From Massilia sp. METH4 (GTDB taxonomy: Bacteria; Pseudomonadota; Gammaproteobacteria; Burkholderiales; Burkholderiaceae_D), in assembly GCF_037094685.1 (NCBI RefSeq), contig NZ_CP146614.1, positions 2,356,001 through 2,420,000 on the forward strand: a stretch of DNA of 64,000 nucleotides. Reading direction: 5' to 3'. The notes beneath the pieces are model-generated. The model searched no databases and was not told where the DNA came from. It saw nothing but the letters and a program-made list of their open reading frames with translations. The position numbers and the translations under genes are program-made. Shown here one piece after another: positions 1-64,000 of the stretch (its first letter is position 1; each line of letters opens with the position of its first letter).

Positions 1-417
1 GCCGGTGCCCAGGCCGGCACGGTTGCCGAGGCAGCGGCCGAAGTGACCGAAGGCGCCGATGCAGACGCCGAAGCGCCGGCGGAGGGCGAGCCGGCGCCGG
101 CCAAGCGTGCCCGTGCCCCGCGCAAGCCGGCTGCGAAAAAGCCGCGGACCAGCAAGGCCAAGGCCGCGGCCGACGACACCCCGGCCGCCGTGATGGATAC
201 GCTGCTGGCGGATACGCCGGTGGCCGAAGCCGTCATCGACACCATCACCGACGCCCCGGTGCCGGAAGCGGCCGAAGGCGCCGCTCCGCTGGAGCCGGCC
301 GAGCCGGCGCCAGGCGGCGACGCCGGCGGGCCGAAGCGCGGCAAGAAGCCGGGCGCGCACAAGGCGCCCGCGCGCAGCCGGTTGCCGCGCAAGCCGAAAG
401 GCAAGGCCGAGGGCTGA
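1..417 (+). CDS. C-terminal part of a Lys/Ala/Pro-rich protein (possibly an RNase E/G tail)
   Basis: The frame is open from the first base of the window, so this is the 3' end of a gene that begins upstream. The visible 138 residues are low-complexity: acidic Ala/Glu/Pro stretches alternate with basic patches such as KRARAPRKPAAKKPR, and the protein ends in a very basic KPKGKAEG tail. No catalytic domain is visible. Tails of this kind are found on betaproteobacterial ribonuclease E, where they bind RNA and degradosome partners, and also on histone-like and translocation proteins. The RNase E reading is inference from composition only. An internal GTG at 43 could be mistaken for a start, but nothing upstream of it looks like a ribosome binding site. 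Confidence 0.55.
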   Translation, partial: AGAQAGTVAEAAAEVTEGADADAEAPAEGEPAPAKRARAPRKPAAKKPRTSKAKAAADDTPAAVMDTLLADTPVAEAVIDTITDAPVPEAAEGAAPLEPAEPAPGGDAGGPKRGKKPGAHKAPARSRLPRKPKGKAEG

Positions 418-502
418 GGGGCGAACACCCCGGCGGGCGCGATTTACCTGCGCCCGCTTTGCTGCCATACTGCGCCTCAAGCGAAACTCATGGCGGCTGT
501 CG

Positions 503-1354
503 ATGGCGATCCTGTCCGAAATCACCCTGTACCCGATCAAGTCCTGCGGCGGCATTGCGCTGCGCTCGGCCACGCTCACGCGTGCCGGCCTGATGTCCGA
601 GCGCATCTATGACCGTGAATGGATGGTCGTGGATGCGGGCGGCCATTGCCTGACCCAGCGCGAGCACCCGAAAATGGCGCTGATCGCGCCGCGCATCAAG
701 CTCGATACGCTGGAGTTGCGCGCACCGGGCATGTTGCGCCTCGAGATCCCGCTTGGCCTGCCCGATCCCGACACCGCGCCCACCCTCACGGTGCAGGTGT
801 GGGACCACACGCTGCAAGCCTATGACTGCGACGAGCTGACCGCCGCCTGGTTCAGCAACTACCTGGGCGTGCCGTGCCGGCTGGTGCGCTTCCACCCGAA
901 CGCGCTGCGCCTGTCGAACATGAAATGGACGGGCGGCGTGGAAGCACCCACGCTGTTTTCCGACGGCTACCCGGTGCTCGTCATCGGCGCCGAATCCCTG
1001 CGCGACCTGAACGGGCGGCTGGAGAAGGCCGGCCGCTCGCCGCTGCCGATGAACCGTTTTCGACCCAACCTCGTCTTCGAAGGCATCGGCGCCTACGAGG
1101 AAGATTACGTGGCCGCGTTCCGTGCCGGCGGCGCGGTGCTCAAGCCCGTAAAACCGTGCCCGCGCTGCCCCATGCCCTCGATCGACCAGGCCACCGGCGA
1201 GTTCGGCCCCGACCCGCTCGACATCCTGCAAGCCTACCGTGCCAAGCCGGAAGTGGAGGGCGGCATCTGCTTCGGCATGAACAATATCCTGCTCGAAGGC
1301 GATGGCGAGACAGTCCGCCTGGGCCAGGAAGTGGAAGCCGAACTGGCTTTCTGA
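503..1354 (+). CDS. MOSC domain protein (YcbX-like)
   Basis: This 283-residue protein has the two-part layout of YcbX-type MOSC proteins: an N-terminal beta-barrel (about 1-120, beginning ILSEITLYPIKSCGG) and a MOSC domain (about 130-283). The conserved cysteine segment CPRCPMPSID near residues 217-226 is the presumed sulfur-carrying or molybdenum-cofactor-binding site, as in the C-terminal domain of Moco sulfurase. In E. coli, YcbX takes part in molybdoenzyme-dependent reduction of N-hydroxylated bases; the same role here is inferred from the family. ATG 503 is preferred over the out-of-frame ATG at 490. The gene lies 11 nt upstream of the GGDEF gene and is probably co-transcribed with it. 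Confidence 0.85.
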   Translation: MAILSEITLYPIKSCGGIALRSATLTRAGLMSERIYDREWMVVDAGGHCLTQREHPKMALIAPRIKLDTLELRAPGMLRLEIPLGLPDPDTAPTLTVQVWDHTLQAYDCDELTAAWFSNYLGVPCRLVRFHPNALRLSNMKWTGGVEAPTLFSDGYPVLVIGAESLRDLNGRLEKAGRSPLPMNRFRPNLVFEGIGAYEEDYVAAFRAGGAVLKPVKPCPRCPMPSIDQATGEFGPDPLDILQAYRAKPEVEGGICFGMNNILLEGDGETVRLGQEVEAELAF

Positions 1355-1365
1355 ACAGGCAGCCG

Positions 1366-2466
1366 ATGACCGATTTGCCCGACGACCTGGCGGCCGAAAA
1401 CCGCGCGCTGCGCGAGCGCATGGCCTGGATGCTGGAACAGGCCGAGCGCAACCACGCCATCATGATGCGCCACCAGGCATTCGACCTGGAGATCGTGGGC
1501 GCCACCAGCTTCCCCGAACTAATCGGCAGCATCTTCCGCACGCTGCCGGCGATCTCGGAACTGGAAAGCGTCACCCTGTCCCTCGTCGACGAGGGAGCGG
1601 ATATCCGCACGGTGATGGAAAGGCTGGGCGTCGATTTCGCCGCCTTCCCCGACCTGCTGTTCGTGGCGGGCAGCGGCCAGCTCGGGCTGGAGCCGGCGCC
1701 GCGGCCGCGCCTCGGCAGCTTCGATGCCGCGCGCGACAGCCGGCACTTTCCGGGCGCGACTGCGTTGCAGAGCGTGGCCGTCGTGCCGCTGCTGCGCAAC
1801 AAGCGCGTGATCGGCACGCTGAACCTGGGCAGCGCCGATCCTGCGCGCTTCACGCCCAGCCTGGGCACCGATTTCGTCGAGCACATGGCTTCGATCATTG
1901 CGATCTGCCTGGAAAACGTGATCAGCAACGAGATGCTCAAGTACATCGGGCTGACCGATTCCCTCACCGGCGTATACAACCGCCGCTACCTGGACCGGCG
2001 CCTGCTCGAGGAAATCGCGCGCGCGCGTCGCCAGCGCTACGACCTGTCGTTCATGTACATCGACATCGACCACTTCAAGCGCATCAACGACACGCTGGGC
2101 CACCAGGGCGGCGATGAGGTGCTGCGCGAAGTGGCCGCCCGCATCAAGGCCGAGCTGCGCCTGTCCGACGCGCTGGCCCGCTTCGGCGGCGAGGAATTCG
2201 TGGTGCTGCTGATCGACGCGGACCTGGACAGCGCCGCCTTCGTGGCCGAGCGTATCCGCGCCGGCATCTCGAGCGCCATGATCGACCTGCCGGGCAGCCT
2301 GAAGGTGTCGATCACGGGCTCGATCGGCGTGGCCAGCCTGTCCGGCACGGCCGCCGACGGCAGCGCGGAAACGGCGGCGCGCGAACTGATCGCCCAGGCC
2401 GACGAGGCGCTGTACCAGGCCAAGGCGGGTGGGCGCGACCGGGTGGTGCGCTACGCGGGAGCCTGA
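1366..2466 (+). CDS. GAF/DUF484-like sensor diguanylate cyclase (GGEEF)
   Basis: A 366-residue soluble protein. A short N-terminal coiled coil (about 8-30) leads into a DUF484/GAF-like sensory region (about 35-185), followed by a GGDEF domain (about 195-366). The active-site loop is GGEEF at 274-278, which normally makes cyclic di-GMP from two GTP. An RLSD motif five residues before it matches the RxxD product-inhibition site, so feedback inhibition is likely. The start is ATG 1366, 11 nt after the MOSC stop; the reading frame is also open upstream through the MOSC gene, but that part is a shadow. No transmembrane segment is seen, so the signal is presumably cytoplasmic. The ligand is unknown. 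Confidence 0.88.
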   Translation: MTDLPDDLAAENRALRERMAWMLEQAERNHAIMMRHQAFDLEIVGATSFPELIGSIFRTLPAISELESVTLSLVDEGADIRTVMERLGVDFAAFPDLLFVAGSGQLGLEPAPRPRLGSFDAARDSRHFPGATALQSVAVVPLLRNKRVIGTLNLGSADPARFTPSLGTDFVEHMASIIAICLENVISNEMLKYIGLTDSLTGVYNRRYLDRRLLEEIARARRQRYDLSFMYIDIDHFKRINDTLGHQGGDEVLREVAARIKAELRLSDALARFGGEEFVVLLIDADLDSAAFVAERIRAGISSAMIDLPGSLKVSITGSIGVASLSGTAADGSAETAARELIAQADEALYQAKAGGRDRVVRYAGA

Positions 2467-2648
2467 CTTCTCCTGGCCGCTCTGGCGCCGGCGCGTCCGC
2501 GTCTCGCACGGCGCCCAGCGACAGCCCAGGCATGTGCGTGGTGCTCCTGGATCGTTAAATGGCCGAGGGCAAACGCGTCGCCGCCCAGCGGTCTACGGGC
2601 TGATGCTGCTGCGGCAAACGAAGGCACTGCACGTATCGCACTATCGTG

Positions 2649-2978
2649 TCAGCCCCGCGGCTGCAGGGCAATGACCGCCATGCCACCGAGCGCCAGCGCG
2701 GCGCCGGCCACGTCCCAGCGCGTCAGCGCGATGCCATCTACGAAGCGCAGCCACAGCAAAGCCACGGCGATGTACATGCCGCCATAGGCAGCGTAGGTCC
2801 GTCCAGCGGCGGTAGGATGCAGCGTCAACAGCCAGGCAAAGAGCGCCAGCGAGGCGGCGGCCGGCACCAGCAGCCAGGGAGAACGGCCATCCTTGAGCAC
2901 CAGCCAGGGCAGGTAGCAGCCCACGATCTCGGCCAGCGCGGTGACCGCGAACAGGAGCGACAGGCGCAGCGTCTCCAC
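2649..2978 (-). CDS. YnfA/UPF0060 family small membrane protein
   Basis: A 109-residue protein with four predicted membrane helices (about 4-22, 33-52, 60-80 and 88-107). The pattern [12 protein letters not shown] ... [21 protein letters not shown] is characteristic of the UPF0060/YnfA family, which is related to small multidrug resistance transporters. Family members are usually 105-110 residues, so the length fits. The start is a GTG at 2978, only 2 nt after the antiporter stop codon, which implies translational coupling. The frame is open further upstream inside the antiporter gene, but that part is an antiporter shadow. Substrate unknown. Confidence 0.85.
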
Positions 2979-2980
2979 CG

Positions 2981-4954
2981 TCAGCCCAGCAGCATCTGTT
3001 CGGCGCGCGCGACGGCCTGCGCATTGCCGCGCAGGACGACCACGTCGCCCGCTTCCAGCACCATGTCGGCCGAGGCATCGAGTCTCTCGCGACCGCGCCG
3101 GATCGCCATGAGCTCCGCGCCGTCCACGTCGATCTCGCCCACGGCGCGGCCCACGCACTGGGCCGCATCGGTCAGCCGCACCGTGTGCAGGCGCGTCGTT
3201 TCGGTATCGTCGCCCACGTCGCTGATGCCGTGGAAGTAGCCGCGCAGCGAGGCGTAGCGCTCTTCCCGGGCGGCCTGCACGCGGTGCACGACCTTGCGCA
3301 GCGGCACGCCCAGCATCACCAGCGCGTGCGAGGCGAGCATCAGGCTGCCCTCCATCAGTTCCGGTACCACCTCGGCGGCGCCGGCCGCCTTCAGGCGGTC
3401 CAGGTCGGAGTCGTCGTGGCTGCGCACGATCACCGGCAGCGTGGGCGCCAGCTCGTGCACCAGGTGCAGCACCTTCAGCGCCGACGGGGTGCTGGCATAT
3501 GTGATCACCAGCGCGCTGGCGCGGTAGATGCCGGCCGCCACCAGGCTTTCGCGGCGCGCCGCGTCGCCGTAGCTCACGTTGGCGCCGGCCGAGCGGGCTT
3601 CCTGCACGCGGGTCGGGTCGAGGTCCAGCGCATGGTAGGCGATGCCTTCTTCCGCCAGCAGGGTGGCCAGGCTCTGGCCGCTGCGGCCGAAGCCGGCCAC
3701 GATCACGTGCTGTTGCGTGGCCATGGTGCGGGCCGCCAGCTGCGTGAGGTTCAGCGACTGCATCATCCATTCGTTGCTGGCGAATTTCAGCACCAGCTTG
3801 TCCGAATGCTCGATCAGGAACGGGGCGGCCAGCATCGACAGCACCATCGACGCCAGTACCACCTGGATCACGAACGGGTCGACCAGCTCCATGCCGCCCA
3901 CGACGTTGAGCAGCACGAAGCCGAACTCACCCGCCTGTGCCAGCGCCAGGCCGGTGCGCATCGATACGCCGTCCGAGGCGCCGAACAGCTTGGCCAGGCC
4001 GGCGATCAGCGCGAACTTCATCAGCACCGGGAAGACCAGCAGCGCCAGCACCAGCCACCAGTTTTCCAGCACCACGCGCACGTTCAGCAGCATGCCGATG
4101 GTGATGAAGAACAGGCCGAGCAGCACGTCGCGGAACGGCTTGATGTCTTCCTCGACCTGGTGCTTGTATTCCGTTTCTGAGATCAGCATCCCGGCCACGA
4201 AGGCACCCAGCGCCAGCGACAGGCCGGCGCGCTCGGTGAGCCAGGCCGCCGCCAGCGTCACCAGCAGCAGGTTCAGCATGAACAGTTCCTGCGAGCGGCG
4301 CTTGACCACCACGGTGAACCAGGCGCGCATCAGCTTCTGGCCGAACACCAGCAGCAGCACCAGCACCAGCACGGCCTTGACTGCGGCCCAGCCCAGCGTG
4401 ACCAGCAGGTTGTCCGGGTTCTTCGCCAGCGCGGGGATCAGGATCAGCAGGGGTACCACGGCGATATCCTGGAACAGCAGGATGCCGATGATCTTGCGGC
4501 CGTGTTCCGATTCCAGCTCCAGCCGCTCCGTGAGCATCTTGACCACGATCGCCGTCGAGGACATCGCCAGCGCGCCGCCCAGCGCGAACGCCGCCTGCCA
4601 GGAGATGTTGATCCACGGCGGCAGCGCGCTGGCGACCAGCCAGCCGAAAGCCATCGTGGCGACGATCGTGAGCACCACCTGGGCCATGCCCAGGCCGAAC
4701 ACGTCGCTGCGCATCGACCTCAATTTCGGCAGCGAGAATTCGAGGCCGATCGAAAACATCAGGAACACCACGCCGAATTCGGCCAGTGCGTGGGTGGCAT
4801 GGCTTTCTTCGGCGAGCCCCAGCGCGTGCGGGCCGATCAGGATGCCCACGGCCAGGTAGCCGAGCATGGGCGGCAGGTGCAGCATGCGGAAGGCGACGAC
4901 GCCCAGCACCGCGCTGCCCAGCAGGAGCAGGGTCAGTTCAAGGGGGGAGAACAC
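2981..4954 (-). CDS. CPA2-family cation:proton antiporter with RCK domains (KefB/YbaL-like)
   Basis: A 657-residue inner-membrane protein. The N-terminal 380 or so residues are a Na+/H+-exchanger type domain of about 12 helices, with [12 protein letters not shown] and [12 protein letters not shown] motifs typical of KefB/YbaL. A TrkA-N (RCK) Rossmann domain begins near residue 415 with GFGRSGQS, and a TrkA-C domain lies at about 570-655. Such proteins exchange K+ or Na+ for protons under control of nucleotide or thiol ligands bound to the RCK domain. The start is a GTG at 4954. It is divergent from kdsD, 106 nt away. Assignment to KefB, KefC or YbaL cannot be settled from sequence alone. Confidence 0.88.
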
Positions 4955-5048
4955 GGGAGTGTCCCTGGGAAGCCGATGGAATCGAGTGGATGCTGCGCGG
5001 TTGCGGAGTTTGTAACATCTGGCAAGTTTTTTGCTTTCCCAATTCGGC

Positions 5049-5054
5049 TATACT
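5049..5054 (+). promoter_or_regulatory. -10-like TATACT just ahead of kdsD
   Basis: TATACT is one mismatch from the sigma-70 -10 consensus and ends 6 nt before ATG 5061. If it is used, transcription would begin at or next to that ATG, giving a leaderless message or pointing to the downstream ATG 5085 as the true start. No convincing -35 box lies 16-18 bp upstream. Confidence 0.35.
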
Positions 5055-5060
5055 TTCGGC

Positions 5061-6083
5061 ATGAGTGTAACCCATGAAAAAACAATGCTGAAAGCTTTTG
5101 ATGCAACAACCGCAAGCCGCGCGCTGAAGCTGGCGCGCGAGACCCTGCAAATCGAGGCGGACGCGCTGACCGCCCTGCATGACCGCCTGGCCACGGACGA
5201 AAGCGTTGGCAAGGCCGTGTCGCTGCTGCTGAACTGCAAGGGCCGCGTTGTCGTGTCCGGCATCGGCAAGTCCGGCCATATTGGCCGCAAGATCGCCGCC
5301 ACGCTGGCATCGACCGGCACCCCGGCGCTGTTCGTGCACCCGGCCGAAGCGGCGCACGGCGACCTGGGCATGGTGACCCCGGAGGACGCTTTCATCGCGA
5401 TCTCGTATTCCGGCGAGAGCACCGAGCTGATGGCGATCCTGCCCGTGGTCAAGCGCATGGGTGGCGTGGTGATCTCCATGACGGGCAAGCCCGAATCGAG
5501 CCTGGCGAAGCTGGCGGACGTGCACCTGGACGTGTCGGTGGCCAAGGAGGCGTGCCCGATGAACCTGGCGCCCACCGCATCGACCACGGTTACGCTGGCG
5601 CTGGGCGACGCGATCGCCGTCGCGCTCCTGGACCTGCGCGGTTTCAAGGAAGAGGATTTCGCCCGCTCGCACCCCGGCGGCGCGCTGGGCCGCCGCCTGC
5701 TGACGCATGTGCGCGACATCATGCGCCAGGGCGACGCGATCCCGGCCGTCACGGCCGACACGCGGCTGCCGGACGCGCTGATGCAGATCACGCAAAAAGG
5801 CATGGGCATGACGGCCGTGGTCGATGCACAATACCGGCCGGTGGGCGTGTTCACCGACGGCGACCTGCGCCGCATGATCGACAAGGTGCAGGACTTTTCG
5901 AAAGTCGTGATCGGCGACGTGATGCATGCCAATCCCCGCACCATCGGGCCGGACAAGCTGGCCGTCGATGCGGTGGCCGTGATGGAAGAGTACCGCATCA
6001 ACCAGATGCTGGTGGTGGATGAAGACGGCAAGCTGGTCGGCGCGCTGCACATCCATGACCTGACGCGCGCAAAGGTGATCTGA
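5061..6083 (+). CDS. kdsD: D-arabinose 5-phosphate isomerase (KdsD/KpsF)
   Basis: A 340-residue cytoplasmic enzyme that converts ribulose 5-phosphate to arabinose 5-phosphate, the first step of Kdo synthesis for lipopolysaccharide. A SIS domain occupies about 35-185 (VVVSGIGKSGHIGRK, then HGDLGMVTPED and SYSGESTE), followed by two CBS domains (about 215-340). The segment KEACPMNLAPTASTT matches the family's conserved active-site region. An alternative start at ATG 5085 would give 332 residues, close to the 328 of E. coli KdsD; ATG 5061 is kept here. It begins the kdsD-kdsC-lptC-lptA-lptB run, with kdsC starting 1 nt after its stop. Confidence 0.93.
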   Translation: MSVTHEKTMLKAFDATTASRALKLARETLQIEADALTALHDRLATDESVGKAVSLLLNCKGRVVVSGIGKSGHIGRKIAATLASTGTPALFVHPAEAAHGDLGMVTPEDAFIAISYSGESTELMAILPVVKRMGGVVISMTGKPESSLAKLADVHLDVSVAKEACPMNLAPTASTTVTLALGDAIAVALLDLRGFKEEDFARSHPGGALGRRLLTHVRDIMRQGDAIPAVTADTRLPDALMQITQKGMGMTAVVDAQYRPVGVFTDGDLRRMIDKVQDFSKVVIGDVMHANPRTIGPDKLAVDAVAVMEEYRINQMLVVDEDGKLVGALHIHDLTRAKVI

Positions 6084-6084
6084 C

Positions 6085-6624
6085 ATGAGTATTCAATATG
6101 ACGCGGCCGTCGTCGAACGGGCCGCGAAGGTCAGGCTGTTCATTTTCGACGTCGACGGCGTGCTGACCGACGGCGGCCTGCACTACGGCGCCGAAGGCGA
6201 GGCGTTCAAGACGTTCAACGTGCAGGACGGCCTGGGCATCAAGCTGTTGCAGGAAGCGGGCATCCTCACCGGCATCATCAGCGCGCGCCGTTCGCCGCAG
6301 GTGACGGCGCGCGCCAAGGACCTGGCGATCGAATTCGTGCACCAGGGCGGGCATGACAAGCTCACGCCGTTCAAGGCGCTGCTGGCCCAGCTGAACCTTT
6401 CCGAGGAGCAGGTGGGGTTCATCGGCGACGACGTGGTCGATCTACCCATCCTGTCGCGCGTCGGTTTCGCCGTGGCGGTGCCGAACGCGCGCCCGGAAGT
6501 GCTCACGCGCGTGCATCACGTGACGGAAAACCGTGGCGGCCATGGCGCCGTGCGCGAAGTGTGCGAATTCGTGATGCGTGCGCAAGGCAGTTACGAGCGC
6601 GTGATGGCCCAGTTCCTGGGCTGA
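6085..6624 (+). CDS. kdsC: 3-deoxy-D-manno-octulosonate 8-phosphate phosphatase (KdsC)
   Basis: A 179-residue HAD-superfamily phosphatase that releases Kdo from Kdo-8-phosphate. HAD motif I is FDVDGVLTDG near residues 18-27, motif II is ISARRS, and motif III/IV is FIGDDVVDLPI. As in other KdsC proteins there is no large cap domain; these enzymes work as tetramers. It starts 1 nt after the kdsD stop, so the two consecutive steps around Kdo8P are made from one message. Confidence 0.94.
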   Translation: MSIQYDAAVVERAAKVRLFIFDVDGVLTDGGLHYGAEGEAFKTFNVQDGLGIKLLQEAGILTGIISARRSPQVTARAKDLAIEFVHQGGHDKLTPFKALLAQLNLSEEQVGFIGDDVVDLPILSRVGFAVAVPNARPEVLTRVHHVTENRGGHGAVREVCEFVMRAQGSYERVMAQFLG

Positions 6625-6641
6625 CGTTTCAAGGAGAAGCC

Positions 6642-7235
6642 ATGCGCAACCAGCGAACCGCCCACCGCTACCGGCTGTCGATCGGCATGATGCTCGCGCT
6701 GTTCGGCGCGCTGGGCTCGTTCTGGCTCGTCCAGATGATGGATCGGGCCGGCGGAGAAATGGAGGCGGGCATCAAGGTCGACGAGCCGGATTACATCGTG
6801 GAGCGCTTCTCGTTCGTGCGCATGACGAAGACCGGCCAGCCCAGCTACATCATTTCAGGCGACAAGCTGACGCACCGGCCGTCCGACGATTCGTCGGAGG
6901 TCGAGAAGCCGGTGGTGCGCAGCCTGTCGGGCGACAAGCCGCCGATGGACATCCGCGCCGAGCGTGCCCGCGTTGACCAGGACAATGCGCGCGTGACGTT
7001 GACGAAGAACGTGAACATCCACCGCGCCGCCGCGCCGAACGCACGGGACATGACGCTGACGACGGAAAAGCTGACGATTTATCCCGACGAGGACCGCATG
7101 GAAACGGACCAGCCGGTGCGGATGCAGAGCGGCGGCGCCACCGCCACCGGCGTGGGCATGCAGGCCAACAATGCCACCCGCCAGTTGCAGCTGGGGCGCG
7201 GCACGATCGTGTATCCACCCCGGGCGCGGCAATAG
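6642..7235 (+). CDS. lptC: LPS export protein LptC
   Basis: A 197-residue bitopic inner-membrane protein with one N-terminal membrane helix (about 12-32) and a periplasmic beta-jellyroll LptC domain (about 50-190). It receives lipopolysaccharide from the LptB2FG extractor and passes it to LptA. The start at ATG 6642 is fixed by a strong AAGGAGAA Shine-Dalgarno at 6631-6638; the frame is open further upstream inside kdsC, but that is a shadow. Sequence conservation in this family is low, so the call leans on the fold-like repeats, size and position between kdsC and lptA. Confidence 0.88.
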   Translation: MRNQRTAHRYRLSIGMMLALFGALGSFWLVQMMDRAGGEMEAGIKVDEPDYIVERFSFVRMTKTGQPSYIISGDKLTHRPSDDSSEVEKPVVRSLSGDKPPMDIRAERARVDQDNARVTLTKNVNIHRAAAPNARDMTLTTEKLTIYPDEDRMETDQPVRMQSGGATATGVGMQANNATRQLQLGRGTIVYPPRARQ

Positions 7236-7252
7236 ACAAATAGGAATCGAAG

Positions 7253-7837
7253 ATGAAGAAACTCATACTGTCGGCGTTACTGCTGCTGGGAGCGGCGGGG
7301 TTCGCGGCGGCCGAGAAGGCCGACTCGTACAAGCCCACGGAAATCAACTACGGCCGCCTGGACGCGGACGACGTCAAGCAGGTGTACACCTTCACCGGCG
7401 ACGTGACGCTCACCCGCGGCACGCTGCGCATGAAGGCCGACAAGGCGGTGGTGACCTACACGCCGGACGGCTACCAGCTGGCCACCCTGACCGGCGGCGG
7501 CAAGAAGGTGACCTTCCGCCAGAAGCGCGACGGCGAGGGCGACCAGTGGATGGAAGGCGAGGCCGACCGCATCGAATACGATGAAAAGGGCGAGCTGGTG
7601 AAGATGTATTCGAAGGCGAAAATCCGCCGCCTCGAAGGCAGCAAGCCGAGCGACGAGGTCGAGGGCGAATTCATCTCCTACGACAGCCGCCGCGAATTCT
7701 TCAGCGTGCGCAATACCAGCACGGGTAACGACAAGCCGGGCGCGGGCCGCGGCACGATGGTGATCCAGCCGAAACGCACGGCGCCGCCGCCGGCCGGCAC
7801 CACCCAACCGCCGGCCGCGCCGGCAGCGGGGGACTGA
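7253..7837 (+). CDS. lptA: LPS transport periplasmic protein LptA
   Basis: A 194-residue secreted protein. The signal peptide ([19 protein letters not shown]) is likely cleaved near residue 20. An OstA/LptA domain (about 30-150) follows, with [17 protein letters not shown] and [10 protein letters not shown] motifs. It forms the periplasmic bridge that carries LPS from LptC to LptD. The C-terminus is a Pro/Ala-rich tail of about 25 residues. It lies 17 nt after lptC, and its TGA overlaps the lptB ATG (TGATG). Confidence 0.92.
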
Positions 7838-8595
7838 TGGACGGAGCGCAACAGAATTGCAGCACGCTGATCGTGCGTGGCTTGCAAAAGAGCTATGGCA
7901 AGCGGCAGGTGGTGCACGACGTGTCTTTGCAGCTGGCGTGCGGCGAAGTGGTGGGCCTGCTGGGTCCGAACGGCGCGGGCAAGACCACGTCGTTCTACAT
8001 GATCGTGGGCCTCGTCGCCTCGGACGCCGGCACCATCGACCTCGACGGTACCGACATCTCGACGCTGCCGATCCACAAGCGCGCCACGCTCGGCCTGTCC
8101 TACCTGCCGCAGGAAGCCTCCGTGTTCCGCAAGCTGACGGTGGAGGACAATATCCGTGCCGTGCTGGAGATCCAGAAGGTCAATGGCAAGGCCTTGCCGA
8201 AGGCCGACATCGATGCGCGGCTGAACGCGCTGCTGGCCGACCTGCAGATCGAGAAGCTGCGCGAGAACACGGCGCTGTCGCTGTCCGGCGGCGAGCGGCG
8301 CCGCGTGGAAATCGCCCGCGCGCTGGCCACCAACCCGCGTTTCGTGCTGCTCGACGAGCCGTTCGCCGGCGTGGACCCGATCGCGGTGATCGAAATCCAG
8401 CGCATCGTGCGCTTCCTGAAGGAGCGTGGCATCGGCGTATTGATCACGGATCACAACGTGCGCGAAACGCTGGGCATCTGCGACCGGGCGTATATCATCA
8501 ATCAGGGCAGCGTACTGGCTTCCGGCCGGCCGGACGACATCATTGCCGACGAATCCGTGCGCCGCGTTTATCTGGGTGAACATTTCCGCATGTGA
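7837..8595 (+). CDS. lptB: LPS export ABC transporter ATP-binding protein LptB
   Basis: A 252-residue ABC ATPase that powers LPS extraction with LptF and LptG, which are not in this window. Walker A is [10 protein letters not shown] (about 45-54), the signature is [16 protein letters not shown], and Walker B is [13 protein letters not shown] followed by the switch region ITDHNV. The segment [12 protein letters not shown] matches the Q-loop of LptB proteins. Its ATG overlaps the lptA stop, consistent with coupled translation. It is followed after 50 nt by rpoN, the usual neighbour. Confidence 0.95.
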
Positions 8596-8645
8596 TCCAC
8601 CATTTCCAGCCCTTGAACGCAGCCCTTGAACGTTATTGATCAGCC

Positions 8646-10115
8646 ATGAAACAGTCTTTGCAACTGCGCACTTCCCAGCATCTCGCGCTGACGCCGCAAC
8701 TGCAGCAGTCGATCCGGCTGCTGCAATTGTCCACGCTGGAGCTGCACCAGGAACTGGAACAGCTGCTGACCGATAACCCCCTGCTCGAGCGGCTCGACGA
8801 TCCGCTCGACCGCTCGGTGCGCCTGCTGGCCGATGGCGCGATCAATACCTCGCAGGGCGGCACCGAGGCGCCGCCGGAGGGCGGCCCGGCGCACGACGCG
8901 CCGGCCGCGCCGGAACCGGAGGCGTATGACGGCGGCGATGGCGAAGGGCTGGCCACCGGCGACCTCGACTGGGGCAGCGCCGGCAGCGGCAAGGGCCCGG
9001 ACGACGACGATGCCCGCCCGCAGCTGGAAGCGAGCCACCGCAGCCTGCGCGAGCACCTGATGGAGCAGATGCGCGTCACGGTCCTCGAATCCCGCGATCG
9101 CGCCCTGGTGGAACTGATCATCGACGCGCTGGACGACAACGGCTATCTCGAAGAGAGCCTGGAAGAGATCCATGAACGCTTGCCGGAAGAGCTGGAAATC
9201 GAGATCGACGAGTTGCGCACGGCCCTGAAACTGCTGCAGAGCTTCGACCCGCCCGGCATCGGCGCCCGCAACGCCTCCGAATGCCTGGCGCTGCAGATCC
9301 GGCGCATGCCGAACGTGCCGCTGGTGACCCGCCGCATGGCGCTGTGCATCGTCGAAAAACACCTGCAATGGTTCGCCCAGCGCGACTTCAACAAGCTCAA
9401 GAAGGCGCTCGATTGCGATGACGAAGACTTGCGAGAGGCGCAGGCCGTGATTCGCCAATGCAATCCGCATCCGGGCGCCGCCTTCGCACCCGACGTGTCA
9501 GACTATGTGGTACCGGACGTGGTGGTGAAGAAAGGACGCAACGGCTGGGTCGTCACACTGAACAACGACGTGATGCCGCGCCTGCGTGTCAATGCGCTGT
9601 ATGCCAGCCTGCTCAAGCAGGGCAAGGGCGAATCGCAGATGAGCGCCCAGTTGCAGGAAGCCAAGTGGCTCATCAAGAACATGCGCCAGCGCTTCGACAC
9701 CATCCTCCGCGTGGCCCAGGCCATCGTCGAGCGGCAGAAGAACTTTTTCTCGCATGGCGCTGTGGCAATGAGGCCCCTTGTGTTGCGCGAGATTGCTGAT
9801 ACACTGGGCCTGCACGAGAGCACTATCTCTCGGGTAACAACTCAAAAATACATGCTGACCCCTCACGGCATGTTTGAGTTGAAGTACTTTTTTGGCAGCC
9901 ATGTCGCAACCGAAGCTGGTGGGGAAGCTTCCTCGACTGCGATCAGGGCGCTGATTGTGCAATTCACAGGAGCCGAAGACCCGAAGAACCCTTTATCCGA
10001 CAGTAAGATTGCGGACATGCTGGGTGAACAAGGCATGGTGATTGCACGGCGCACCGTCGCCAAGTATCGCGAAGCATTGAAAATCCCTCCAGTCAGCCTC
10101 CGCAAGTCTTTGTAG
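8646..10115 (+). CDS. rpoN: RNA polymerase sigma-54 factor RpoN
   Basis: A 489-residue sigma-54 factor that directs polymerase to -24/-12 promoters and needs AAA+ activators. Region I is Gln/Leu-rich at 1-50 ([21 protein letters not shown]), the acidic region II runs about 60-135, the core-binding region follows, the helix-turn-helix sits near 370-400, and the invariant RpoN box [10 protein letters not shown] is at about 466-475. The acidic linker is rather long. It lies directly downstream of lptB and upstream of hpf, as in most proteobacteria. Confidence 0.96.
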
Positions 10116-10215
10116 TCACTCTTTGCTTTTCATGCAGTGCATGGGTTCCTCTGCGCCGCCGTCTTGATTGGTGGAGACCGCACGAACCTGTAAATATTTC
10201 TTTAGGAGTGTGTGT

Positions 10216-10572
10216 ATGAATCTGACTATCAGTGGACACCATATCGACGTTACCCCTGCCATTCGCGAGTATGTGCAGAACAAGCTGGAACGCGTTAGAC
10301 GCCATTTCGATCAGCTGATCGATGTAAGTGTGATCCTGAGTGTAGATAATCTCACCGAGAAAGAAAAAAGGCAGAAGGCGGAAATCAATCTGCGCATGTC
10401 GGGCAAAACGGTATTCGTCGAAAGCGTCGCGCAAGACTTGTATGCGGCCATCGACACGCTGATCGACAAGCTGGACCGCCAGGTCATGAAGCACAAGGAT
10501 AAAGTGCAGAACCACAATCACGAAACCATCAAGCACCTGAGCGAGAGCGAGATCCCCGCGTCGCCCGCATAA
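10216..10572 (+). CDS. hpf: Ribosome hibernation promoting factor (short HPF)
   Basis: A 118-residue protein of the sigma-54 modulation/S30EA family. The N-terminal domain ([20 protein letters not shown] ... [16 protein letters not shown] ... [21 protein letters not shown]) binds the decoding centre of idle ribosomes. The length is that of a short HPF, lacking the C-terminal dimerisation domain of long HPF. ATG 10216 has a TTAGGAG Shine-Dalgarno ending 7 nt upstream; a start at 10168 would lack one. It is followed by a strong terminator, so ptsN is not downstream in this operon as it would be in the classical order. Confidence 0.92.
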
Positions 10573-10597
10573 CGACGGGCGCAGGTCTGCTGCAACA

Positions 10598-10620
10598 AAA
10601 GGGCGCGCGATGCGCCCTTT
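10598..10620 (+). terminator. Rho-independent terminator after hpf
   Basis: A 9-bp perfect stem AAAGGGCGC / GCGCCCTTT surrounds the loop GCGAT, 25 nt after the hpf stop codon. The 5' A-run and 3' T-run make it potentially bidirectional. It ends the kdsD-to-hpf transcription unit. Confidence 0.8.
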
Positions 10621-10705
10621 GTTATGTCAGCACTGAAGGATTTATGCCACACCCTTCGCATCCATGGCTAGAATGAGGCCAATAACGACAACGATGCGAG
10701 ACACC

Positions 10706-11788
10706 ATGACCGACCACGTCCATACGAAGGTGCGCAACGGCACCGGCTTCATCACACTCGACCGTCCCAAGGCATTGAACTCGCTGTCGCTCGACATGAT
10801 CCGGACGATCACGGGCACGCTGCTGTCCTGGCGCGACGACGATGACATTGCCGCCGTCGTCATCCGCAGCACTACCGAGAAGGCCTTGTGCGCGGGCGGC
10901 GATATCCGCTTCTTCCATGCCGCCGGCAGCGCCACGCCGCAGGGCGGCAGTGCCCAGATCGAGGATTTCTTCACCGAGGAATATGCGCTGAACTATGTCG
11001 TGCACTGCTTCCCCAAACCGTATGTCGCCGTGATGGATGGCGTGGTGATGGGCGGCGGCATGGGCATTGCGCAGGGCGGCCCGCAATGCGGCGTGCGCGT
11101 GGTGACGGACCGCACGCGCCTGGCGATGCCCGAGGTAAACATCGGCCTGTTCCCCGACGTGGGCGGCAGCTACTTCCTGTCGCGCGCGCCCGGCAAGCTC
11201 GGCATTTACCTGGCGTTGACCGCCGTCACGATCGGCGCGGCCGATGCGCTGTATTGCAAGCTGGCGGACCATTACGTGCCCGCGCCCGAGCTGCCACTGC
11301 TGGCCGACCTGGTCGGTTCCACGGCCGGCGCCGGCCTGCGCGAGGCGGTCGCCATGTTCGCCCGCCCGCTGCGCGAGGAAGCGGGCCCGTCGGAATTGCA
11401 GGCGCACCGCGCACTGATCGACGACCATTTCTCGCAGCATTCCGTGCTGGACATCGTCGCCTCGCTGCGCCGCGACGATCACCCGTTCGCGCAGAAGACA
11501 CTGGCCGCGATGGAACGCCGCTCGCCGCTGATGATGCGCGTCACGCTCGAGATGATCCGGCGCGGCGCCACGATGGGCATTGCCGACTGCCTGCGCATGG
11601 AACGCAACCTGGTGCGACGCACCTTCGAGCACGGCGAGGTGATCGAAGGCGCGCGCGCGCTCGTCATCGATAAGGACCATGCGCCGCGCTGGAATCCACC
11701 CACGCTGGAAGCGGTGACGGACGAGATGGTGGCGCGCTTCTTTGAGCCGGCCTGGCCTTCGTGGGCCCATCCGTTGCGGCACCTGTGA
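10706..11788 (+). CDS. 3-hydroxyisobutyryl-CoA hydrolase / enoyl-CoA hydratase family
   Basis: A 360-residue crotonase-fold enzyme. The N-terminal core has the CoA-binding/oxyanion segments ITLDRPKALNSLS, LCAGGDIRFF and MGGGMGIAQGG. The segment MPEVNIGLFPDVGGSYFLSR is typical of 3-hydroxyisobutyryl-CoA hydrolases, which free 3-hydroxyisobutyrate in valine breakdown, and the length (about 350-385) also favours this over plain enoyl-CoA hydratases (about 260). ATG 10706 is chosen; ATG 10694 and 10664 are in frame but no start has a clear ribosome binding site. It is not in the beta-oxidation operon at 49-55 kb. Confidence 0.85.
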   Translation: MTDHVHTKVRNGTGFITLDRPKALNSLSLDMIRTITGTLLSWRDDDDIAAVVIRSTTEKALCAGGDIRFFHAAGSATPQGGSAQIEDFFTEEYALNYVVHCFPKPYVAVMDGVVMGGGMGIAQGGPQCGVRVVTDRTRLAMPEVNIGLFPDVGGSYFLSRAPGKLGIYLALTAVTIGAADALYCKLADHYVPAPELPLLADLVGSTAGAGLREAVAMFARPLREEAGPSELQAHRALIDDHFSQHSVLDIVASLRRDDHPFAQKTLAAMERRSPLMMRVTLEMIRRGATMGIADCLRMERNLVRRTFEHGEVIEGARALVIDKDHAPRWNPPTLEAVTDEMVARFFEPAWPSWAHPLRHL

Positions 11789-11795
11789 GGCCGTC

Positions 11796-12773
11796 TTGGA
11801 CCGCCGCGCATTCCTGACATGGACCGCCGCTGCGCTGGCGCTGCCGGCTCGCGCCGACGAGGCCGCCGAGCCGGTGCTGCTGGTAGACCACCACCAGCAC
11901 CTGTTCAGCCCGGCAATGGCGCGGCTGCTCGACACGGGCGCGGGCGGACCGCCCGCGATCGCGGGGAAGGACGTGATCGCGCTGCTCGACACCGCCGGCA
12001 TCCGGCGCGCCGCGCTGCTGTCCGTGGCCTATGTGTGGGGCAGCCCGGCGCGCAAGATCGACGACGAGTACACCAAGGTGCGCGCCGAGAACGACTTCAA
12101 CGGCGCGCAGGCGGCGCTGTACCCGGACCGGCTGCGCGCGTTCTGCAGCTTCAATCCGCTGAAGAATTACGCGCTGGAAGAACTGGAACGGTGCGCGGCG
12201 CTGCCCGACCTGAAGCATGGCATCAAACTACACTTCGGCAATTCAGACGTGCAGCTGGACGTGCCCGAGCATGTGGCGCGCCTGCGGCAGGTGTTCGCCG
12301 CGGCCAATGCGAAGAAGATGGCGATCGTCGTGCACATGCGCGCGTCGGTGTCGAAGCGGCGCCCGTACGGCGCCGCGCAGGCACGCATCTTCCTGGATGA
12401 GCTGCTACCCGCCGCGCCGGACGTGACGGTACAGGTGGCCCACCTCGCCGGCACCGGCCCCGGCTATGACGATCCACCGTCCGACGAGGCGGTGGGGGTA
12501 CTGGCCGAAGCCGTGGCCGCGCATGATGCGCGTACGAAACGGTTGTGGTTCGACGTGGCCACCATGGCCAATCCTGAGATCACGCCGCCGCAGCGGGAAA
12601 AGCTGGCCCGGCGCATCCGCCAGATCGGTGCGGACCGGGTGCTGTTCGGCTCTGACGCGGCGGCCGGCAAGAACCTGCGGCCGCGCGAGAGCTGGGCCGC
12701 CTTCCGGCAGCTGCCGTTGACGGAGGCGGAGTTCAAGCGAATTGCGGGGAATGTGGCGCCGTACATGAGGTAG
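11796..12773 (+). CDS. Tat-exported amidohydrolase_2 family protein
   Basis: A 325-residue metal-dependent hydrolase of the amidohydrolase_2 (TIM-barrel) family. DHHQHLF near residues 31-37 is the HxH metal motif, VVHMR and QVAHLAGTG supply further conserved His positions, and LFGSDAA near the C-terminus carries the catalytic Asp. The start is an unusual TTG at 11796, giving a twin-arginine signal (DRRAFLTWTAAALALPARA), so the enzyme is probably exported folded. The gap to the upstream CoA hydrolase stop is only 7 nt, suggesting co-transcription. Substrate unknown; relatives hydrolyse or decarboxylate cyclic or aromatic compounds. Confidence 0.75.
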   Translation: MDRRAFLTWTAAALALPARADEAAEPVLLVDHHQHLFSPAMARLLDTGAGGPPAIAGKDVIALLDTAGIRRAALLSVAYVWGSPARKIDDEYTKVRAENDFNGAQAALYPDRLRAFCSFNPLKNYALEELERCAALPDLKHGIKLHFGNSDVQLDVPEHVARLRQVFAAANAKKMAIVVHMRASVSKRRPYGAAQARIFLDELLPAAPDVTVQVAHLAGTGPGYDDPPSDEAVGVLAEAVAAHDARTKRLWFDVATMANPEITPPQREKLARRIRQIGADRVLFGSDAAAGKNLRPRESWAAFRQLPLTEAEFKRIAGNVAPYMR

Positions 12774-12810
12774 CGGCTTGAGGGTGAACGCTGCGGCGAG
12801 GGGACCACTT

Positions 12811-12853
12811 GGTGTCAGGCACCTTTTTCTTCCAGAAAAAGGTGCCTGACACC
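12811..12853. repeat. Intergenic hairpin repeat, GGTGTCAGGCACC type
   Basis: A perfect 19-bp inverted repeat: the left arm at 12811-12829 begins GGTGTCAGGCACC and continues TTTTTC, the loop is TTCCA, and the right arm is at 12835-12853. It is followed by GGTTTTCC. It sits between two convergent genes (amidohydrolase and rapZ) and could terminate both. Related elements recur at 15.2, 18.1, 41.5 and 48.2 kb. Confidence 0.85.
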
Positions 12854-12869
12854 GGTTTTCCTACGCCAA

Positions 12870-13733
12870 CTAACTTTGTTCCCTATGCCTTAGCACCACC
12901 CGCTCCGTCGGATTGAAATGCCGCGCCAGCCGCTCCGCCATGTAGACGGAGCGATGCTGCCCGCCCGTGCACCCGATGGCTACCGTCAGGTAACTGCGAT
13001 TGTCGCTCTTGAATGCGGGCAGCCATTTCTCGATGAATGCGCGGATGTCGGCGAACATTTCCTCGGCACTCGGCTGGGCGTCGAGGAAGGCGATCACGGG
13101 GGCGTCCCGGCCGTTCAAGGGACGCAGGGCCAGGTCGTAGTAGGGATTCGGGATCGCGCGCACGTCGAAGACGAAGTCGGCATCCTGCGGCACGCCCACC
13201 TTGAACGCGAACGATTCGAAGAACAGCGTCAGCGGGGCGTTCTCGCTTTCGACGAGTTCCTTGATCCACGCGCGCAGCTTGTTAGCCGAGATTTCCGACG
13301 TGTCGATCACATGCCCCAGCTGCTCGATCGCGGAGAGGCGTTCCCGTTCCTCGCCGATGCACTCGATCAGCGTGCGCCGCGCGGCCGGATTCTGGCCGGG
13401 GCGGAGTTCATGCGACAGGGGGTGGCTGCGGCGCGTTTCCGAGAAACGGGCAACGAGCGAATGGGTATTCGCGGTGAGGAACATGATCTTCACGTCATGC
13501 CCCAGTTCGCGCAGCTTGCGCACGTCTCCCGGCAGGCTCGCCAGCGACGCGGCACTGCGCGCATCCACCGCCACGGCCAGCGCGGCCGTGCCTTCCTCGG
13601 CCAGTGTGGCGACGAGGTTGGCCAGCAGGGCTGGCGGCAGGTTATCCACGCAGTAGTAGCCGGTGTCTTCGAGAACGTTCAGGGCCACCGATTTGCCCGA
13701 GCCGGAAATGCCGGTAATGAGAACGATACGCAT
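12870..13733 (-). CDS. rapZ: RNase adapter / nucleotide-binding protein RapZ
   Basis: A 287-residue protein. Walker A GISGSGKS lies at about 7-14, followed by VDNLPPALL and a Walker B-like region. The C-terminal domain ends in [21 protein letters not shown], the diagnostic RapZ segment. In E. coli, RapZ guides RNase E to the GlmZ sRNA and senses glucosamine 6-phosphate; in betaproteobacteria it normally sits with ptsN and hprK. Here it is on the minus strand, separated from hprK by a CPA1 antiporter gene. The 3' end faces the amidohydrolase gene across a palindromic repeat. Confidence 0.93.
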
Positions 13734-13775
13734 GCGCGCATGATACCTGAAAACGCGGCTGGCACGATGGGCGCT

Positions 13776-15029
13776 TCAACGCCGCCAGAAACGGTCGAGC
13801 AAAGGTGTCACGCTGGTGCCATGCACCACGATCGACAGCATGATGACGGCGATGGTGATGCTCGTCAGGCTGCGCGCCAGCGGTTCCGGCAAGCCATGGT
13901 TGATCGCATACATCAGGTAGTACAGCGAGCCGATGCCGCGCACGCCGAACCAGGCAATGATCGCCCGGCCCTCCGTATTGCCGGGACGGAGCACGAGCAG
14001 CACGCTGAGCGGCCGGGCCACGAGGAACAGGAACAGCGCGGTGGCCCAGCCGCGCCAGTCGGCGTACCAGTCCACGGCAGCGCCCCCGAGCAGCAGCACG
14101 AGCGTCAGCTCGGACAGGCGCTCCAGGTGTTCCTTGAACAGCAGCGAGTTCGCCGAAATGGTGTCCTGCGCCGGTGCGATGCCGTTCCCGGTCTGCACCG
14201 TCTTGCCGATGCGTGCCGCCAGGGTCAGCTCCGCCTGGCGCAGCGCGACGCCGGCCGCGAACACGGCAAGGAAGCCCCAGGCGCCGGCCGCGACCGCCAA
14301 ACCATACGAGACGGCGATGAGGCCCAGTCCCATCAAGTCGTCAAGGACTTCGTGGCCGGGCCGGTAGAGGCGCAGCCTGTGGCTGAGCCGCGCAAGACCT
14401 GCGCCGCAGGCACCGCCGATCGCGATGCCGCCGACCGTTCCCCACAGCACCTCCAGGCCCAGCCAGTGCAGGCCGTATGGCCCCAGGTCGTGCAGGCCGA
14501 GCAAGCCCAGGCCGAGCATCACGAACGGGAAAGCGCTGCCGTCATTCATGCCCGCCTCGCAGCTCAGTGCGAAGCGCAGCGGGTCCTTGTCGCCGGCGTG
14601 GCGCAGCTGGACGTCGCTGGCGAGCACCGGGTCGGTGGGGGCCAGAGTCGCCCCCAGCAGGACGCCAACCCCGAGCGGCAAGCCCAGCACGTAGTAGCAG
14701 AACAGGGTGATGAGGAGGACCGAGATCGCCATCGCCAGCCACGCCAGGCGGATCGGTGGCATCCAGCGCCGCCGCGTGACCGGCACAGGCATCTTGATGC
14801 CCGCCGAGAACAGCGAAATCAGCACGGCCACCTCGGTCAGCACCTCGAGCAGCGGTGCTTCCGCGATGGGGTCGTAGGAAAAAATATGCAAGCCGAGCGG
14901 CCCCAGCACCAGGCCGACGGCCAGGTAGATCATCGCGGAGGTGAAGGGGAGGTGGGCGATCGGCGTTCCCCACAGTCCGCGTGCCAGCATCAGGAGGCCG
15001 ATCAGCAGGAACCACTGGTAAGTCGCCAT
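13776..15029 (-). CDS. CPA1-family Na+(K+)/H+ antiporter
   Basis: A 417-residue polytopic membrane protein with about 12 hydrophobic segments and a Na+/H+ exchanger domain over most of its length. Motifs include LGATLAPTDPVLASDVQL and EAGMNDGSAFPFVMLGLG, the conserved TDP and ND pair expected for cation and proton binding in the CPA1 family. No RCK or cytoplasmic regulatory domain is present, unlike the antiporter at 2981-4954. It stands between hprK and rapZ, which are usually adjacent, so it is probably an inserted gene. Confidence 0.85.
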   Translation of the reverse strand: MATYQWFLLIGLLMLARGLWGTPIAHLPFTSAMIYLAVGLVLGPLGLHIFSYDPIAEAPLLEVLTEVAVLISLFSAGIKMPVPVTRRRWMPPIRLAWLAMAISVLLITLFCYYVLGLPLGVGVLLGATLAPTDPVLASDVQLRHAGDKDPLRFALSCEAGMNDGSAFPFVMLGLGLLGLHDLGPYGLHWLGLEVLWGTVGGIAIGGACGAGLARLSHRLRLYRPGHEVLDDLMGLGLIAVSYGLAVAAGAWGFLAVFAAGVALRQAELTLAARIGKTVQTGNGIAPAQDTISANSLLFKEHLERLSELTLVLLLGGAAVDWYADWRGWATALFLFLVARPLSVLLVLRPGNTEGRAIIAWFGVRGIGSLYYLMYAINHGLPEPLARSLTSITIAVIMLSIVVHGTSVTPLLDRFWRR

Positions 15030-15459
15030 GGGGGGAACCGGAAGCCGAAGGCCCGATGTTAGCGGGTGTCACCCCGGCGTGGCGCCAGCGAGGCATCTGC
15101 CTTGCGACGCTGCACACGAGCCTCGCAAGGCAGATCGTCTTGGCAGCAGGTCAGGCGCCAGGCTCGGACCAGGCCGTGGTGTCAGGCCGTGGTGTCGGAC
15201 ACGTTTTTCCGGGCATTATCCGGAAAAAGGTGTACGACACCGGTTGTCCGACGATGCATCAAGGGAGAACCGGTGTCGTACACCATTTCCTGCGGAAATG
15301 GTGTACGACACCAAGCCCGACGTTGCGATGAAGGGGACTTCAGTCCCCGCTCATTGCCTGCCGTTGGTGGAGCAGGAATTCGCCGAGCCTGCTCGGCGCT
15401 GGGGAACGGTGCCCGCTTGTAAGCGGGCACTCCTTGGCAACGTTGCGATGAAGGGGACT
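15030..15459. other. 430-bp non-coding stretch dense in palindromes
   Basis: No gene is supported here, between the start of the CPA1 antiporter and the stop of hprK (both minus strand). It contains two GGTGTCGTACACC-type hairpins (15191-15312), one full copy of a 47-bp duplicated element (15320-15366) and part of the other, plus two further perfect hairpins: GCCGAGC/GCTCGGC at 15382-15397 and GTGCCCGCTT/AAGCGGGCAC at 15409-15430. Confidence 0.8.
15191..15312. repeat. Pair of GGTGTCGTACACC-type hairpins
   Basis: The first hairpin (15191-15241) is imperfect: its arms start GGTGTCGGACAC and end GTGTACGACACC around a TTTTTCCGG-type stem. The second (15272-15312) is perfect, with 19-bp arms, a 3-nt TGC loop, and GGTGTCGTACACC followed by ATTTCC. 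The core is the same as in the 48.2-kb hairpin. It lies downstream of hprK. Confidence 0.85.
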
Positions 15460-15486
15460 TCAGTCCCCGCTCATTGCCTGCCGTTG
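15320..15486. repeat. Two identical 47-bp direct repeats, one forming the hprK 3' end
   Basis: Positions 15320-15366 and 15440-15486 are identical over 47 bp, exactly 120 bp apart. Each contains the palindrome GGGGACTTCAGTCCCC. Read on the minus strand, the copy at 15440-15486 encodes the last eight residues of HprK (QRQAMSGD, 15463-15486) and its TGA (15460-15462), and the palindrome spans the stop. The second copy is non-coding. Confidence 0.9.
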
Positions 15487-16395
15487 CCGCTCCATGAACT
15501 CCTGCAAGGTATCGATACCGCGCAGCTGCAGGATGGTATTGCGCACGGCCGCCTCCAGCAGCACGGCGATGTTGCGGCCGGCCGCGACGGGGATCACGAC
15601 CTTGCGGATCGGCAGGCCCAGCACGTCTTCCGTCGGGAACTGGAAGGGCAGGCGCTCCACTTCTTCCTCGAGCGCCGAGCGGCGCACGAGGTGGACGATC
15701 AACTTCAGGCGCATCTTGCGGCGCACGGCCGTTTCGCCGAAGATTGCCTTGATGTCCAGCAGGCCCAGGCCGCGCACTTCGAGCAGGTTCTGCAGCAGGG
15801 GCGGGCAACGGCCCTCGATCATGTTCGGCGCGATGCGGGAAAATTCGACCGCGTCGTCCGCCACCAGGCCGTGGCTGCGCGAAATCAGTTCCAGCCCCAG
15901 CTCGCTCTTGCCGAGCCCGGAATCGCCGGTGATCAGCACGCCGACCCCGAGCACGTCCATGAACACGCCGTGCATGATGATGCGCTGCGCCAGCTTCTTC
16001 GACAGGTACACGCGCAGGAAGTCGATCACCTGCGCGGCGGGCAGCGGCGTGGAGAACAGGGGGATGTTCTTTTCATCGCAGATCGCAAGGATGTCCGGCG
16101 GCGTTTCCAGTCCCTGCGCCACGATCAGCGCCGGCGGGCCACCGGCGATCAGCTCGCCGATCACATGGGCCCGGGTGAGCGCCTTCAGCCGGTGGTAATA
16201 ATTGATTTCCTGGTGGCCGAACACCTGGATGCGGCCCGGGTGGATCGTGTTCAGGTGGCCCACCTGGTCGGCGGCCGAAGCGGCGTCACCGGAGATCGTG
16301 CGCTCGCCGCCGGGAAAGCCCGCGAACCAGCCCAGTTGCAGAGATTCCCGATTGTCGTCGTACAGGCGCTGGATCGTCAGGGGGCTTTGCAGCAT
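15460..16395 (-). CDS. hprK: HPr kinase/phosphorylase HprK
   Basis: A 311-residue enzyme that phosphorylates and dephosphorylates HPr on serine, controlling the regulatory PTS of betaproteobacteria. The N-terminal domain (1-130) is followed by the kinase domain with P-loop GDSGLGKS at 157-164, the catalytic His/Asp region, and the HprK signature [15 protein letters not shown]. The last residues and stop codon come from a 47-bp repeat that is duplicated 120 bp downstream. It is preceded on the same strand by ptsN, whose stop is 35 nt upstream. Confidence 0.93.
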
Positions 16396-16430
16396 GGGCT
16401 GTTCTTATTGGATGGAAACGCGGAGCCCGT

Positions 16431-16913
16431 TCAGCCGGCGGCCTGCAGGCTGGGCTGCCAGTTGACGATGCGGCGATGCACGGAACGGGGATCGGGATCG
16501 GTGGACAGCGCCTGGCGGAATGCATCGTCCGAGAACATTTCCGCGATCTCGGAAAGGATTTCCAGGTGCTGCTGCGTCACGTGATCGGGGATCAGCAGGA
16601 AGAACAGCAGGTTCACCGGCTTGCCGTCCGGCGATTCGAACGGAATCGGTTCGGCCAGCCGCACGAACGCTGCCAGCGGCGATTTCAGGCTTTTCGCCCC
16701 CTTGACCCGGCCGTGCGGCACGGCGACACCATGGCCCAACCCCGTCGAACCCAGCCGTTCACGGGCAAACAGATTGTCCGAAACGGTCGAGCGGGCGATA
16801 CCGCAATTGTTCTCGAAGATCAGGCCTGCTTGCTCGAAAGCGCGCTTCTTGCTGGAGACTTCCAGGTCCAGTTGAACGTTCTCGGGCGAAAGGATTTTAC
16901 TCAGGTTGTTCAT
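16431..16913 (-). CDS. ptsN: Nitrogen-regulatory PTS IIA component (PtsN/EIIA-Ntr)
   Basis: A 160-residue PTS EIIA-2 domain protein. The phosphorylated histidine is His67 in GHGVAVPHGRV. The domain runs the full length and has no membrane partner, as expected for EIIA-Ntr, which regulates K+ transport, phosphate signalling and other targets. ATG 16913 (MNNLSKILSP) is chosen; the frame stays open 52 codons upstream, but that extension is basic and unlike the family. A good sigma-70 promoter lies just upstream. In many proteobacteria ptsN follows hpf on the same strand; here it faces the other way, over 6 kb away. Confidence 0.93.
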   Translation of the reverse strand: MNNLSKILSPENVQLDLEVSSKKRAFEQAGLIFENNCGIARSTVSDNLFARERLGSTGLGHGVAVPHGRVKGAKSLKSPLAAFVRLAEPIPFESPDGKPVNLLFFLLIPDHVTQQHLEILSEIAEMFSDDAFRQALSTDPDPRSVHRRIVNWQPSLQAAG

Positions 16914-17230
16914 AACGCGACGTAATTGGTGCGGCGCACAAAGATGGCTGGCGAGCAGAATTATAGGCCTCTTTCCGTGCCGTGTAACCCGAAATTGCTC
17001 GGACCGGGAACGGCGCCGCGCCGCCGGTCGACCCACCTTGCACGCGCTGGAATGTAGCCGACATGGCAAGCGATGCTCCAGGCGCTATTTCCACGTTCAA
17101 ACAAATGGGAGCGCCGCTTATTCGCTCGTGCAAACCCTGTTTAGCCAATTATTGCGCGTTTCGGCCGAACGCGCTGCGGGGAAGCTGAAGCTGAGCATAC
17201 TTTCACAATGGATACTTTGTGATGGCTCAA
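16914..17230. other. 317-bp intergenic region between queF and ptsN
   Basis: No open reading frame with coding character is seen. The ptsN-proximal part holds a promoter (16960-16988). The rest, toward the queF stop codon, is less GC-rich than the genes around it; I see no repeat, terminator or RNA motif that I can name. Confidence 0.6.
16960..16988 (-). promoter_or_regulatory. Predicted sigma-70 promoter of ptsN-hprK
   Basis: On the minus strand GTTACA (16988-16983) and a perfect TATAAT (16965-16960) are separated by 17 bp. The expected start would be about 40 nt ahead of the ptsN ATG at 16913. Confidence 0.6.
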
Positions 17231-18064
17231 TTATTGTCGTGCGTTGCGTAAATTCGACGGCCTTCCAGCCTTCGTGAAGTTGCTGCGCCAGGGATTGATG
17301 TCGAGGCCGCCACGGCGGGTATACCGGGCATAGACCGTCAGGTGCGAAGGTTTGCATTCGCGCATGATGTCCACGAAGATCCGCTCCACGCACTGCTCGT
17401 GGAACTCGTTGTGCTCGCGAAAGCCGATCAGGTATTTCAGCAGGCTTTCCTGGTCGATCTGCGGTCCGGCATAGCTGATCTGCACGCTGCCCCAGTCCGG
17501 CTGGCCCGTGACGAGGCAGTTCGATTTCAGGAGGTGCGACACGAGCGTTTCCTCGACGGGCGCTTCCTCGAAATTGGCCTTCAGGATCGTGGGCTGCGGC
17601 GAGTAATTGTCGACTTCGATATCGAGGCGGTCCAGCAGCAGGCCTTCCAGCTCGCCCATCTCCAGCTTGCCGAAATCTTCCTGCATCGTCAGCACCACGT
17701 GCACGTTCGCGCCGGTGGCGGCCGACAGGTCCTGTTGCAGCAGGTCGCGCAGCGCTTCCGGTCCACCCAGCCGCGTCTGGTTAAACGAATTCAGGTACAG
17801 CTTGAAGGACTTGGACTCGATGATGTTCGGCGAGTCGGCCGGCACCGTGAAGCGCGCCACGGCCACCTGCGGCTTGCCGCGCATGTTCAGCCACGACAGT
17901 TCGTAGGCATTCCAGATATCGACGCCGAAGAAGGGCAGCGTGCCCGAAAGGCCGAGCTCGTCGCGCTTGCCGACGCGGGGAATCGGAAACAGCAGCTCCG
18001 GCGCGTAGTCGGTGCGGTAAGCGGAGTTCTTGCCGAGTGGAGATTGTTCGGGAGAGTTCGACAT
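17231..18064 (-). CDS. queF: NADPH-dependent 7-cyano-7-deazaguanine reductase QueF
   Basis: A 277-residue enzyme that reduces preQ0 to preQ1 in queuosine synthesis. The length is that of the bimodular (E. coli-type) QueF. The QueF motif region is [13 protein letters not shown] (about 86-98). The catalytic pair is Cys183 ([10 protein letters not shown]) and Asp190, the spacing seen in E. coli (Cys190/Asp197), and the C-terminal half contains the substrate-binding [13 protein letters not shown] segment. No other queuosine genes are in the window, so it appears to be a stand-alone gene downstream of ilvA on the same strand. Confidence 0.94.
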
Positions 18065-18116
18065 GGCAGGCCTTCAAAACGGGACAGCCTGCCATGGTAG
18101 CGGAAAACGACAACCG

Positions 18117-18190
18117 GTGACAGGCACCGGCTTTTTTGAAATATTCCCGAAACCCGGTGACAGGCACCCGGTTTTTTTGAAACATTTACA
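18117..18190. repeat. Direct-repeat array, GTGACAGGCACC type, ~40-bp period
   Basis: GTGACAGGCACC occurs at 18117-18128 and 18157-18168, each followed by C/G and a run of T, then GAAA(T/C)ATT. A third, decayed unit follows up to the ilvA stop region. The same array type with a 41-bp period is at 41.5 kb. It lies between queF and ilvA, downstream of ilvA. Confidence 0.8.
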
Positions 18191-18220
18191 GAAACCTGGT
18201 CCCTGGGGGATGCTCGGCGA

Positions 18221-19753
18221 TTACAGGAACAGCTTGTAGACCGGATTGTGCGTCTCGTCCCAGTACCGGTAGCCCAGCGTGGCGAGGAACTTGCCGAACT
18301 CTTCCATCTCTTCCGGCGGGACTTGCAGCCCGATCAGGATGCGGCCCACGTCGCCGCCTTGCGAGCGGTAGTGGCACAGCGAGATGTTCCAGTTCGGCGC
18401 CATGCTGTCCAGGAAGCGCATCAGCGCGCCCGGGCGCTCGGGGAACTCGAAGCGGTACAGCAGTTCGTCGCGCGCCAGTGCGCTCTTGCCGCCGACCAGG
18501 TGGCGCAGGTGCGACTTGGCCAGTTCGTCATGCGTCAGGTCCAGCGTCTTGAAATCGTGTTCCTCGAAACGGCGCGCCAGCGCGCTCGATTCGCCGCGGT
18601 CGGCGATCTGCACGCCGACGAACACATGGGCCTGTTCCTGGTCGCTGATGCGGTAGTTGAACTCGGTCACGTTGCGCGGGCCGATCAGCGAGCAGAAGCG
18701 CTTGAAGCTGCCGCGCTGTTCGGCCATCGTCACGGCGAACACGGCTTCGCGGAATTCGCCCAGCTCGGCGCGCTCGGCCACGAAGCGCAGCCGGTCGAAG
18801 TTCATGTTCGCGCCGGACGTGATCGTGATCAGCGTCGCGTTCTGGATCGGGTTCTTGGTGAGCGCGGCGCGCTCGACGTAGGCCTTGGCACCGGCCACGG
18901 CCAGGGCGCCGGAAGGCTCGAGGATCGAGCGCGTATCGGTGAACACGTCCTTGATGGCCGCGCAGATCGCGTCGGTGTCCACGATGATCACATCATCCAC
19001 GTACTGCTGCGCGAGGCGGAAGGTTTCCTCGCCAACCAGGCGCACAGCGGTGCCGTCGGCGAACAGGCCCACGTCCGGCAAGGTGACGCGCTCGCCGGCC
19101 TTCAGGCTGCGGGCCATCGCGTCGGCATCGAACGTTTCGACGCCGATGATCTTGATGTCGGGGCGGATCTGCTTGATGTAGGCGGCCACGCCGGAGATCA
19201 GGCCGCCGCCGCCGATCGCCACGAACACGGCATGGATGGGGCCGGAATGCTGGCGCAGGATCTCCAGGCCGATCGTGCCCTGGCCGGCGATCACGTCCGG
19301 ATCGTCGAACGGGTGCACGAACGTGAGCTTCTGTTCCTGTTCCAGCGTGAGGGCATGGTGGTATGCATCGGTGTACGACTCGCCGTGCAGCACCACTTCC
19401 ACGTTGTCGCCGCCGCGCGCCTTCGCCGCCTGGATCTTCACGAGCGGGGTAGTGGTCGGCATCACGATGACGGCGCGGCAACCCATGCGTGCGGCGGACA
19501 GGGCCACGCCCTGCGCATGGTTGCCGGCCGAGGCGCAGATCACGCCGCGCTTCAACTGCGCATCCGACAGGTGGGCCATCTTGTTGTAGGCGCCGCGGAT
19601 CTTGAAGCTGAAAACGTCCTGAATATCCTCGCGCTTGAAGTAAATTCGGTTCTGGTAGCGCTGCGACAGGGTCGGCGCCAGCTCCAGCGGCGTTTCATGG
19701 GCAACGTCGTAGACGCGCGCGGTAAGGATCTTCTTCAGGTAGTCGGTAGTCAT
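18221..19753 (-). CDS. ilvA: Threonine ammonia-lyase, biosynthetic (IlvA)
   Basis: A 510-residue PLP enzyme that converts threonine to 2-oxobutanoate for isoleucine synthesis. The PLP lysine is Lys51 in SFKIRGAYNK, the glycine-rich phosphate-binding loop is AIGGGGLISG, and the C-terminal region (about 335-510) contains two ACT-like regulatory domains with ERPGALMRFL and IGLQVPPEEME. This architecture is that of the isoleucine-inhibited anabolic form rather than the short catabolic TdcB. It is read from ATG 19753. Confidence 0.94.
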   Translation of the reverse strand: MTTDYLKKILTARVYDVAHETPLELAPTLSQRYQNRIYFKREDIQDVFSFKIRGAYNKMAHLSDAQLKRGVICASAGNHAQGVALSAARMGCRAVIVMPTTTPLVKIQAAKARGGDNVEVVLHGESYTDAYHHALTLEQEQKLTFVHPFDDPDVIAGQGTIGLEILRQHSGPIHAVFVAIGGGGLISGVAAYIKQIRPDIKIIGVETFDADAMARSLKAGERVTLPDVGLFADGTAVRLVGEETFRLAQQYVDDVIIVDTDAICAAIKDVFTDTRSILEPSGALAVAGAKAYVERAALTKNPIQNATLITITSGANMNFDRLRFVAERAELGEFREAVFAVTMAEQRGSFKRFCSLIGPRNVTEFNYRISDQEQAHVFVGVQIADRGESSALARRFEEHDFKTLDLTHDELAKSHLRHLVGGKSALARDELLYRFEFPERPGALMRFLDSMAPNWNISLCHYRSQGGDVGRILIGLQVPPEEMEEFGKFLATLGYRYWDETHNPVYKLFL

Positions 19754-19887
19754 GGTCTTCGAACGGAGTGAATCCTGGCGGATGGCGGATGCGTGGCCTT
19801 GGCGACGGGTGACCGGAAGGGTTGCCGAAAGCTGCGCGAATAGAAACAGGATCGCATGGGTGGACGCGCCTGTTCATTCGTGCGGTA

Positions 19888-19912
19888 TTGACAGGGGTCG
19901 AAACATTATAAT
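19888..19912 (+). promoter_or_regulatory. Consensus TTGACA and TATAAT boxes with a short spacer before the YqaA-type gene
   Basis: TTGACA (19888-19893) and TATAAT (19907-19912) are both perfect consensus but only 13 bp apart, shorter than the usual 16-18. The TATAAT box overlaps an in-frame ATG at 19911, which argues that the downstream ATG 20010 is the real start. Confidence 0.4.
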
Positions 19913-20009
19913 GGCAAGCCTGAGCGCTTCGGCAAAACTTCATGTCATTACGCAAATTGACCCCGAACGATTCGCTTCCCCATCATCGACTCCGCATGAT
20001 CGAAACCGC

Positions 20010-20504
20010 ATGATCGAAAATGCCATTGCCTGGCTGCTGGCGTTCCTGGCGGCGCCGGAAGTGGGGTTGACGTCCGTCTTCATCATCGCCTTCGTTTCCG
20101 CGACCCTCGTTCCGCTCGGTTCCGAACCGGCCGTCTTTGCCGTTTGCAAGGCCAATCCCGACATGTTCTGGCCCGCCATCCTGGTGGCCACGTGCGGCAA
20201 TACGCTGGGCGGCATCGTCGATTACTGGATGGGCTATTACGCAAAGGAAGCGTTCGCGAAGGAGCGCGCAAGCCGCTGGTTCGGCTGGCTGTCGCACTAC
20301 GGCGCGAAGACGATGCTGCTGTCCTGGGTGCCCGCCATCGGCGATCCGCTGTGCACCCTGGGTGGCTGGCTGAAGCTGCCGTTCTGGCCCGCTGTCGGCT
20401 ATATGGCAATCGGCAAGTTCGCCCGTTACCTGACGATGACGGCCGCGCTGCTGTACATTCCGGACGGTTTTTGGCGCTCCCTGGCGCAGGCGCTGGGTGG
20501 TTGA
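20010..20504 (+). CDS. YqaA family (DedA/SNARE-associated) membrane protein
   Basis: A 164-residue inner-membrane protein with about four hydrophobic segments. The motifs FVSATLVPLGSEPAVF, TLGGIVDYWMGYYA and SWVPAIGDPLCTLGGWL are those of the YqaA branch of DedA-like proteins, which are linked to lipid flipping and membrane homeostasis. E. coli YqaA has about 142 residues. ATG 20010 is preferred to ATG 19911 because a TATAAT box overlaps the latter. It is divergent from ilvA. Confidence 0.82.
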   Translation: MIENAIAWLLAFLAAPEVGLTSVFIIAFVSATLVPLGSEPAVFAVCKANPDMFWPAILVATCGNTLGGIVDYWMGYYAKEAFAKERASRWFGWLSHYGAKTMLLSWVPAIGDPLCTLGGWLKLPFWPAVGYMAIGKFARYLTMTAALLYIPDGFWRSLAQALGG

Positions 20505-20733
20505 AACACTACACTTTATTTTCCCCCACCGGAATCAGCGCATTTTTTTGACGTTTAGACATGCTCGGACCGCATCGATTTCGTCATTTCCTGCTGTCAA
20601 CCAAATAATATCTTGTCACTTGACGCTCGGTTAACCCGGCAAGAAATAGGGCTGTTGGGGCGTGGTGCGCCGCAATAAGCTAAAATGGACCCCTTAGTGA
20701 TCCCATCAAGCGTCCTTGTCTTCCCCCCATAGA

Positions 20734-23700
20734 ATGAACGCCCCAGCACAAATCCAGGCCCTGCTCGCCGAATCGCCGGACGGCCACGCGCCGACCCGCC
20801 TGCGCGAAATCCCGTACAACTACACTTCGTTCTCCGACCGCGAGATCGTCATCCGCCTGTTGGGCGAGGAATCGTGGCAGCTGCTGGACGAGCTGCGCGG
20901 CGCGCGCCAGACCGGCCGCTCCGCCCGCATGCTGTACGAAGTGCTGGGCGATATCTGGGTGGTGCGCCGCAACCCCTACCTGCAGGACGACCTGCTGGAC
21001 AACCCGAAGCGCCGCCAGGCGTTGATCGACGCGCTGCATCACCGCCTCTCCGAGGTGGACAAGCGCCGCATGACGGTGGACGCGGGCGAATCGGGTGAGT
21101 CCGCCGCGCGCCGCGCCGCCAATGTCGAGAAGCTGCTGGCCGCCGCCAACAAGGCCGTGGCAGACTTCGGCGAGGAATTCCGCCAGATGTACGACCTGCG
21201 CAAGCGCGCGGTCAAGGTGCTGGGCCGCTATACGGCCAAGCACAATATCCGCTTCGACGGCATGAAGCGCATCACGCACGTGACCGACGCCACCGACTGG
21301 CGCGTCGAATACCCGTTCGTGGTGCTGACGCCGGACGCCGAGGATGAAATGGCCGGCCTGGTGAAGGGCTGCATCGAGCTCGGGCTGACGATCATCCCGC
21401 GCGGCGGCGGCACCGGCTACACGGGCGGCGCGATTCCGCTGACGCCCCTGTCGGCCGTGATCAACACGGAAAAACTGCTGCGCATCGACCCGGTGGAGAT
21501 GAAGGTCCTGCCGGGCCTGGAGCGCGATTACGCAACCATCTTCACGGAAGCGGGCGTGATCACGAACCAGGTGTCCGGCGCCGCCGAAAAGGCCGGCTTC
21601 GTGTTCGCGGTCGACCCCACGTCGGCGCACGCCTCGTGCATCGGCGGCAATATCGCCATGAACGCGGGCGGCAAGAAGGCCGTGCTGTGGGGCACGGCGC
21701 TGGACAACCTGGCATCGTGGCGCATGGTCGACCCGAACGGCGACTGGCTGGAAGTCACGCGCCTCGACCACAACCTGTCGAAGATCCACGATACGCCGCT
21801 GGCCCGCTTCAAGCTGGAATGGACGCACCCGAACGCGAAAGGCGAAGTGAAGGGCGCACCGTTCAAGACCGAGATCCTGGAGATCGAAGGCCGCAAGTTT
21901 CGCAAGGAAGGCCTGGGCAAGGACGTGACCGACAAATTCCTGGCCGGCCTGCCGGGCGTGCAGAAGGAGGGCTGCGATGGCCTGATCACGTCCGCCCGCT
22001 GGATCCTGCACAAGATGCCGAAGTTTACGCGCACCGTCTGCCTGGAGTTCTTCGGCCAGGCGCGCGATGCGATCCCTTCGATCGTGGAAATCAAGGATTA
22101 CCTGGACGGCCTGCCGGCCAAGGGCGAGCAGTTCGCCACGTTGCGCCTCGCCGGCCTGGAACACCTGGACGAGCGCTACCTGCGCGCCGTGGGCTATGCC
22201 ACCAAGTCCAAGCGCGGCGTGCTGCCGAAGATGGCGCTGTTCGGCGACATCGTGGGCGACAACGAGAATGCCGTGGCGCTGGCCGCGTCGGAAGTCGTGC
22301 GCCTGGCGAATACCCGCGTGGGCGAAGGCTTCGTGGCCGTCAGCCCCGAAGCGCGCAAGAAGTTCTGGCTCGACCGTGCCCGCACGGCGGCGATCGCCAA
22401 GCACACCAATGCGTTCAAGATCAACGAGGACGTCGTCATTCCGCTGAACCGGATGGGCGAGTACACGGACGGCATCGAGCGCATCAACGTCGAGCTGTCG
22501 ATCAAGAACAAGCTGCAACTGGCGCAGGCGCTGCGTGAATACTTCGAGGCCGGCAATCTCCCAGTCGGCAAGAGCGACGACGCCAGCGACGACCACGTGG
22601 GCGACGCTGAAATGCTGGGCGATCGCCCGCAGCAGGCCATCGCCTTGCTGGACGGGGTGCAGGACCGCTGGAGCTTCATCCTGGCGAACCTGGACAAGCC
22701 GCTGGCCGACGTGCGCGTGGACCTGATGGGCCTGGGCCTGGGCGAACTCGATCCCGCTTTCGCCGAGCGCCTGGGCCGCCAGCCGCACGCCACGCTGTTC
22801 GACGTGGTGCAGGACCGCACGGTGCGCATCAGCTGGAAAAACGAGATCCGCGCCGTGCTGCGCCAGATCTTCAATGGTGGCGCCTACCGCGCGATCCTCG
22901 AGCAAGCGCAGGAGATCCACAAGAAGATCCTGCGCGGCCGCGTGTTCGTGGCGCTGCACATGCACGCCGGCGACGGCAACGTGCACACCAACCTGCCGGT
23001 GAACTCGGACCACTACGAGATGCTGCAGGACGCGCACCAGGCCGTGGCCCGCATCATGAAGCTCGCGCGTTCGCTGAACGGCGTGATCTCGGGCGAGCAC
23101 GGCATCGGCATCACGAAGCTGGAATTCCTCACCGAGGACGAGATCGGCGACTTCCGCGACTACAAGCTGCGCGTGGACCCGGAAGGCCGCTTCAACAAGG
23201 GCAAGCTGCTGAACCTGCCGGGTATGAATGCGGACCTGCGCAATGCCTACACGCCATCCTTCGGCCTGATGGGCCACGAATCGCTGATCATGCAGCAAAG
23301 CGATATCGGCGACATCGCCAACAGCATCAAGGATTGCCTGCGCTGCGGCAAGTGCAAGCCGGTGTGCAATACGCACATCCCGCGCGCGAACATGCTGTAC
23401 TCGCCGCGCGACAAGATCCTGGCGACGTCGTCGCTGATCGAGGCGTTCCTGTACGAGGAACAGACCCGCCGCGGCATCTCGATCCGCCACTGGGAAGAAT
23501 TCGAGGACGTGGCCGACCACTGCACCGTGTGCCACAAGTGCGTGACGCCGTGCCCGGTGAACATCGACTTCGGCGACGTGTCGATGAACATGCGTAACCT
23601 GCTGCGCAAGATGGACAAGCGCTCGTTCCGTCCGGCCAAGGCGGCCACGATGTTCTTCCTGAACGCGACCGACCCCGGCACCATCGCGGCGGCGCGTACG

Positions 23701-24747
23701 GCGCTGGTGGGCGTGGGCGGCAAGGCGCAGCGCCTCGGCAACGAGGTGTTCAAGACCGTGGCGCGCGCACAGACGAAGGCGCCGCCGCCCACGACCGGCA
23801 AGCCGACCGTGCGCGAGCAGGTGATCCACTTCGTCAACAAGAAGATGCCGGGCAACCTGCCGAAGAAGACGGCGCGCGCGCTGCTGGACATCGAGGACGA
23901 CAAGATGATCCCGATCATCCGCGACCCGAAGAAGACCAACGCCAACACCGAGGCGGTGTTCTACTTCCCGGGCTGCGGTTCGGAGCGGCTGTTCTCGCAG
24001 GTGGGCCTGGCCACCCAGGCGATGCTGTGGGAAGTGGGCGTGCAGACCGTGCTGCCGCCGGGCTACCTGTGCTGCGGCTATCCGCAGCGCGGCGCCGGCG
24101 ACTACGACAAGGCCGAGAAGATGATGACGGATAACCGCGTGCTCTTCCACCGCATGGCGAACACGCTGAACTACCTGGACATCAAGACCGTCCTCGTGTC
24201 GTGCGGCACGTGCTACGACCAGCTGTCGACGTACGAATTCGAGAAGATCTTCCCCGGCTGCCGCATCATGGACATCCATGAATACCTGCTGGAGAAGGGC
24301 GTGAAGCTGGAAGGCGTGACGGGTACCCGCTACATGTACCACGATCCCTGCCACACGCCGATGAAGCAGCAGGACCCGTTGAAGACCGTGAACGCGCTGG
24401 TGCAGACGCATGACCAGGTGAAGATCGAGAAGAACGACCGCTGCTGCGGCGAGTCGGGCACGCTGGCCGTGACGCGGCCGGACATCTCCACGCAGGTGCG
24501 CTTCCGCAAGGAAGAGGAGATGGTCAAGGGTTCGGACAAGCTGCGCGCCGACGGCTTCGACGGCAACGTGAAGATTCTCACGAGCTGCCCGTCGTGCCTG
24601 CAGGGCCTGTCGCGCTACAACGAGGATTCGGGTACCACGGCCGACTACATCGTCGTGGAAATCGCCAAGAACCTGCTGGGCGAGAACTGGATGCCGGACT
24701 ACGTGAAGCGCGCCAACGACGGCGGCATCGAACGCGTGCTGGTGTGA
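20734..24747 (+). CDS. Large FAD-linked dehydrogenase fused to a heterodisulfide-reductase-like Fe-S module (DUF3683 family)
   Basis: A 1,337-residue multidomain protein. Residues 1-130 resemble DUF3683. A GlcD/Dld-type FAD-binding domain (about 197-335) follows, with [12 protein letters not shown], and an FAD-oxidase C-terminal domain to about 800 with [12 protein letters not shown] and [10 protein letters not shown]. Two 4Fe-4S motifs come next, [11 protein letters not shown] (about 868) and [12 protein letters not shown] (about 929), then two CCG/HdrB-like domains (about 1070-1300) with [20 protein letters not shown] and CCGESG. The plan is that of D-lactate or 2-hydroxyacid dehydrogenases passing electrons through Fe-S clusters to a membrane carrier. 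The substrate is not proven. ATG 20734 is preferred over TTG 20716. Confidence 0.88.
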
Positions 24748-24754
24748 CGCGCGG

Positions 24755-25210
24755 ATGAACATGGGCTGCGATCTCTGCAAGCTGCTGGCGGCGCCCCCCG
24801 AAGGCGCCGCTGCCGGCACCATCATCTGGCGCGACGATGCCTTGAGCATCGTCGCCGTCGACGAGCCGGGCTACCCCGGCTTCACGCGCGTCGTATGGAA
24901 CGCGCACGTGAAGGAAATGACGGACCTGGCACCAGGCGAGCGCGATCGCGTCATGCGCGCCGTGTGGGCCGTGGAAGCGGCCCAGCGCGACGTGCTCGCG
25001 CCGCACAAGGTCAACGTGGCCAGCTTCGGCAACATGACCCCGCACGTGCACTGGCACGTGATCCCGCGCTATGCCGACGATGCGCACTTCCCGAATCCCA
25101 CGTGGGGCGCGCGGCAACGCGACCCCGACGCCGGCGCCGTCGCCGTGCGCACCGCGCTGCTGCCCGAGCTGCACGCCACGATCCGCGAACGCCTGAACGA
25201 ACCGGGTTGA
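24755..25210 (+). CDS. HIT family nucleotide hydrolase/transferase
   Basis: A 151-residue histidine-triad protein. The catalytic HxHxHxx motif is HVHWHVI at about 97-103 in NMTPHVHWHVIPRY, and CDLCK near the N-terminus is common in the family. Family members hydrolyse nucleotide phosphoramidates or dinucleotides. It starts 7 nt after the large dehydrogenase stop, and DUF971 follows 46 nt later, the standard order in Burkholderiales. Confidence 0.88.
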   Translation: MNMGCDLCKLLAAPPEGAAAGTIIWRDDALSIVAVDEPGYPGFTRVVWNAHVKEMTDLAPGERDRVMRAVWAVEAAQRDVLAPHKVNVASFGNMTPHVHWHVIPRYADDAHFPNPTWGARQRDPDAGAVAVRTALLPELHATIRERLNEPG

Positions 25211-25256
25211 ACGAACCGCGTTGAATGAACCTAGCTGACGAATCGAGCTGAACCCC

Positions 25257-25682
25257 ATGCCTACCTGCACTTCCCTGACCCTGCATAACAAGTCGCGCTA
25301 TCTCGAAATCACCTTCGATGACGGCGCATCGTTCAACATCCCGTACGAGCTGCTGCGCGTGTACTCGCCTTCGGCCGAAGTGCAGGGCCACGGCCCGGGC
25401 CAGGAAACGCTGCAGGTCGGCAAGCGCGACGTGGGCATCACCGACCTGGAGCCCGTCGGCCAGTACGCGCTCAAGCCGATCTTCACGGACGGCCACCAGT
25501 CCGGCCTGTACACATGGGAATACCTGTACGACCTGGGCGCGAACATGAACGCCCGCTGGCACGACTACATCGGCCGCCTGCACGCCGCCGGCTTCTTCGG
25601 CGACACCGGCCGCGAACCGGGCGCCGTGCTGCACGGCACCAGCACCCACACCCACCACGGCGGCTGCGGCCACCGGCACTAA
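25257..25682 (+). CDS. DUF971 protein (gamma-butyrobetaine hydroxylase-like N-terminal domain)
   Basis: A 141-residue protein with a DUF971 domain (about 5-110), recognisable from SRYLEITFDDG, IPYELLRVYSPSAEV and GLYTWEYLYDLG. The domain resembles the zinc-binding N-terminal part of gamma-butyrobetaine hydroxylase, but no oxygenase domain follows. The last 17 residues are rich in histidine (HGTSTHTHHGGCGHRH) and could bind Zn or Ni. In related genomes ubiE is the next gene; here it is 11 kb away. Confidence 0.85.
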   Translation: MPTCTSLTLHNKSRYLEITFDDGASFNIPYELLRVYSPSAEVQGHGPGQETLQVGKRDVGITDLEPVGQYALKPIFTDGHQSGLYTWEYLYDLGANMNARWHDYIGRLHAAGFFGDTGREPGAVLHGTSTHTHHGGCGHRH

Positions 25683-26030
25683 GTTTCCATGAACCGGGGT
25701 CTAACCCGTTTCCAGGAAATACAGTCATGTAGAACGGCTGCCCGGACCCCGGCGCAGCCGTTTTTCGTTGCGGATACGCTGCGGGGGACAGTCCCCCGGG
25801 GACTGTCCCCTGTTGTTTTGTCCCTCCGGGGACAGTCCCCTGTTGTTTTGCGACCAGCTCAGCGGTAGGGGTAAAGGGGCATCCAAGGCCGCTGGAACGA
25901 GAACATTCAGGCAAGATTCTGTTGCTGCCGGGCTACTTTTTTGCCGAAACGTAGCAGTGCGGCATTGTATGGAGCAGTGGGGCGGACGAGAATAATGATC
26001 GTTCGAAGTCCGTCTTTCCAGGAAGAGTCC
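25683..26030. other. 348-bp intergenic region at the left edge of the accessory block
   Basis: No gene is supported. The DUF971-proximal part carries an ACCGGGGTCTAACCCG-like palindrome (about 25694-25710). The middle holds the GGGGAC repeats (25783-25850). The MCP-proximal part has a Shine-Dalgarno (AGGAAGAG) just ahead of ATG 26031. Confidence 0.6.
25783..25850. repeat. GGGGAC(A/T)GTCCCC repeat cluster
   Basis: Three palindromic cores stand in a row: GGGGGACAGTCCCCC (25783-25797), GGGGACTGTCCCC (25798-25810) and GGGGACAGTCCCC (25828-25840). The last two are each followed by TGTTGTTTTG, making a direct repeat with a 30-bp period. Related GGGGTC/GGGGAC elements are at 44.5 kb. Confidence 0.85.
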
Positions 26031-27770
26031 ATGCCCAAACTTACCGTCCGTTTCAGCCTGATGGCGGCGCTGTGCCTGTTCACCGCGATGATCGCGATCG
26101 GCGCGGCGCTCGGCGTCTTCATGATCAACCGTTCCAACCACGCCCTGTCGCTGGTGCAGGACATCGCCACGGAAACCCAGGCGATCAACGAGGTGTACAA
26201 GGACACGACCCGCGCCCGCACGAGCCTCAATCGCGCCTATTCCGAGTCGAAGGAAGGCGCCCAGGGCCCGTCCACCGGCAATGCGATGGAAAATGTCGTC
26301 AAGTACCAGGACCAGATCCGCAAGGGCCGCGACGAGTTCGCGGCCAGCGCGCCGTCGTCGGGCACCGACCTGGCGTTGCGCAAGGAACTGATCGAGTCTG
26401 TCGAGCCGATGACCGCTGCCATCGACGAAGCCGCCGCCGCGCTGCGCAAGGGCGATTCCGCTACGTTCGCGGCGATCAGCAGCAAGCAGCTGGCGCCGGC
26501 CGGTGCGAAGTTCACCACCTTGCTGCAGAAGTTCCAGAAGCAGAACACCGAGCGCGGCGAGAAGCTGATTGCCGAGCGCGACGGCGAATACCGCATGGTG
26601 CTGTGGCTCGTGGCGCTCGGCCTGGGCGTCGCGCTGGCCATGGTGATCGGCATGCACGTCTTCCTGCGCAACCTGGTCATTGCTCCGCTCGAGCGTGCTG
26701 TCGACTTGCTCGATGGCGTCGCGCATGGCGACCTGACCGCCCGCGTCGACGTACAGGGCGACAATGAAATCGGGCGCCTGATGCGCGGCATCGCGAAGAT
26801 GCAGCAAAGCCTCATCGAGATGGTGGGCAATGTGCGCACCGGCGCCCAGGCGATCGGCTCGGCCGCGAACGAGGTGGCTCTCGGCAACCAGGACCTGTCG
26901 TCGCGCACCGAAAGCCAGGCCAGCGCACTGGAGGAAACGGCGGCCACGATGGAAGAGCTGACCAGCACCGTGCAAAGCACCGCCGACAACACCATGCAGG
27001 CGCGCGAGCTGGTGGAGCAGGCGTCCACCAAGGCAGTCGCCGGCGGCGCCGTGATGGGCCAGATGTCCGAGACGATGGCGGCGATCGACGCATCGTCGCG
27101 CAAGGTCGTCGACATCATCGGCGTGATCGACAGCATCGCGTTCCAGACCAACATCCTGGCGCTGAACGCCGCCGTGGAAGCGGCGCGTGCCGGCGAGCAG
27201 GGCCGCGGCTTCGCCGTGGTGGCCTCCGAGGTGCGGACGCTGGCGCAGCGCAGCGCGTCGGCTGCCAAGGAGATCAAGGCACTGATCGACGACTCCGTCG
27301 ACAAGGTCGGCTCCGGCAGCATGCTGGCCACTCAGGCCGCGCAGGCGATGAACGAGATGGTGACGAGCGTCGGGCGCGTGACCGGCATCGTGGTGGACAT
27401 CGCCGAAGCGAGCCGCGAGCAAAGCAACGGGATCGCCCAGGTGAACCAGTCGATCACGCAGATGGACGAAGTCACGCAGCGCAATGCCGCGCTGGTGGAA
27501 GAGGCGGCGGCCGCCACGCAGGCAATGCAGCACGAGACGCAGAACCTGCTGAACGCCGTGAGCGCATTCAAGCTGTCGAACGATGCCTTTGCCGCGCCCG
27601 CGCAGGCAGCGGCATCCGCACCGGCCAAGCCCGTTACTGTAAAACCGGCACTGCCGCGCGTGACGACAGCGCCGGCACCCAAGGCGCCGGCAGCCAAGGC
27701 AACGCCACCGCGCACGCAAAAGCCTGCCCCTGCCAAGGCGGCCGCAGCGGACGAGTGGGAAGAGTTCTAA
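26031..27770 (+). CDS. Methyl-accepting chemotaxis protein
   Basis: A 579-residue chemoreceptor with membrane helix 1 (about 8-29), a periplasmic four-helix-bundle ligand domain (about 30-187, Tar/4HB type), helix 2 (about 188-208), a HAMP domain (about 210-262) and a signalling domain. The signalling tip contains [20 protein letters not shown] and [19 protein letters not shown]. An Ala/Pro/Lys-rich linker leads to a C-terminal DEWEEF that resembles the xWxxF tether by which CheR and CheB dock. ATG 26031 follows AGGAAGAG; the frame upstream is open but lacks family character. Ligand unknown; the adjacent uptake genes suggest a nutrient, by inference. Confidence 0.92.
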
Positions 27771-27778
27771 GCCTCCCC

Positions 27779-27803
27779 GGCGGCGCCTCTCACTGGCGCC
27801 GCC
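27779..27803. terminator. Hairpin between convergent MCP and binding-protein genes
   Basis: A perfect 9-bp GC-rich stem (GGCGGCGCC / GGCGCCGCC) with a 7-nt loop covers the last codons and stop of the minus-strand gene. There is no T-run on either side, so it is at best a weak bidirectional terminator. Confidence 0.4.
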
Positions 27804-28722
27804 AGGTCCACGCCTGCGTGGCGATCGTCACCGGGCGCGGAATCAGCTTCTCGCGGTAGAACAGGTCCGCCACCTTCTGCTGGTTGGCCACGATCGCCGC
27901 GTCCATCGGCATCACGCCCGCCGTCTGGCGCCCCAGCCAGGTGGTGATCACGTCCGGCGGCACGCCCACCTGCGGCGCCATCATCGCCACCATTTCCTCC
28001 CGATGCGCATTGGCCCATTTGCCGGCCTGTGCGATCTGTTCCAGCAACGTGGCCACGGCGCGCGGCGAGCGCTGCACGAATGCGCGCGAAGCGAGATAGA
28101 AGCCGTTGGCCTGCAACAGCCCGGTGTAGTCGGCGACCACGCGGGCGTTGTATGACTTCTGGGCGGCGGCCAGGTAAGGGTCCCACACCACCCATGCATC
28201 GACGCTGCCGCCATCGAACGCGGCGCGCGCTTCGGAAGGGCCGAGGAAGATCGGCTTCACGTCGCGCAGCGTCAGCCCGGCCTTGTTCAGCGCCGCCACC
28301 AGCAGCAGGTGCGAGCCGGAACCCTTGGCAAAGGCGATGCGCTTGCCCTTCAGCTGCGCCACCGTGCGGATCGGCGAGTCGGGCTTGACGATGATCGCCT
28401 CGCTGGCGACCGGCGGCGGTTCGGCCCCCACGTATACGACGTCGATGCCGGCCGCCTGCGCGAAGATGGGCGGCGGCGCGCCCGTGGTGCCGAAATCGAT
28501 GCTGCCGGCATTGAGCGCTTCGAGCATCTGCGGTCCGGCAGGGAACTCGATCCATCTCACGGTGGTGCCGGATGGCGCGAACGCCTTTTCGACGGCGCCC
28601 TGGCGCTTGAGCGCCGTCAGCAGGCCGCCGCCCTTCTGGAAGCCGATCCGTATCGTCTCGGCACGGCCCGGCAGTGCCGTCAGCAGCGCCATGGCCAGCA
28701 CGGCCGTGAAAAACTTCTTCAT
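27790..28722 (-). CDS. ABC transporter substrate-binding protein, aliphatic sulfonate type (SsuA-like)
   Basis: A 310-residue periplasmic protein with a signal peptide (KKFFTAVLAMALLTALPGRA, cleavage near residue 20) and an NMT1/SsuA-like fold. The segments IRIGFQKGGGLLTALKRQG, WIEFPAGPQMLEALNAGSIDFGTTGAPPPIFAQA and VDAWVVWDPYLAAAQ are the family hallmarks for alkanesulfonate or taurine binding. ATG 28722 is chosen because CAGGAG lies 5 nt upstream; an adjacent ATG at 28725 is also in frame. No SsuB ATPase or SsuC permease is in the window, so it must use a permease encoded elsewhere. It is 14 nt downstream of the LacI gene. Confidence 0.85.
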   Translation of the reverse strand: MKKFFTAVLAMALLTALPGRAETIRIGFQKGGGLLTALKRQGAVEKAFAPSGTTVRWIEFPAGPQMLEALNAGSIDFGTTGAPPPIFAQAAGIDVVYVGAEPPPVASEAIIVKPDSPIRTVAQLKGKRIAFAKGSGSHLLLVAALNKAGLTLRDVKPIFLGPSEARAAFDGGSVDAWVVWDPYLAAAQKSYNARVVADYTGLLQANGFYLASRAFVQRSPRAVATLLEQIAQAGKWANAHREEMVAMMAPQVGVPPDVITTWLGRQTAGVMPMDAAIVANQQKVADLFYREKLIPRPVTIATQAWTWRRQ

Positions 28723-28736
28723 CATCTCTCCTGTTT

Positions 28737-29786
28737 TCAAGTGCTTTCCCGCTCGATCAGTTCGCAGTCGAGCAGGTTCAATCGGGCCGGCCTGGGATCG
28801 GCCGGCAATGCGCCCAGCGCCTGCAGGATGCGTTGCGCGGCGATCTCGCCGATCTCCCGCCCCGGCGGGCGGATCGTGGTGAGGCTGGGCAGCAGCAGCG
28901 GCGAGAACGCATAGTCGCCAAAGCCCATCAGCGCGCAACGCCGCGGCACCTCCAGTCCGGCGCGCTGCGAGGCGAGCAGGGCGCCGGCCGCCAGGTTGTC
29001 GTTGGCGAAGATGATTGCATCGGCCTTGCGCTTGCCGCGGGTCAGTTTCTCCAGCGCCTCCCGGCCCGCGTCGAACGGCGCCGCTTCGGTCGGGGCATAC
29101 GTCCACGGATCCAGCCCGTGCTCTTCCAGCACGGCCGCGTAGCCGTCCCGGCGATCCAGTGCCGACAGGTCGCCGGCCAGGCTGTTCTGCACGAAGGCGA
29201 TGCGCCGGTAGCCTTTCGCGAGCAGGTGGCGCGCCGCCTGCGCCCCGACTTCGCGGTTCGAGTAGCCCACCTGGATGGGCTTGCGGCGCGGTGCGTAATC
29301 CCAGGTCTCGACGACAGGAATGCCGGCCGCCGCCAGCATCGCCTCGGTGCCACGCGTGTGGAAACGGCCGACCACGGCCAGTGCGGCGGGCGACCAGCCC
29401 AGGAAGGCCCGCACGGCGTTTTCTTCCTGCTCGGCCGAGAAGTAGCTCGATGCCAGCAGCACCTGGTAGCCGTGGCGGTTCAGCGTGTCGTTGAAGCTCT
29501 GGATCGTGCTGGCGAAGATCGGCCCCGAGATATTCGGCACGACCATGCCCACCACCTTGTTGTGCGCCGACGAGAGCCCGCCGGCGGCGAGGTTCGGCAC
29601 GTAGTTCAACTGCGCGATCGCCGCGTCGATCCGCGCCCCCAGTTCTTCCGAAACGAAGCCGTTCTTCTTCAGGTAGCGCGAGACCGTGATGGAACCGACG
29701 CCAGCCAGTTTCGCCACGTCGTGAATGGTGGCGCGCCCGGAACCGCGGCGTTTCTTCGATGGTGTGCACATATTCTCAAACGACAT
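28737..29786 (-). CDS. LacI family transcriptional regulator
   Basis: A 349-residue regulator. The LacI helix-turn-helix lies near 18-45 (ATIHDVAKLAGVGSITVSRY), with the hinge helix after YVPNLAAGGLSS. The rest is a periplasmic-binding-protein-like effector domain (about 75-345) similar to GntR-type LacI proteins (VGMVVPNISGPIFAS). It is the first gene of a minus-strand unit with the sulfonate-type binding protein and is divergent from the TonB receptor, 153 nt away. A CG-centred pseudo-palindrome in that gap is a candidate operator. Having LacI control a sulfonate-type system is unusual; effector unknown. Confidence 0.9.
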   Translation of the reverse strand: MSFENMCTPSKKRRGSGRATIHDVAKLAGVGSITVSRYLKKNGFVSEELGARIDAAIAQLNYVPNLAAGGLSSAHNKVVGMVVPNISGPIFASTIQSFNDTLNRHGYQVLLASSYFSAEQEENAVRAFLGWSPAALAVVGRFHTRGTEAMLAAAGIPVVETWDYAPRRKPIQVGYSNREVGAQAARHLLAKGYRRIAFVQNSLAGDLSALDRRDGYAAVLEEHGLDPWTYAPTEAAPFDAGREALEKLTRGKRKADAIIFANDNLAAGALLASQRAGLEVPRRCALMGFGDYAFSPLLLPSLTTIRPPGREIGEIAAQRILQALGALPADPRPARLNLLDCELIEREST

Positions 29787-29841
29787 ATCGATGCGTGATT
29801 TGATTCTTTGACTTCATTTTTGCGTTCGCAGACACTGCGAC

Positions 29842-29853
29842 GGTATCGGTACC
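29842..29853. promoter_or_regulatory. Candidate LacI operator GGTATCGGTACC
   Basis: A CG-centred pseudo-palindrome (half sites GGTATC and GGTACC, 5 of 6 symmetric) in the gap between the divergent LacI and TonB receptor genes. The surrounding 15-mer CGGTATCGGTACCAT occurs again at 30309-30323. Confidence 0.4.
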
Positions 29854-29939
29854 ATGGAAAAAAGTTTAACAGTCAGCGCATCGGGCACCAAGCTGGTTTT
29901 ATGCAGGTGCAGAACGGTTTTTCGCATATTGGGGATTTC

Positions 29940-32240
29940 ATGAAAAGGCAGCACAAGAACAACAAGCATCGGAATATCCACGCGGGCGTGGCGCTCGGCG
30001 TGCTGCTCGGCGCTCACTTCGCGCACGGGGCGGAGCCGGTGACGGTGGACGCTCCGGAAGCGCAGGCAACGGGAGCAGCGGCGGCAGCGGCGGCGGGCGC
30101 TCCAGGCGAAGCGGTCGTCGCCTCCGTCACCGTCACGGCCACGCGCCGCTCGGCGTCGCTGCAATCGGTGCCGCTCGCGGTCTCGGTGGTGAGCGGCGAG
30201 CAGCTGGAGTTGGCCAACCGCACCAGCATCGACACGGTGGTGCAGGAGATTCCGAGCGCGGCGTTCCGCCAGCAGGGCGGCAACAAGGACTCGACCCTGT
30301 TCGTTCGCGGTATCGGTACCATATCGACGTCGCCGGGCGTCGAGCCCACCGTGTCGACGGTGGTGGATGGCGTGGTGTATGCGCGCCCCGGGCAGGCCAC
30401 GATCGACCTGCTGGACATCGACCGCATCGAAGTGCTGCGCGGCCCTCAGGGCACGCTGTTCGGCAAGAACGCATCGTCCGGCGTGCTCAATATCGTGAGC
30501 CGCACGCCGACCGAACAGCTCTCGGGCTATGTCGACGCTTCGGCCTACACGGGCCATGAAAAGCGCGTACGCGCCGGGATCGGCGGCGCGCTGCGGCCCG
30601 GCGTGCTGCGCGCGTCCATCAACGCGGCGTACGCGGACTACGACGGCAATGTGACGAACGTGCACGCCGGCGGCGGCAAGGTGAACGGCTACGAGCGGCG
30701 CGGCGTGCGGGGCCGGCTGGAGATCACGCCGAATGCCGATACCGACATCGCGCTGATCGCGGACTACCTGAAGTCGGAAAGCTCGCCCACGCTGGCCGCT
30801 TCCAGGCAAACCAGCGCGCCGTTCGCGCAGGCCATCCTGCCTGTCGTCGCGGGGGCCGAAAACCGCCAGGTGAACTTCGACCTGCCGAACGCGATCGACG
30901 ACATCAACAAGGGGATCTCGGCGCAGGTGAACTGGCGCCGCAATGGTTATACGCTGACGTCCATCACCGCCTGGCGTTCTTGGGACAACACCCAGCACAC
31001 GACCACCTCGCCGATCGGCAACAGCGCCGAGCTGGCGCGCATCACGAGCGCGTATCCGGCCACGCGTGACATCGGCACGCTGGAGTTCAGGCAGGCGTCG
31101 CAGGAGCTGCGCATCGCTTCGCCGCGCATTGCATTGTCCTCTGCCGGCGCTGTCGACTACGTGGCCGGCCTGTTCTACCTGCACGGCAAGGACCGCGAGA
31201 CCTACCGGCGTATCGTGACGACGGCGGCAACGAACAGCGGCCGGGCAGACTATGGCGTGGAGAGCGACAGCTACTCGGCGTTCGGCGAAGGCACGTTCCA
31301 TCTCGGTCCCGCATGGCGCGTCATCGCCGGCGCGCGCTGGACGCGCGACGAACTGTCCTACGACCATGTGCGCACGTCCACGCAGAGCACGGCCTTCGCC
31401 GGCGTCCAGCCGGGCACGCGGAACCAGGGCAGCACGGACACGGATGGCTGGTCCGGCCGGCTCGGCCTGCAGCACGATTTCTCGCCGGCGGCTACGGCCT
31501 ATGCGACCTGGTCGCGAGGCTACAAGGGCCCGGCCTACAATGTGTTCTTCAATATGCTGCTGCGCGATACGCTCGCGCTGGCGCCGGAAACCTCGAGTTC
31601 CTTCGAGCTTGGCCTGAAGGCATCGGCGTTCCATCGCAGGCTGACGGCCAACGTGGCGCTGTTCCACACGGATTACGCGAACTATCAGGCGAACTTCTAC
31701 GACACGGTGGCCGGTGCCGTCGTCACGCGCCTGGTCAATGCGGGCGACGTCTCCACCCGCGGTGTCGAACTGGACGTGACGGCGCGGCCGACTGCGCAAT
31801 TGACTTTCACAGGCGCCTTCGCGTGGACCGATGCGCAAGTCGATGCATTCAACTGCCCGCCCGCGGCGGCCGCGTCGTGCAACCTGGATGGCAAGACGTT
31901 GCCGTTCGCGCCGCGCTTCAAGGGTTTCCTCCGTGGTGCCTACAACGTGCCGCTGGCGAGCGGCCAGGAAGTCAACCTGAGCCTGGACTACACCTACCAG
32001 AGCCGCACGCAGTTCGACCTGTTCCAGTCGCCCGACGCGATCCAGCCAGGCTACGGCATCGTCAATGCCGCCGTCGAACTGGCGCAACCGGCCGCAGGCT
32101 GGCGCGTGGCGCTGGTGGGCAAGAACCTGGCCAACGAGTCGTATGCGACGAACCTCGTTACCGGCACCGGCTACGTGCACCGCGGCGTGCCGCGCGACGA
32201 CAGCCGCTATTTCGGCATCACCGCACGCAAGGAGTTCTGA
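29940..32240 (+). CDS. TonB-dependent outer-membrane receptor
   Basis: A 766-residue receptor with a signal peptide (about 1-35, ending GAHFAHGA), a short Ala-rich linker, a TonB box-like VTVTATRR segment, a plug domain (about 60-170, with ANRTSIDTVVQEIP, VLRGPQGTLFGKNASSG and VNIVSRTP-like LNIVSRTP), and a 22-strand type barrel ending in ITARKEF with the C-terminal Phe typical of Bam substrates. ATG 29940 is preferred over the upstream in-frame starts because it gives a proper signal peptide. The stop overlaps the monooxygenase start (TGATG). Substrate is inferred only from neighbours: possibly an organosulfur compound. Confidence 0.92.
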   Translation: MKRQHKNNKHRNIHAGVALGVLLGAHFAHGAEPVTVDAPEAQATGAAAAAAAGAPGEAVVASVTVTATRRSASLQSVPLAVSVVSGEQLELANRTSIDTVVQEIPSAAFRQQGGNKDSTLFVRGIGTISTSPGVEPTVSTVVDGVVYARPGQATIDLLDIDRIEVLRGPQGTLFGKNASSGVLNIVSRTPTEQLSGYVDASAYTGHEKRVRAGIGGALRPGVLRASINAAYADYDGNVTNVHAGGGKVNGYERRGVRGRLEITPNADTDIALIADYLKSESSPTLAASRQTSAPFAQAILPVVAGAENRQVNFDLPNAIDDINKGISAQVNWRRNGYTLTSITAWRSWDNTQHTTTSPIGNSAELARITSAYPATRDIGTLEFRQASQELRIASPRIALSSAGAVDYVAGLFYLHGKDRETYRRIVTTAATNSGRADYGVESDSYSAFGEGTFHLGPAWRVIAGARWTRDELSYDHVRTSTQSTAFAGVQPGTRNQGSTDTDGWSGRLGLQHDFSPAATAYATWSRGYKGPAYNVFFNMLLRDTLALAPETSSSFELGLKASAFHRRLTANVALFHTDYANYQANFYDTVAGAVVTRLVNAGDVSTRGVELDVTARPTAQLTFTGAFAWTDAQVDAFNCPPAAAASCNLDGKTLPFAPRFKGFLRGAYNVPLASGQEVNLSLDYTYQSRTQFDLFQSPDAIQPGYGIVNAAVELAQPAAGWRVALVGKNLANESYATNLVTGTGYVHRGVPRDDSRYFGITARKEF
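30310..30321. promoter_or_regulatory. Second copy of the candidate LacI operator, inside the TonB receptor gene
   Basis: An identical GGTATCGGTACC lies 468 bp downstream of the intergenic copy. It encodes GIGT of the plug domain, so coding constraint could also explain it. Confidence 0.25.
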
Positions 32241-33517
32241 TGGCGCACGCAAACAAGCAACTGAGCCTGACGGCCTTCCTGATGCGCCACGGCCACCACG
32301 TGGCCGCATGGCGGCATCCCGATACCGACCTGGTCTCGCCACCCTTCGAGGTGTATCGCAAGGTGGTACAGAGCGCGGAACGCGCCTGCCTGGACGCGGT
32401 GTTCCTGGCCGACAGCGTGGCGCTGACGGGCGCGCCGTCGCTCGAGCCGGTCACGCTGCTGTCGGCGCTGGCCGCGGTGACGGAGCGCATCGGCCTGATC
32501 GCCACCGCCACCACCACCTACAACGAGCCGTACACGGTGGCGCGGCAGTTCGCCTCGCTCGACAGTATTTCGAACGGCCGCGCGGGCTGGAACCTCGTCA
32601 CCTCCGACAACGCGGCCGAAGCGGCGAACTTCGGCCGCGCGCGGCATGTGGAGCACGGCGAGCGCTATGCGCGGGCGTGCGAATTCCATGAAGTGGTCAA
32701 TGGACTCTGGCAGGGCTTCGAGGAGGGGGCCTTCGTCAACGACAAGGCCGCCGGGCGGCTGCTCGACGCGGCGAAGGTGCGCCGCCTGAATTACCGTGGC
32801 CAGCACTTTTCCGTCGCCGGCCCGCTGAACGTGCCACCGAGCCCGCAGGGCAAACCCGTCGTCGTGCAGGCGGGCAGCTCGGAAACGGGGCGCGAGCTGG
32901 CCGCGGCCACGGCGGACGTGGTATTCACCGCGCAAGCGAAGCTGGAAGACGCGCAGGCGTTCTATCGCGACATGAAGGGCAGGGTGGAACGGCATGGCCG
33001 CGCGCCGGATAGCCTGCGTGTGACGCCCGGCATCTTCGCCATCGTCGGCGAGTCGGAAGGGGAGGCGCAGGACAAGTTCGGTCTGCTGCAAAGCCTCATC
33101 GAACCGCAGGCTGGCCTGGCCTTGCTGGGCAGGATGATCGGCAATTTCGACCTGTCCGGCTATCCGCTCGACGGTCCGCTGCCGGAACTGCCGGTCACGC
33201 AGGATGGCCAGCGCAGCCGCCAGCAACTGCTGACGGCAATTGCGCAGGGCGAGAACCTGACGATCCGGCAGCTGTACGAGCGCATTGCCGGCGGCCGCGG
33301 CCACTTTACCGTGATCGGCACGGCGAAGCAGGTCGCGGACCAGATGCAGCTATGGTTCGAGCAGGGCGGGGCGGACGGCTTCAACCTGATGCCGCCGACC
33401 CTGCCGGGCGGGCTCGACGACGTGCTGCGGCTGGTGGTGCCTGAATTGCAACGACGCGGCTTGTTCCGCACCCGTTACGAAGGCACCACGCTGCGCAGCC
33501 ATCTGGGGCTGCGCTGA
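32240..33517 (+). CDS. LLM-class FMN-dependent monooxygenase (NtaA/SnaA/DszA family)
   Basis: A 425-residue flavin-dependent monooxygenase of the bacterial luciferase superfamily. The segments SNGRAGWNLVTSDNAAEAANFGR, PQGKPVVVQAGSSETGRELAA and ADVVFTAQ place it in the NtaA/SnaA/DszA group, which acts on nitrilotriacetate, sulfones or other alkyl compounds using FMNH2 from a separate reductase. No flavin reductase is encoded nearby. The ATG overlaps the TonB receptor stop, so outer-membrane uptake and oxidation are translationally coupled. With the sulfonate-type binding protein next door, an organosulfur substrate is the simplest guess, but it is inference. Confidence 0.88.
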   Translation: MAHANKQLSLTAFLMRHGHHVAAWRHPDTDLVSPPFEVYRKVVQSAERACLDAVFLADSVALTGAPSLEPVTLLSALAAVTERIGLIATATTTYNEPYTVARQFASLDSISNGRAGWNLVTSDNAAEAANFGRARHVEHGERYARACEFHEVVNGLWQGFEEGAFVNDKAAGRLLDAAKVRRLNYRGQHFSVAGPLNVPPSPQGKPVVVQAGSSETGRELAAATADVVFTAQAKLEDAQAFYRDMKGRVERHGRAPDSLRVTPGIFAIVGESEGEAQDKFGLLQSLIEPQAGLALLGRMIGNFDLSGYPLDGPLPELPVTQDGQRSRQQLLTAIAQGENLTIRQLYERIAGGRGHFTVIGTAKQVADQMQLWFEQGGADGFNLMPPTLPGGLDDVLRLVVPELQRRGLFRTRYEGTTLRSHLGLR

Positions 33518-33595
33518 CAGCGGGGGAAGGGCGCGCGTGGCGCCCGGACAGCGCCTGATGACTTGTAATGCCGACCTTTACGATGGATTGCCCGG

Positions 33596-34714
33596 TCAAT
33601 GAGTAACATACGGACGCGCATCGATGGGAACCGATACAGTAAAGGTCGTGCCCCTGCCTTCCGCACTTTCAACAATAACACTGCCCCCATGGCTTTCCAC
33701 GACGTTCTGGACAAATGGTAGACCCAAACCCCAGCCTTTAATAACGACATCTTCCATGCGTTGAAACTTGTTAAAGAGGCGTGGCATATCGGATGGAGAA
33801 ATAGGCGTCCCTTCGTTATGTACGGACAACAGCATGCGGCTATCGACTCTTTGCACAGCTACCGTGATCGCTTTCGACGTATCCCCATATTTCTGCGCGT
33901 TGGCAATCAGATTCTCGAGGACACGTTTCATTGAAACTTCGCACCAGTGGCCGATTAATTCTTCACCGGCGACTTGAACAGGCTGCCCGTTTAAAGAAGC
34001 GTCGGCGCCTACTTCTTTTGCCAACTGCAACATTTCAAACTGCCCTAAGTGCAGCTTTAATCTCATGCGCCCCTTCAACACTGCGGCGTCAAGTAGCGTC
34101 TGAAGCATGGCATCTGCCTCGCGAATTTTCTCGACAACGCGTTTCGCCAGAGCACTGGTCTGCGGGTCAGGCGTGGCCATTTGAATGAACTGGGCAGAAG
34201 CACTCGCGACGTGAAGGGGATTCCTCATGTCATGAGACAAGTTGGCGATAAAGGATTCGGTTTCCTCCTTACCGGCCGCGTTATAGCCCACAATCGACTC
34301 GCGCGTAGCGTATTCGATCGAGTTGCCGATGACATCCGCATCCTGCTTACGTAGGTATAAACCTCTCGTTTTCGCCACCGCAAATAGCACTTCGCGAAAA
34401 ATCTGCAGTTCCCGGATCAAATCCTGCGGGCCATACTCAGTCATGATCGCGCGCTCGCGGCCATGAACCTGGGCGAGGTTCGTGGCCGAAGTGGCTATGC
34501 TACGCGTATCTCCGGACGCAAGGGCTCGGGCGATATTGTCATACAAGATAGGTAGAGTATCGACCAAAACCGGGTTTCCGAGCGCCGCCGCGCTTTTGAC
34601 CTCGACAACCACGCGCTTCCGCCAACTTTCAAGAACTTCGTCCCGACAGGCGCTGAATAATGAGACTAGATCGCTGGTCGGTATGGCCCCACTGCTGAAA
34701 TCGCTCGATTGCAT
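33596..34714 (-). CDS. Orphan sensor histidine kinase (RsbRD-like N-terminus)
   Basis: A 372-residue soluble histidine kinase. An N-terminal helical domain (about 12-145) resembles RsbRD_N. The phosphorylated His161 is in NLSHDMRNPLH, followed by a HisKA dimer domain and a HATPase domain (about 260-368) with NLIANAQKYG, WGLGLPFVQ and GTTFTVSVP. No response regulator is adjacent. The coding sequence is visibly less GC-rich than its neighbours and uses A/T-ending codons more freely, which suggests recent transfer. It is convergent with the monooxygenase gene. Confidence 0.9.
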   Translation of the reverse strand: MQSSDFSSGAIPTSDLVSLFSACRDEVLESWRKRVVVEVKSAAALGNPVLVDTLPILYDNIARALASGDTRSIATSATNLAQVHGRERAIMTEYGPQDLIRELQIFREVLFAVAKTRGLYLRKQDADVIGNSIEYATRESIVGYNAAGKEETESFIANLSHDMRNPLHVASASAQFIQMATPDPQTSALAKRVVEKIREADAMLQTLLDAAVLKGRMRLKLHLGQFEMLQLAKEVGADASLNGQPVQVAGEELIGHWCEVSMKRVLENLIANAQKYGDTSKAITVAVQRVDSRMLLSVHNEGTPISPSDMPRLFNKFQRMEDVVIKGWGLGLPFVQNVVESHGGSVIVESAEGRGTTFTVSVPIDARPYVTH

Positions 34715-35115
34715 ATAAACCTCTAGGCACTGCCTCTACAATAAGCGCCGCTGGTGATGAGCAGGGCACCTCCAGACGCTGACAAATGGCGTCGGATAGA
34801 GTTGCAGTGTATGCTTATATTGAGCACAAAGCGATGATTCTTCTGCGCATGTGGCTGCGCTGGAGGAACATGTCTGTGCTTCACATCCATGCTCATCTCG
34901 ACAACAGGAACTGTGCCACCGGATGCAGCCGTAGCGTCACGAACGCAACCGGGTTGCCATGCGCCTGCGAAATCCGCAGTACCACGGAAATGGTGCGTAT
35001 AGCGCACATGATCGAGCACGGCATGGCTTTCCCTTGCCAGTCCGCGAAATCGTTGACGCCATGACGTATCGACGCGCGTATTGGGGCGATACCAGTGTGT
35101 CCGCTCGACAGCGTT
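34715..35115. other. Low-coding stretch upstream of the histidine kinase
   Basis: About 400 bp with no convincing gene. It is more AT-rich than average and presumably contains the kinase promoter. A plus-strand fragment (about 34935-35168) encodes YHGNGAY ... GFPL ... VDAMTYRRAYW, which vaguely recalls the GYP part of HD-GYP phosphodiesterases, but the spacing is short, stops lie on both sides and no HD motif is visible. It may be a decayed gene remnant. Confidence 0.4.
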
Positions 35116-35388
35116 TCAATTCGAGAGCTGGACCATTGCAGGCGCGGCTTCGAACGATCCGTCGTTAACAAACGGGCGCCATCTGCGCTGCCGTGGTCGC
35201 GTCAGTACTCTTGTCGCAATGTCGATCGAAATATTCTTCTCGCAGAGATAGTCAGCCGCAGCCCGCGTGCCGAGCATCTCCTGCATGACTAATCCAACCT
35301 CGACATACTCTGCACAAAGGCGGTCCGCTCTCGATTGTGCCGAATTATCATTGGCCGAGTCCGCAGCTCTTCGATGGGTACCGGTCAT
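35116..35388 (-). CDS. Small hypothetical protein (90 aa)
   Basis: A 90-residue protein I cannot assign. It begins at ATG 35388 with a fair Shine-Dalgarno (TGGAGAAG) 7 nt upstream. The middle segment YVEVGLVMQEMLGTRAAADYLCEKNISIDIATRVLTRP looks like a folded helical unit, possibly a small DNA-binding or phage-type protein, with basic RQRRWRP after it. It lies alone in the AT-richer part of the accessory block. The ribosome binding site and internal amphipathic pattern are the support; homologs would be needed for more. Confidence 0.45.
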   Translation of the reverse strand: MTGTHRRAADSANDNSAQSRADRLCAEYVEVGLVMQEMLGTRAAADYLCEKNISIDIATRVLTRPRQRRWRPFVNDGSFEAAPAMVQLSN

Positions 35389-36309
35389 TGGTCTTCTCCA
35401 GATTCCTATACGGCCATGCTATCCACCAGCTGCGCAATATGATGCCAGAAAGAAGGACGTGCTTTCGTCGGACTTGGCGTACAGAGGTCCATCGCGGCAG
35501 TGCGCCTCGCCATCGCCTGACCCGCACGGCCCCGGTTACAGTGCGAGGAACCACCGGGCACCTGACGGTGGTATCCGGAAAATCAGCATCGTGCAGGCCG
35601 TGACTGGGATCCTGTTTGTCCCTGGAACCGGAATGCCTTGGAGTACTTGCGGTGGGGACCTGGGTGCGGCAGGGGCATGACGTGCTGGCGTCGCCGTCAC
35701 AAATGATGCAAGGCGGTGTCTGGCAGGGCGTCCCCGAGGCAGTCCTGCGGCGCCTTCGGGAGGATGACCAGATCATGCGCGATCGAGCTGCATCGATGCA
35801 GCGAGCGTACCGCACTGCTGGTGGTGAGCATACTGGGAAGCCGGCCGATCGCGGTAAGCTCGGCGCCCCGTGCTGATCGAGCATACGCCTCGAGCGTACA
35901 GCGGGCCTAGTGTGGCGAATCAGGAATTCGTTGAATAAATCCGACGAGAATCGCCCCGATACTGCGTCGAAAATGCACGGACAGGCCCCGGCCTTGCCGT
36001 ACATTTCCAGCGCCGACGCAGTGCCTCGCCTCTTGAGACGATTTCGTCAGCTTTATGATCAACGAATTTCCAGCCCGCCACCCTGGCAGCGCTGGCGACG
36101 AATCGCAGCACGAATGCACGCCTTGGCGTCGAATCCCGTGAAAGGCCTGGCCGATGGCGTTCAATGGTTGAACGCACGCCTGGGTGGTTGCACCGTTTTC
36201 GCAGCTGCGTATCCGTGATGAGCAGCGAGGCGATATCGATCAGGCCTGTCTTTCGCTTGCTTGATCACGTATCTGATGGAGATACGTCGATAGGTTATGT
36301 CGGGGGCGC
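35389..36309. other. ~920-bp region without a supported gene
   Basis: All reading frames in this stretch are short, overlap each other and lack ribosome binding sites. Base composition is mixed. Nothing resembling a transposase, tRNA or terminal repeat was recognised. It may be the residue of decayed accessory genes. Confidence 0.5.
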
Positions 36310-36567
36310 CTAGTTGACGGCGTTGGTGCGGCGGCGCCGCACGTATTCTTCGTAGCGGCGCTGTTCGCGTTCCCAGATGTAGCGGAAGGCGGCACGGGCG
36401 GCAGGCGGCAGCGTGCGAATCGCTTCAGCATTGAACGGCATCGGTGCGGGCGGCTTGCCACCCTGGGCGCGGCGCGCCTGCGCATCCGTTGCGTCGATCA
36501 TCTGGCGGGTCGCCTCATCGATCTCCGGAAAGTAAATATCCTTGGGGAGTTGATGTTGAAGCTCCAT
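36310..36567 (-). CDS. Small charged hypothetical protein (85 aa)
   Basis: An 85-residue protein starting at ATG 36567 with a strong GGAGG Shine-Dalgarno 7 nt upstream, which makes it likely to be real. It begins MELQHQLPKDIYFPEIDEATRQMIDATDAQARRAQ and has a Pro/Ala-rich middle and an Arg-rich C-terminus (YIWEREQRRYEEYVRRRRTNAVN). It has no membrane segment and no known domain that I recognise. It is the last gene before ubiE and is divergent from it. Confidence 0.6.
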   Translation of the reverse strand: MELQHQLPKDIYFPEIDEATRQMIDATDAQARRAQGGKPPAPMPFNAEAIRTLPPAARAAFRYIWEREQRRYEEYVRRRRTNAVN

Positions 36568-36741
36568 TGTCTTCCTCCGTAATCAGTAGACAGATGCCGT
36601 GTCGAAGAGACCGGCTTGCTCGCTTAACGCGGCCTTGTGGAGGGTGGTTGACACGACTTCGGAAAAATGTTGGAAATTGCAAATTCGGCAATGATGCCTC
36701 CCGGTCAGCAATCCCTGCGACAGGCGCCGGTAGGCCCTCTG

Positions 36742-36747
36742 TATAAT
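36742..36747 (+). promoter_or_regulatory. TATAAT -10 box of ubiE
   Basis: A perfect TATAAT lies 31 nt before the ubiE ATG at 36779. The -35 region is weak (a GCGACA-like sequence 19 bp upstream). Its position shows ubiE has its own promoter here and supports ATG 36779 over the in-frame start at 36746. Confidence 0.55.
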
Positions 36748-36778
36748 GCCGGGAGATCAACCCGCCCTACCATCGCTA

Positions 36779-37513
36779 ATGACCAACACCACCCACTTCG
36801 GTTACAAGACCGTCAACGAGGACGAGAAAGTCAAGGAAGTCGCCAAGGTCTTCCATTCCGTCGCCGCCAAGTACGACGTGATGAACGATCTGATGTCCGG
36901 CGGCCTGCACCGCCTCTGGAAGACGTTCACGATCGCCAATGCGGCCGTGCGCCCCGGCATGAAGGTGCTGGACATTGCCGGCGGCACCGGCGACCTGGCG
37001 AAGGCGTTCGCGAAGCAGGCGGGGCCGACGGGCGAAGTGTGGCTCACGGACATCAACGAATCGATGCTGCGGGTGGGCCGCGACCGTCTCTTGAACAAGG
37101 GTCTCGTCACCCCCACCTTGCTGTGTGATGCCGAAAAACTGCCTTTCCCGGACAATTATTTCGACCGGGTCAGCGTGGCGTTCGGCCTGCGCAACATGAC
37201 GCACAAGGACCAGGCGCTGTCGGAAATGCGTCGCGTACTGAAGCCGGGCGGCAAGCTGCTTGTGCTGGAATTCTCGAAGGTGGCCGAGCCCCTGCAGAAG
37301 CCGTACGACGTGTATTCGTTCTCGGTGTTACCGTGGCTGGGCAAGCGGATCGCCAACGACTCGGAAAGCTACCGTTACCTGGCCGAATCGATCCGCATGC
37401 ATCCGGACCAGGAAACGCTGAAGACGATGATGCAGGCGGCAGGACTGGAGCGGGTCCAGTATTACAACCTGACGGCGGGTGTGGCCGCGTTACACACCGG
37501 TATCAAACTGTAA
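36779..37513 (+). CDS. ubiE: Demethylmenaquinone/ubiquinone C-methyltransferase UbiE
   Basis: A 244-residue SAM-dependent methyltransferase that performs C-methylation in ubiquinone (and menaquinone) synthesis. UbiE signatures are [19 protein letters not shown], the SAM-binding [11 protein letters not shown] (about 66-76), [14 protein letters not shown] and [14 protein letters not shown]. It opens the ubiE-Tim44-ubiJ-ubiB run. In related genomes it directly follows the DUF971 gene; here 11 kb of accessory DNA intervenes and a promoter lies just ahead. Confidence 0.95.
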
Positions 37514-37528
37514 AGCTAGGACACAGCC

Positions 37529-38524
37529 ATGAAACTGAAAAAACTCCTGGTCGGCGCCACCCTGGCGCTGGCCGCCATTTCGATGACGGCGGAGCTGGCC
37601 GCCCGCCCGATGGGCGGTGGCAAGTCGTTCGGCCGCCAGTCGCAAAACGTGAAGAACATGGCGCCGCGCCAGGCACAACCGGCCACGCCGCAACAGCAGC
37701 AGGCGGCCCGTCCGGCCACCCAGCCGACGCCGGCGCCGGCCATGCCGGCCAAGAAGCCGAGCATGTGGAAGGGTATCCTTGGCGGCGCACTGCTGGGCCT
37801 CGGCCTGGGCGCGCTGCTGTCGCACCTGGGCATCGGCGGTGCGCTGGCCAGCGCGATCGGCACGATCCTCACGTTTGCCCTGATCGCCGCGGCCATCTTC
37901 TTCATCTGGCGCCTGATCAAGGGCAAGGGTAACCGTGCCCAGCCCGCGGCCGCGTATGCCGGTGGTTTCGGCGGCAATAATGGCGGTAACGGCAGCTTCG
38001 GCGGCGGCGGCTTTGGTAATGCCACGCCGCAGGGTGGCTCGGCTACCCCGGAAATCGGTTCGCGCCTGCAGCCTTCGGCCTTCCAGCCGGCTTCCTCGGG
38101 TATCGACCTGAACAAGCCGACCGCCCAGGCACCGCACCAGCAGTGGGGCGTGCCGGCCGACTTCGACCAGGCCGCGTTCCTGCGCCATGCCAAGGGTAAT
38201 TTCATCCGCCTGCAAGCGGCTTGGGACAAGAGCGATATCAACGATATCCGCGAATTCACCACGCCGGAAGTGTTCGCCGAACTGCGCATGCAGATCCAGG
38301 AACGCGGCGGCAAGGATGACTACACGGACGTGGTCGAGATCGAAGCGGAACTGCTGGGCATCGAAAACAATGGCGGCGATTACCTCGCTTCCGTGCAATT
38401 CACCGGCCGCATCAAGCCCGCGCCGGATGCGCTGCCCGAGCCGTTCAACGAAGTGTGGAACCTGGTCAAGCCCGTCAATGGCAATGCCGGCTGGTTGCTC
38501 GCGGGCATTCAGCAGGTCGCTTAA
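37529..38524 (+). CDS. Tim44-like domain membrane protein
   Basis: A 331-residue protein with an N-terminal signal/anchor (KKLLVGATLALAAISMTAELAA), a Gln/Pro/Ala-rich stretch, two adjacent hydrophobic segments (about 86-130, ILGGALLGLGLGALLSHLG and TFALIAAAIFFIW), a Gly/Asn-rich linker and a C-terminal Tim44-like domain (about 210-331, AAWDKSDINDIREFTTPEVFAELR). The domain is related to the mitochondrial import motor protein, but its bacterial role is unclear. The conserved position between ubiE and ubiJ suggests a membrane-associated part in quinone metabolism, by inference. Confidence 0.88.
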   Translation: MKLKKLLVGATLALAAISMTAELAARPMGGGKSFGRQSQNVKNMAPRQAQPATPQQQQAARPATQPTPAPAMPAKKPSMWKGILGGALLGLGLGALLSHLGIGGALASAIGTILTFALIAAAIFFIWRLIKGKGNRAQPAAAYAGGFGGNNGGNGSFGGGGFGNATPQGGSATPEIGSRLQPSAFQPASSGIDLNKPTAQAPHQQWGVPADFDQAAFLRHAKGNFIRLQAAWDKSDINDIREFTTPEVFAELRMQIQERGGKDDYTDVVEIEAELLGIENNGGDYLASVQFTGRIKPAPDALPEPFNEVWNLVKPVNGNAGWLLAGIQQVA

Positions 38525-38575
38525 GCCGTCCGTAACCATCGTGCAGGGTTAATCCCCTGCAAACTGGTAAGATCG

Positions 38576-38610
38576 AAACCGCCCGGATTTCCTGGGCGGT
38601 TTTGTTTTTT
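38576..38610 (+). terminator. Rho-independent terminator between the Tim44-like gene and ubiJ
   Basis: A 9-bp stem AAACCGCCC / GGGCGGTTT with a 9-nt loop is followed by TTGTTTTTTT. A smaller hairpin (GCAGGG/CCCTGC, 38542-38559) stands before it. It implies that ubiJ-ubiB is at least partly uncoupled from ubiE. Confidence 0.75.
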
Positions 38611-38629
38611 TGCGCCCCAAAAAATTCAC

Positions 38630-39292
38630 ATGTTCCCATTCTCTAATGCGTTGCCGGCCCTGTCGATGCCGGCCGCCGCCACGATCAACCACCTGCTGGC
38701 ACAGGAAGCCTGGGCCAGAGCCGAGTTGAAGCAGTATGCCGGCAAGGTGGCCCGCATCGACGCTTCGCCGGTCGAATTACGGTTGCGCGTCGCCGCCGAC
38801 GGCATGGTCGAAGCGGCCGGCGCCGAGCATCCGGCTGCCTCCGTCACGATCCGCCTGAAATTGTCGGACCTGCCGCTGATCGCGCAAAACCGCGAGCGCG
38901 CGTTCTCTTATGTGCAGATCGAAGGCGATGCCGAGTTCGCCAACGCGATTTCCCGGCTGTCGCAATCGCTGCGCTGGGAAGCAGAGCACGACCTGGAAAA
39001 GCTGGTCGGTGCCGTGGCGGCGGTGCGTCTCGTCGAGGGCGCGAAAGCGGCGCTTGCCTCCCTGAAAAATGGGCAGCGCAAGGTGACGGAAAACGTCGCC
39101 GAGTATTTCCTCGAAGAAGACCCGGTGCTGGTGCGCCCCGTGACGGCCCAGGCGTTCGCCGCCGACGTGACGCGCTTGCGTGACGATGTCGAGCGTTTCG
39201 CCAAGCGGCTGGAAAAGCTGGAACAGAAGTTCAACAATAAGTCCAATCAAGGCGTCAACCAAGGCGTCAACCAAGGCGCAGCCCCTCGATGA
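38630..39292 (+). CDS. ubiJ: Ubiquinone biosynthesis accessory factor UbiJ (SCP2 domain)
   Basis: A 220-residue protein with an N-terminal SCP2 sterol-carrier-like lipid-binding domain (about 12-115) and a C-terminal coiled-coil (about 170-205, [20 protein letters not shown]). UbiJ organises the soluble Ubi complex around the lipid intermediate. The C-terminus ends in a tandem NQGV repeat encoded by a 12-bp direct repeat (39246-39280), so tail length may vary between strains. The stop codon overlaps the ubiB ATG (ATGA). Confidence 0.88.
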
Positions 39293-40857
39293 TCCTGAAA
39301 TTCGTTCGCCTGTTCAAAATCCTGCGTGTGATCGTCAAGTATGGCCTGGACGAGATCGCTATCTCCGGTTTCGATAAACCCGGCATCAACCGCTTCTTCG
39401 ACACGGCTTTTTTCTGGCGCAATATCTCGACGGCGCGCGCGATCCGCCTGCGCCTGGCGCTGGAGGAGTTGGGGCCCATCTTCGTCAAGCTGGGGCAGGT
39501 GCTGTCCACCCGCAGCGACCTGATCCCGCCGGACATCGTGGCCGAGCTGTCCAAGCTGCAGGACCGCGTGCCGCCGTTCGACAGCGAACTGGCCATGCTG
39601 CAGATCGAGCGCTCGCTGGGCGCCCCTCCCGACCAGCTGTTCGCGCGCTTCGAGCGGGTGCCGGTCGCCTCCGCCTCGATCGCCCAGGTGCACTTTGCCG
39701 CGCTGCCCGACGGCACGCCTGTCGCCGTCAAGGTGCTGCGGCCGGGCATGAAAAAACTCATCGACGAGGACGTGGCGCTGATGAACCTGGCCGCCGACGT
39801 CATCAACCGGCTGTGGAAGGATGCTCACCGGCTGAAGATGAAGGAGGTGGTGGCCGAATTCGACAAATACCTGCACGACGAACTGGACCTGATGCGCGAA
39901 GCCGCGAACGCCGCCCAGCTGCGCCGCAACTTCGCCGATTCGAACCTGCTGATGGTGCCCGAGATGTACTGGGACTATTGCTCGAGCGACGTCATCACGA
40001 TGGAGCGGATGAGCGGCATTCCCGTCTCGCAGATCGACCGGCTGGTGGAGGCGGGCGTCGACCTGAAGAAGCTGGGCAGCGATGGCGTGGAAATCTTCTT
40101 CACGCAGGTGTTCCGCGACGGCTTTTTTCATGCCGACATGCATCCGGGCAATATCCTCGTGTCGATCGACCCGGCCACGTTCGGCCGCTACATCGCGCTG
40201 GACTTCGGCATCGTGGGCACGCTGAACGATTACGACAAGGATTACCTGTCGCAGAACTTCCTGGCCTTCTTCCGCCGCGACTACAAGCGGGTGGCCGAGG
40301 CGCACATCGAATCGGGCTGGGCGCCGAAGAACACCCGTGTCGACGAGCTGGAAGCGGCCGTGCGCGCCTGTTGCGAACCGATCTTCGACCGGCCCTTGAA
40401 GGACATCTCGTTCGGCCAGATTTTGCTACGCTTGTTCCAGACGTCGCGCCGCTTCAATGTCGAGGTGCAGCCCCAGCTCGTGCTGTTGCAGAAGACGCTC
40501 CTGAACATCGAGGGCATGGGCCGCGTGCTGGACCCGGACCTGGACCTGTGGAAGACCGCCAGGCCCCACCTGGAGCGCTGGGTGTCGGAGCAGGTGGGCT
40601 GGCGCGGCCTGGTGGACAAGCTGAAGGCGGAAGCGCCCCGTTACTCGCATATCCTGCCCCAGCTGCCGCGGCTCACCCACCAGGCGCTCACGGCGATGAG
40701 CGAGCGCGACGACACCACCAACGAGCTGCTGCGGCGGCTCACGGAAGAACAACGCCGCACCAACCGTTTGCTGAGCTTTTTCGTTTATTTCGTCGGCGCC
40801 TTCGTGGCCGGGGCCATCGGTTTCCAGGCCTGGCTGCGCTGGCATGGAGTACTGTGA
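39289..40857 (+). CDS. ubiB: Ubiquinone biosynthesis regulatory protein kinase UbiB
   Basis: A 522-residue ABC1/ADCK/UbiB atypical kinase. The KxGQ motif is [11 protein letters not shown] (about 66), an Ala-rich nucleotide loop is [10 protein letters not shown], and the catalytic region is [12 protein letters not shown] with DFG-like DFGIVGTL. The C-terminus has a hydrophobic anchor (about 495-518). UbiB is an ATPase/kinase needed for ubiquinone synthesis, possibly by extracting lipid intermediates from the membrane. It overlaps ubiJ by 4 nt. Confidence 0.94.
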
Positions 40858-41475
40858 ATGCCCGAATTCGACACGCGCGACCCTCTCGATCCCAGCTTCT
40901 GGGATGAACGCTTTGCCCGGCAATTCATGCCGTGGGATGCCGGCGGCATTCCGGAACAGTTGCGCACGCTGGTGGCCTCGCGCGACGCGGCCGCCGATGC
41001 CGACATCGTGCCGCCGGTGGCGCTGATCCCCGGCGCCGGCTCCGCCTACGAGCTCGACCTGATGTGCGAGGCGGGCTGGGACGCGACGGCGATCGACTTT
41101 TCGCCGAATGCCGTGGCGCGGGCGCGCAAGGTCGTGCGCCGCTGGCCGGAGCGGGTCGTGCAAGCCGATTTCTTCAGCTACCAGCCGGAAAAGAAGCTCG
41201 ACGTGATCTATGAGCGCGCCTTCCTGTGCGCCATGCCGCCCGAGCATCACGCCCGCGTGGTGCAGCGCTGGGCCGCGCTGCTGCCGCACGACGGCCTGCT
41301 GGCCGGCTACTTCTTCTTCGGCGACGCCGGCAAGGGTCCCCCCTTCGCCATCGCCCGCGCCGAGCTCGACGCGCTGCTGGCGCCGCACTTCACGCTCGTG
41401 GAAGACGAGCCCGTTCCCGACTCGCTGCCCGTGTTCGAAGGCAAGGAGCGGTGGATGGAGTGGCGGCGGCGCTGA
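40858..41475 (+). CDS. Thiopurine S-methyltransferase-like SAM methyltransferase
   Basis: A 205-residue methyltransferase. The N-terminal FWDERFARQFMPWDAGGIPEQL and the SAM-binding IPGAGSAYELDLMCEAGWDATAIDFSPNAV are characteristic of the TPMT family, as are FLCAMPPEHHARVVQRWAALL and LAGYFFFGD. Bacterial members methylate thiols, selenium or tellurium compounds. ATG 40858 immediately follows the ubiB stop, indicating one operon. A repeat array follows. Confidence 0.85.
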   Translation: MPEFDTRDPLDPSFWDERFARQFMPWDAGGIPEQLRTLVASRDAAADADIVPPVALIPGAGSAYELDLMCEAGWDATAIDFSPNAVARARKVVRRWPERVVQADFFSYQPEKKLDVIYERAFLCAMPPEHHARVVQRWAALLPHDGLLAGYFFFGDAGKGPPFAIARAELDALLAPHFTLVEDEPVPDSLPVFEGKERWMEWRRR

Positions 41476-41481
41476 AAACCC

Positions 41482-41617
41482 GTGACAGGCACCGATTTTC
41501 CAGAAACATTTCTCCAGAACCGGTGACAGGCACCGGGGTTTTGGAAATATTTCTTCAGAAGCGGTGACAGGCACCGGGTTTTTGGAAACATTTCTCGAAA
41601 ATCGGAGCCTGTCACCG
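41482..41617. repeat. 41-bp-period direct repeat array, GTGACAGGCACC type
   Basis: GTGACAGGCACC occurs at 41482, 41523 and 41564, exactly 41 bp apart. Each is followed by CG, a T-rich run and GAAA(C/T)ATTTCT. An inverted copy (GAGCCTGTCACC at 41606-41617, then GGTTTTC) closes the array. The spacers are conserved rather than unique, so it is not CRISPR. It lies between the methyltransferase and FmdB genes. Confidence 0.88.
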
Positions 41618-41660
41618 GTTTTCTGCGCCCGCCGGCAACGTTGTGTCCGCAAAAACACTC

Positions 41661-41666
41661 TATAAT
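41661..41666 (+). promoter_or_regulatory. TATAAT -10 box ahead of the FmdB gene
   Basis: A perfect TATAAT lies 33 nt before ATG 41700. A TTGTGT at 41641 is 14 bp upstream, too close for a normal -35. Shine-Dalgarno GCGGAG is at 41688-41693. Confidence 0.5.
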
Positions 41667-41699
41667 TCAGGGTTTTTGATGTTTTTTGCGGAGTAAAAG

Positions 41700-41987
41700 A
41701 TGCCTATCTACGCTTACCGCTGCGAGGAATGTGGCTTTACCAAGGATGTGCTGCAAAAGATCTCCGATCCGCAGCTCACGGAATGCCCTTCCTGCGGCAA
41801 GTCCACCTTCAAGAAGCAATTGACCGCGGCCGGCTTTCAGTTGAAAGGCACCGGCTGGTATGTGACCGATTTCCGTGGCGGCAATGCGCCAGCCACCGGC
41901 GTGGCCGGAGGTTCGGCCAAGAGCGACACGGCGAAATCCGACACATCGCCCGCCCCGGCGCCGGCCCCTGCCGGCGACAAGCCATAA
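41700..41987 (+). CDS. FmdB family zinc-ribbon protein
   Basis: A 95-residue protein with the FmdB/CxxC_CXXC zinc ribbon: CEEC near residues 8-11 and CPSC near 31-34 bind one Zn, followed by KSTFKKQLTAAGFQLKGTGWYVTDF. The C-terminal third is a low-complexity Ser/Ala/Pro tail. FmdB was first described as a regulator of formamidase, but most members are of unknown role. It is linked to DUF502 and aspS, a conserved betaproteobacterial arrangement. Confidence 0.88.
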   Translation: MPIYAYRCEECGFTKDVLQKISDPQLTECPSCGKSTFKKQLTAAGFQLKGTGWYVTDFRGGNAPATGVAGGSAKSDTAKSDTSPAPAPAPAGDKP

Positions 41988-41994
41988 GGCGCCG

Positions 41995-42591
41995 ATGAAC
42001 CTGATACGCAAGTGCTTCCTGACGGGCCTCCTGGTCCTGGTGCCTCTGGCCATCACGGTCTGGGTGCTGAATATCATCATCAGCACCCTGGACCAGTCGC
42101 TGCTGTTCGTCCCGCAGCGCTGGCAGCCGAGCAACCTGGTGGGGTTCGACATCCCCGGCTTCGGGGCGATCCTCACCATCGTCATCGTGTTCGTCGTTGG
42201 CTTGCTGGCCAACAACCTGATCGGCAACTACATCCTGCGGTTGTGGGAAAAGTTGCTGCACCGTATTCCTGTCGTGAGTTCGCTGTACGGCAGCGTGAAG
42301 CAGGTGTCGGACACGCTGTTCTCGTCCTCCGGCAATGCCTTCCGCAAGGCCGTGCTGATTCCTTATCCGCACGCGAACTCGTACACGATCGGGTTCCTGA
42401 CGGGCGCCCCGGGTGGCGACGTGAAAAACCACCTGGTGGGAGACTACGTGTCCGTGTATGTGCCGACGACGCCGAACCCGACCTCCGGCTTCTTCCTCAT
42501 GATGGCGCGTGAAAACGTGGTGGAGCTCGACATGACGGTCGATGCCGCCCTGAAGTACATCGTATCGATGGGCGTGGTGGCGCCGGAATGA
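41995..42591 (+). CDS. DUF502 family membrane protein
   Basis: A 198-residue protein with two N-terminal membrane helices (about 5-27 and 57-80) and a conserved cytoplasmic domain. LVGFDIPGFG, RIPVVSSLYGSVKQVSDTLFSS, FRKAVLIPYPHANSYTIGFLTG and VPTTPNPTSGFFLMM are DUF502 hallmarks. The start is ATG 41995, 7 nt after the FmdB stop; the frame is open further upstream inside fmdB but that part is a shadow. Function unknown. Confidence 0.88.
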   Translation: MNLIRKCFLTGLLVLVPLAITVWVLNIIISTLDQSLLFVPQRWQPSNLVGFDIPGFGAILTIVIVFVVGLLANNLIGNYILRLWEKLLHRIPVVSSLYGSVKQVSDTLFSSSGNAFRKAVLIPYPHANSYTIGFLTGAPGGDVKNHLVGDYVSVYVPTTPNPTSGFFLMMARENVVELDMTVDAALKYIVSMGVVAPE

Positions 42592-42643
42592 TGCGCCCCC
42601 ATCACTCGCCCGAGTAAACAATCAACCCTGAAGAGAAATAACC

Positions 42644-44449
42644 ATGTCTATGCGTACTCATTACTGCGGGCTCACCACCGAAGCCCTGCTGGGCCAAACC
42701 GTCAGCCTGTGCGGCTGGGTGCACCGTCGCCGCGACCACGGCGGCGTGATCTTCATCGACCTGCGCGACCGTGAAGGCCTGGTGCAGATCGTCTGCAATC
42801 CCGAGCAGGCCGAGGTGTTCAAGACGGCCGAGTCCGTGCGTAACGAGTACTGCCTGCGCGTGACCGGCGTGGTGAAGGACCGCCTGGCCGGTACCGTCAA
42901 CAACAACCTGAAGTCCGGCAAGATCGAAGTGATCTGCTCGCAGCTGGAAGTGCTGAACCCGTCCGTGGCCGTGCCGTTCCAGCTGGACGACGACAACCTG
43001 TCCGAAACCACCCGCCTGACGCACCGCGTGCTGGACCTGCGCCGCCCGCAGATGCAGAACAACCTGCGCCTGCGCTACAAGGTCACGATGGAAGTGCGCA
43101 AGTACCTCGACGAGCTGGGCTTCATCGACATCGAGACGCCGACCCTGACCAAGTCCACGCCGGAAGGCGCGCGCGACTACCTGGTACCGTCGCGCGTGAA
43201 CGCCGGCCAGTTCTTCGCGCTGCCGCAGTCGCCGCAGCTGTTCAAGCAGCTGCTGATGGTCGCCAACTTCGACCGCTACTACCAGATCACCAAGTGCTTC
43301 CGCGACGAAGACCTGCGCGCCGACCGCCAGCCGGAATTCACGCAGATCGACTGCGAAACCTCGTTCCTGAACGAGCAGGAAATCCGCGACCTGTTCGAAG
43401 ACATGATCCGCAAGGTGTTCAAGAACACCCTGTCGATCGACCTGCCGAACCCGTTCCCGGTGATGGACTTCGCCACCGCGATGGGCCTGTACGGCTCGGA
43501 CAAGCCGGACATGCGCGTGAAGCTTCAGTTCACCGAGCTGACCGACGTGATGAAGAACGTCGACTTCAAGGTGTTCTCCGCTGCCGCCAACCTGCCGAAC
43601 GGCCGCGTGGTCGGCATGCGCGTGCCGAAGGGTGCCGAGATGCCGCGTTCGGAAATCGACGCGTACACCCAGTTCGTTGCCATCTACGGCGCCAAGGGCC
43701 TGGCCTACATCAAGGTCAATGAAAAGGCCAAGGGCCGCGACGGCCTGCAATCGCCGATCGTGAAGAACATCAACGACGAAGCGCTGGCGCAAATCCTGGA
43801 ACTGACGGGCGCGCAAGACGGCGACCTGATCTTCTTCGGCGCGGACAAGGCCAAGGTGGTCAATGACGCGATCGGCGCGCTGCGCGTGAAGATCGGCCAC
43901 AGCGAATTCGGCAAGAAGAACGGCCTGTTCGACGACGTGTGGGCACCGCTGTGGGTGATCGACTTCCCGATGTTCGAGTACGACGAGGAAGACGACCGCT
44001 GGACCGCCACGCACCACCCGTTCACGGCGCCGAAGGATGGCCACGAAGACATGCTCGAAACCGACCCGGGCGCCTGCCTGGCGAAGGCCTACGACATGGT
44101 GCTGAACGGCTGGGAGCTGGGCGGCGGTTCGATCCGTATCCACCGCGAGGAAGTGCAGTCGAAGGTATTCCGCGCGCTGAAGATCGGCGCCGAGGAAGCG
44201 CGCCTGAAGTTCGGCTTCCTGCTGGACGCGCTGCAGTACGGCGCCCCGCCGCATGGCGGCCTGGCGTTCGGCCTGGACCGTATCGTGACGCTGATGACGA
44301 AGTCGGACTCGATCCGCGACGTGATCGCCTTCCCGAAGACCCAGCGCGCGCAAGACCTGCTGACGCACGCTCCTTCCGAAGTAGACGAAAAGCAACTGCG
44401 CGAGCTGCATATCCGCCTGCGCGCCGCCGAGCCGAAGGTGGCTGGCTAA
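42644..44449 (+). CDS. aspS: Aspartyl-tRNA synthetase
   Basis: A 601-residue class II aminoacyl-tRNA synthetase. It has an OB-fold anticodon-binding domain (about 1-105), class II motifs 1-3 (motif 2 [18 protein letters not shown], motif 3 [14 protein letters not shown]) and a bacterial GAD insertion (about 285-420). Betaproteobacterial enzymes are often non-discriminating and also charge tRNA-Asn; whether this one does cannot be told from sequence alone. It is followed by a strong terminator. Confidence 0.96.
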
Positions 44450-44459
44450 GAAGTGGAGA

Positions 44460-44481
44460 GGGCGCCGAGGCGCCCTTTTTT
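44460..44481 (+). terminator. Rho-independent terminator after aspS
   Basis: A 7-bp stem GGGCGCC / GGCGCCC with a GA loop is followed by six T, 10 nt after the stop codon. Confidence 0.85.
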
Positions 44482-44504
44482 ACATCCGCGGCGGAAGATC
44501 CGCA

Positions 44505-44672
44505 GGGGTCTGTCCCCGGTAAGTGTCGGCGCTTGTGCTTGCAGGCAGCGCTGCGAGGGGACTGACCCCGGTTTTTGCTTGAGCCAACGGCGCGCTGGCA
44601 GAAAACCGGGGTCAGTTCCCTTGAAGCGCCGACAGCGAGCGCGAAGGCCCGCACTTACCGGGGACAGACCCC
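44505..44672. repeat. Nested inverted repeat with GGGGTC/GGGGAC cores
   Basis: The outer arms are a perfect 21-bp inverted repeat: GGGGTCTGTCCCC then GGTAAGTG at 44505-44525, and its complement at 44652-44672. The inner arms are 20 bp with one mismatch: AGGGGACTGACCCC then GGTTTT at 44556-44575, and its complement at 44602-44621. A middle pair GTCGGCGCTT/AAGCGCCGAC also matches, so the 168 bp could fold into one long structure. It lies between aspS and nudB. Confidence 0.9.
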
Positions 44673-44708
44673 AGCGGATCCACCGCCGCTCGAGACCTCG
44701 AGCTGCCG

Positions 44709-45170
44709 ATGAACAAACCCCCAAAAATCCCCATCTCCGTCCTGGTCGTCATCCACACCCCCGACCTGGAAGTGCTGCTGATCGAACGCGCCGGCCACCC
44801 TGGCTTCTGGCAATCGGTCACCGGCTCGCTGGACGCCGTCGACGAGCCCTTGCTGGCCACGGCCACGCGCGAGCTGTTCGAGGAAACCGGCATCGTTGCC
44901 GATGGCGACCGAATCGTGTTGCGCGACTGGCAGATGTCGAATGTGTACGAGATCTACCCGATCTGGCGCCACCGCTATGCGCCCGGCATCACGCACAACA
45001 CGGAGCACGTGTTCAGCGTGGAGGTGCCGCGCGACGTGCCCGTGATGCTGTCGCCGCGCGAGCACACGGCCCATGTGTGGCTGCCCTGGCTGGAAGCCGC
45101 GGACAAATGCTTTTCCGCCTCGAACGCCGAGGCAATCCTGCAATTGCCGCGCGTGCTGGGGAAGCGCTAA
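44709..45170 (+). CDS. nudB: Dihydroneopterin triphosphate diphosphatase (NudB, Nudix)
   Basis: A 153-residue Nudix hydrolase that removes pyrophosphate from dihydroneopterin triphosphate in folate synthesis. The Nudix box is GSLDAVDEPLLATATRELFEETGI (about 37-60); it has one residue more than the classical spacing before the first Glu, a variation I also associate with betaproteobacterial NudB. Position next to aspS is the same as in E. coli, which supports the specific call. Confidence 0.88.
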   Translation: MNKPPKIPISVLVVIHTPDLEVLLIERAGHPGFWQSVTGSLDAVDEPLLATATRELFEETGIVADGDRIVLRDWQMSNVYEIYPIWRHRYAPGITHNTEHVFSVEVPRDVPVMLSPREHTAHVWLPWLEAADKCFSASNAEAILQLPRVLGKR

Positions 45171-45177
45171 GCAGCCT

Positions 45178-45534
45178 TTAAAGGGTAGGCCGCCGCGAGC
45201 GCTGCAGCTGCGCCACCAGCAGCGCGATGCCGGCGGCGGCCAGCAGCGGCAGGTTGGCCGGCTCCGAGACTGACGCCGCCTGGGCCGGGCTGTCTGCCGG
45301 CAAGGCGATGTCTCCGCTGGCTCCATAGATGAGCTGGGTCACGAGGCTGTTGCCGGCGTCAAGCCCTGCCAGGGCTGCGGGTTTGCCAAACGCATTCGTT
45401 TCGGACAGCACGATGTGTGGCACTGCCGGGTCGGCCGGCGCTTCGCCGCCGCCAGGCGCCATCGCCAATGCGGACGCCGATGCCAGTGTTGCCAGTGCAG
45501 TGCAAAAAGTGGTGCAGAACGTCTTGATCGCCAT
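45178..45534 (-). CDS. Small PEP-CTERM-type secreted protein
   Basis: A 118-residue protein with an N-terminal signal peptide (about 1-25, ending ASALAMA), a short mature region, and a C-terminal sorting signal: SEPANLPLLAAAGIALL followed by a basic QRSRRP. This is the tripartite PEP-CTERM pattern (here with SEP in place of PEP) recognised by exosortase. Such proteins are anchored or released at the surface, often with exopolysaccharide. ATG 45534 has a strong GGGAGG Shine-Dalgarno. The exosortase is not in the window. Confidence 0.75.
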   Translation of the reverse strand: MAIKTFCTTFCTALATLASASALAMAPGGGEAPADPAVPHIVLSETNAFGKPAALAGLDAGNSLVTQLIYGASGDIALPADSPAQAASVSEPANLPLLAAAGIALLVAQLQRSRRPTL

Positions 45535-45774
45535 CTTGCCCTCCCGTTCGAGTCAGTGGTCTTATGGAATGTCTCCTTGTGGTTTCCACTATAGCGATAT
45601 CCCGGCTTTTCGCGCCAGCCTATCGTGCGCTGATCACACAATTGAGTGCGGGATGAGGCAAACGAGCCACTGTCCGGGCTACACTGCCGGACTGAGCGGT
45701 TCGAGACTGCAATCGTGTCCCCGGCGCACGATTGCTCAGGAAGAAAGAGCACGGTTGGCGCTAGAATGGCTTTC

Positions 45775-46584
45775 ATGAAGATCAAAGTCGCCACCTACAA
45801 CATCCACAAGGGCGTTTCCTACCGCAGCAAGCCGCGCGTGCTTGCACTCAAGCAAGCCATCGAGGCGTTCGATGCCGACCTGATCTTCCTGCAGGAGGTG
45901 CAAGGGCAGCACGACCGCATCGCCGCCCGGTTCGGGGAAGAGCGCCACGGGCAACGGCACTGGCCGCAGGGCAGCCAGCACGAGTTCTTCGCCGGCGAGT
46001 CCCATCAATCCGTGTATGGCTTGAATGCGCAATACGACCATGGCCACCATGGCAATGCGCTGCTGTCGAAGCACCCGATCGCCAAGTGGACCAATACCGA
46101 TATTTCCGATCATGCCTATGAGGCGCGGGGCATCCTGCACTCGATCGTCGAAACGCCCAAGGGCGTCGTGCATTGCTACGTGATCCACCTGGGCCTGTTC
46201 GAGCGCAGCCGCGTGCGGCAAACGCAGGCGCTGATCGACGCGGTCAACTCGTCCGCACCGAACAACGAGCCGGTGATCATCGCCGGCGACTTCAACGACT
46301 GGCGCAATACCCTGAGCGCCAAACTGCACAAGGCGCTGGGAGTGGTCGAGGTGTTCGACGAAATCGGTGCCGGCTCCAGCCTGGGCGACCTGGTCCGTAC
46401 CTTGGCGCGGCGGCAGGCAGCCATCCGTCCGGCCCGCACCTTCCCATCCGCCTTGCCCTTCTTCCGCCTGGATCGCATCTACGTGCGCGGCTTCGAGGTA
46501 GAATCGGCGCAGGTCCTGCACGGCCCCATGTGGGCCAAGCTCTCGGACCATGCGCCGCTCGTCGCTACCTTGAAACTGTTATAG
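45775..46584 (+). CDS. Endonuclease/exonuclease/phosphatase family protein
   Basis: A 269-residue EEP-fold enzyme. KVATYNIHKG (start), FLQEVQ (catalytic Glu), HLGLFERSR, AGDFNDWR (metal-binding Asp/Asn) and the terminal SDHAPLVATL (catalytic Asp-His) are all present, so it should be catalytically active on nucleic acid or phosphoester. ATG 45775 is preferred; ATG 45766 is 3 codons earlier and overlaps a TAGAAT -10-like box. It is followed after 4 nt by the PLD gene, a pairing seen in other betaproteobacteria. Confidence 0.85.
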   Translation: MKIKVATYNIHKGVSYRSKPRVLALKQAIEAFDADLIFLQEVQGQHDRIAARFGEERHGQRHWPQGSQHEFFAGESHQSVYGLNAQYDHGHHGNALLSKHPIAKWTNTDISDHAYEARGILHSIVETPKGVVHCYVIHLGLFERSRVRQTQALIDAVNSSAPNNEPVIIAGDFNDWRNTLSAKLHKALGVVEVFDEIGAGSSLGDLVRTLARRQAAIRPARTFPSALPFFRLDRIYVRGFEVESAQVLHGPMWAKLSDHAPLVATLKLL

Positions 46585-46588
46585 CGTT

Positions 46589-47758
46589 ATGCGCCCCGTC
46601 GATTTCATCGCCGACAACGAAGTCAAGCTCCTGCACTGCGGTACCGAATTCTTCCCGGCCTTGCTGGAAGCAATCGATGCCGCGCAGTATGACGTGTATT
46701 TCGAAACGTATATCTTCGCCGACGATGAAACGGGGCAGGCGGTGCAAGCGGCGCTGATGCGCGCCGCGCAACGGGGCGTTACCGTGCGCATGATCACCGA
46801 TTGGTTCGGCACGGGAGCGCGGCGTGTGCAGCGCATGCATGGGCAGTTGATCGAAGCGGGCGTCGAGCACCGTATCTTCAACCCCTGGTTCAAGCGCGGC
46901 ATTTCTCGCACGCACCGCAAGATCTGCGTGGTCGACCGCTGCATTGCCTTCGTTGGCGGCATCAACGTCAACGACGACATGTACTGCGACTACGACCACA
47001 GCATCGCCCTGGCCGCGCCGCGCTGGGATTTCGCGGTGGCCGTGAAAGGGCCGCTGGTGGCGAACATCCATCGCGAAGCGGTGGCGCAATGGCGGCGCCT
47101 GGGCCGCATGCCGCTGACCGAAAGGATCGGCCTGTACCAGGAAACACGGCGCGCCAACAAGGCCGCCGCCGAAGCCGCCACAACGGTGCAAGCCGGCTTC
47201 GTGGTGCGCGACAACCTGCGCAACCGCCACACCATCCAGCGCGCTTACCTGAAGGCCATGGGCGTAGCAAAGAAGAGCGTGCTGCTGGCCAACCCGTATT
47301 TCGCGCCGGGCCGCAAGTTCCGGCGCGCCCTGTCGCAGACGGCCCAGCGTGGCGTGCAGGTGACGCTGCTGATCGGCGTGGGCGAGCACTGGCTGCAGGA
47401 TGCCGTGGCGCACTCGTTCTACCCCAAGCTGCTTGCCTCCGGCGTGCGGCTGGTGGAATACCGCAAGACCCAGCTCCATGCGAAGGTGGCCGTCATCGAC
47501 GATGAGTGGGCAACCGTCGGCTCTTCCAATGTGGACGGGTTGAGTCTTTTCTTGAACCAGGAAGCGAACGTCGTGATCAAGGATGCCGCCTTCGCCCGGG
47601 ACCTGCGCCGCCACATCGAGGCAGCGCTCGCCGAGGGCGTGGAAATCCACCCGCACGAATACGAACACGTCGGCCGCTTCCGCCGCATCGGCTACGAGAT
47701 CGCCTACGTGGTGTACCGCACGCTGATGCGCATTTTTGCAGTAGGAAAGTACGCTTGA
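46589..47758 (+). CDS. clsB: Phospholipase D-type cardiolipin synthase (ClsB-like)
   Basis: A 389-residue PLD-superfamily enzyme with two HKD motifs: THRKICVVD (about 108-116) and LHAKVAVID (about 295-303), the latter followed by GSSNVDGLS. The order and spacing match ClsB (YbhO), which makes cardiolipin from phosphatidylglycerol or phosphatidylethanolamine. No N-terminal membrane helices are present, unlike ClsA. Its stop overlaps the Hsp15 ATG (TGATG). The EEP gene upstream is the usual partner (YbhP-like). Confidence 0.87.
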   Translation: MRPVDFIADNEVKLLHCGTEFFPALLEAIDAAQYDVYFETYIFADDETGQAVQAALMRAAQRGVTVRMITDWFGTGARRVQRMHGQLIEAGVEHRIFNPWFKRGISRTHRKICVVDRCIAFVGGINVNDDMYCDYDHSIALAAPRWDFAVAVKGPLVANIHREAVAQWRRLGRMPLTERIGLYQETRRANKAAAEAATTVQAGFVVRDNLRNRHTIQRAYLKAMGVAKKSVLLANPYFAPGRKFRRALSQTAQRGVQVTLLIGVGEHWLQDAVAHSFYPKLLASGVRLVEYRKTQLHAKVAVIDDEWATVGSSNVDGLSLFLNQEANVVIKDAAFARDLRRHIEAALAEGVEIHPHEYEHVGRFRRIGYEIAYVVYRTLMRIFAVGKYA

Positions 47759-48138
47759 TGGATAACGTAAGGATCGACAAGTGGCTGTGGGCCGCGCGCT
47801 TCTTCAAGACGCGCAACCTGGCCATCGACGCGATCGATACCGGTAAGGTGAAGATCAACGGCGACCGCGTGAAACCCGCGCGGCTGCTCAAGCTGGGCGA
47901 AAAGCTGTACATCAACAACGGCTCCGACGAATGGGACGTGCTGGTGGTGGGCCTTTCCGACCAGCGGCAGGGAGCCCCGATTGCCCGCACCCTCTATGAG
48001 GAAAGCGCCGAATCGATCGCCCGGCGCGAAAAGGAATCGGAACGGCGCCGGCTGTTCCACGAACCGGCCGCCGACTTCAAGGGCCGGCCCACGAAGCGGG
48101 ACCGGCGCGTGCGCGAGCAGATCGACCACGGCGAGTAA
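47758..48138 (+). CDS. hslR: Heat-shock RNA-binding protein Hsp15 (S4 domain)
   Basis: A 126-residue protein with an N-terminal S4 RNA-binding domain (about 4-65: VRIDKWLWAARFFKTRNLA, VKINGDRVKPARLLKLGE) and a basic C-terminal extension. Hsp15 binds free 50S subunits carrying a nascent chain and rescues stalled translation. Its ATG overlaps the clsB stop. A perfect 24-bp hairpin repeat lies just downstream and may end the transcript. Confidence 0.92.
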   Translation: MDNVRIDKWLWAARFFKTRNLAIDAIDTGKVKINGDRVKPARLLKLGEKLYINNGSDEWDVLVVGLSDQRQGAPIARTLYEESAESIARREKESERRRLFHEPAADFKGRPTKRDRRVREQIDHGE

Positions 48139-48160
48139 GCCCCGCGCCCCACGAGGCGCT

Positions 48161-48215
48161 GGTGTCGTACACTATTTTCCGGGGCGCTTCACCCCGGAAA
48201 ATAGTGTACGACACC
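48161..48215. repeat. Perfect 24-bp hairpin repeat, GGTGTCGTACAC type
   Basis: The left arm at 48161-48184 begins GGTGTCGTACAC and continues TATTTTCCGGGG. The loop is CGCTTCA, the right arm is 48192-48215, and GGTTTTCC follows. The stem is perfect over 24 bp. It lies 22 nt after the Hsp15 stop and may act as a terminator. Confidence 0.9.
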
Positions 48216-48310
48216 GGTTTTCCCCGCCACCGCCACCATCCCAAAAGCCCCCGTCAACCCCCGTGCGCAACGCCGGCTACAAAATAGAACGCCACCTCTA
48301 ACAATCCCGT

Positions 48311-48352
48311 TTGACATTTATCCAGCCCTGGATAATAGTACGAGCGTTCGTA
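48311..48352 (+). promoter_or_regulatory. Promoter and candidate operator of the TetR-fatty-acid operon
   Basis: A perfect -35 TTGACA (48311-48316) is followed after 17 bp by AATAGT (48334-48339), which runs directly into the palindrome TACGAGCGTTCGTA (48339-48352; arms TACGA/TCGTA). A TetR dimer bound there would cover the -10 region and start site. Confidence 0.55.
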
Positions 48353-48424
48353 ATTTTTTTCACACGAAGCAAATCGGCCGGGGGAAAATCGAAGTTCCTT
48401 CTCCTCCACAAGCCGGAAGCCAAA

Positions 48425-49048
48425 GTGAGTAACTTAGCCATTAATACCTCGACCAAATTCATGCGCAAGGGTGAGATGACCCGCGCCGCCATCCTGGATG
48501 TGGCGTTGGACCTCGCCAGCCGGGACGGGCTGGAAGGCCTGACCATCGGCCTGCTGGCGGACCGGATGAACATGAGTAAATCGGGCGTGTTCGCCCACTT
48601 TGGCTCGCGTGAAGACTTACAGCTGGAAGTCTTGAAGCTTTACCACCGCCGCTTCGAACAGGAAGTGTTCTACCCCAGCATCAAGGAACCGCGCGGCTTG
48701 CCCCGTCTGCGGGCCATGTTCGCGCACTGGGTCAAGCGCGTATCGATCGAAATCGCCTCGGGCTGCATCTATATCAGCGGCGCCGTCGAGTACGACGACC
48801 GCCCTGGCCCGATCCGCGAAGCGCTGGTGACGATGGTCGGGGCATGGCAGGGTGCGCTGCTGCGCGCCGCCGAACAGGCGATCGAATGCGGTCACCTGAA
48901 GGCGGGCACGGATGCGCAACAGCTGGTGTACGAGATGTATGGCCTGATCCTGGCCGTGCACCACGACGCCCGCTTCCTGCGCATGCCCGGCGCCGTCGAA
49001 CGTGCCACGGTGGGCTTCAATCGTCTGATCGAGAATTACCAGTCTTGA
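48425..49048 (+). CDS. TetR family transcriptional regulator of the beta-oxidation operon
   Basis: A 207-residue TetR regulator. The HTH is MTRAAILDVALDLASRDGLEGLTIGLLADRMNMSKSGVFAHFGSRED (about 15-60), followed by an all-helical ligand domain (about 70-205). The GTG at 48425 is used (MSNLAINTSTKF); the ATG at 48461 is an alternative. It is the first gene of a unit with acyl-CoA dehydrogenase, HAD/ECH, thiolase and enoyl-CoA hydratase, so acyl-CoA is the likely effector. A palindrome overlapping its own promoter suggests autoregulation. Confidence 0.88.
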   Translation: MSNLAINTSTKFMRKGEMTRAAILDVALDLASRDGLEGLTIGLLADRMNMSKSGVFAHFGSREDLQLEVLKLYHRRFEQEVFYPSIKEPRGLPRLRAMFAHWVKRVSIEIASGCIYISGAVEYDDRPGPIREALVTMVGAWQGALLRAAEQAIECGHLKAGTDAQQLVYEMYGLILAVHHDARFLRMPGAVERATVGFNRLIENYQS

Positions 49049-49064
49049 ATCAAGCTTAATTGCC

Positions 49065-49085
49065 GCCGGACCCGCGAGGTCCGGC
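49065..49085 (+). other. Stem-loop between the TetR and acyl-CoA dehydrogenase genes
   Basis: An 8-bp stem GCCGGACC / GGTCCGGC with loop CGCGA. No T-run follows, so it is more likely a processing or attenuation point than a terminator; it may set the ratio of regulator to enzymes. Confidence 0.4.
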
Positions 49086-49123
49086 AAACCAATCACAACA
49101 GCCTTTAGTCGCAGGAGATAAAC

Positions 49124-50914
49124 ATGGGTCAATACGTCGCGCCAATCCGGGATATGCAGTTCGTCCTGCACGAGTTCCTGAACGTGGCAGAACAACTGAA
49201 GGAACTGCCGGCCCACGCCGAGACCGATGCCGACATCATCAACGCCGTGCTGGAAGAGGGCGCGAAGTTCACGTCCGAAGTGCTGTTCCCGCTGAACCAC
49301 TCCGGCGACCGCGAAGGCTGCCACCACGACGCCGAAACGAAAACCGTCACCACGCCCAAGGGCTTCAAGGAAGCCTACAAGCAGTACGTGGAAGGCGGCT
49401 GGGCGGCGCTGGCCTGCGACCCGGAATACGGCGGCCAGGGCCTGCCCGTGGTGCTGAACAATTCGTTCTACGAGATGCTGAACTCGTCGAACCAGGCATG
49501 GACGATGTACCCGGGCCTGTCGCACGGTGCCTACGAGTGCCTGAAGGAACACGGTACCGACGAGCAGAAGCGCCTGTACCTGCCGAAGCTGGTGTCCGGC
49601 GAATGGACCGGCACCATGTGCCTGACCGAGCCGCACTGCGGCACCGACCTCGGCCTGCTGCGCACCAAGGCGATCCCGAACGACGACGGTTCCTGGACCA
49701 TCACCGGCAACAAGATCTTCATCTCGGCCGGCGAACATGACATGTCCGAAAACATCCTGCACCTGGTGCTGGCCCGCGTGCCGGACGCACCGGAAGGCTC
49801 GAAAGGCATCTCGCTGTTCCTGGTGCCGAAGTTCCTGCCGAACCAGGATGGCACGGTGGGCGAGCGCAACCCGATCTTCTGCGGCGCCATCGAGGAAAAG
49901 ATGGGCATCCACGGCAACTCCACCTGCCAGATGAACCTGGACGGTGCGAAGGGCTGGATCATCGGCCAGCCGAACAAGGGCCTGAACGCCATGTTCGTGT
50001 TCATGAACGCCGCCCGCCTGGGCGTGGGCATGCAGTCGCTGGGCCTGACCGAAGTGGCATACCAGAACGCCCTGGTGTACGCCAAGGACCGCCTGCAGAT
50101 GCGCTCCCTGTCGGGCGTGAAGGCAGCCGACAAGCCGGCCGACCCGATCATCGTGCACCCGGACGTGCGCCGCATGCTGCTGACCGCGAAAGCCTTCGCC
50201 GAAGGCGCCCGCGCGCTGACCAGCTACGTGGCCCTGCAGATCGACCGCGAACTGAACCACCCGGATGAAGAAGTGCGCAAGGAAGCGGCCGACGAAGTGG
50301 CCCTCTTGACCCCGATCGTGAAAGCGTTCATCACCGACAACGGCTGGATCGCCACCTCGGAAGCCATGCAGGTGTTCGGCGGCCACGGCTACATCGCCGA
50401 GTGGGGCATGGAGCAGTACGTGCGCGATGCGCGCATCAACATGATCTACGAAGGCACGAACACCGTGCAGTCGCTGGACCTCTTGGGCCGCAAGATCCTG
50501 ATGGACAACGGCTCCAAGCTGCGCAAGTTCGGCGAGAAGATCCGCGCCTTCGTGGAAGACAACGGCACCGACGAAGCGATGTCCGAATTCATCACCCCGC
50601 TGGGCGACCTGGGCGAGAAAGTCACGAAGCTGACGATGGAAATCGGCATGAAGGCATTCCAGAACCAGGATGAAGTGGGCGCTGCCGCCGTGCCTTACCT
50701 GCGCGTGGCCGGCCACCTCGTGTTTTCGTACTTCTTCGCGCAGATGGCCAAGATCGCGCTGGAAAAGAAAGACTCTGGCGACAAGTTCTACGAATCGAAG
50801 CTGGCCACCGCGCGCTTCTACTTCGGCCGCCTGTATCCGGAAACCGCGATGCTGATCCGCCAGGCACGTTCGGGCGCAGCGAACCTGATGGCGCTGGACG
50901 CCGACCTGTTCTAA
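49124..50914 (+). CDS. Acyl-CoA dehydrogenase (long form, 596 aa)
   Basis: A 596-residue FAD-dependent acyl-CoA dehydrogenase. It has N-terminal, middle (MCLTEPHCGTDLG, near 165-180) and C-terminal domains, plus an extra C-terminal extension of about 120 residues that marks the long subfamily also called AcdA/DmdC-like. The catalytic base is presumably the Glu in NMIYEGTNTVQSLDLLGRKI (about 442-462). It introduces the 2,3 double bond in acyl-CoA. RBS GCAGGAG precedes ATG 49124. Followed 18 nt later by the bifunctional HAD/ECH gene. Confidence 0.93.
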   Translation: MGQYVAPIRDMQFVLHEFLNVAEQLKELPAHAETDADIINAVLEEGAKFTSEVLFPLNHSGDREGCHHDAETKTVTTPKGFKEAYKQYVEGGWAALACDPEYGGQGLPVVLNNSFYEMLNSSNQAWTMYPGLSHGAYECLKEHGTDEQKRLYLPKLVSGEWTGTMCLTEPHCGTDLGLLRTKAIPNDDGSWTITGNKIFISAGEHDMSENILHLVLARVPDAPEGSKGISLFLVPKFLPNQDGTVGERNPIFCGAIEEKMGIHGNSTCQMNLDGAKGWIIGQPNKGLNAMFVFMNAARLGVGMQSLGLTEVAYQNALVYAKDRLQMRSLSGVKAADKPADPIIVHPDVRRMLLTAKAFAEGARALTSYVALQIDRELNHPDEEVRKEAADEVALLTPIVKAFITDNGWIATSEAMQVFGGHGYIAEWGMEQYVRDARINMIYEGTNTVQSLDLLGRKILMDNGSKLRKFGEKIRAFVEDNGTDEAMSEFITPLGDLGEKVTKLTMEIGMKAFQNQDEVGAAAVPYLRVAGHLVFSYFFAQMAKIALEKKDSGDKFYESKLATARFYFGRLYPETAMLIRQARSGAANLMALDADLF

Positions 50915-50932
50915 CAGATTAAGGAACGAGAA

Positions 50933-53326
50933 ATGACCAACTTCACTGTTAAAAAAGTCGCCGTCCTGGGCGCCGGCGTGATGGGCGCGCAGATCGCCGC
51001 CCACTGCGTGAACGCCAAGGTGCAGGTCGTGCTGTTCGACCTGCCGGGCAAGGAAGGAACTCCGAAGAACGGCATCGTGCTGCGCGCCATCGAGAACCTG
51101 AAAAAACTGTCGCCGGCACCGCTGGGCGACAAGGAAGACGCCGCCCTGATCCAGGTGGCGAACTATGAAGACAACCTGGACCAGCTGGCCGATTGCGACC
51201 TGATCATCGAAGCAATCGCCGAGCGCCTGGACTGGAAGCACGACCTGTACGAGAAGGTCGCCCCGCACATCGGCGCCAACGCGATCTTCGCCTCGAACAC
51301 GTCGGGCCTGCCGATCCACCAGCTGGCCGAAGGCTTCGACGCGGACCTGAAGGCGCGCTTCTGCGGCGTGCACTTCTTCAACCCGCCGCGCTACATGCAC
51401 CTGGTGGAACTGATCCCGACGGAAAGCACCCGTCCGGAAATCCTGGACCAGCTGGAAACCTTCCTGACCTCCGCGCTGGGTAAAGGTGTCGTGCGAGCGA
51501 AAGACACGCCGAACTTCATCGCCAACCGCGTGGGCATCTTCGGCATGCTGGCCACGATCCACCAGGCCGAGAAGTTCGGCCTGTCCGTGGACGTCGTCGA
51601 CGACCTGACGGGCGCCAAGCTGGGCCGCGCCAAGTCCGGCACGTTCCGCACGGCGGACGTGGTGGGCCTGGACACGATGGGCCACGTGATCAAGACCATG
51701 CAGGACAACCTGAAGGACGATCCGTTCGCCGCCGTCTACAAGACGCCGGAAGTGCTGGCCAAGCTGATCGAGAAGGGCGCGCTGGGCCAGAAGACCGGCG
51801 GCGGCTTCTACAAGAAGGTGGGCAAGGACATCCAGCGCCTGGACTTCGCCACCGGCGAATACGTGGCGGGCGGCGCGAAGGCTGCCGACATCATCGGCCG
51901 CATCCTGAAGGAAAAGGACCCGGTCAAGAAATTCAAGGCGCTGCGCGAATCGACGAACCCGCAAGGCCAGTTCCTGTGGGCGATCTTCCGCGACGCATTC
52001 CACTACATCGCCTACCACCTGGAGTCGATCGCCGACAACGCGCGCGACGTGGACTTCGCGATGCGCTGGGGCTTCGGCTGGAAAGTGGGCCCGTTCGAAA
52101 CGTGGCAGGCCGCCGGCTGGAAGCAGATCGCCGAGTGGGTAAAGCAGGATATCGAAGAGGGCAAGGCGCTGACGAACGCACCGCTGCCAAGCTGGGTGTT
52201 CGAAGTGGCCGACAAGGGCGTGCACACGCCGGAAGGTTCGTACTCGGCCGCGTCGAAGACCTACGTGCCGCGTTCCGACCTGGCGGTCTACAAGCGCCAG
52301 GAATTCCGTGCGCCGGTGCTGGGCAGCGGCGAGACCGACCCGTCGAAGGCCGGCACCACGGTGTTCGAGGACAACGACGTGCGCCTGTGGCACTCGGGCG
52401 ACGACGTGCTGGTGATCTCGCTGAAGACGAAGATGCACGTGATCGGCCAGGGCGTCATCGATGGCCTGAAGCGCGGTCTGGCTGAAGCGGAAAAGAACTT
52501 CAAGGGCCTGGTGATCTGGGGCACGGATGCGGCCGAAGGCGGCGCGTTCTCCGCCGGTGCCGACCTGCAATCGGCCCTGCCGGCCTTCATGGCCGGCGGC
52601 GCCAAGGCGCTGGACCCGCTGATCCGCGACCTGCAGAACACCTTCATGGCGATGAAGTACTCGAACGTTCCGGTGGTGGCCGCTGTCGCGGGCCTGGCAC
52701 TGGGCGGCGGCTGCGAAATGGCGCTGCATGCATCGCGCCGCGTCGCTTCGATCGAGTCGTACATCGGTCTCGTGGAAGTGGGCGTGGGCCTGATCCCGGC
52801 CGGCGGCGGCCTGAAGGAAGCGGCGGCACGCGCCGCCAAGGAAGCCAAGGGCAACGACATCCTGCAATTCCTGAAGACCGGCTTCATGAACGCGGCCACC
52901 GCCAACGTGTCGAAGTCGGCACTGGAAGCGAAGGCGATGGGTTACCTGAAGGAAGACGACATCATCGTCTTCAACCCGCACGAACTGCTGCACGTGGCGA
53001 AGGTGACCGCGCGCTCGATGTTCGACCAGGGCTACCGCGCACCGCTGCAGCGCCCGATCACCGTGACCGGCCGCTACGGCTGGGCCACGATCCGCGGCCA
53101 GCTGGTGAACATGCGCGACGGCGGCTTCATCTCCGCCCACGACTACAAGCTGGGCGACATGATCGCCGAGATCGTGTCGGGCGGCGATATCGACCAGGGC
53201 AGCGTGGTGTCCGAGCAGTGGCTGCTGGACATGGAGCGCAAAGCCTTCCTCGAACTGCTGAACAACCCGAAAACGCAGGAGCGGATCATGGGCATGCTGC
53301 AGACCGGCAAACCGGTGCGCAACTAA
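50933..53326 (+). CDS. 3-hydroxyacyl-CoA dehydrogenase / enoyl-CoA hydratase fusion (FadN-like)
   Basis: A 797-residue bifunctional enzyme. The NAD-binding 3-hydroxyacyl-CoA dehydrogenase comes first (GAGVMGAQIAAH, about 13-24; HFFNPPRYMHLVE; GFYKKVG) and the crotonase domain second (about 490-690, GGAFSAGADLQ and ALGGGCEMALHA). This order, with the dehydrogenase N-terminal, is that of FadN-type proteins and the reverse of E. coli FadB. It catalyses hydration and oxidation in beta-oxidation, between the acyl-CoA dehydrogenase and thiolase encoded on either side. Confidence 0.93.
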   Translation: MTNFTVKKVAVLGAGVMGAQIAAHCVNAKVQVVLFDLPGKEGTPKNGIVLRAIENLKKLSPAPLGDKEDAALIQVANYEDNLDQLADCDLIIEAIAERLDWKHDLYEKVAPHIGANAIFASNTSGLPIHQLAEGFDADLKARFCGVHFFNPPRYMHLVELIPTESTRPEILDQLETFLTSALGKGVVRAKDTPNFIANRVGIFGMLATIHQAEKFGLSVDVVDDLTGAKLGRAKSGTFRTADVVGLDTMGHVIKTMQDNLKDDPFAAVYKTPEVLAKLIEKGALGQKTGGGFYKKVGKDIQRLDFATGEYVAGGAKAADIIGRILKEKDPVKKFKALRESTNPQGQFLWAIFRDAFHYIAYHLESIADNARDVDFAMRWGFGWKVGPFETWQAAGWKQIAEWVKQDIEEGKALTNAPLPSWVFEVADKGVHTPEGSYSAASKTYVPRSDLAVYKRQEFRAPVLGSGETDPSKAGTTVFEDNDVRLWHSGDDVLVISLKTKMHVIGQGVIDGLKRGLAEAEKNFKGLVIWGTDAAEGGAFSAGADLQSALPAFMAGGAKALDPLIRDLQNTFMAMKYSNVPVVAAVAGLALGGGCEMALHASRRVASIESYIGLVEVGVGLIPAGGGLKEAAARAAKEAKGNDILQFLKTGFMNAATANVSKSALEAKAMGYLKEDDIIVFNPHELLHVAKVTARSMFDQGYRAPLQRPITVTGRYGWATIRGQLVNMRDGGFISAHDYKLGDMIAEIVSGGDIDQGSVVSEQWLLDMERKAFLELLNNPKTQERIMGMLQTGKPVRN

Positions 53327-53364
53327 GTTGGGCCAATGAGCGCAGAACCCTTAGGACAAAAAAC

Positions 53365-54561
53365 ATGAGCAAACAACTGCAAGACGCATACATCGTCGCC
53401 GCGACCCGCACCCCGATCGGCAAGGCCCCGCGCGGCGTATTCAACAAGACCCGCCCGGACGACCTGCTGGTACACGCGATCCGCGGCGCCATGGCCGCCG
53501 TGCCGAACCTGGACCCGGCCTTGATCGTCGACGCGATCATCGGCTGCTCGTTCCCGGAAGCGGAGCAGGGCTTCAACGTGGCGCGTAACGCCGTGGTGCT
53601 GGCCGGCCTGCCGAATACGATCGGCGGCGTGACCGTCAACCGCTACTGCGCATCGGGCATCACCGCGCTGGCGATGGCGGCCGACCGCATCCGCGTCGGC
53701 GAAGCCGACGTGATGATCGCCGGCGGCGTGGAATCGATGTCGATGGTGCCGATGATGGGCCACCATCCGTCGATCAACATGGACACGTTCAAGGATGAAA
53801 ACGTGGGCCTGGCCTACGGCATGGGCCTGACGGCCGAGAACGTTGCCAAGCAGTGGAAAATTTCCCGCGAAGACCAGGATGCCTTCGGCCTGGAATCGCA
53901 CCGCCGCGCCATCGCCGCCCAGCAGGCCGGCTACTTCAAGGACGAGATCACGCCGGTGGAAGCGATCACCCGCACGCCGGACCTGCGTACCGGCGAAGTC
54001 AAGGTGTCCAAGCGCCTGGTCGAGCTGGACGAAGGCCCGCGCGCCGACGCGTCCGCCGAGGGCATGGCCAAGCTGAAGCCCGTCTTCGCCGCCAAGGGCA
54101 GCGTGACGGCCGCCACGTCCTCGCAGATGTCCGATGGCGCCGGCGCGCTGATCGTCGTCTCCGAGAAGATCCTGAAGGAACACAACCTGACGCCGCTTGC
54201 CAAGTTCTCGTCGTTCGCCGTGCGCGGCGTGCCGCCGGAAATCATGGGCATCGGCCCGAAGGTGGCGATTCCGGCAGCGCTGGCCGCGGCCGGCATCACG
54301 CAGGACCAGCTGGACTGGATCGAACTGAATGAAGCGTTCGCGGCGCAAGCGCTGGCCGTGATCCGCGACCTGAATCTTGATACGAGCAAGGTGAACCCGA
54401 TGGGCGGCGCGATCGCGCTGGGCCATCCGCTCGGCGCGACCGGCGCTATCCGCGCCGCGACCGTCGTGCACGCCCTCCGCCGCAATAACCTGAAATACGG
54501 CATGGTCACGATGTGCGTGGGCGCTGGCATGGGCGCGGCAGGCATCATCGAGCGCGTGTAA
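53365..54561 (+). CDS. fadA: Acetyl-CoA C-acyltransferase (thiolase)
   Basis: A 398-residue thiolase that cleaves 3-ketoacyl-CoA. The nucleophile is Cys95 in NRYCASG. The His in GGAIALGHPLGATGA and the second Cys in CVGAGMGAAGI complete the active site. ATG 53365 is chosen, with TTAGGAC upstream; the frame extends back into the previous gene as a shadow. It completes the beta-oxidation cycle with the two upstream genes. A hairpin separates it from the next gene. Confidence 0.93.
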   Translation: MSKQLQDAYIVAATRTPIGKAPRGVFNKTRPDDLLVHAIRGAMAAVPNLDPALIVDAIIGCSFPEAEQGFNVARNAVVLAGLPNTIGGVTVNRYCASGITALAMAADRIRVGEADVMIAGGVESMSMVPMMGHHPSINMDTFKDENVGLAYGMGLTAENVAKQWKISREDQDAFGLESHRRAIAAQQAGYFKDEITPVEAITRTPDLRTGEVKVSKRLVELDEGPRADASAEGMAKLKPVFAAKGSVTAATSSQMSDGAGALIVVSEKILKEHNLTPLAKFSSFAVRGVPPEIMGIGPKVAIPAALAAAGITQDQLDWIELNEAFAAQALAVIRDLNLDTSKVNPMGGAIALGHPLGATGAIRAATVVHALRRNNLKYGMVTMCVGAGMGAAGIIERV

Positions 54562-54588
54562 TCCACGCCAGGGTAGAAGAGCAATAAA

Positions 54589-54620
54589 AAGGGCGCCGCG
54601 GACAAAATCCCGGCGCCCTT
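54589..54620 (+). terminator. Hairpin between the thiolase and enoyl-CoA hydratase genes
   Basis: A 10-bp stem AAGGGCGCCG / CGGCGCCCTT with a 12-nt loop. It lacks a following T-run, so termination would be partial; the next gene has its own good Shine-Dalgarno. Confidence 0.5.
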
Positions 54621-54640
54621 CATCATTCAAAGGAAGAGAC

Positions 54641-55417
54641 ATGGCTATCGAAGTCAGCAAGACCAACGGCATCCTCACGCTGGAATTCAACCGCATCGAA
54701 CGCAAGAACGCCATTACCTCGGCGATGTACCAGTCGCTGGCCGACGCCATCAACGCGGCCCAGGAGGATACCGAAGTGCGCGCGATCCTCATCACCGGGA
54801 AGCCGGAAGCCTTCACGGCCGGGAACGACCTGGAAGACTTCATGAAGACGGCGGCGACCTACACCGGCGCCTTCGGCGACCGCCCCGTGTTCCAGTTCAT
54901 GCGCGCGCTGTCCGGTTCCGCCAAGCCCGTCGTCGCCGCCGTCAGCGGTCTGGCCATCGGCATCGGCACCACCTTGCTGATGCACTGCGACCTGGTCTAC
55001 GCGGCCGACTCGACGAAATTCTCCGTGCCGTTCACGCAGCTCGGCCTGTGCCCGGAATTCGGTTCTTCGCTGCTGATGCCGCTGGCTGGCGGCCACGCGC
55101 GCGCCGCCGAGAAGCTGATGCTGGGCGAGCCGTTTACCGCGCGGGAAGCGTACGACATGGGCATCGTGTCGAAAGTGCTGCCCGCCGCCGAGGTGCTCGA
55201 CCACGCCCGCGCGCAAGCCGCCAAGCTGGTGGCGCTGCCCGCTGCCTCGATCCGTACCACCAAGCGCCTGATGACGACGTCGCGCAAGGCGCAGCTGGAA
55301 GCGATCATTGCCGAGGAGAGCAAATTGTTCTTCGAGATGCTGCAGGGGGCGGAGGCGAAGGAGGCGTTCACGGCGTTCTTTGAGAAGAGGAAGCCGGATT
55401 TCACGAAGTTCGCTTGA
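54641..55417 (+). CDS. Enoyl-CoA hydratase/isomerase family protein
   Basis: A 258-residue crotonase-fold enzyme with LTAGNDLEDF-type oxyanion motif (FTAGNDLEDF), AAVSGLAIGIGTTLLMHCDLVYA and GLCPEFGSSLLMPLA. These resemble hydratases of the PaaG/enoyl-CoA isomerase branch; the catalytic acids of classic hydratases are not clearly both present, so isomerase or another role is possible. RBS AAAGGAAGAG precedes ATG 54641. It is last in the TetR-linked operon. Confidence 0.87.
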   Translation: MAIEVSKTNGILTLEFNRIERKNAITSAMYQSLADAINAAQEDTEVRAILITGKPEAFTAGNDLEDFMKTAATYTGAFGDRPVFQFMRALSGSAKPVVAAVSGLAIGIGTTLLMHCDLVYAADSTKFSVPFTQLGLCPEFGSSLLMPLAGGHARAAEKLMLGEPFTAREAYDMGIVSKVLPAAEVLDHARAQAAKLVALPAASIRTTKRLMTTSRKAQLEAIIAEESKLFFEMLQGAEAKEAFTAFFEKRKPDFTKFA

Positions 55418-55566
55418 GAAGAGGAGCGGCGCCGATGCGCGCCGTGAACCATCACGTCGTACATCCAAGCTTGAGTTGCCGCACGACGCAGGCTTGTAAG
55501 TCAGGGGACGTTCCCTGTCCGCTTGCCAAGTCATACAATAGGCCACAATGTAGCCCTGAAAAGTCC

Positions 55567-55588
55567 AAAGCCCGCTTAAGCGGGCTTT
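55567..55588. terminator. Perfect 22-bp palindrome upstream of the Abi-like gene
   Basis: AAAGCCCGCTT / AAGCGGGCTTT is a perfect palindrome followed by TGTCC rather than T-rich DNA. It likely terminates transcription from the beta-oxidation operon, and could work in both directions. Confidence 0.6.
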
Positions 55589-55686
55589 GTCCTCAATTTA
55601 CAAGGGCACGACCAGTTTCCTGGAAAACCCCTGTCTCTATGCGCAAAGCATAGCACTGCTAACTGTTGACGGTCAATAGCTCACCG

Positions 55687-56628
55687 ATGCTGAAACACCT
55701 CACTGTTCCCAGGCTTGCAACCATGCAGGCCTTTTTCAAATGCACATCCGACAACGACGTCCTTGGTTGCTACGCGTGGAATCAAGCAGTCGGGGCAGGC
55801 ATGCTTCCGATACTAGGAGACTTTGAGGTTGGCTTGCGGAATGCACTGCACAGAGCGCTCTCCCAGCACTTCGGCAATGTCGACTCCTTCGATTGGATGA
55901 TGCCGCGACCTAACCCAGCACATATCATCAATCCGGCTGCGCCTGCGTTCCTTCCTGCCAAGCACAAGCTGAATGCGAAGTCGAGTGACGATGTGAAAGC
56001 TGCGATCGGTAAAGTCAAAGGGAAGAAGCCGGCAGGTTACGTCGTGACGCCGGACGACATCGTGGCCGCGTTGCCCTTTGGCTTCTGGGAGGTCTTGATT
56101 TCTGGCCTGAGCCATTCGTCCCAGCCGGCAGGCCTCCAAACGACCATTTTGGCAGCAGTCTTTCCCAACGTGCAGCACACGCCCGGCGTGTCATACGGCG
56201 ATCCAGCCTTCAAAAAACGGGTCACGGATTTGCTGAAACGAATCAGGGATGTTCGCAATCGAATCGGTCATCACGACGCACTCTGGGCTACGCCGGAGTT
56301 CAATGAGCTAGGCGCTCTTGGTTTCATACCGCGCAGACCACGTCATACCGTCAGCAGCTTCATGTACTTTATCGATCGCGTTTCCTGGTTCGCAGGCTGG
56401 ATTGATCCGCAGATATCGCGACACATGCAGAACGGCGATCATTGGTGGTCTCTGCAGGCCTTGTTACATCGCCGCGCGCTGGCACTGTACCGTCAGCACG
56501 GAGGAGCAGTAGGAACATTTCGGGAAATCCTGGACAAGGCGGACCTGCCCCGGCGACACCGGCGAAGCCGCGACAGGCCCCAGCCGAAGTTTCGCGAGCG
56601 ATTGTTGCAAAGCCGATTCTTCTACTAA
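55687..56628 (+). CDS. Abi-like protein with HEPN-type R-x4-H motif
   Basis: A 313-residue protein resembling Abi_2/AbiD-F abortive-infection proteins. The N-terminal half has MLKHLTVPRLATMQAFFK and DFEVGLRNALHRALSQHFG. The second half has WEVLISGLSH and the HEPN RNase-like motif RNRIGHHD (Arg190 to His195). No toxin-antitoxin partner or other defence gene is adjacent. The codon use and GC of this gene are lower than those of its neighbours. ATG 55687 is preferred to TTG 55666. A C-terminal basic segment RRHRRSRDRPQPKFRERL may bind RNA. Role in phage defence is inference from family. Confidence 0.72.
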   Translation: MLKHLTVPRLATMQAFFKCTSDNDVLGCYAWNQAVGAGMLPILGDFEVGLRNALHRALSQHFGNVDSFDWMMPRPNPAHIINPAAPAFLPAKHKLNAKSSDDVKAAIGKVKGKKPAGYVVTPDDIVAALPFGFWEVLISGLSHSSQPAGLQTTILAAVFPNVQHTPGVSYGDPAFKKRVTDLLKRIRDVRNRIGHHDALWATPEFNELGALGFIPRRPRHTVSSFMYFIDRVSWFAGWIDPQISRHMQNGDHWWSLQALLHRRALALYRQHGGAVGTFREILDKADLPRRHRRSRDRPQPKFRERLLQSRFFY

Positions 56629-56756
56629 CCGCGGGCAAACCCTCGCAGAATGAGGCCTTGCTGACTTGGTTCGCGCTTGATGTGGCGACGGCCCACGCCG
56701 GGCGATAGGCGTAAGCCACGGGCACCAGCCGCGCTGCGGTACCAAACTCTTCAATA

Positions 56757-56762
56757 TATAAT
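56757..56762 (+). promoter_or_regulatory. TATAAT ahead of the ECF sigma gene
   Basis: A perfect TATAAT lies 50 nt before the GTG start at 56813; the -35 region is weak. No clear ECF-type promoter was recognised, so autoregulation is not shown. Confidence 0.4.
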
Positions 56763-56812
56763 CGCCGACACCCGGGCCGCGGTATCCGCCCGCCACTGAC
56801 GACGGAAACGCC

Positions 56813-57370
56813 GTGCCCATCGCCCCCGAACAATTCGACTACGAAGCCGCCCTGCGCGGCTGCGCGCGCGGCGACCGCCAGGCGCTGCGCAGCCTGTACG
56901 ACCAGGAGGCGCCGCGCCTGCTGGGCGTGGCGCTGCGCATCGTGCGCGACCGGCAGGCGGCGGAAGACGTGCTGCACGACGCGTTCGTCAGCATCTGGAC
57001 GAAGGCAGGCAGCTTCGATGCGGGACGCGGCGCCGGCCGCGGCTGGATCTACAGCATCGTGCGGCACGGCGCGCTGGATGCGGTACGCAGCGGCGCGCGC
57101 GAAGTCCTTGTCGACGATGAGGAAACGCTGGACGCGATCGATGGCGCCGCCGCCGCGCAGGTCGCCGAGGCGTTCGAATTGCGGCAAGACCTGGGCCGGC
57201 TGGAGCACTGCCTGACGCAGCTGGACGCGGCCAAGCGCAACAGCATCCTGTATGCCTATGTGGATGGCTGCTCCCATTCCGAGATCGCCGAGCGCCTGAA
57301 GTCGCCGCTCGGCACCGTGAAAGCCTGGATCAAGCGCGGGCTGAACGCGCTGCGGGAGTGCATGGTATGA
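56813..57370 (+). CDS. ECF RNA polymerase sigma factor
   Basis: A 185-residue extracytoplasmic-function sigma factor with region 2 (about 25-95: LYDQEAPRLLGVALRIVRDRQAAEDVLHDAFVSIW) and region 4 (about 125-180: LEHCLTQLDAAKRNSILYAYVDGCSHSEIAERLKSPLGTVKAWIKRGL). It starts at a GTG (56813). Its TGA overlaps the ATG of the next gene (ATGA), a coupling typical of ECF sigma and its anti-sigma. Confidence 0.9.
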   Translation: MPIAPEQFDYEAALRGCARGDRQALRSLYDQEAPRLLGVALRIVRDRQAAEDVLHDAFVSIWTKAGSFDAGRGAGRGWIYSIVRHGALDAVRSGAREVLVDDEETLDAIDGAAAAQVAEAFELRQDLGRLEHCLTQLDAAKRNSILYAYVDGCSHSEIAERLKSPLGTVKAWIKRGLNALRECMV

Positions 57371-58080
57371 GCCCGATCCGCGATCCCCACGAACTGGCCG
57401 GCGAATACGTGCTCGGCACCCTGTCCGCCGAGCAGCGCCGCGAAGTCGAGCGCGCGCTGCCGGACGATCCTGCGCTGCGTGCCGCCGTCGCGTACTGGGA
57501 ACAGCGGCTGCTGCCGCTGACGAGCCTGGCCGAACCGGCCGAACCCTCCGCCGCGCTGTGGGCGCGCATCGAGCGCAGCGTGGCACCGGCCCGTTCGGCG
57601 GCGCAGCCGCCGGCTGCGCGCTGGTGGGACAGGCTGACGTTGTGGCGCGGCCTTGCCGCCGGCGGTTTCGCGGCCGCGGCCATCATGGCCGTCGTGGTCG
57701 GCGTGCGCCTGCAGGCGCCGGAGGTGCCGGGCTCGCAGGTGCCGGACTATATGGTGGTGCTGGCGACGCCGCAGAATGCGGCGCCGGGCTGGGTGATCCG
57801 TGCCACCGGAGCGGACACCATCCGTCTCGAACCGCTCGTGAAGACCGACGTGCCGGCGCAACGCGCCCTGCAACTGTGGACGAAGGCCGACGGCTGGAGC
57901 GGGCCGGTATCGCTGGGCCTCGTCACGCCGGGGCAGGCGGTCGACGTGAAGCTGGACAAGCTGCCGCCGCTGCAGCCGAACCAGCTGTTCGAGATCACGC
58001 TGGAACCGGAGCAGGGCTCGCCGATCGGCCGGCCGACCGGTCCGATCCTGTACATCGGCCGCGCCGTGAAGGTCATGTAG
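57367..58080 (+). CDS. Anti-sigma factor, RskA/anti-sigma-K type
   Basis: A 237-residue membrane protein with an N-terminal cytoplasmic region (about 1-95) that would hold the sigma factor (HELAGEYVLGTLSAEQRREVERAL), one membrane helix (about 98-118) and a periplasmic RskA-like domain (about 125-230). No CHCC zinc motif is visible. ATG 57367 overlaps the sigma stop by 4 nt. It faces the DUF4394 lipoprotein gene on the opposite strand. Confidence 0.87.
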   Translation: MSPIRDPHELAGEYVLGTLSAEQRREVERALPDDPALRAAVAYWEQRLLPLTSLAEPAEPSAALWARIERSVAPARSAAQPPAARWWDRLTLWRGLAAGGFAAAAIMAVVVGVRLQAPEVPGSQVPDYMVVLATPQNAAPGWVIRATGADTIRLEPLVKTDVPAQRALQLWTKADGWSGPVSLGLVTPGQAVDVKLDKLPPLQPNQLFEITLEPEQGSPIGRPTGPILYIGRAVKVM

Positions 58081-58140
58081 CGGGGCTGCATGCCCGGGCG
58101 GGCGCATCGCCGGCCGGGGCATCTCATCCTTCCTGCAAGG

Positions 58141-58165
58141 GCCGCGCCCGGAACCGGGGCGCGGC
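58141..58165. terminator. Hairpin between convergent anti-sigma and DUF4394 genes
   Basis: A 9-bp GC-only stem (GCCGCGCCC / GGGCGCGGC) with a 7-nt loop in the gap between two converging genes. Without T-runs, it is a weak bidirectional terminator at best. Confidence 0.45.
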
Positions 58166-58187
58166 GTCTCGTCCAGCCGGTCGCTCC

Positions 58188-59837
58188 TTACTTGATCATG
58201 ATCGCGATATCGCGCACGCCGCCGGTGCCGCCGATCACGGAAGTGGCCGGCGCCGCCGTGCCGTTGACCGGCGTCGCCGTTCCCGACATCAGGTCGACCC
58301 GGTACAGCGTGCTGGCGCCGCCTGCCGTGGAGCGCAAGGCCGCCAGCGCAAGGCCATTGCCGCCGCCCGCGATATCGAAGCCGGCATCGCCCGCCACGTC
58401 CACGCCCAGGCGGCCCACGTCCATCAGGGTGCCGTCGTTCGGCGGCGCCTGCATGGCCAGCACGTCGTTGACGCTGTCGAGGTCATACAGGATGGTGGTC
58501 GCGGTGCCGGCCACGCTGTTGCTGTAGGCGGCCGCCGTGACGGCGGGCGTGCCGCCGGCCCGGTTGATGGCGCCATCCGTCGTGGTCGCGCCCGTGTCCA
58601 CGTTGATGCGCAGGTTCTGGCCCGTGTCGCCGATCACGCGCAGGCGGTCGGCGACTGGATTGAAGTCCACGGCGAAGGCGCCACCGGCAATGGCCGTGAA
58701 GGGCGCCGTCGTATCCGCGGCGTCGGCCATCAGCGTTGCCTTCACCGTCGCTACCCCGGTCGCCGGATCGATCGTGACCAGCCGCGCGGCGGAGGTGAGG
58801 CCGTACAGCATGCCATCCTTCGGCCGCACGTCGATGCCCAGCAGCGTTTCCCCGCCGTTCAGGCCAGTCACGGTCAGCGTCGTGTCGATCGTGCTGGGCG
58901 AGGCCGGCTTGAAGCCCAGCAGGCGGTTGTCGTCGGACAGGCCGATCACCATCGGCGCCCGGGCGGGGCGCAGCGCGATGCCGCGGATGTCCTCGGAACC
59001 GCCGATGGCGCCGACCAGCGTGGAGGCATTCGTGGTGGCCGCGAGATTGATGCTGTAAAGGTTGCGCGCGCCGCCCACGGTGGCGATCACGTAACCCATA
59101 TTCGTGCGCGCATCGATGTCGAAGCCGTTGGTGCTGCCGGCATCGACGCCCAGCGCCACGGGCGTGGCCAGCGTGCCGTTGTTCGGCGGATTCTGGATGT
59201 ACAGCATGTCGGTGCCACTGTCCAGGGCGTACAGGGTGGTGGTGCCGGTGCCGGCGAACGAATTCGTGTAGGCCGACGCGGTGATCGCCGTGCCGGCGGC
59301 ACCGCCATTGATCGCGCCGTCGGTGGTCGTGGCGCCGGTGTCGACGTTGATGCGCAGGTTCTGGCCCGTATTGCTCACGACACGCAGGCGGTCGGCCACG
59401 GGGTTGAAGTCCACGCCGAAATCGCTGCCTGCCAGTGCGGTGAAGGGCGCCGTGGTATCGGCCGCGTCGGCGACCAGCGTCGACTTCAGGGTGGCCATGC
59501 CGCTTTCCGTATCGATCGTGTACAGCCGGCCGGTCGAGCCGAGGGCGTACAGCTTGCCGTCGGCCGGCCGGTAATCGATGCCGAGGAGGGTTTCGCCGCC
59601 CTGCAGGCCGGACACGGTCGCCGTTGTCCGCACGGTGCCGGGCGCATCGCGATTGAAGGAGATCAGCCTGTTGCCGCTGGTAAGGGCGAACACGTCGCCC
59701 GGCGGCACCGGGACGCCCGGCGTGGGCGTCGGCATCGGCGTTCCGGCGTCTTGGTGGCCGCCGCCGCCACCGCAGGCGGCCAGGGTCAGCGCGATCGAGA
59801 CGGCAAGGGCAAGCGTGGAAAACTGGGGTCGGTTCAT
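58188..59837 (-). CDS. DUF4394 lipoprotein with two tandem domains
   Basis: A 549-residue lipoprotein. The signal ends in the lipobox LTLAAC (Cys about 22), followed by a Gly run, a Pro-rich linker (TPMPTPTPGVPVPPG) and two DUF4394 domains (about 45-290 and 300-545). The two are clearly duplicates: GGETLLGIDYRP/GGETLLGIDVRP, ADAADTTAPFTA in both, and LRINVDTGATTTDGAIN in both. The repeats look like beta-propeller blades. Surface-exposed or periplasmic, function unknown. It converges on the ECF sigma/anti-sigma pair and may be its target. Confidence 0.85.
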   Translation of the reverse strand: MNRPQFSTLALAVSIALTLAACGGGGGHQDAGTPMPTPTPGVPVPPGDVFALTSGNRLISFNRDAPGTVRTTATVSGLQGGETLLGIDYRPADGKLYALGSTGRLYTIDTESGMATLKSTLVADAADTTAPFTALAGSDFGVDFNPVADRLRVVSNTGQNLRINVDTGATTTDGAINGGAAGTAITASAYTNSFAGTGTTTLYALDSGTDMLYIQNPPNNGTLATPVALGVDAGSTNGFDIDARTNMGYVIATVGGARNLYSINLAATTNASTLVGAIGGSEDIRGIALRPARAPMVIGLSDDNRLLGFKPASPSTIDTTLTVTGLNGGETLLGIDVRPKDGMLYGLTSAARLVTIDPATGVATVKATLMADAADTTAPFTAIAGGAFAVDFNPVADRLRVIGDTGQNLRINVDTGATTTDGAINRAGGTPAVTAAAYSNSVAGTATTILYDLDSVNDVLAMQAPPNDGTLMDVGRLGVDVAGDAGFDIAGGGNGLALAALRSTAGGASTLYRVDLMSGTATPVNGTAAPATSVIGGTGGVRDIAIMIK

Positions 59838-59955
59838 GGTCTGTCCTCGTGAGTTGTCTGCTCAACAGCTGCCGGAATGGCAACGTTGGTGCGGTTACTA
59901 CTCGCGAGGAAGCCGATCGGATGCAGCCGCCCGCAAATTCTTTTTCGCCGTTCCG

Positions 59956-60774
59956 TCAGGCAATGGCGCGCACCCGCCAACAGGCGGCGGTGAAACAGAT
60001 CCGGTCGCCCTGCACGAACGGGTCGAGCGCCGCCCGCGCGATCGCGGCGATGCGCTCGCGCTCCTCCGGCGCCAGCGTCGGCAGCAGATGCCCGAGTGGG
60101 CCCATCCGCGCGGCGTACAGTTGCGCTCCGGCGGCCGGGTAGGAGCACGGTACGTCGGCCGGCTCCAGCGTGACCGCCTGCCAGCCGGCTTGCGCCAGGA
60201 TGCCGCGCACCCGTTCCGGCCGGGCAAGGGCGAACTGCCCGGGGCCGTCCGGCTGCCGGGGCGGCAGTTGCGGCAGCAGCGGCGCCGTGGCTTTCTCCGC
60301 GGCCGTCATGTAGGGGTTGTCCGCCGCATCCCGCCACACGAACATGTCCAGCCGTGCGCCGGGGCGGGCGGCTTGCCGGAGATTGCGGAAGGCGGCCACG
60401 GGGTCGCCGAAGAACATCACGCCGAAGCGCGAGATGACGGCGTCGAAGCCGGCCGGCGCGAAGGCGTGCTGCTGGGCATCCGCGCAGACGAACGTGGCGC
60501 CGAGGCCGAGCCGGGCGGCCGTCGCGCGCGCGGCGTCGATCATCTGGGCCGACAGGTCGACGCCCGTGGCGTCGGCGCCACGGCGGGCGGCCGCCAGCGT
60601 GGTGCTGCCGGTACCGCAGCCGACATCCAGCACCCGCTGGCTGGCGCCGATCCCGTCCGCGAGCAGCGTCTCGATGGGGCGGAACATCTCGTCCAGCAAG
60701 TCGCGCAGATCCACCCACGAATTGCCGGCAGTGCCGTTCCACAGCGCGGCTTGGGTGATTGGCGTGGCAGTCAT
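59956..60774 (-). CDS. Class I SAM-dependent methyltransferase
   Basis: A 272-residue methyltransferase with SAM-binding motif VLDVGCGTGSTTLAAARRG (about 49-67), GVDLSAQMIDAARA and the middle acidic loop DAVISRFGVMFF. It resembles UbiE/Methyltransf_11 types. ATG 60774 has AAGGAAG 6 nt upstream, so the longer in-frame start at 60825 is rejected. It is divergent from the MerR gene with a shared palindrome between them. Substrate unknown; being under MerR control suggests a drug or toxic electrophile. Confidence 0.85.
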   Translation of the reverse strand: MTATPITQAALWNGTAGNSWVDLRDLLDEMFRPIETLLADGIGASQRVLDVGCGTGSTTLAAARRGADATGVDLSAQMIDAARATAARLGLGATFVCADAQQHAFAPAGFDAVISRFGVMFFGDPVAAFRNLRQAARPGARLDMFVWRDAADNPYMTAAEKATAPLLPQLPPRQPDGPGQFALARPERVRGILAQAGWQAVTLEPADVPCSYPAAGAQLYAARMGPLGHLLPTLAPEERERIAAIARAALDPFVQGDRICFTAACWRVRAIA

Positions 60775-60815
60775 GTCGCTTCCTTTCGTAATGGGCACCA
60801 TGCTATCGTGCCACT

Positions 60816-60829
60816 TCAAGTCCACTTGA
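60816..60829. promoter_or_regulatory. SoxR-like palindrome between the methyltransferase and MerR genes
   Basis: TCAAGT-CC-ACTTGA is a perfect 6-bp inverted repeat inside CTTCAAGTCCACTTGAGG, very similar in layout to the SoxR operator. It lies in the 63-bp gap between divergent genes. Confidence 0.6.
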
Positions 60830-60837
60830 GGTCAAGC

Positions 60838-61272
60838 ATGGCACTGGATATCGGGGAAGTGGCACGGCGCAGCGGCGTCGCGCCCTCCACCTTGCGCTAC
60901 TACGAAGAAAAGGGGTTGATCGCCTCGAGCGGCCGCAATGGATTGCGCCGGGTATTCGACGGCGCCGTGCTGGAGCGGCTGGCGCTGATCGCGCTGGGCC
61001 GCGCCGCCGGCTTCTCGCTCGGCGAGATCGGCGCGATGCTGTCACCCGACGGCCGTCTGCACATCGACCGTGCCACGCTGCTGGCCCGGGCAGACGACAT
61101 CGACTCGACGATCCGCAAGCTGGCCGCCGTGCGCGACGGCCTGCGGCATGCGGCGCAGTGCCAGGCGCCCAGCCATCTGGAGTGCCCCACCTTCCGCCGC
61201 ATCATGAAGGCCGCCGCCGCCGGCCTTATCGCGTCGCCGGAGGCGCACCCTGTCGGCCGCAAGGGGCGGTAA
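60838..61272 (+). CDS. MerR family transcriptional regulator
   Basis: A 144-residue MerR regulator. The winged HTH is DIGEVARRSGVAPSTLRYYEEKGLI (about 4-28), followed by the coiled-coil dimer helix (about 75-105). Two cysteines, Cys108 and Cys116 (CQAPSHLEC), lie where metal- or redox-sensing MerR proteins have their ligands, but the SoxR CxxCxC motif is absent. ATG 60838 is chosen; the frame upstream is a shadow of the methyltransferase. It likely controls the divergent methyltransferase. Confidence 0.87.
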   Translation: MALDIGEVARRSGVAPSTLRYYEEKGLIASSGRNGLRRVFDGAVLERLALIALGRAAGFSLGEIGAMLSPDGRLHIDRATLLARADDIDSTIRKLAAVRDGLRHAAQCQAPSHLECPTFRRIMKAAAAGLIASPEAHPVGRKGR

Positions 61273-61278
61273 TACCGT

Positions 61279-62535
61279 TCAGGCGGGCGCCAGCCGCGCC
61301 ACCGGCCGTTCTTCCCTGATGGGCAGGTTCACCAGCGCGGCTGCCAGGGCCAGAGCTGCGTCGGCCCACCACATCCAGCTGTAGTCGCCCGTCGCCGTGA
61401 CGGCGATCCCGCCCAGCCAGGCGCCGAAGAAGCCGCCGACCTGGTGGCTGAACAGCGTGAGGCCGAACAGCGTGGCCAGGTAGCGGGTGCCGAACAGTTT
61501 CGCCGTCAACCCGGCGGTCGGCGGCACGGTCGCCAGCCAGGTGGTGCCCAGCACCGCGGCGAACACATAGAAGGTCATCGCTTCCTTCGGCGCCGCCAGG
61601 TACAGCAGAACGGCGGCGGCGCGCGTCGCGTACATCCAGAACAGCAGCGTCTTCATGCGCACGCGGGAACCCAGCGCACCGGCAAGCAGGCTGCCCGCCA
61701 CGTTCGTCAAGCCGATGATCGCCAGCGATGTCGACGCCACGGCGGTGCTCAAGCCGCACAGGTTCACTTCGCCCGGCATGTGCGTGACGAGGAAGGCGAT
61801 ATGAAAACCGCACGTGAAGAATCCGGCGTGCAGGCACCAGTAGCTGCGGTCGCGGAAGGCGAGCTTCAACTGCGCGCGCAGCGTGATGCCGGCCACGCCG
61901 CCGGCCGCGCTACCGGTTGCGTTGGCGGGCTTTGGCTCGCCGCGCAAGCGCCAGGCGAGCGGCGCCGTGGTCAGGGCCAGCGCGGCCATCATCCACATCG
62001 CGTGCATCCAGCCGAAGGCCGCCATCACGGCCCCGTTCAGCGGCGCGAATACGAACTGGCCCATGCTGCCGCCGGCATTGATCACGCCGTTGGCGAAGGA
62101 GCGGCGCTCGGCCGGGATGTGCTGGGCGGTGGCGCCGATCAGAATCGAGAAGCTGCCGGCTCCGGCACCCGCCGCGCTGAGGATGCCGATGGCGAAGATC
62201 AGCCCCCATTCGCTCGTGACCTGGGTGGTTAGCGCGGAGCCGGCGGCGAGCATGAGCGCTCCCAGCACGATCACGCGGCTAGGCCCCCAGCGGTCGGCCA
62301 CGGCGCCGAACAGGGGCTGCACGGCGCCCCAGACGAGCTGGGCGACCGCCATGGCGAAACTGATGGCGGCCACGCCCAGGCCGGTATGGGTGTTCAGTGG
62401 GGACAGGAACAGCCCCAGCGATCCCCGTGTGCCCATGGTGACCATCAGGATCGCGGCGGCCGTGAGTACGATCAGCCAGGGCGTCGCCGGCGCGGGCGCG
62501 GGGGCCGAGAACGGGTTGGCAGCTTGCTTGTGCAT
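61279..62535 (-). CDS. MFS transporter
   Basis: A 418-residue major facilitator protein with 12 predicted membrane helices. The loop motif FGAVADRWGPSR (about 82-93) is the MFS motif A, and PTAGLTAKLFG resembles the oxalate/formate antiporter-like branch (YfiM/YhjX-like). ATG 62535 is fixed by GGAGG 7 nt upstream; the start at 62634 would lie outside the family's length. It is convergent with the MerR gene (stop-to-stop 6 nt) and divergent from a LysR gene. Confidence 0.9.
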   Translation of the reverse strand: MHKQAANPFSAPAPAPATPWLIVLTAAAILMVTMGTRGSLGLFLSPLNTHTGLGVAAISFAMAVAQLVWGAVQPLFGAVADRWGPSRVIVLGALMLAAGSALTTQVTSEWGLIFAIGILSAAGAGAGSFSILIGATAQHIPAERRSFANGVINAGGSMGQFVFAPLNGAVMAAFGWMHAMWMMAALALTTAPLAWRLRGEPKPANATGSAAGGVAGITLRAQLKLAFRDRSYWCLHAGFFTCGFHIAFLVTHMPGEVNLCGLSTAVASTSLAIIGLTNVAGSLLAGALGSRVRMKTLLFWMYATRAAAVLLYLAAPKEAMTFYVFAAVLGTTWLATVPPTAGLTAKLFGTRYLATLFGLTLFSHQVGGFFGAWLGGIAVTATGDYSWMWWADAALALAAALVNLPIREERPVARLAPA

Positions 62536-62619
62536 GAGTTTTCCTCCATCGAATGCGGTGCAAATGAGGTGCAAATGAGGTGCCATTCTCGCCAGCCCCC
62601 GGGGCCGCGACAAATGATA

Positions 62620-62646
62620 AGATTTCGCCAACAAAATAGAAAATCT
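62620..62646. promoter_or_regulatory. Inverted repeat AGATTT-N15-AAATCT upstream of the LysR gene
   Basis: The arms at 62620-62625 and 62641-62646 flank 15 bp in the gap between the divergent MFS and LysR genes. LysR regulators often bind this kind of dyad; the T-N11-A motif is not exact. Confidence 0.3.
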
Positions 62647-62651
62647 CTACC

Positions 62652-63536
62652 ATGCCCGCACCCTTGCCGATCAAGTCGCTGCTCGTATTCGATGCGGCGA
62701 TGAAGCACAACAGCTTTGCCCTTGCGGCAGAGGAATTGCACGTCACACCCGGCGCGGTGGGCCAGCAGATCCAGAAGCTGGAGGCGTGGCTGGGCACGCC
62801 GCTGTTCGTGCGCGCCACGCGCCAGGTGCTGCCCACCGCCGAGGCGTCGAGCTACTGGGCGGCGATCCAGCCCGCGCTGGCGCGGCTCCAGCATGCCAGC
62901 GACGAGTTGCGGCTGGGGCGCAGCAACGAGGTATGGCTGTCGATTCCGCCGACGCTGGCGGCCAAGTGGTTCGCCCCGCGCATGGCCGCCTTTTTCACCG
63001 CGAATCCGGGTATCGCCCTGCACCTTTCCGCCACCACGGCCCTGGCCGATTTCGAACGCGAGCGGGTGGATCTGTCGATCCGGCATTTCGACGGCCGCGA
63101 TCCGGCCCTGCATGCGGAACTGCTGTGGCGCGATGAAATCCGCCTCTACTGCTCGCCCGCCTATGCGCGGGAGCTGCGCCTGGAGAAGCCGGACGACCTG
63201 GCGCGCGGGACGCTGCTGCACACCACGTTCCACCCGCACTGGAGGGAATGGCTGCTGCGCTTTTCCGCGCTCGCCGCGCGGCAGGTGGACGCGATACCCG
63301 CACTGCATTTCGACCAGGGCATGCTGGCCATCGAAGCGGCCCGGCATGGCCAGGGCGCGGTGCTCAGCAGCGCTGTCCTCACCGAGGTGGAGGTGCGCGA
63401 CGGCACGCTGTGCGAACCCTTCCCATTGCGCCTGCCGCTGTCGAAGGGCTATTACGTGGTGCACCATCGCCAGGCGGCATTGCGGCCCGCGGCGGTGGCG
63501 CTGAAGAACTGGCTGCTGGAGGCGGCGGCGGCTTAA
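62652..63536 (+). CDS. LysR family transcriptional regulator (GcvA-like)
   Basis: A 294-residue LysR regulator. The HTH is SLLVFDAAMKHNSFALAAEELHVTPGAVGQQIQKLEAWLG (about 9-48), with the GAVGQQ variant common in GcvA-type proteins. A PBP2 effector domain (about 92-290) follows, with DLSIRHFDGRDPAL and GQGAVLSSAVL. It is divergent from the MFS transporter, 116 nt away, and probably controls it. Confidence 0.9.
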   Translation: MPAPLPIKSLLVFDAAMKHNSFALAAEELHVTPGAVGQQIQKLEAWLGTPLFVRATRQVLPTAEASSYWAAIQPALARLQHASDELRLGRSNEVWLSIPPTLAAKWFAPRMAAFFTANPGIALHLSATTALADFERERVDLSIRHFDGRDPALHAELLWRDEIRLYCSPAYARELRLEKPDDLARGTLLHTTFHPHWREWLLRFSALAARQVDAIPALHFDQGMLAIEAARHGQGAVLSSAVLTEVEVRDGTLCEPFPLRLPLSKGYYVVHHRQAALRPAAVALKNWLLEAAAA

Positions 63537-63577
63537 CGCGTGCGGGACGGGCTGGCGGCAGTGCCCGTAATGCCGCG

Positions 63578-64000
63578 TCAGGCCGCCGGGCGGCGCCGGA
63601 AATGGCTGAGCGTGGGACCCGTGCCGGCAAGCCGGTCGATGGCGGTACCGAACATGCGCGCGGACGCGGCAAGCACCAGTGCCTCGCCCGCGCTGGCGCG
63701 CGTTTCGCCATCCGCTGCTTCCAGCGAACCGGCACCGTGCTCGGCCAGCAGCGGCAGCTCCTCGGCAAGCGGCGTGCCGCTGTCGACGAACAGCCCATCC
63801 TCGGCCGAGCCGGCCATGGCGCGCACGCGCCGCATGGCGCGGTAGGCGGAAAAGCCCCACAGCTTCGTCACGCAATGCAGTGCAAGGGCCATCACTTCGC
63901 CATGGGGAAACAGGCGCAGCACGCGGTCGCGGAAATCGCCGCGCAGGTCGCGGTTCACGCGCGACCAGGCGTTGCCGTGGATGAGTGCCCCGGCAAGGTC
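63578..64000 (-). CDS. Partial unknown protein, cut by the window end
   Basis: The reading frame is open to the last base of the window, so the N-terminus is missing; 140 residues are visible. It begins DLAGALIHGNAWSRVNRDL and contains HGEVMALALHCVTKLWGFSAYRAM and an Ala-rich C-terminus. I do not recognise the family. A GTG at 63958 could be mistaken for a start but has no ribosome binding site. It is convergent with the LysR gene. Confidence 0.5.
   Translation of the reverse strand, partial: DLAGALIHGNAWSRVNRDLRGDFRDRVLRLFPHGEVMALALHCVTKLWGFSAYRAMRRVRAMAGSAEDGLFVDSGTPLAEELPLLAEHGAGSLEAADGETRASAGEALVLAASARMFGTAIDRLAGTGPTLSHFRRRPAA

Follow-up and report, generated by a model that had tools for sequence, protein, structure and literature searches.

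Intergenic hairpins of Massilia sp. METH4 as probable non-autonomous relatives of Y1 transposase terminal repeats

The hairpins, arrays and composites dispersed between genes of Massilia sp. METH4 (G000, the genome under study; 6.88 Mb) derive in all likelihood from Y1/HUH transposases of the TIRYT branch, within the RAYT/TnpA-REP superfamily, as non-autonomous copies of their terminal inverted repeats. They were first seen in a 64-kb window, i.e. the whole stretch of DNA analysed (G000:C1:2356001-2420000, one contig of 6,881,065 bp; GC 64.8%), where the original prediction described eight elements, nearly all with a 13-nt core made of a GGTG or GGGG arm, a 5-nt centre and the complementary arm.

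Exact matches to this arm-N5-arm core (GG(T/G)G-N5-complement) numbered 20 in the window. Fifteen were located at the described elements (12811, 12841, 15229, 15272, 15300, 18116, 18156, 25784, 25798, 25828, 41522, 41563, 44505, 44557 and 44660), and the other five (11611, 13815, 39498, 61543 and 62825) had unrelated centres and were regarded as background. The core was not exact at all eight starts: the elements beginning at 15191 (GGTGTCGGACACG) and 41482 (CCGTGACAGGCACC) opened with a copy having one imperfect arm, an exact core lying further on in each, and the element at 48161 had no exact core, GGTGTCGTACACT being one base off. All seven centres named in the prediction occurred in the window, TCGGA solely in the imperfect copy at 15191.

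The anatomy of the elements was diverse. A hairpin of two inverted GGTG-TCAGG-CACC cores (12811..12853) occupied a convergent space 3' of rapZ, and two inverted pairs shared the space that separates hprK from an antiporter-like gene, one with an imperfect left core (TCGGA) and a TACGA right core (15191..15241), the other with TCGTA and TACGA cores in a 19-bp stem (15272..15312). Between ilvA and queF lay a direct array of GGTGACAGGCACC with a period of 40 bp (18116..18209, plus strand); a second GGTGACAGGCACC array, whose last unit was inverted, lay at 41482..41620 (exact cores at 41522 and 41563). Three cores (ACAGT, ACTGT and ACAGT) and their TGTTGTTTTG tails made up the element at 25784..25840; this version also flanks one of the transposase genes of this genome (L001, below). 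With aspS on one side and a dihydroneopterin triphosphate diphosphatase gene on the other, a nested composite (44488..44690) held exact GGGG cores at 44505, 44557 and 44660, and similar composites gave matches at many places in G000, G003, G020 and G145. A long hairpin with a TCGTA core and one changed arm base (CACT) followed an Hsp15-like gene (48161..48215). Folded as single-stranded DNA, six of seven tested elements (a set without the 44505 composite) scored better than any of 200 shuffles (z -4.5 to -12.2), while the direct array (18112-18210) was less distinct (z -2.1; 6 of 200 shuffles as good). No Rfam family exceeded its gathering score in the window.

The core was enriched across the genome, and a single superfamily with a common core, as first proposed, is supported. 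In a sample of 61 stretches (the window and 60 of 20 kb; 1.264 Mb in total), the arm-N5-arm 13-mer was found 286 times versus 51-76 times in ten third-order Markov copies. A pattern search of the whole genome, as the original prediction had proposed, gave 508 + 531 strand matches for GGKGWCDBDCMCC, well above the 20 + 21 of the reversed pattern (strand matches do not equal sites, because some cores match both strands). These two controls rule out a chance origin of the 13-mers. Across 24 further genomes of this genus, the same pattern reached 9 to 529 matches per strand, in some no more than the control.

The bulk of the excess fell into eleven centres, a single one reaching 38 copies against 0.1 expected. 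Canonical counts in the 1.264 Mb were ACAGG 38, TACGA 15, TCGCA 15, TCAGA 14, TCCGA 14 and CCTGA 4 within GGTG arms, and ACAGT 32, ACAGA 22, TCAGA 6, ACGTA 5 and ACTGA 5 within GGGG arms. These "amplified" centres were picked once the counts were known; GGTG:CCAGG and GGTG:CCGGC (5 each; 0.7 and 1.3 expected) were excluded. Amplified cores amounted to 170 (15 of them from the window, 155 from the remaining 1.2 Mb), which extrapolates to about 890 genome-wide, or 863 without the window and three transposase-locus stretches (range about 860-890).

Distribution relative to genes, called with a simple codon-based caller written for this analysis, showed the intergenic and 3'-biased placement that had been anticipated. 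Amplified cores were intergenic in 153 of 170 cases versus 27 of 116 for other arm-N5-arm matches; none of the window cores was inside a called gene, and many of the 17 that were inside one in the whole sample lay close to a called end. Among intergenic spaces of at least 40 bp, 39 of 108 convergent, 33 of 335 co-directional and 1 of 125 divergent spaces were occupied. In the 33 co-directional spaces, the median distance was 52 bp from the upstream gene 3' end and 118 bp from the downstream start, the core being nearer the 3' end in 20. A similar placement is reported for REPs (PMC3733652).

Such a bias could also arise if the hairpins owed their origin or retention mostly to a role as bidirectional terminators or mRNA stabilisers, their link to transposases being secondary, an explanation we consider improbable. 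The stability of the hairpins fits it, as do the terminator-like sites between 12000 and 19500 (12 versus 5.6 expected), eight of which were in elements, in line with the terminator role also raised originally. The aspS site speaks against it. Read by eye in 22 genomes, it held a core member in seven, a GTAG-type repeat in one and neither in 14, but a GC stem followed by a T run beside the gene was kept in 19, including five of the seven occupied genomes; the element is therefore not the terminator of aspS itself. Moreover, the queF-ilvA space is empty in 13 of 30 genomes, copy loss at promoters could also produce the bias, and termination leaves unexplained why the centre follows the transposase.

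The 83 core clusters comprised 25 single, 38 double and 20 with three to five cores. GGTGTC families formed chiefly inverted pairs with short spacers, as REPINs do, and the ACAGG family, spaced mostly by about 40 bp in direct and inverted orientation, formed direct arrays as well. The spacer motif G(A/G)AANNTTTC lay no more than 40 nt away from 16% of cores (0.3% of random places), and A was enriched before and T after the cores. An identity with GTAG or CGTC REPs was dropped, since both tags were rarer than at random places (GT(A/G)G within 10 nt of 2 of 170 cores versus 10.2%; CGTC at 4 of 170 versus 8.4%).

RAYT-type genes, which the original prediction had suspected elsewhere in the genome, were found there with the same cores in their flanks. 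Four genes matched Y1_Tnp (L001-L004; PF01797 above cut-off in all), and three of them (L001, L002 and L003) were flanked by distinct, dispersed core versions. One flank of L001 (203 aa) bore two ACTGT cores; the opposite flank combined an ACAGT core with degenerate copies. L002 (259 aa, HTH_23) had GGGGTCTGACCC on both sides, and dispersed copies shared its outer arms; in both flanks, GGGGTCTGACC cores were enclosed in GTGTC...GAGCTC-type arms, also found around copies in L035, L040, L051 and L058. In L003 (210 aa), near greB, the 5' flank held a TCGCA pair, and the opposite flank, cut at an IS110-type gene that follows it, retained only the outer arm GGTTTTCTCTTGAGCTCGC. L004 had cores on one side only and DQFH in place of the HUH motif.

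Residues H60-V61-H62 and Y120 were invariant in the alignment (A1). The best structural match of the AlphaFold model of L003 (pLDDT 89.9) was 4ER8, TnpA-REP with a REP hairpin (E 1.3e-8), which also came first when a profile of eight relatives was compared with the PDB (E 1.2e-4); a single-sequence PDB search gave no match at 0.001. Scores against NCBIfam NF047646 (RAYT; curated cut-off 80 bits) were 89.6 for L002, 78.3 for L001, 66.5 for L003 and 54 for L004. Of the motifs NHVH, WE and YIELNP that mark subclass 2.1 of TnpA-REP (RAYT group 1), L001 carried NHVH and YIELNP, a combination present in 97 of 149 relatives, and L003 carried YIEANP. Pfam HTH families gave no match in L001, L003 and L004 and the HTH_23 of L002 was barely above cut-off; because of this result for the C-terminal HTH, the four genes are not placed as firm members of subclass 2.1. 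GRP occurred within the last 40 residues of 97 of 149 proteins (5.4 expected from shuffled tails), L001 lacking it. We take this basic tail to be AT-hook-like, and our guess would be that it relates to the A/T runs around the core.

Related transposases were similarly flanked. The L003 query had matches in 191 of 195 genomes of the family. Judged by record title (the best 80 of 583), the loci belong mostly to beta- and gamma-proteobacteria; some records are delta-type or other. Of 161 loci entered in a flank test (at least four of them twice: L071/L140, L077/L149, L080/L177 and L115/L195, the last being identical proteins of Pseudoduganella umbonata and of G003, a genus mate of G000), 159 had sufficient flank. 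Inverted repeats (score of at least 15 between flanks) were called at 103 of 159 genes versus 1 of 140 control flanks (both shifted 900 bp outward), and G(G/T)G(A/T)CNG was inside the flank repeat in 82 cases versus none in controls. About 17 of the 21 repeats lacking this signature still had related cores when read by eye, e.g., GGGGACGTACCCC or GGGGCCAGGCTC.

Core centres largely followed the transposase tree. In a tree of 68 hand-chosen rows (12 of the 161 loci, including L211, had no clean frame and were left out; 17 forks were unresolved), rows with the same core clustered for ACAGT (5 rows), ACGTA (3), GGGGTCAGAGCAC (3) and GGGGCCAGGCTC (3), and a GGTG-arm clade grouped this genome, G145, G003 and P. 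umbonata. Genes of the L001 type (L162, L196, L212 and L067), near an SGNH-hydrolase-like gene (a label from protein reading), all had ACAGT cores. The correspondence was incomplete: core GGGGACAGACCCC adjoined two distant transposases (L095 and L074), and cores were mixed in the supported clade L068/L073/L080. Among 87 loci that had a readable core and shared less than 90% identity (the core of L065 was assigned by hand because its second flank was lost), transposase identity and core distance were correlated (Mantel rho -0.43; reached by 0 of 2000 permutations), the core being identical in 44% of pairs at 60% transposase identity or more and in at most 1% below. On the strength of tree and Mantel test, a single family whose centres exchange freely across all arms was rejected, and interchangeable centres in the original wording are not supported: both centre and arms go largely with the lineage of the transposase, so the centres mark subfamilies. 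Transposase and end sequence vary together, and this is why hairpin versions differ between related species.

Counts per genome followed the resident transposase, save for several "orphan" families that included the largest one in G000. Four patterns, picked from flanks already seen, were counted in 36 genomes each, whose transposases were read in part. ACAGT was abundant in the four genomes that have a transposase flanked by it, namely G000 (81; L001), G172 (65; L067), G003 (45; L212) and G020 (34; L196); G145 had 6 copies and the remaining 31 genomes none. ACGTA was abundant in G020 (89), G002 (54) and G214 (39), with L300, L096 and L094 so flanked, but also in G000 (38) and G003 (36), although no Y1 locus read there is so flanked; it was low in G015 (5), G005 (4) and G023 (2) and absent from the other 28. 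TCGCA reached 60 in G000 and at most 4, as in the control, in every other genome. GGTGACAGGCWCC was found 183 times in G145, where L066 is so flanked, and 179 and 91 times in G000 and G003 without such a transposase (G020 8, others at most 2); in G003, the near version GGTGACAGACACC adjoined L195.

G000 harbored about ten core families versus four Y1 genes, L004 having a broken HUH motif, and at least four GGTG families (ACAGG, TCGTA, TCAGA and TCGGA) were without their own transposase. Orphan families stem either from lost transposases or from one enzyme accepting several centres. One transposase may indeed accept several GGTG-arm centres, and in its broadest form, in which L003 or a recently lost enzyme takes all GGTG-arm cores and centres are interchangeable within that group, this explanation seems somewhat unlikely. 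The decay of partner cores was mixed: mean mismatches were 0.00-0.23 in the four GGTG orphans, no more than in resident families (TCGCA 0.33; ACAGT 0.20), while the two GGGG orphans were more decayed (0.67-0.74). Orphan GGTG pairs as intact as those of TCGCA favor a shared enzyme, but GGTG-arm transposases of relatives each adjoin one version, and the restriction of abundant TCGCA to G000 also speaks against it.

Occupancy of the same site differed between species. The queF-ilvA space was present in all 33 genomes of the genus; 30 were read by eye, and 14 held a core member, two a GTAG-type repeat and 13 no element, one (L254) being read in part. The members were an ACAGG array in G000, GGTGACAGGCTCC in G145, a AGGGACGGACCCT pair in G003 and a GGGGACAGACCCC pair in G172; most other occupied genomes had a GGGGTC(A/T/G)GACCC-type core; the copy in G020 was interrupted and that in G009 degenerate. 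The core at queF-ilvA was that of one of the genome's own transposases in G145 (L066), G172 (L095) and G003 (L299), and that of an orphan family in G000. Both flanks of the 15191/15272 site could be located in just 3 of 22 genomes. Site comparisons across related species yielded no clean insertion pair. Different members at two spaces (queF-ilvA and aspS) in several species might reflect an old repeat at each site, rewritten in place by gene conversion into the current version. We find this improbable, although slightly less so than the terminator explanation, as queF-ilvA elements differ in length, layout and junctions, and nearly half of these spaces hold none.

A greB gene was within the flank read of at least 17 of 164 locus ids (16 places), a lower bound because most flanks were 1.5 kb or less. 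Identity to the G000 copies was 77-98% for GreB and 40-77% for the transposase, as in G020 (97.8% versus 66-77%, broken frame), P. umbonata (97.3% versus 52%), G145 (92-94% versus 62%) and G172 (90% versus 49%). The repeats differed as well: TCGCA in G000, GGTGTCGGACACC in G020 (where the opposite side had a GGTGTCTGACAC version), GGTGACAGGCTCC in G145, AGGGACGGACCCT in P. umbonata, GGGGACAGACCCC in G172, GGTGTCTGACCC in G107 and AGGGTCAGACCCT in G183. The greB-side transposases did not form a single clade, and both rapid change in situ and replacement by other genes are possible. Different repeats beside these transposases in sister species resemble the published "orthoswitch", i.e., syntenic RAYTs with different repeats, older repeats being left behind (PMC3686654).

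If the elements are transposase-derived copies, as we favor, each transposase lineage would have its own version of one plan: a GGGG or GGTG arm, a 5-nt centre and the complementary arm, with an A run before and a T run after. The enzyme would act on the folded single strand, through cleavage and transfer, and disperse pairs and arrays among the intergenic regions; the copies would persist there mainly 3' of genes. Once the recognition sequence changed, or the gene was lost or replaced, a new subfamily would spread while the older one remained. IS200/IS605 transposases, known to recognize hairpins as single strands, have the same catalytic fold as that predicted here; unlike them, the Y1 genes of G000 are single, divergent genes whose ends bear inverted repeats.

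The closest known systems are the TIRtrons, in which "TIRYT" transposases adjoin inverted repeats that bear the motif GGGGWSAS (PMC3733652, Di Nocera et al. 2013). They share with the present elements a Y1 gene between inverted repeats, repeats dispersed as pairs and clusters, and several families tied to several genes per genome. The statement that no named family fits these repeats accordingly holds in part: the GGGG-arm cores GGGGACAG and GGGGTCAG fit GGGGWSAS, but GGTG-arm cores fall outside it, and copy number here is high while the paper's TIRtrons are "moderately abundant". In PMC6006769, 20 of 26 TIRYTs belong to subclass 2.1, all 20 with an HTH, and genes of the subclass are reported to have no REP-like sequences nearby; by contrast, L001 and L003 had no Pfam HTH match and repeats flank the genes here. 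With GTAG REP/RAYT systems (REPtrons; the subject of PMC2817692 and PMC8266576), REPINs and the orthoswitch, as described in PMC2817692 and PMC3686654, the elements share palindromic intergenic repeats, inverted doublets, 3'-end placement, an own repeat per transposase, syntenic transposases with differing repeats and the persistence of older repeats; they differ in lacking a GT(A/G)G tag and in transposase motifs (NHVH and YIELNP here).

The general kind is known (TIRtron/REP); novelty lies in the GGTG-arm subfamilies, in the copy number and in switching within a little-documented branch. Judged by titles and abstract openings, Massilia literature on extragenic palindromes held nothing on such repeats; no RAYT paper on beta-proteobacteria among the 15 of 2,193 matches listed was relevant by title, and six core sequences were absent from the literature searched, in which the name TIRYT appeared in two papers. 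A bolder reading, which we hold tentatively, is that the 5-base centre and arms are a readable TIRYT recognition code, repeatedly changed by the greB-side transposase, far more divergent than GreB; each change would reseed gene 3' ends with a new subfamily, making the genome a layered record of past codes, and the basic GRP tail may read the A/T runs.

The large Y1 subclass 2.1 was described without REP-like repeats and its identity with TIRYTs was left open in PMC6006769; here repeats, transposase and their co-variation are found together over many genomes. Natural matched and mismatched pairs (TCGCA, ACAGG, ACAGT, ACGTA and ACAGA) allow direct tests of recognition. This would also explain hairpins of a kind that is frequent between genes in this genus and could pass for terminators or regulatory RNAs.

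The nested composite of about 190 bp at window positions 44488-44690 had many similar places across the METH4 genome itself (G000) and the related genomes G003, G020 and G145, and possibly represents a separate repeat family in itself. Within and adjoining the 3' end of hprK, a direct repeat of 46 bp was present (window 15313-15358 and 15439-15484); the same place in G003 harbored a unit of about 120 bp in several tandem copies.

TIRYT-type cores of other species occupied intergenic sites where the related genomes G015 and G023 displayed repeats containing GTAGGGCGGATTA, both in the queF-ilvA space (loci L237 of G023 and L245 of G015) and at the aspS site (L287 of G015). These repeats resembled GTAG-type REPs, a known class distinct from the TIRYT type.

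Among the four Y1 transposase loci of METH4, two carried an IS110-type transposase gene alongside the Y1 gene (L002:119-1222 and L003:96-1121), which in L003, near greB, occupied the expected place of the second inverted repeat. The Y1 protein of L004 (1168-1914) is probably not catalytic, because DQFH replaces the HUH motif. A further, genus-wide Y1 clade with short branches (L100, L101, L102, L104, L106, L206-L208 and L215-L219), flanked mostly by weak GGGACAGAGT-type repeats, looks to have been kept vertically.
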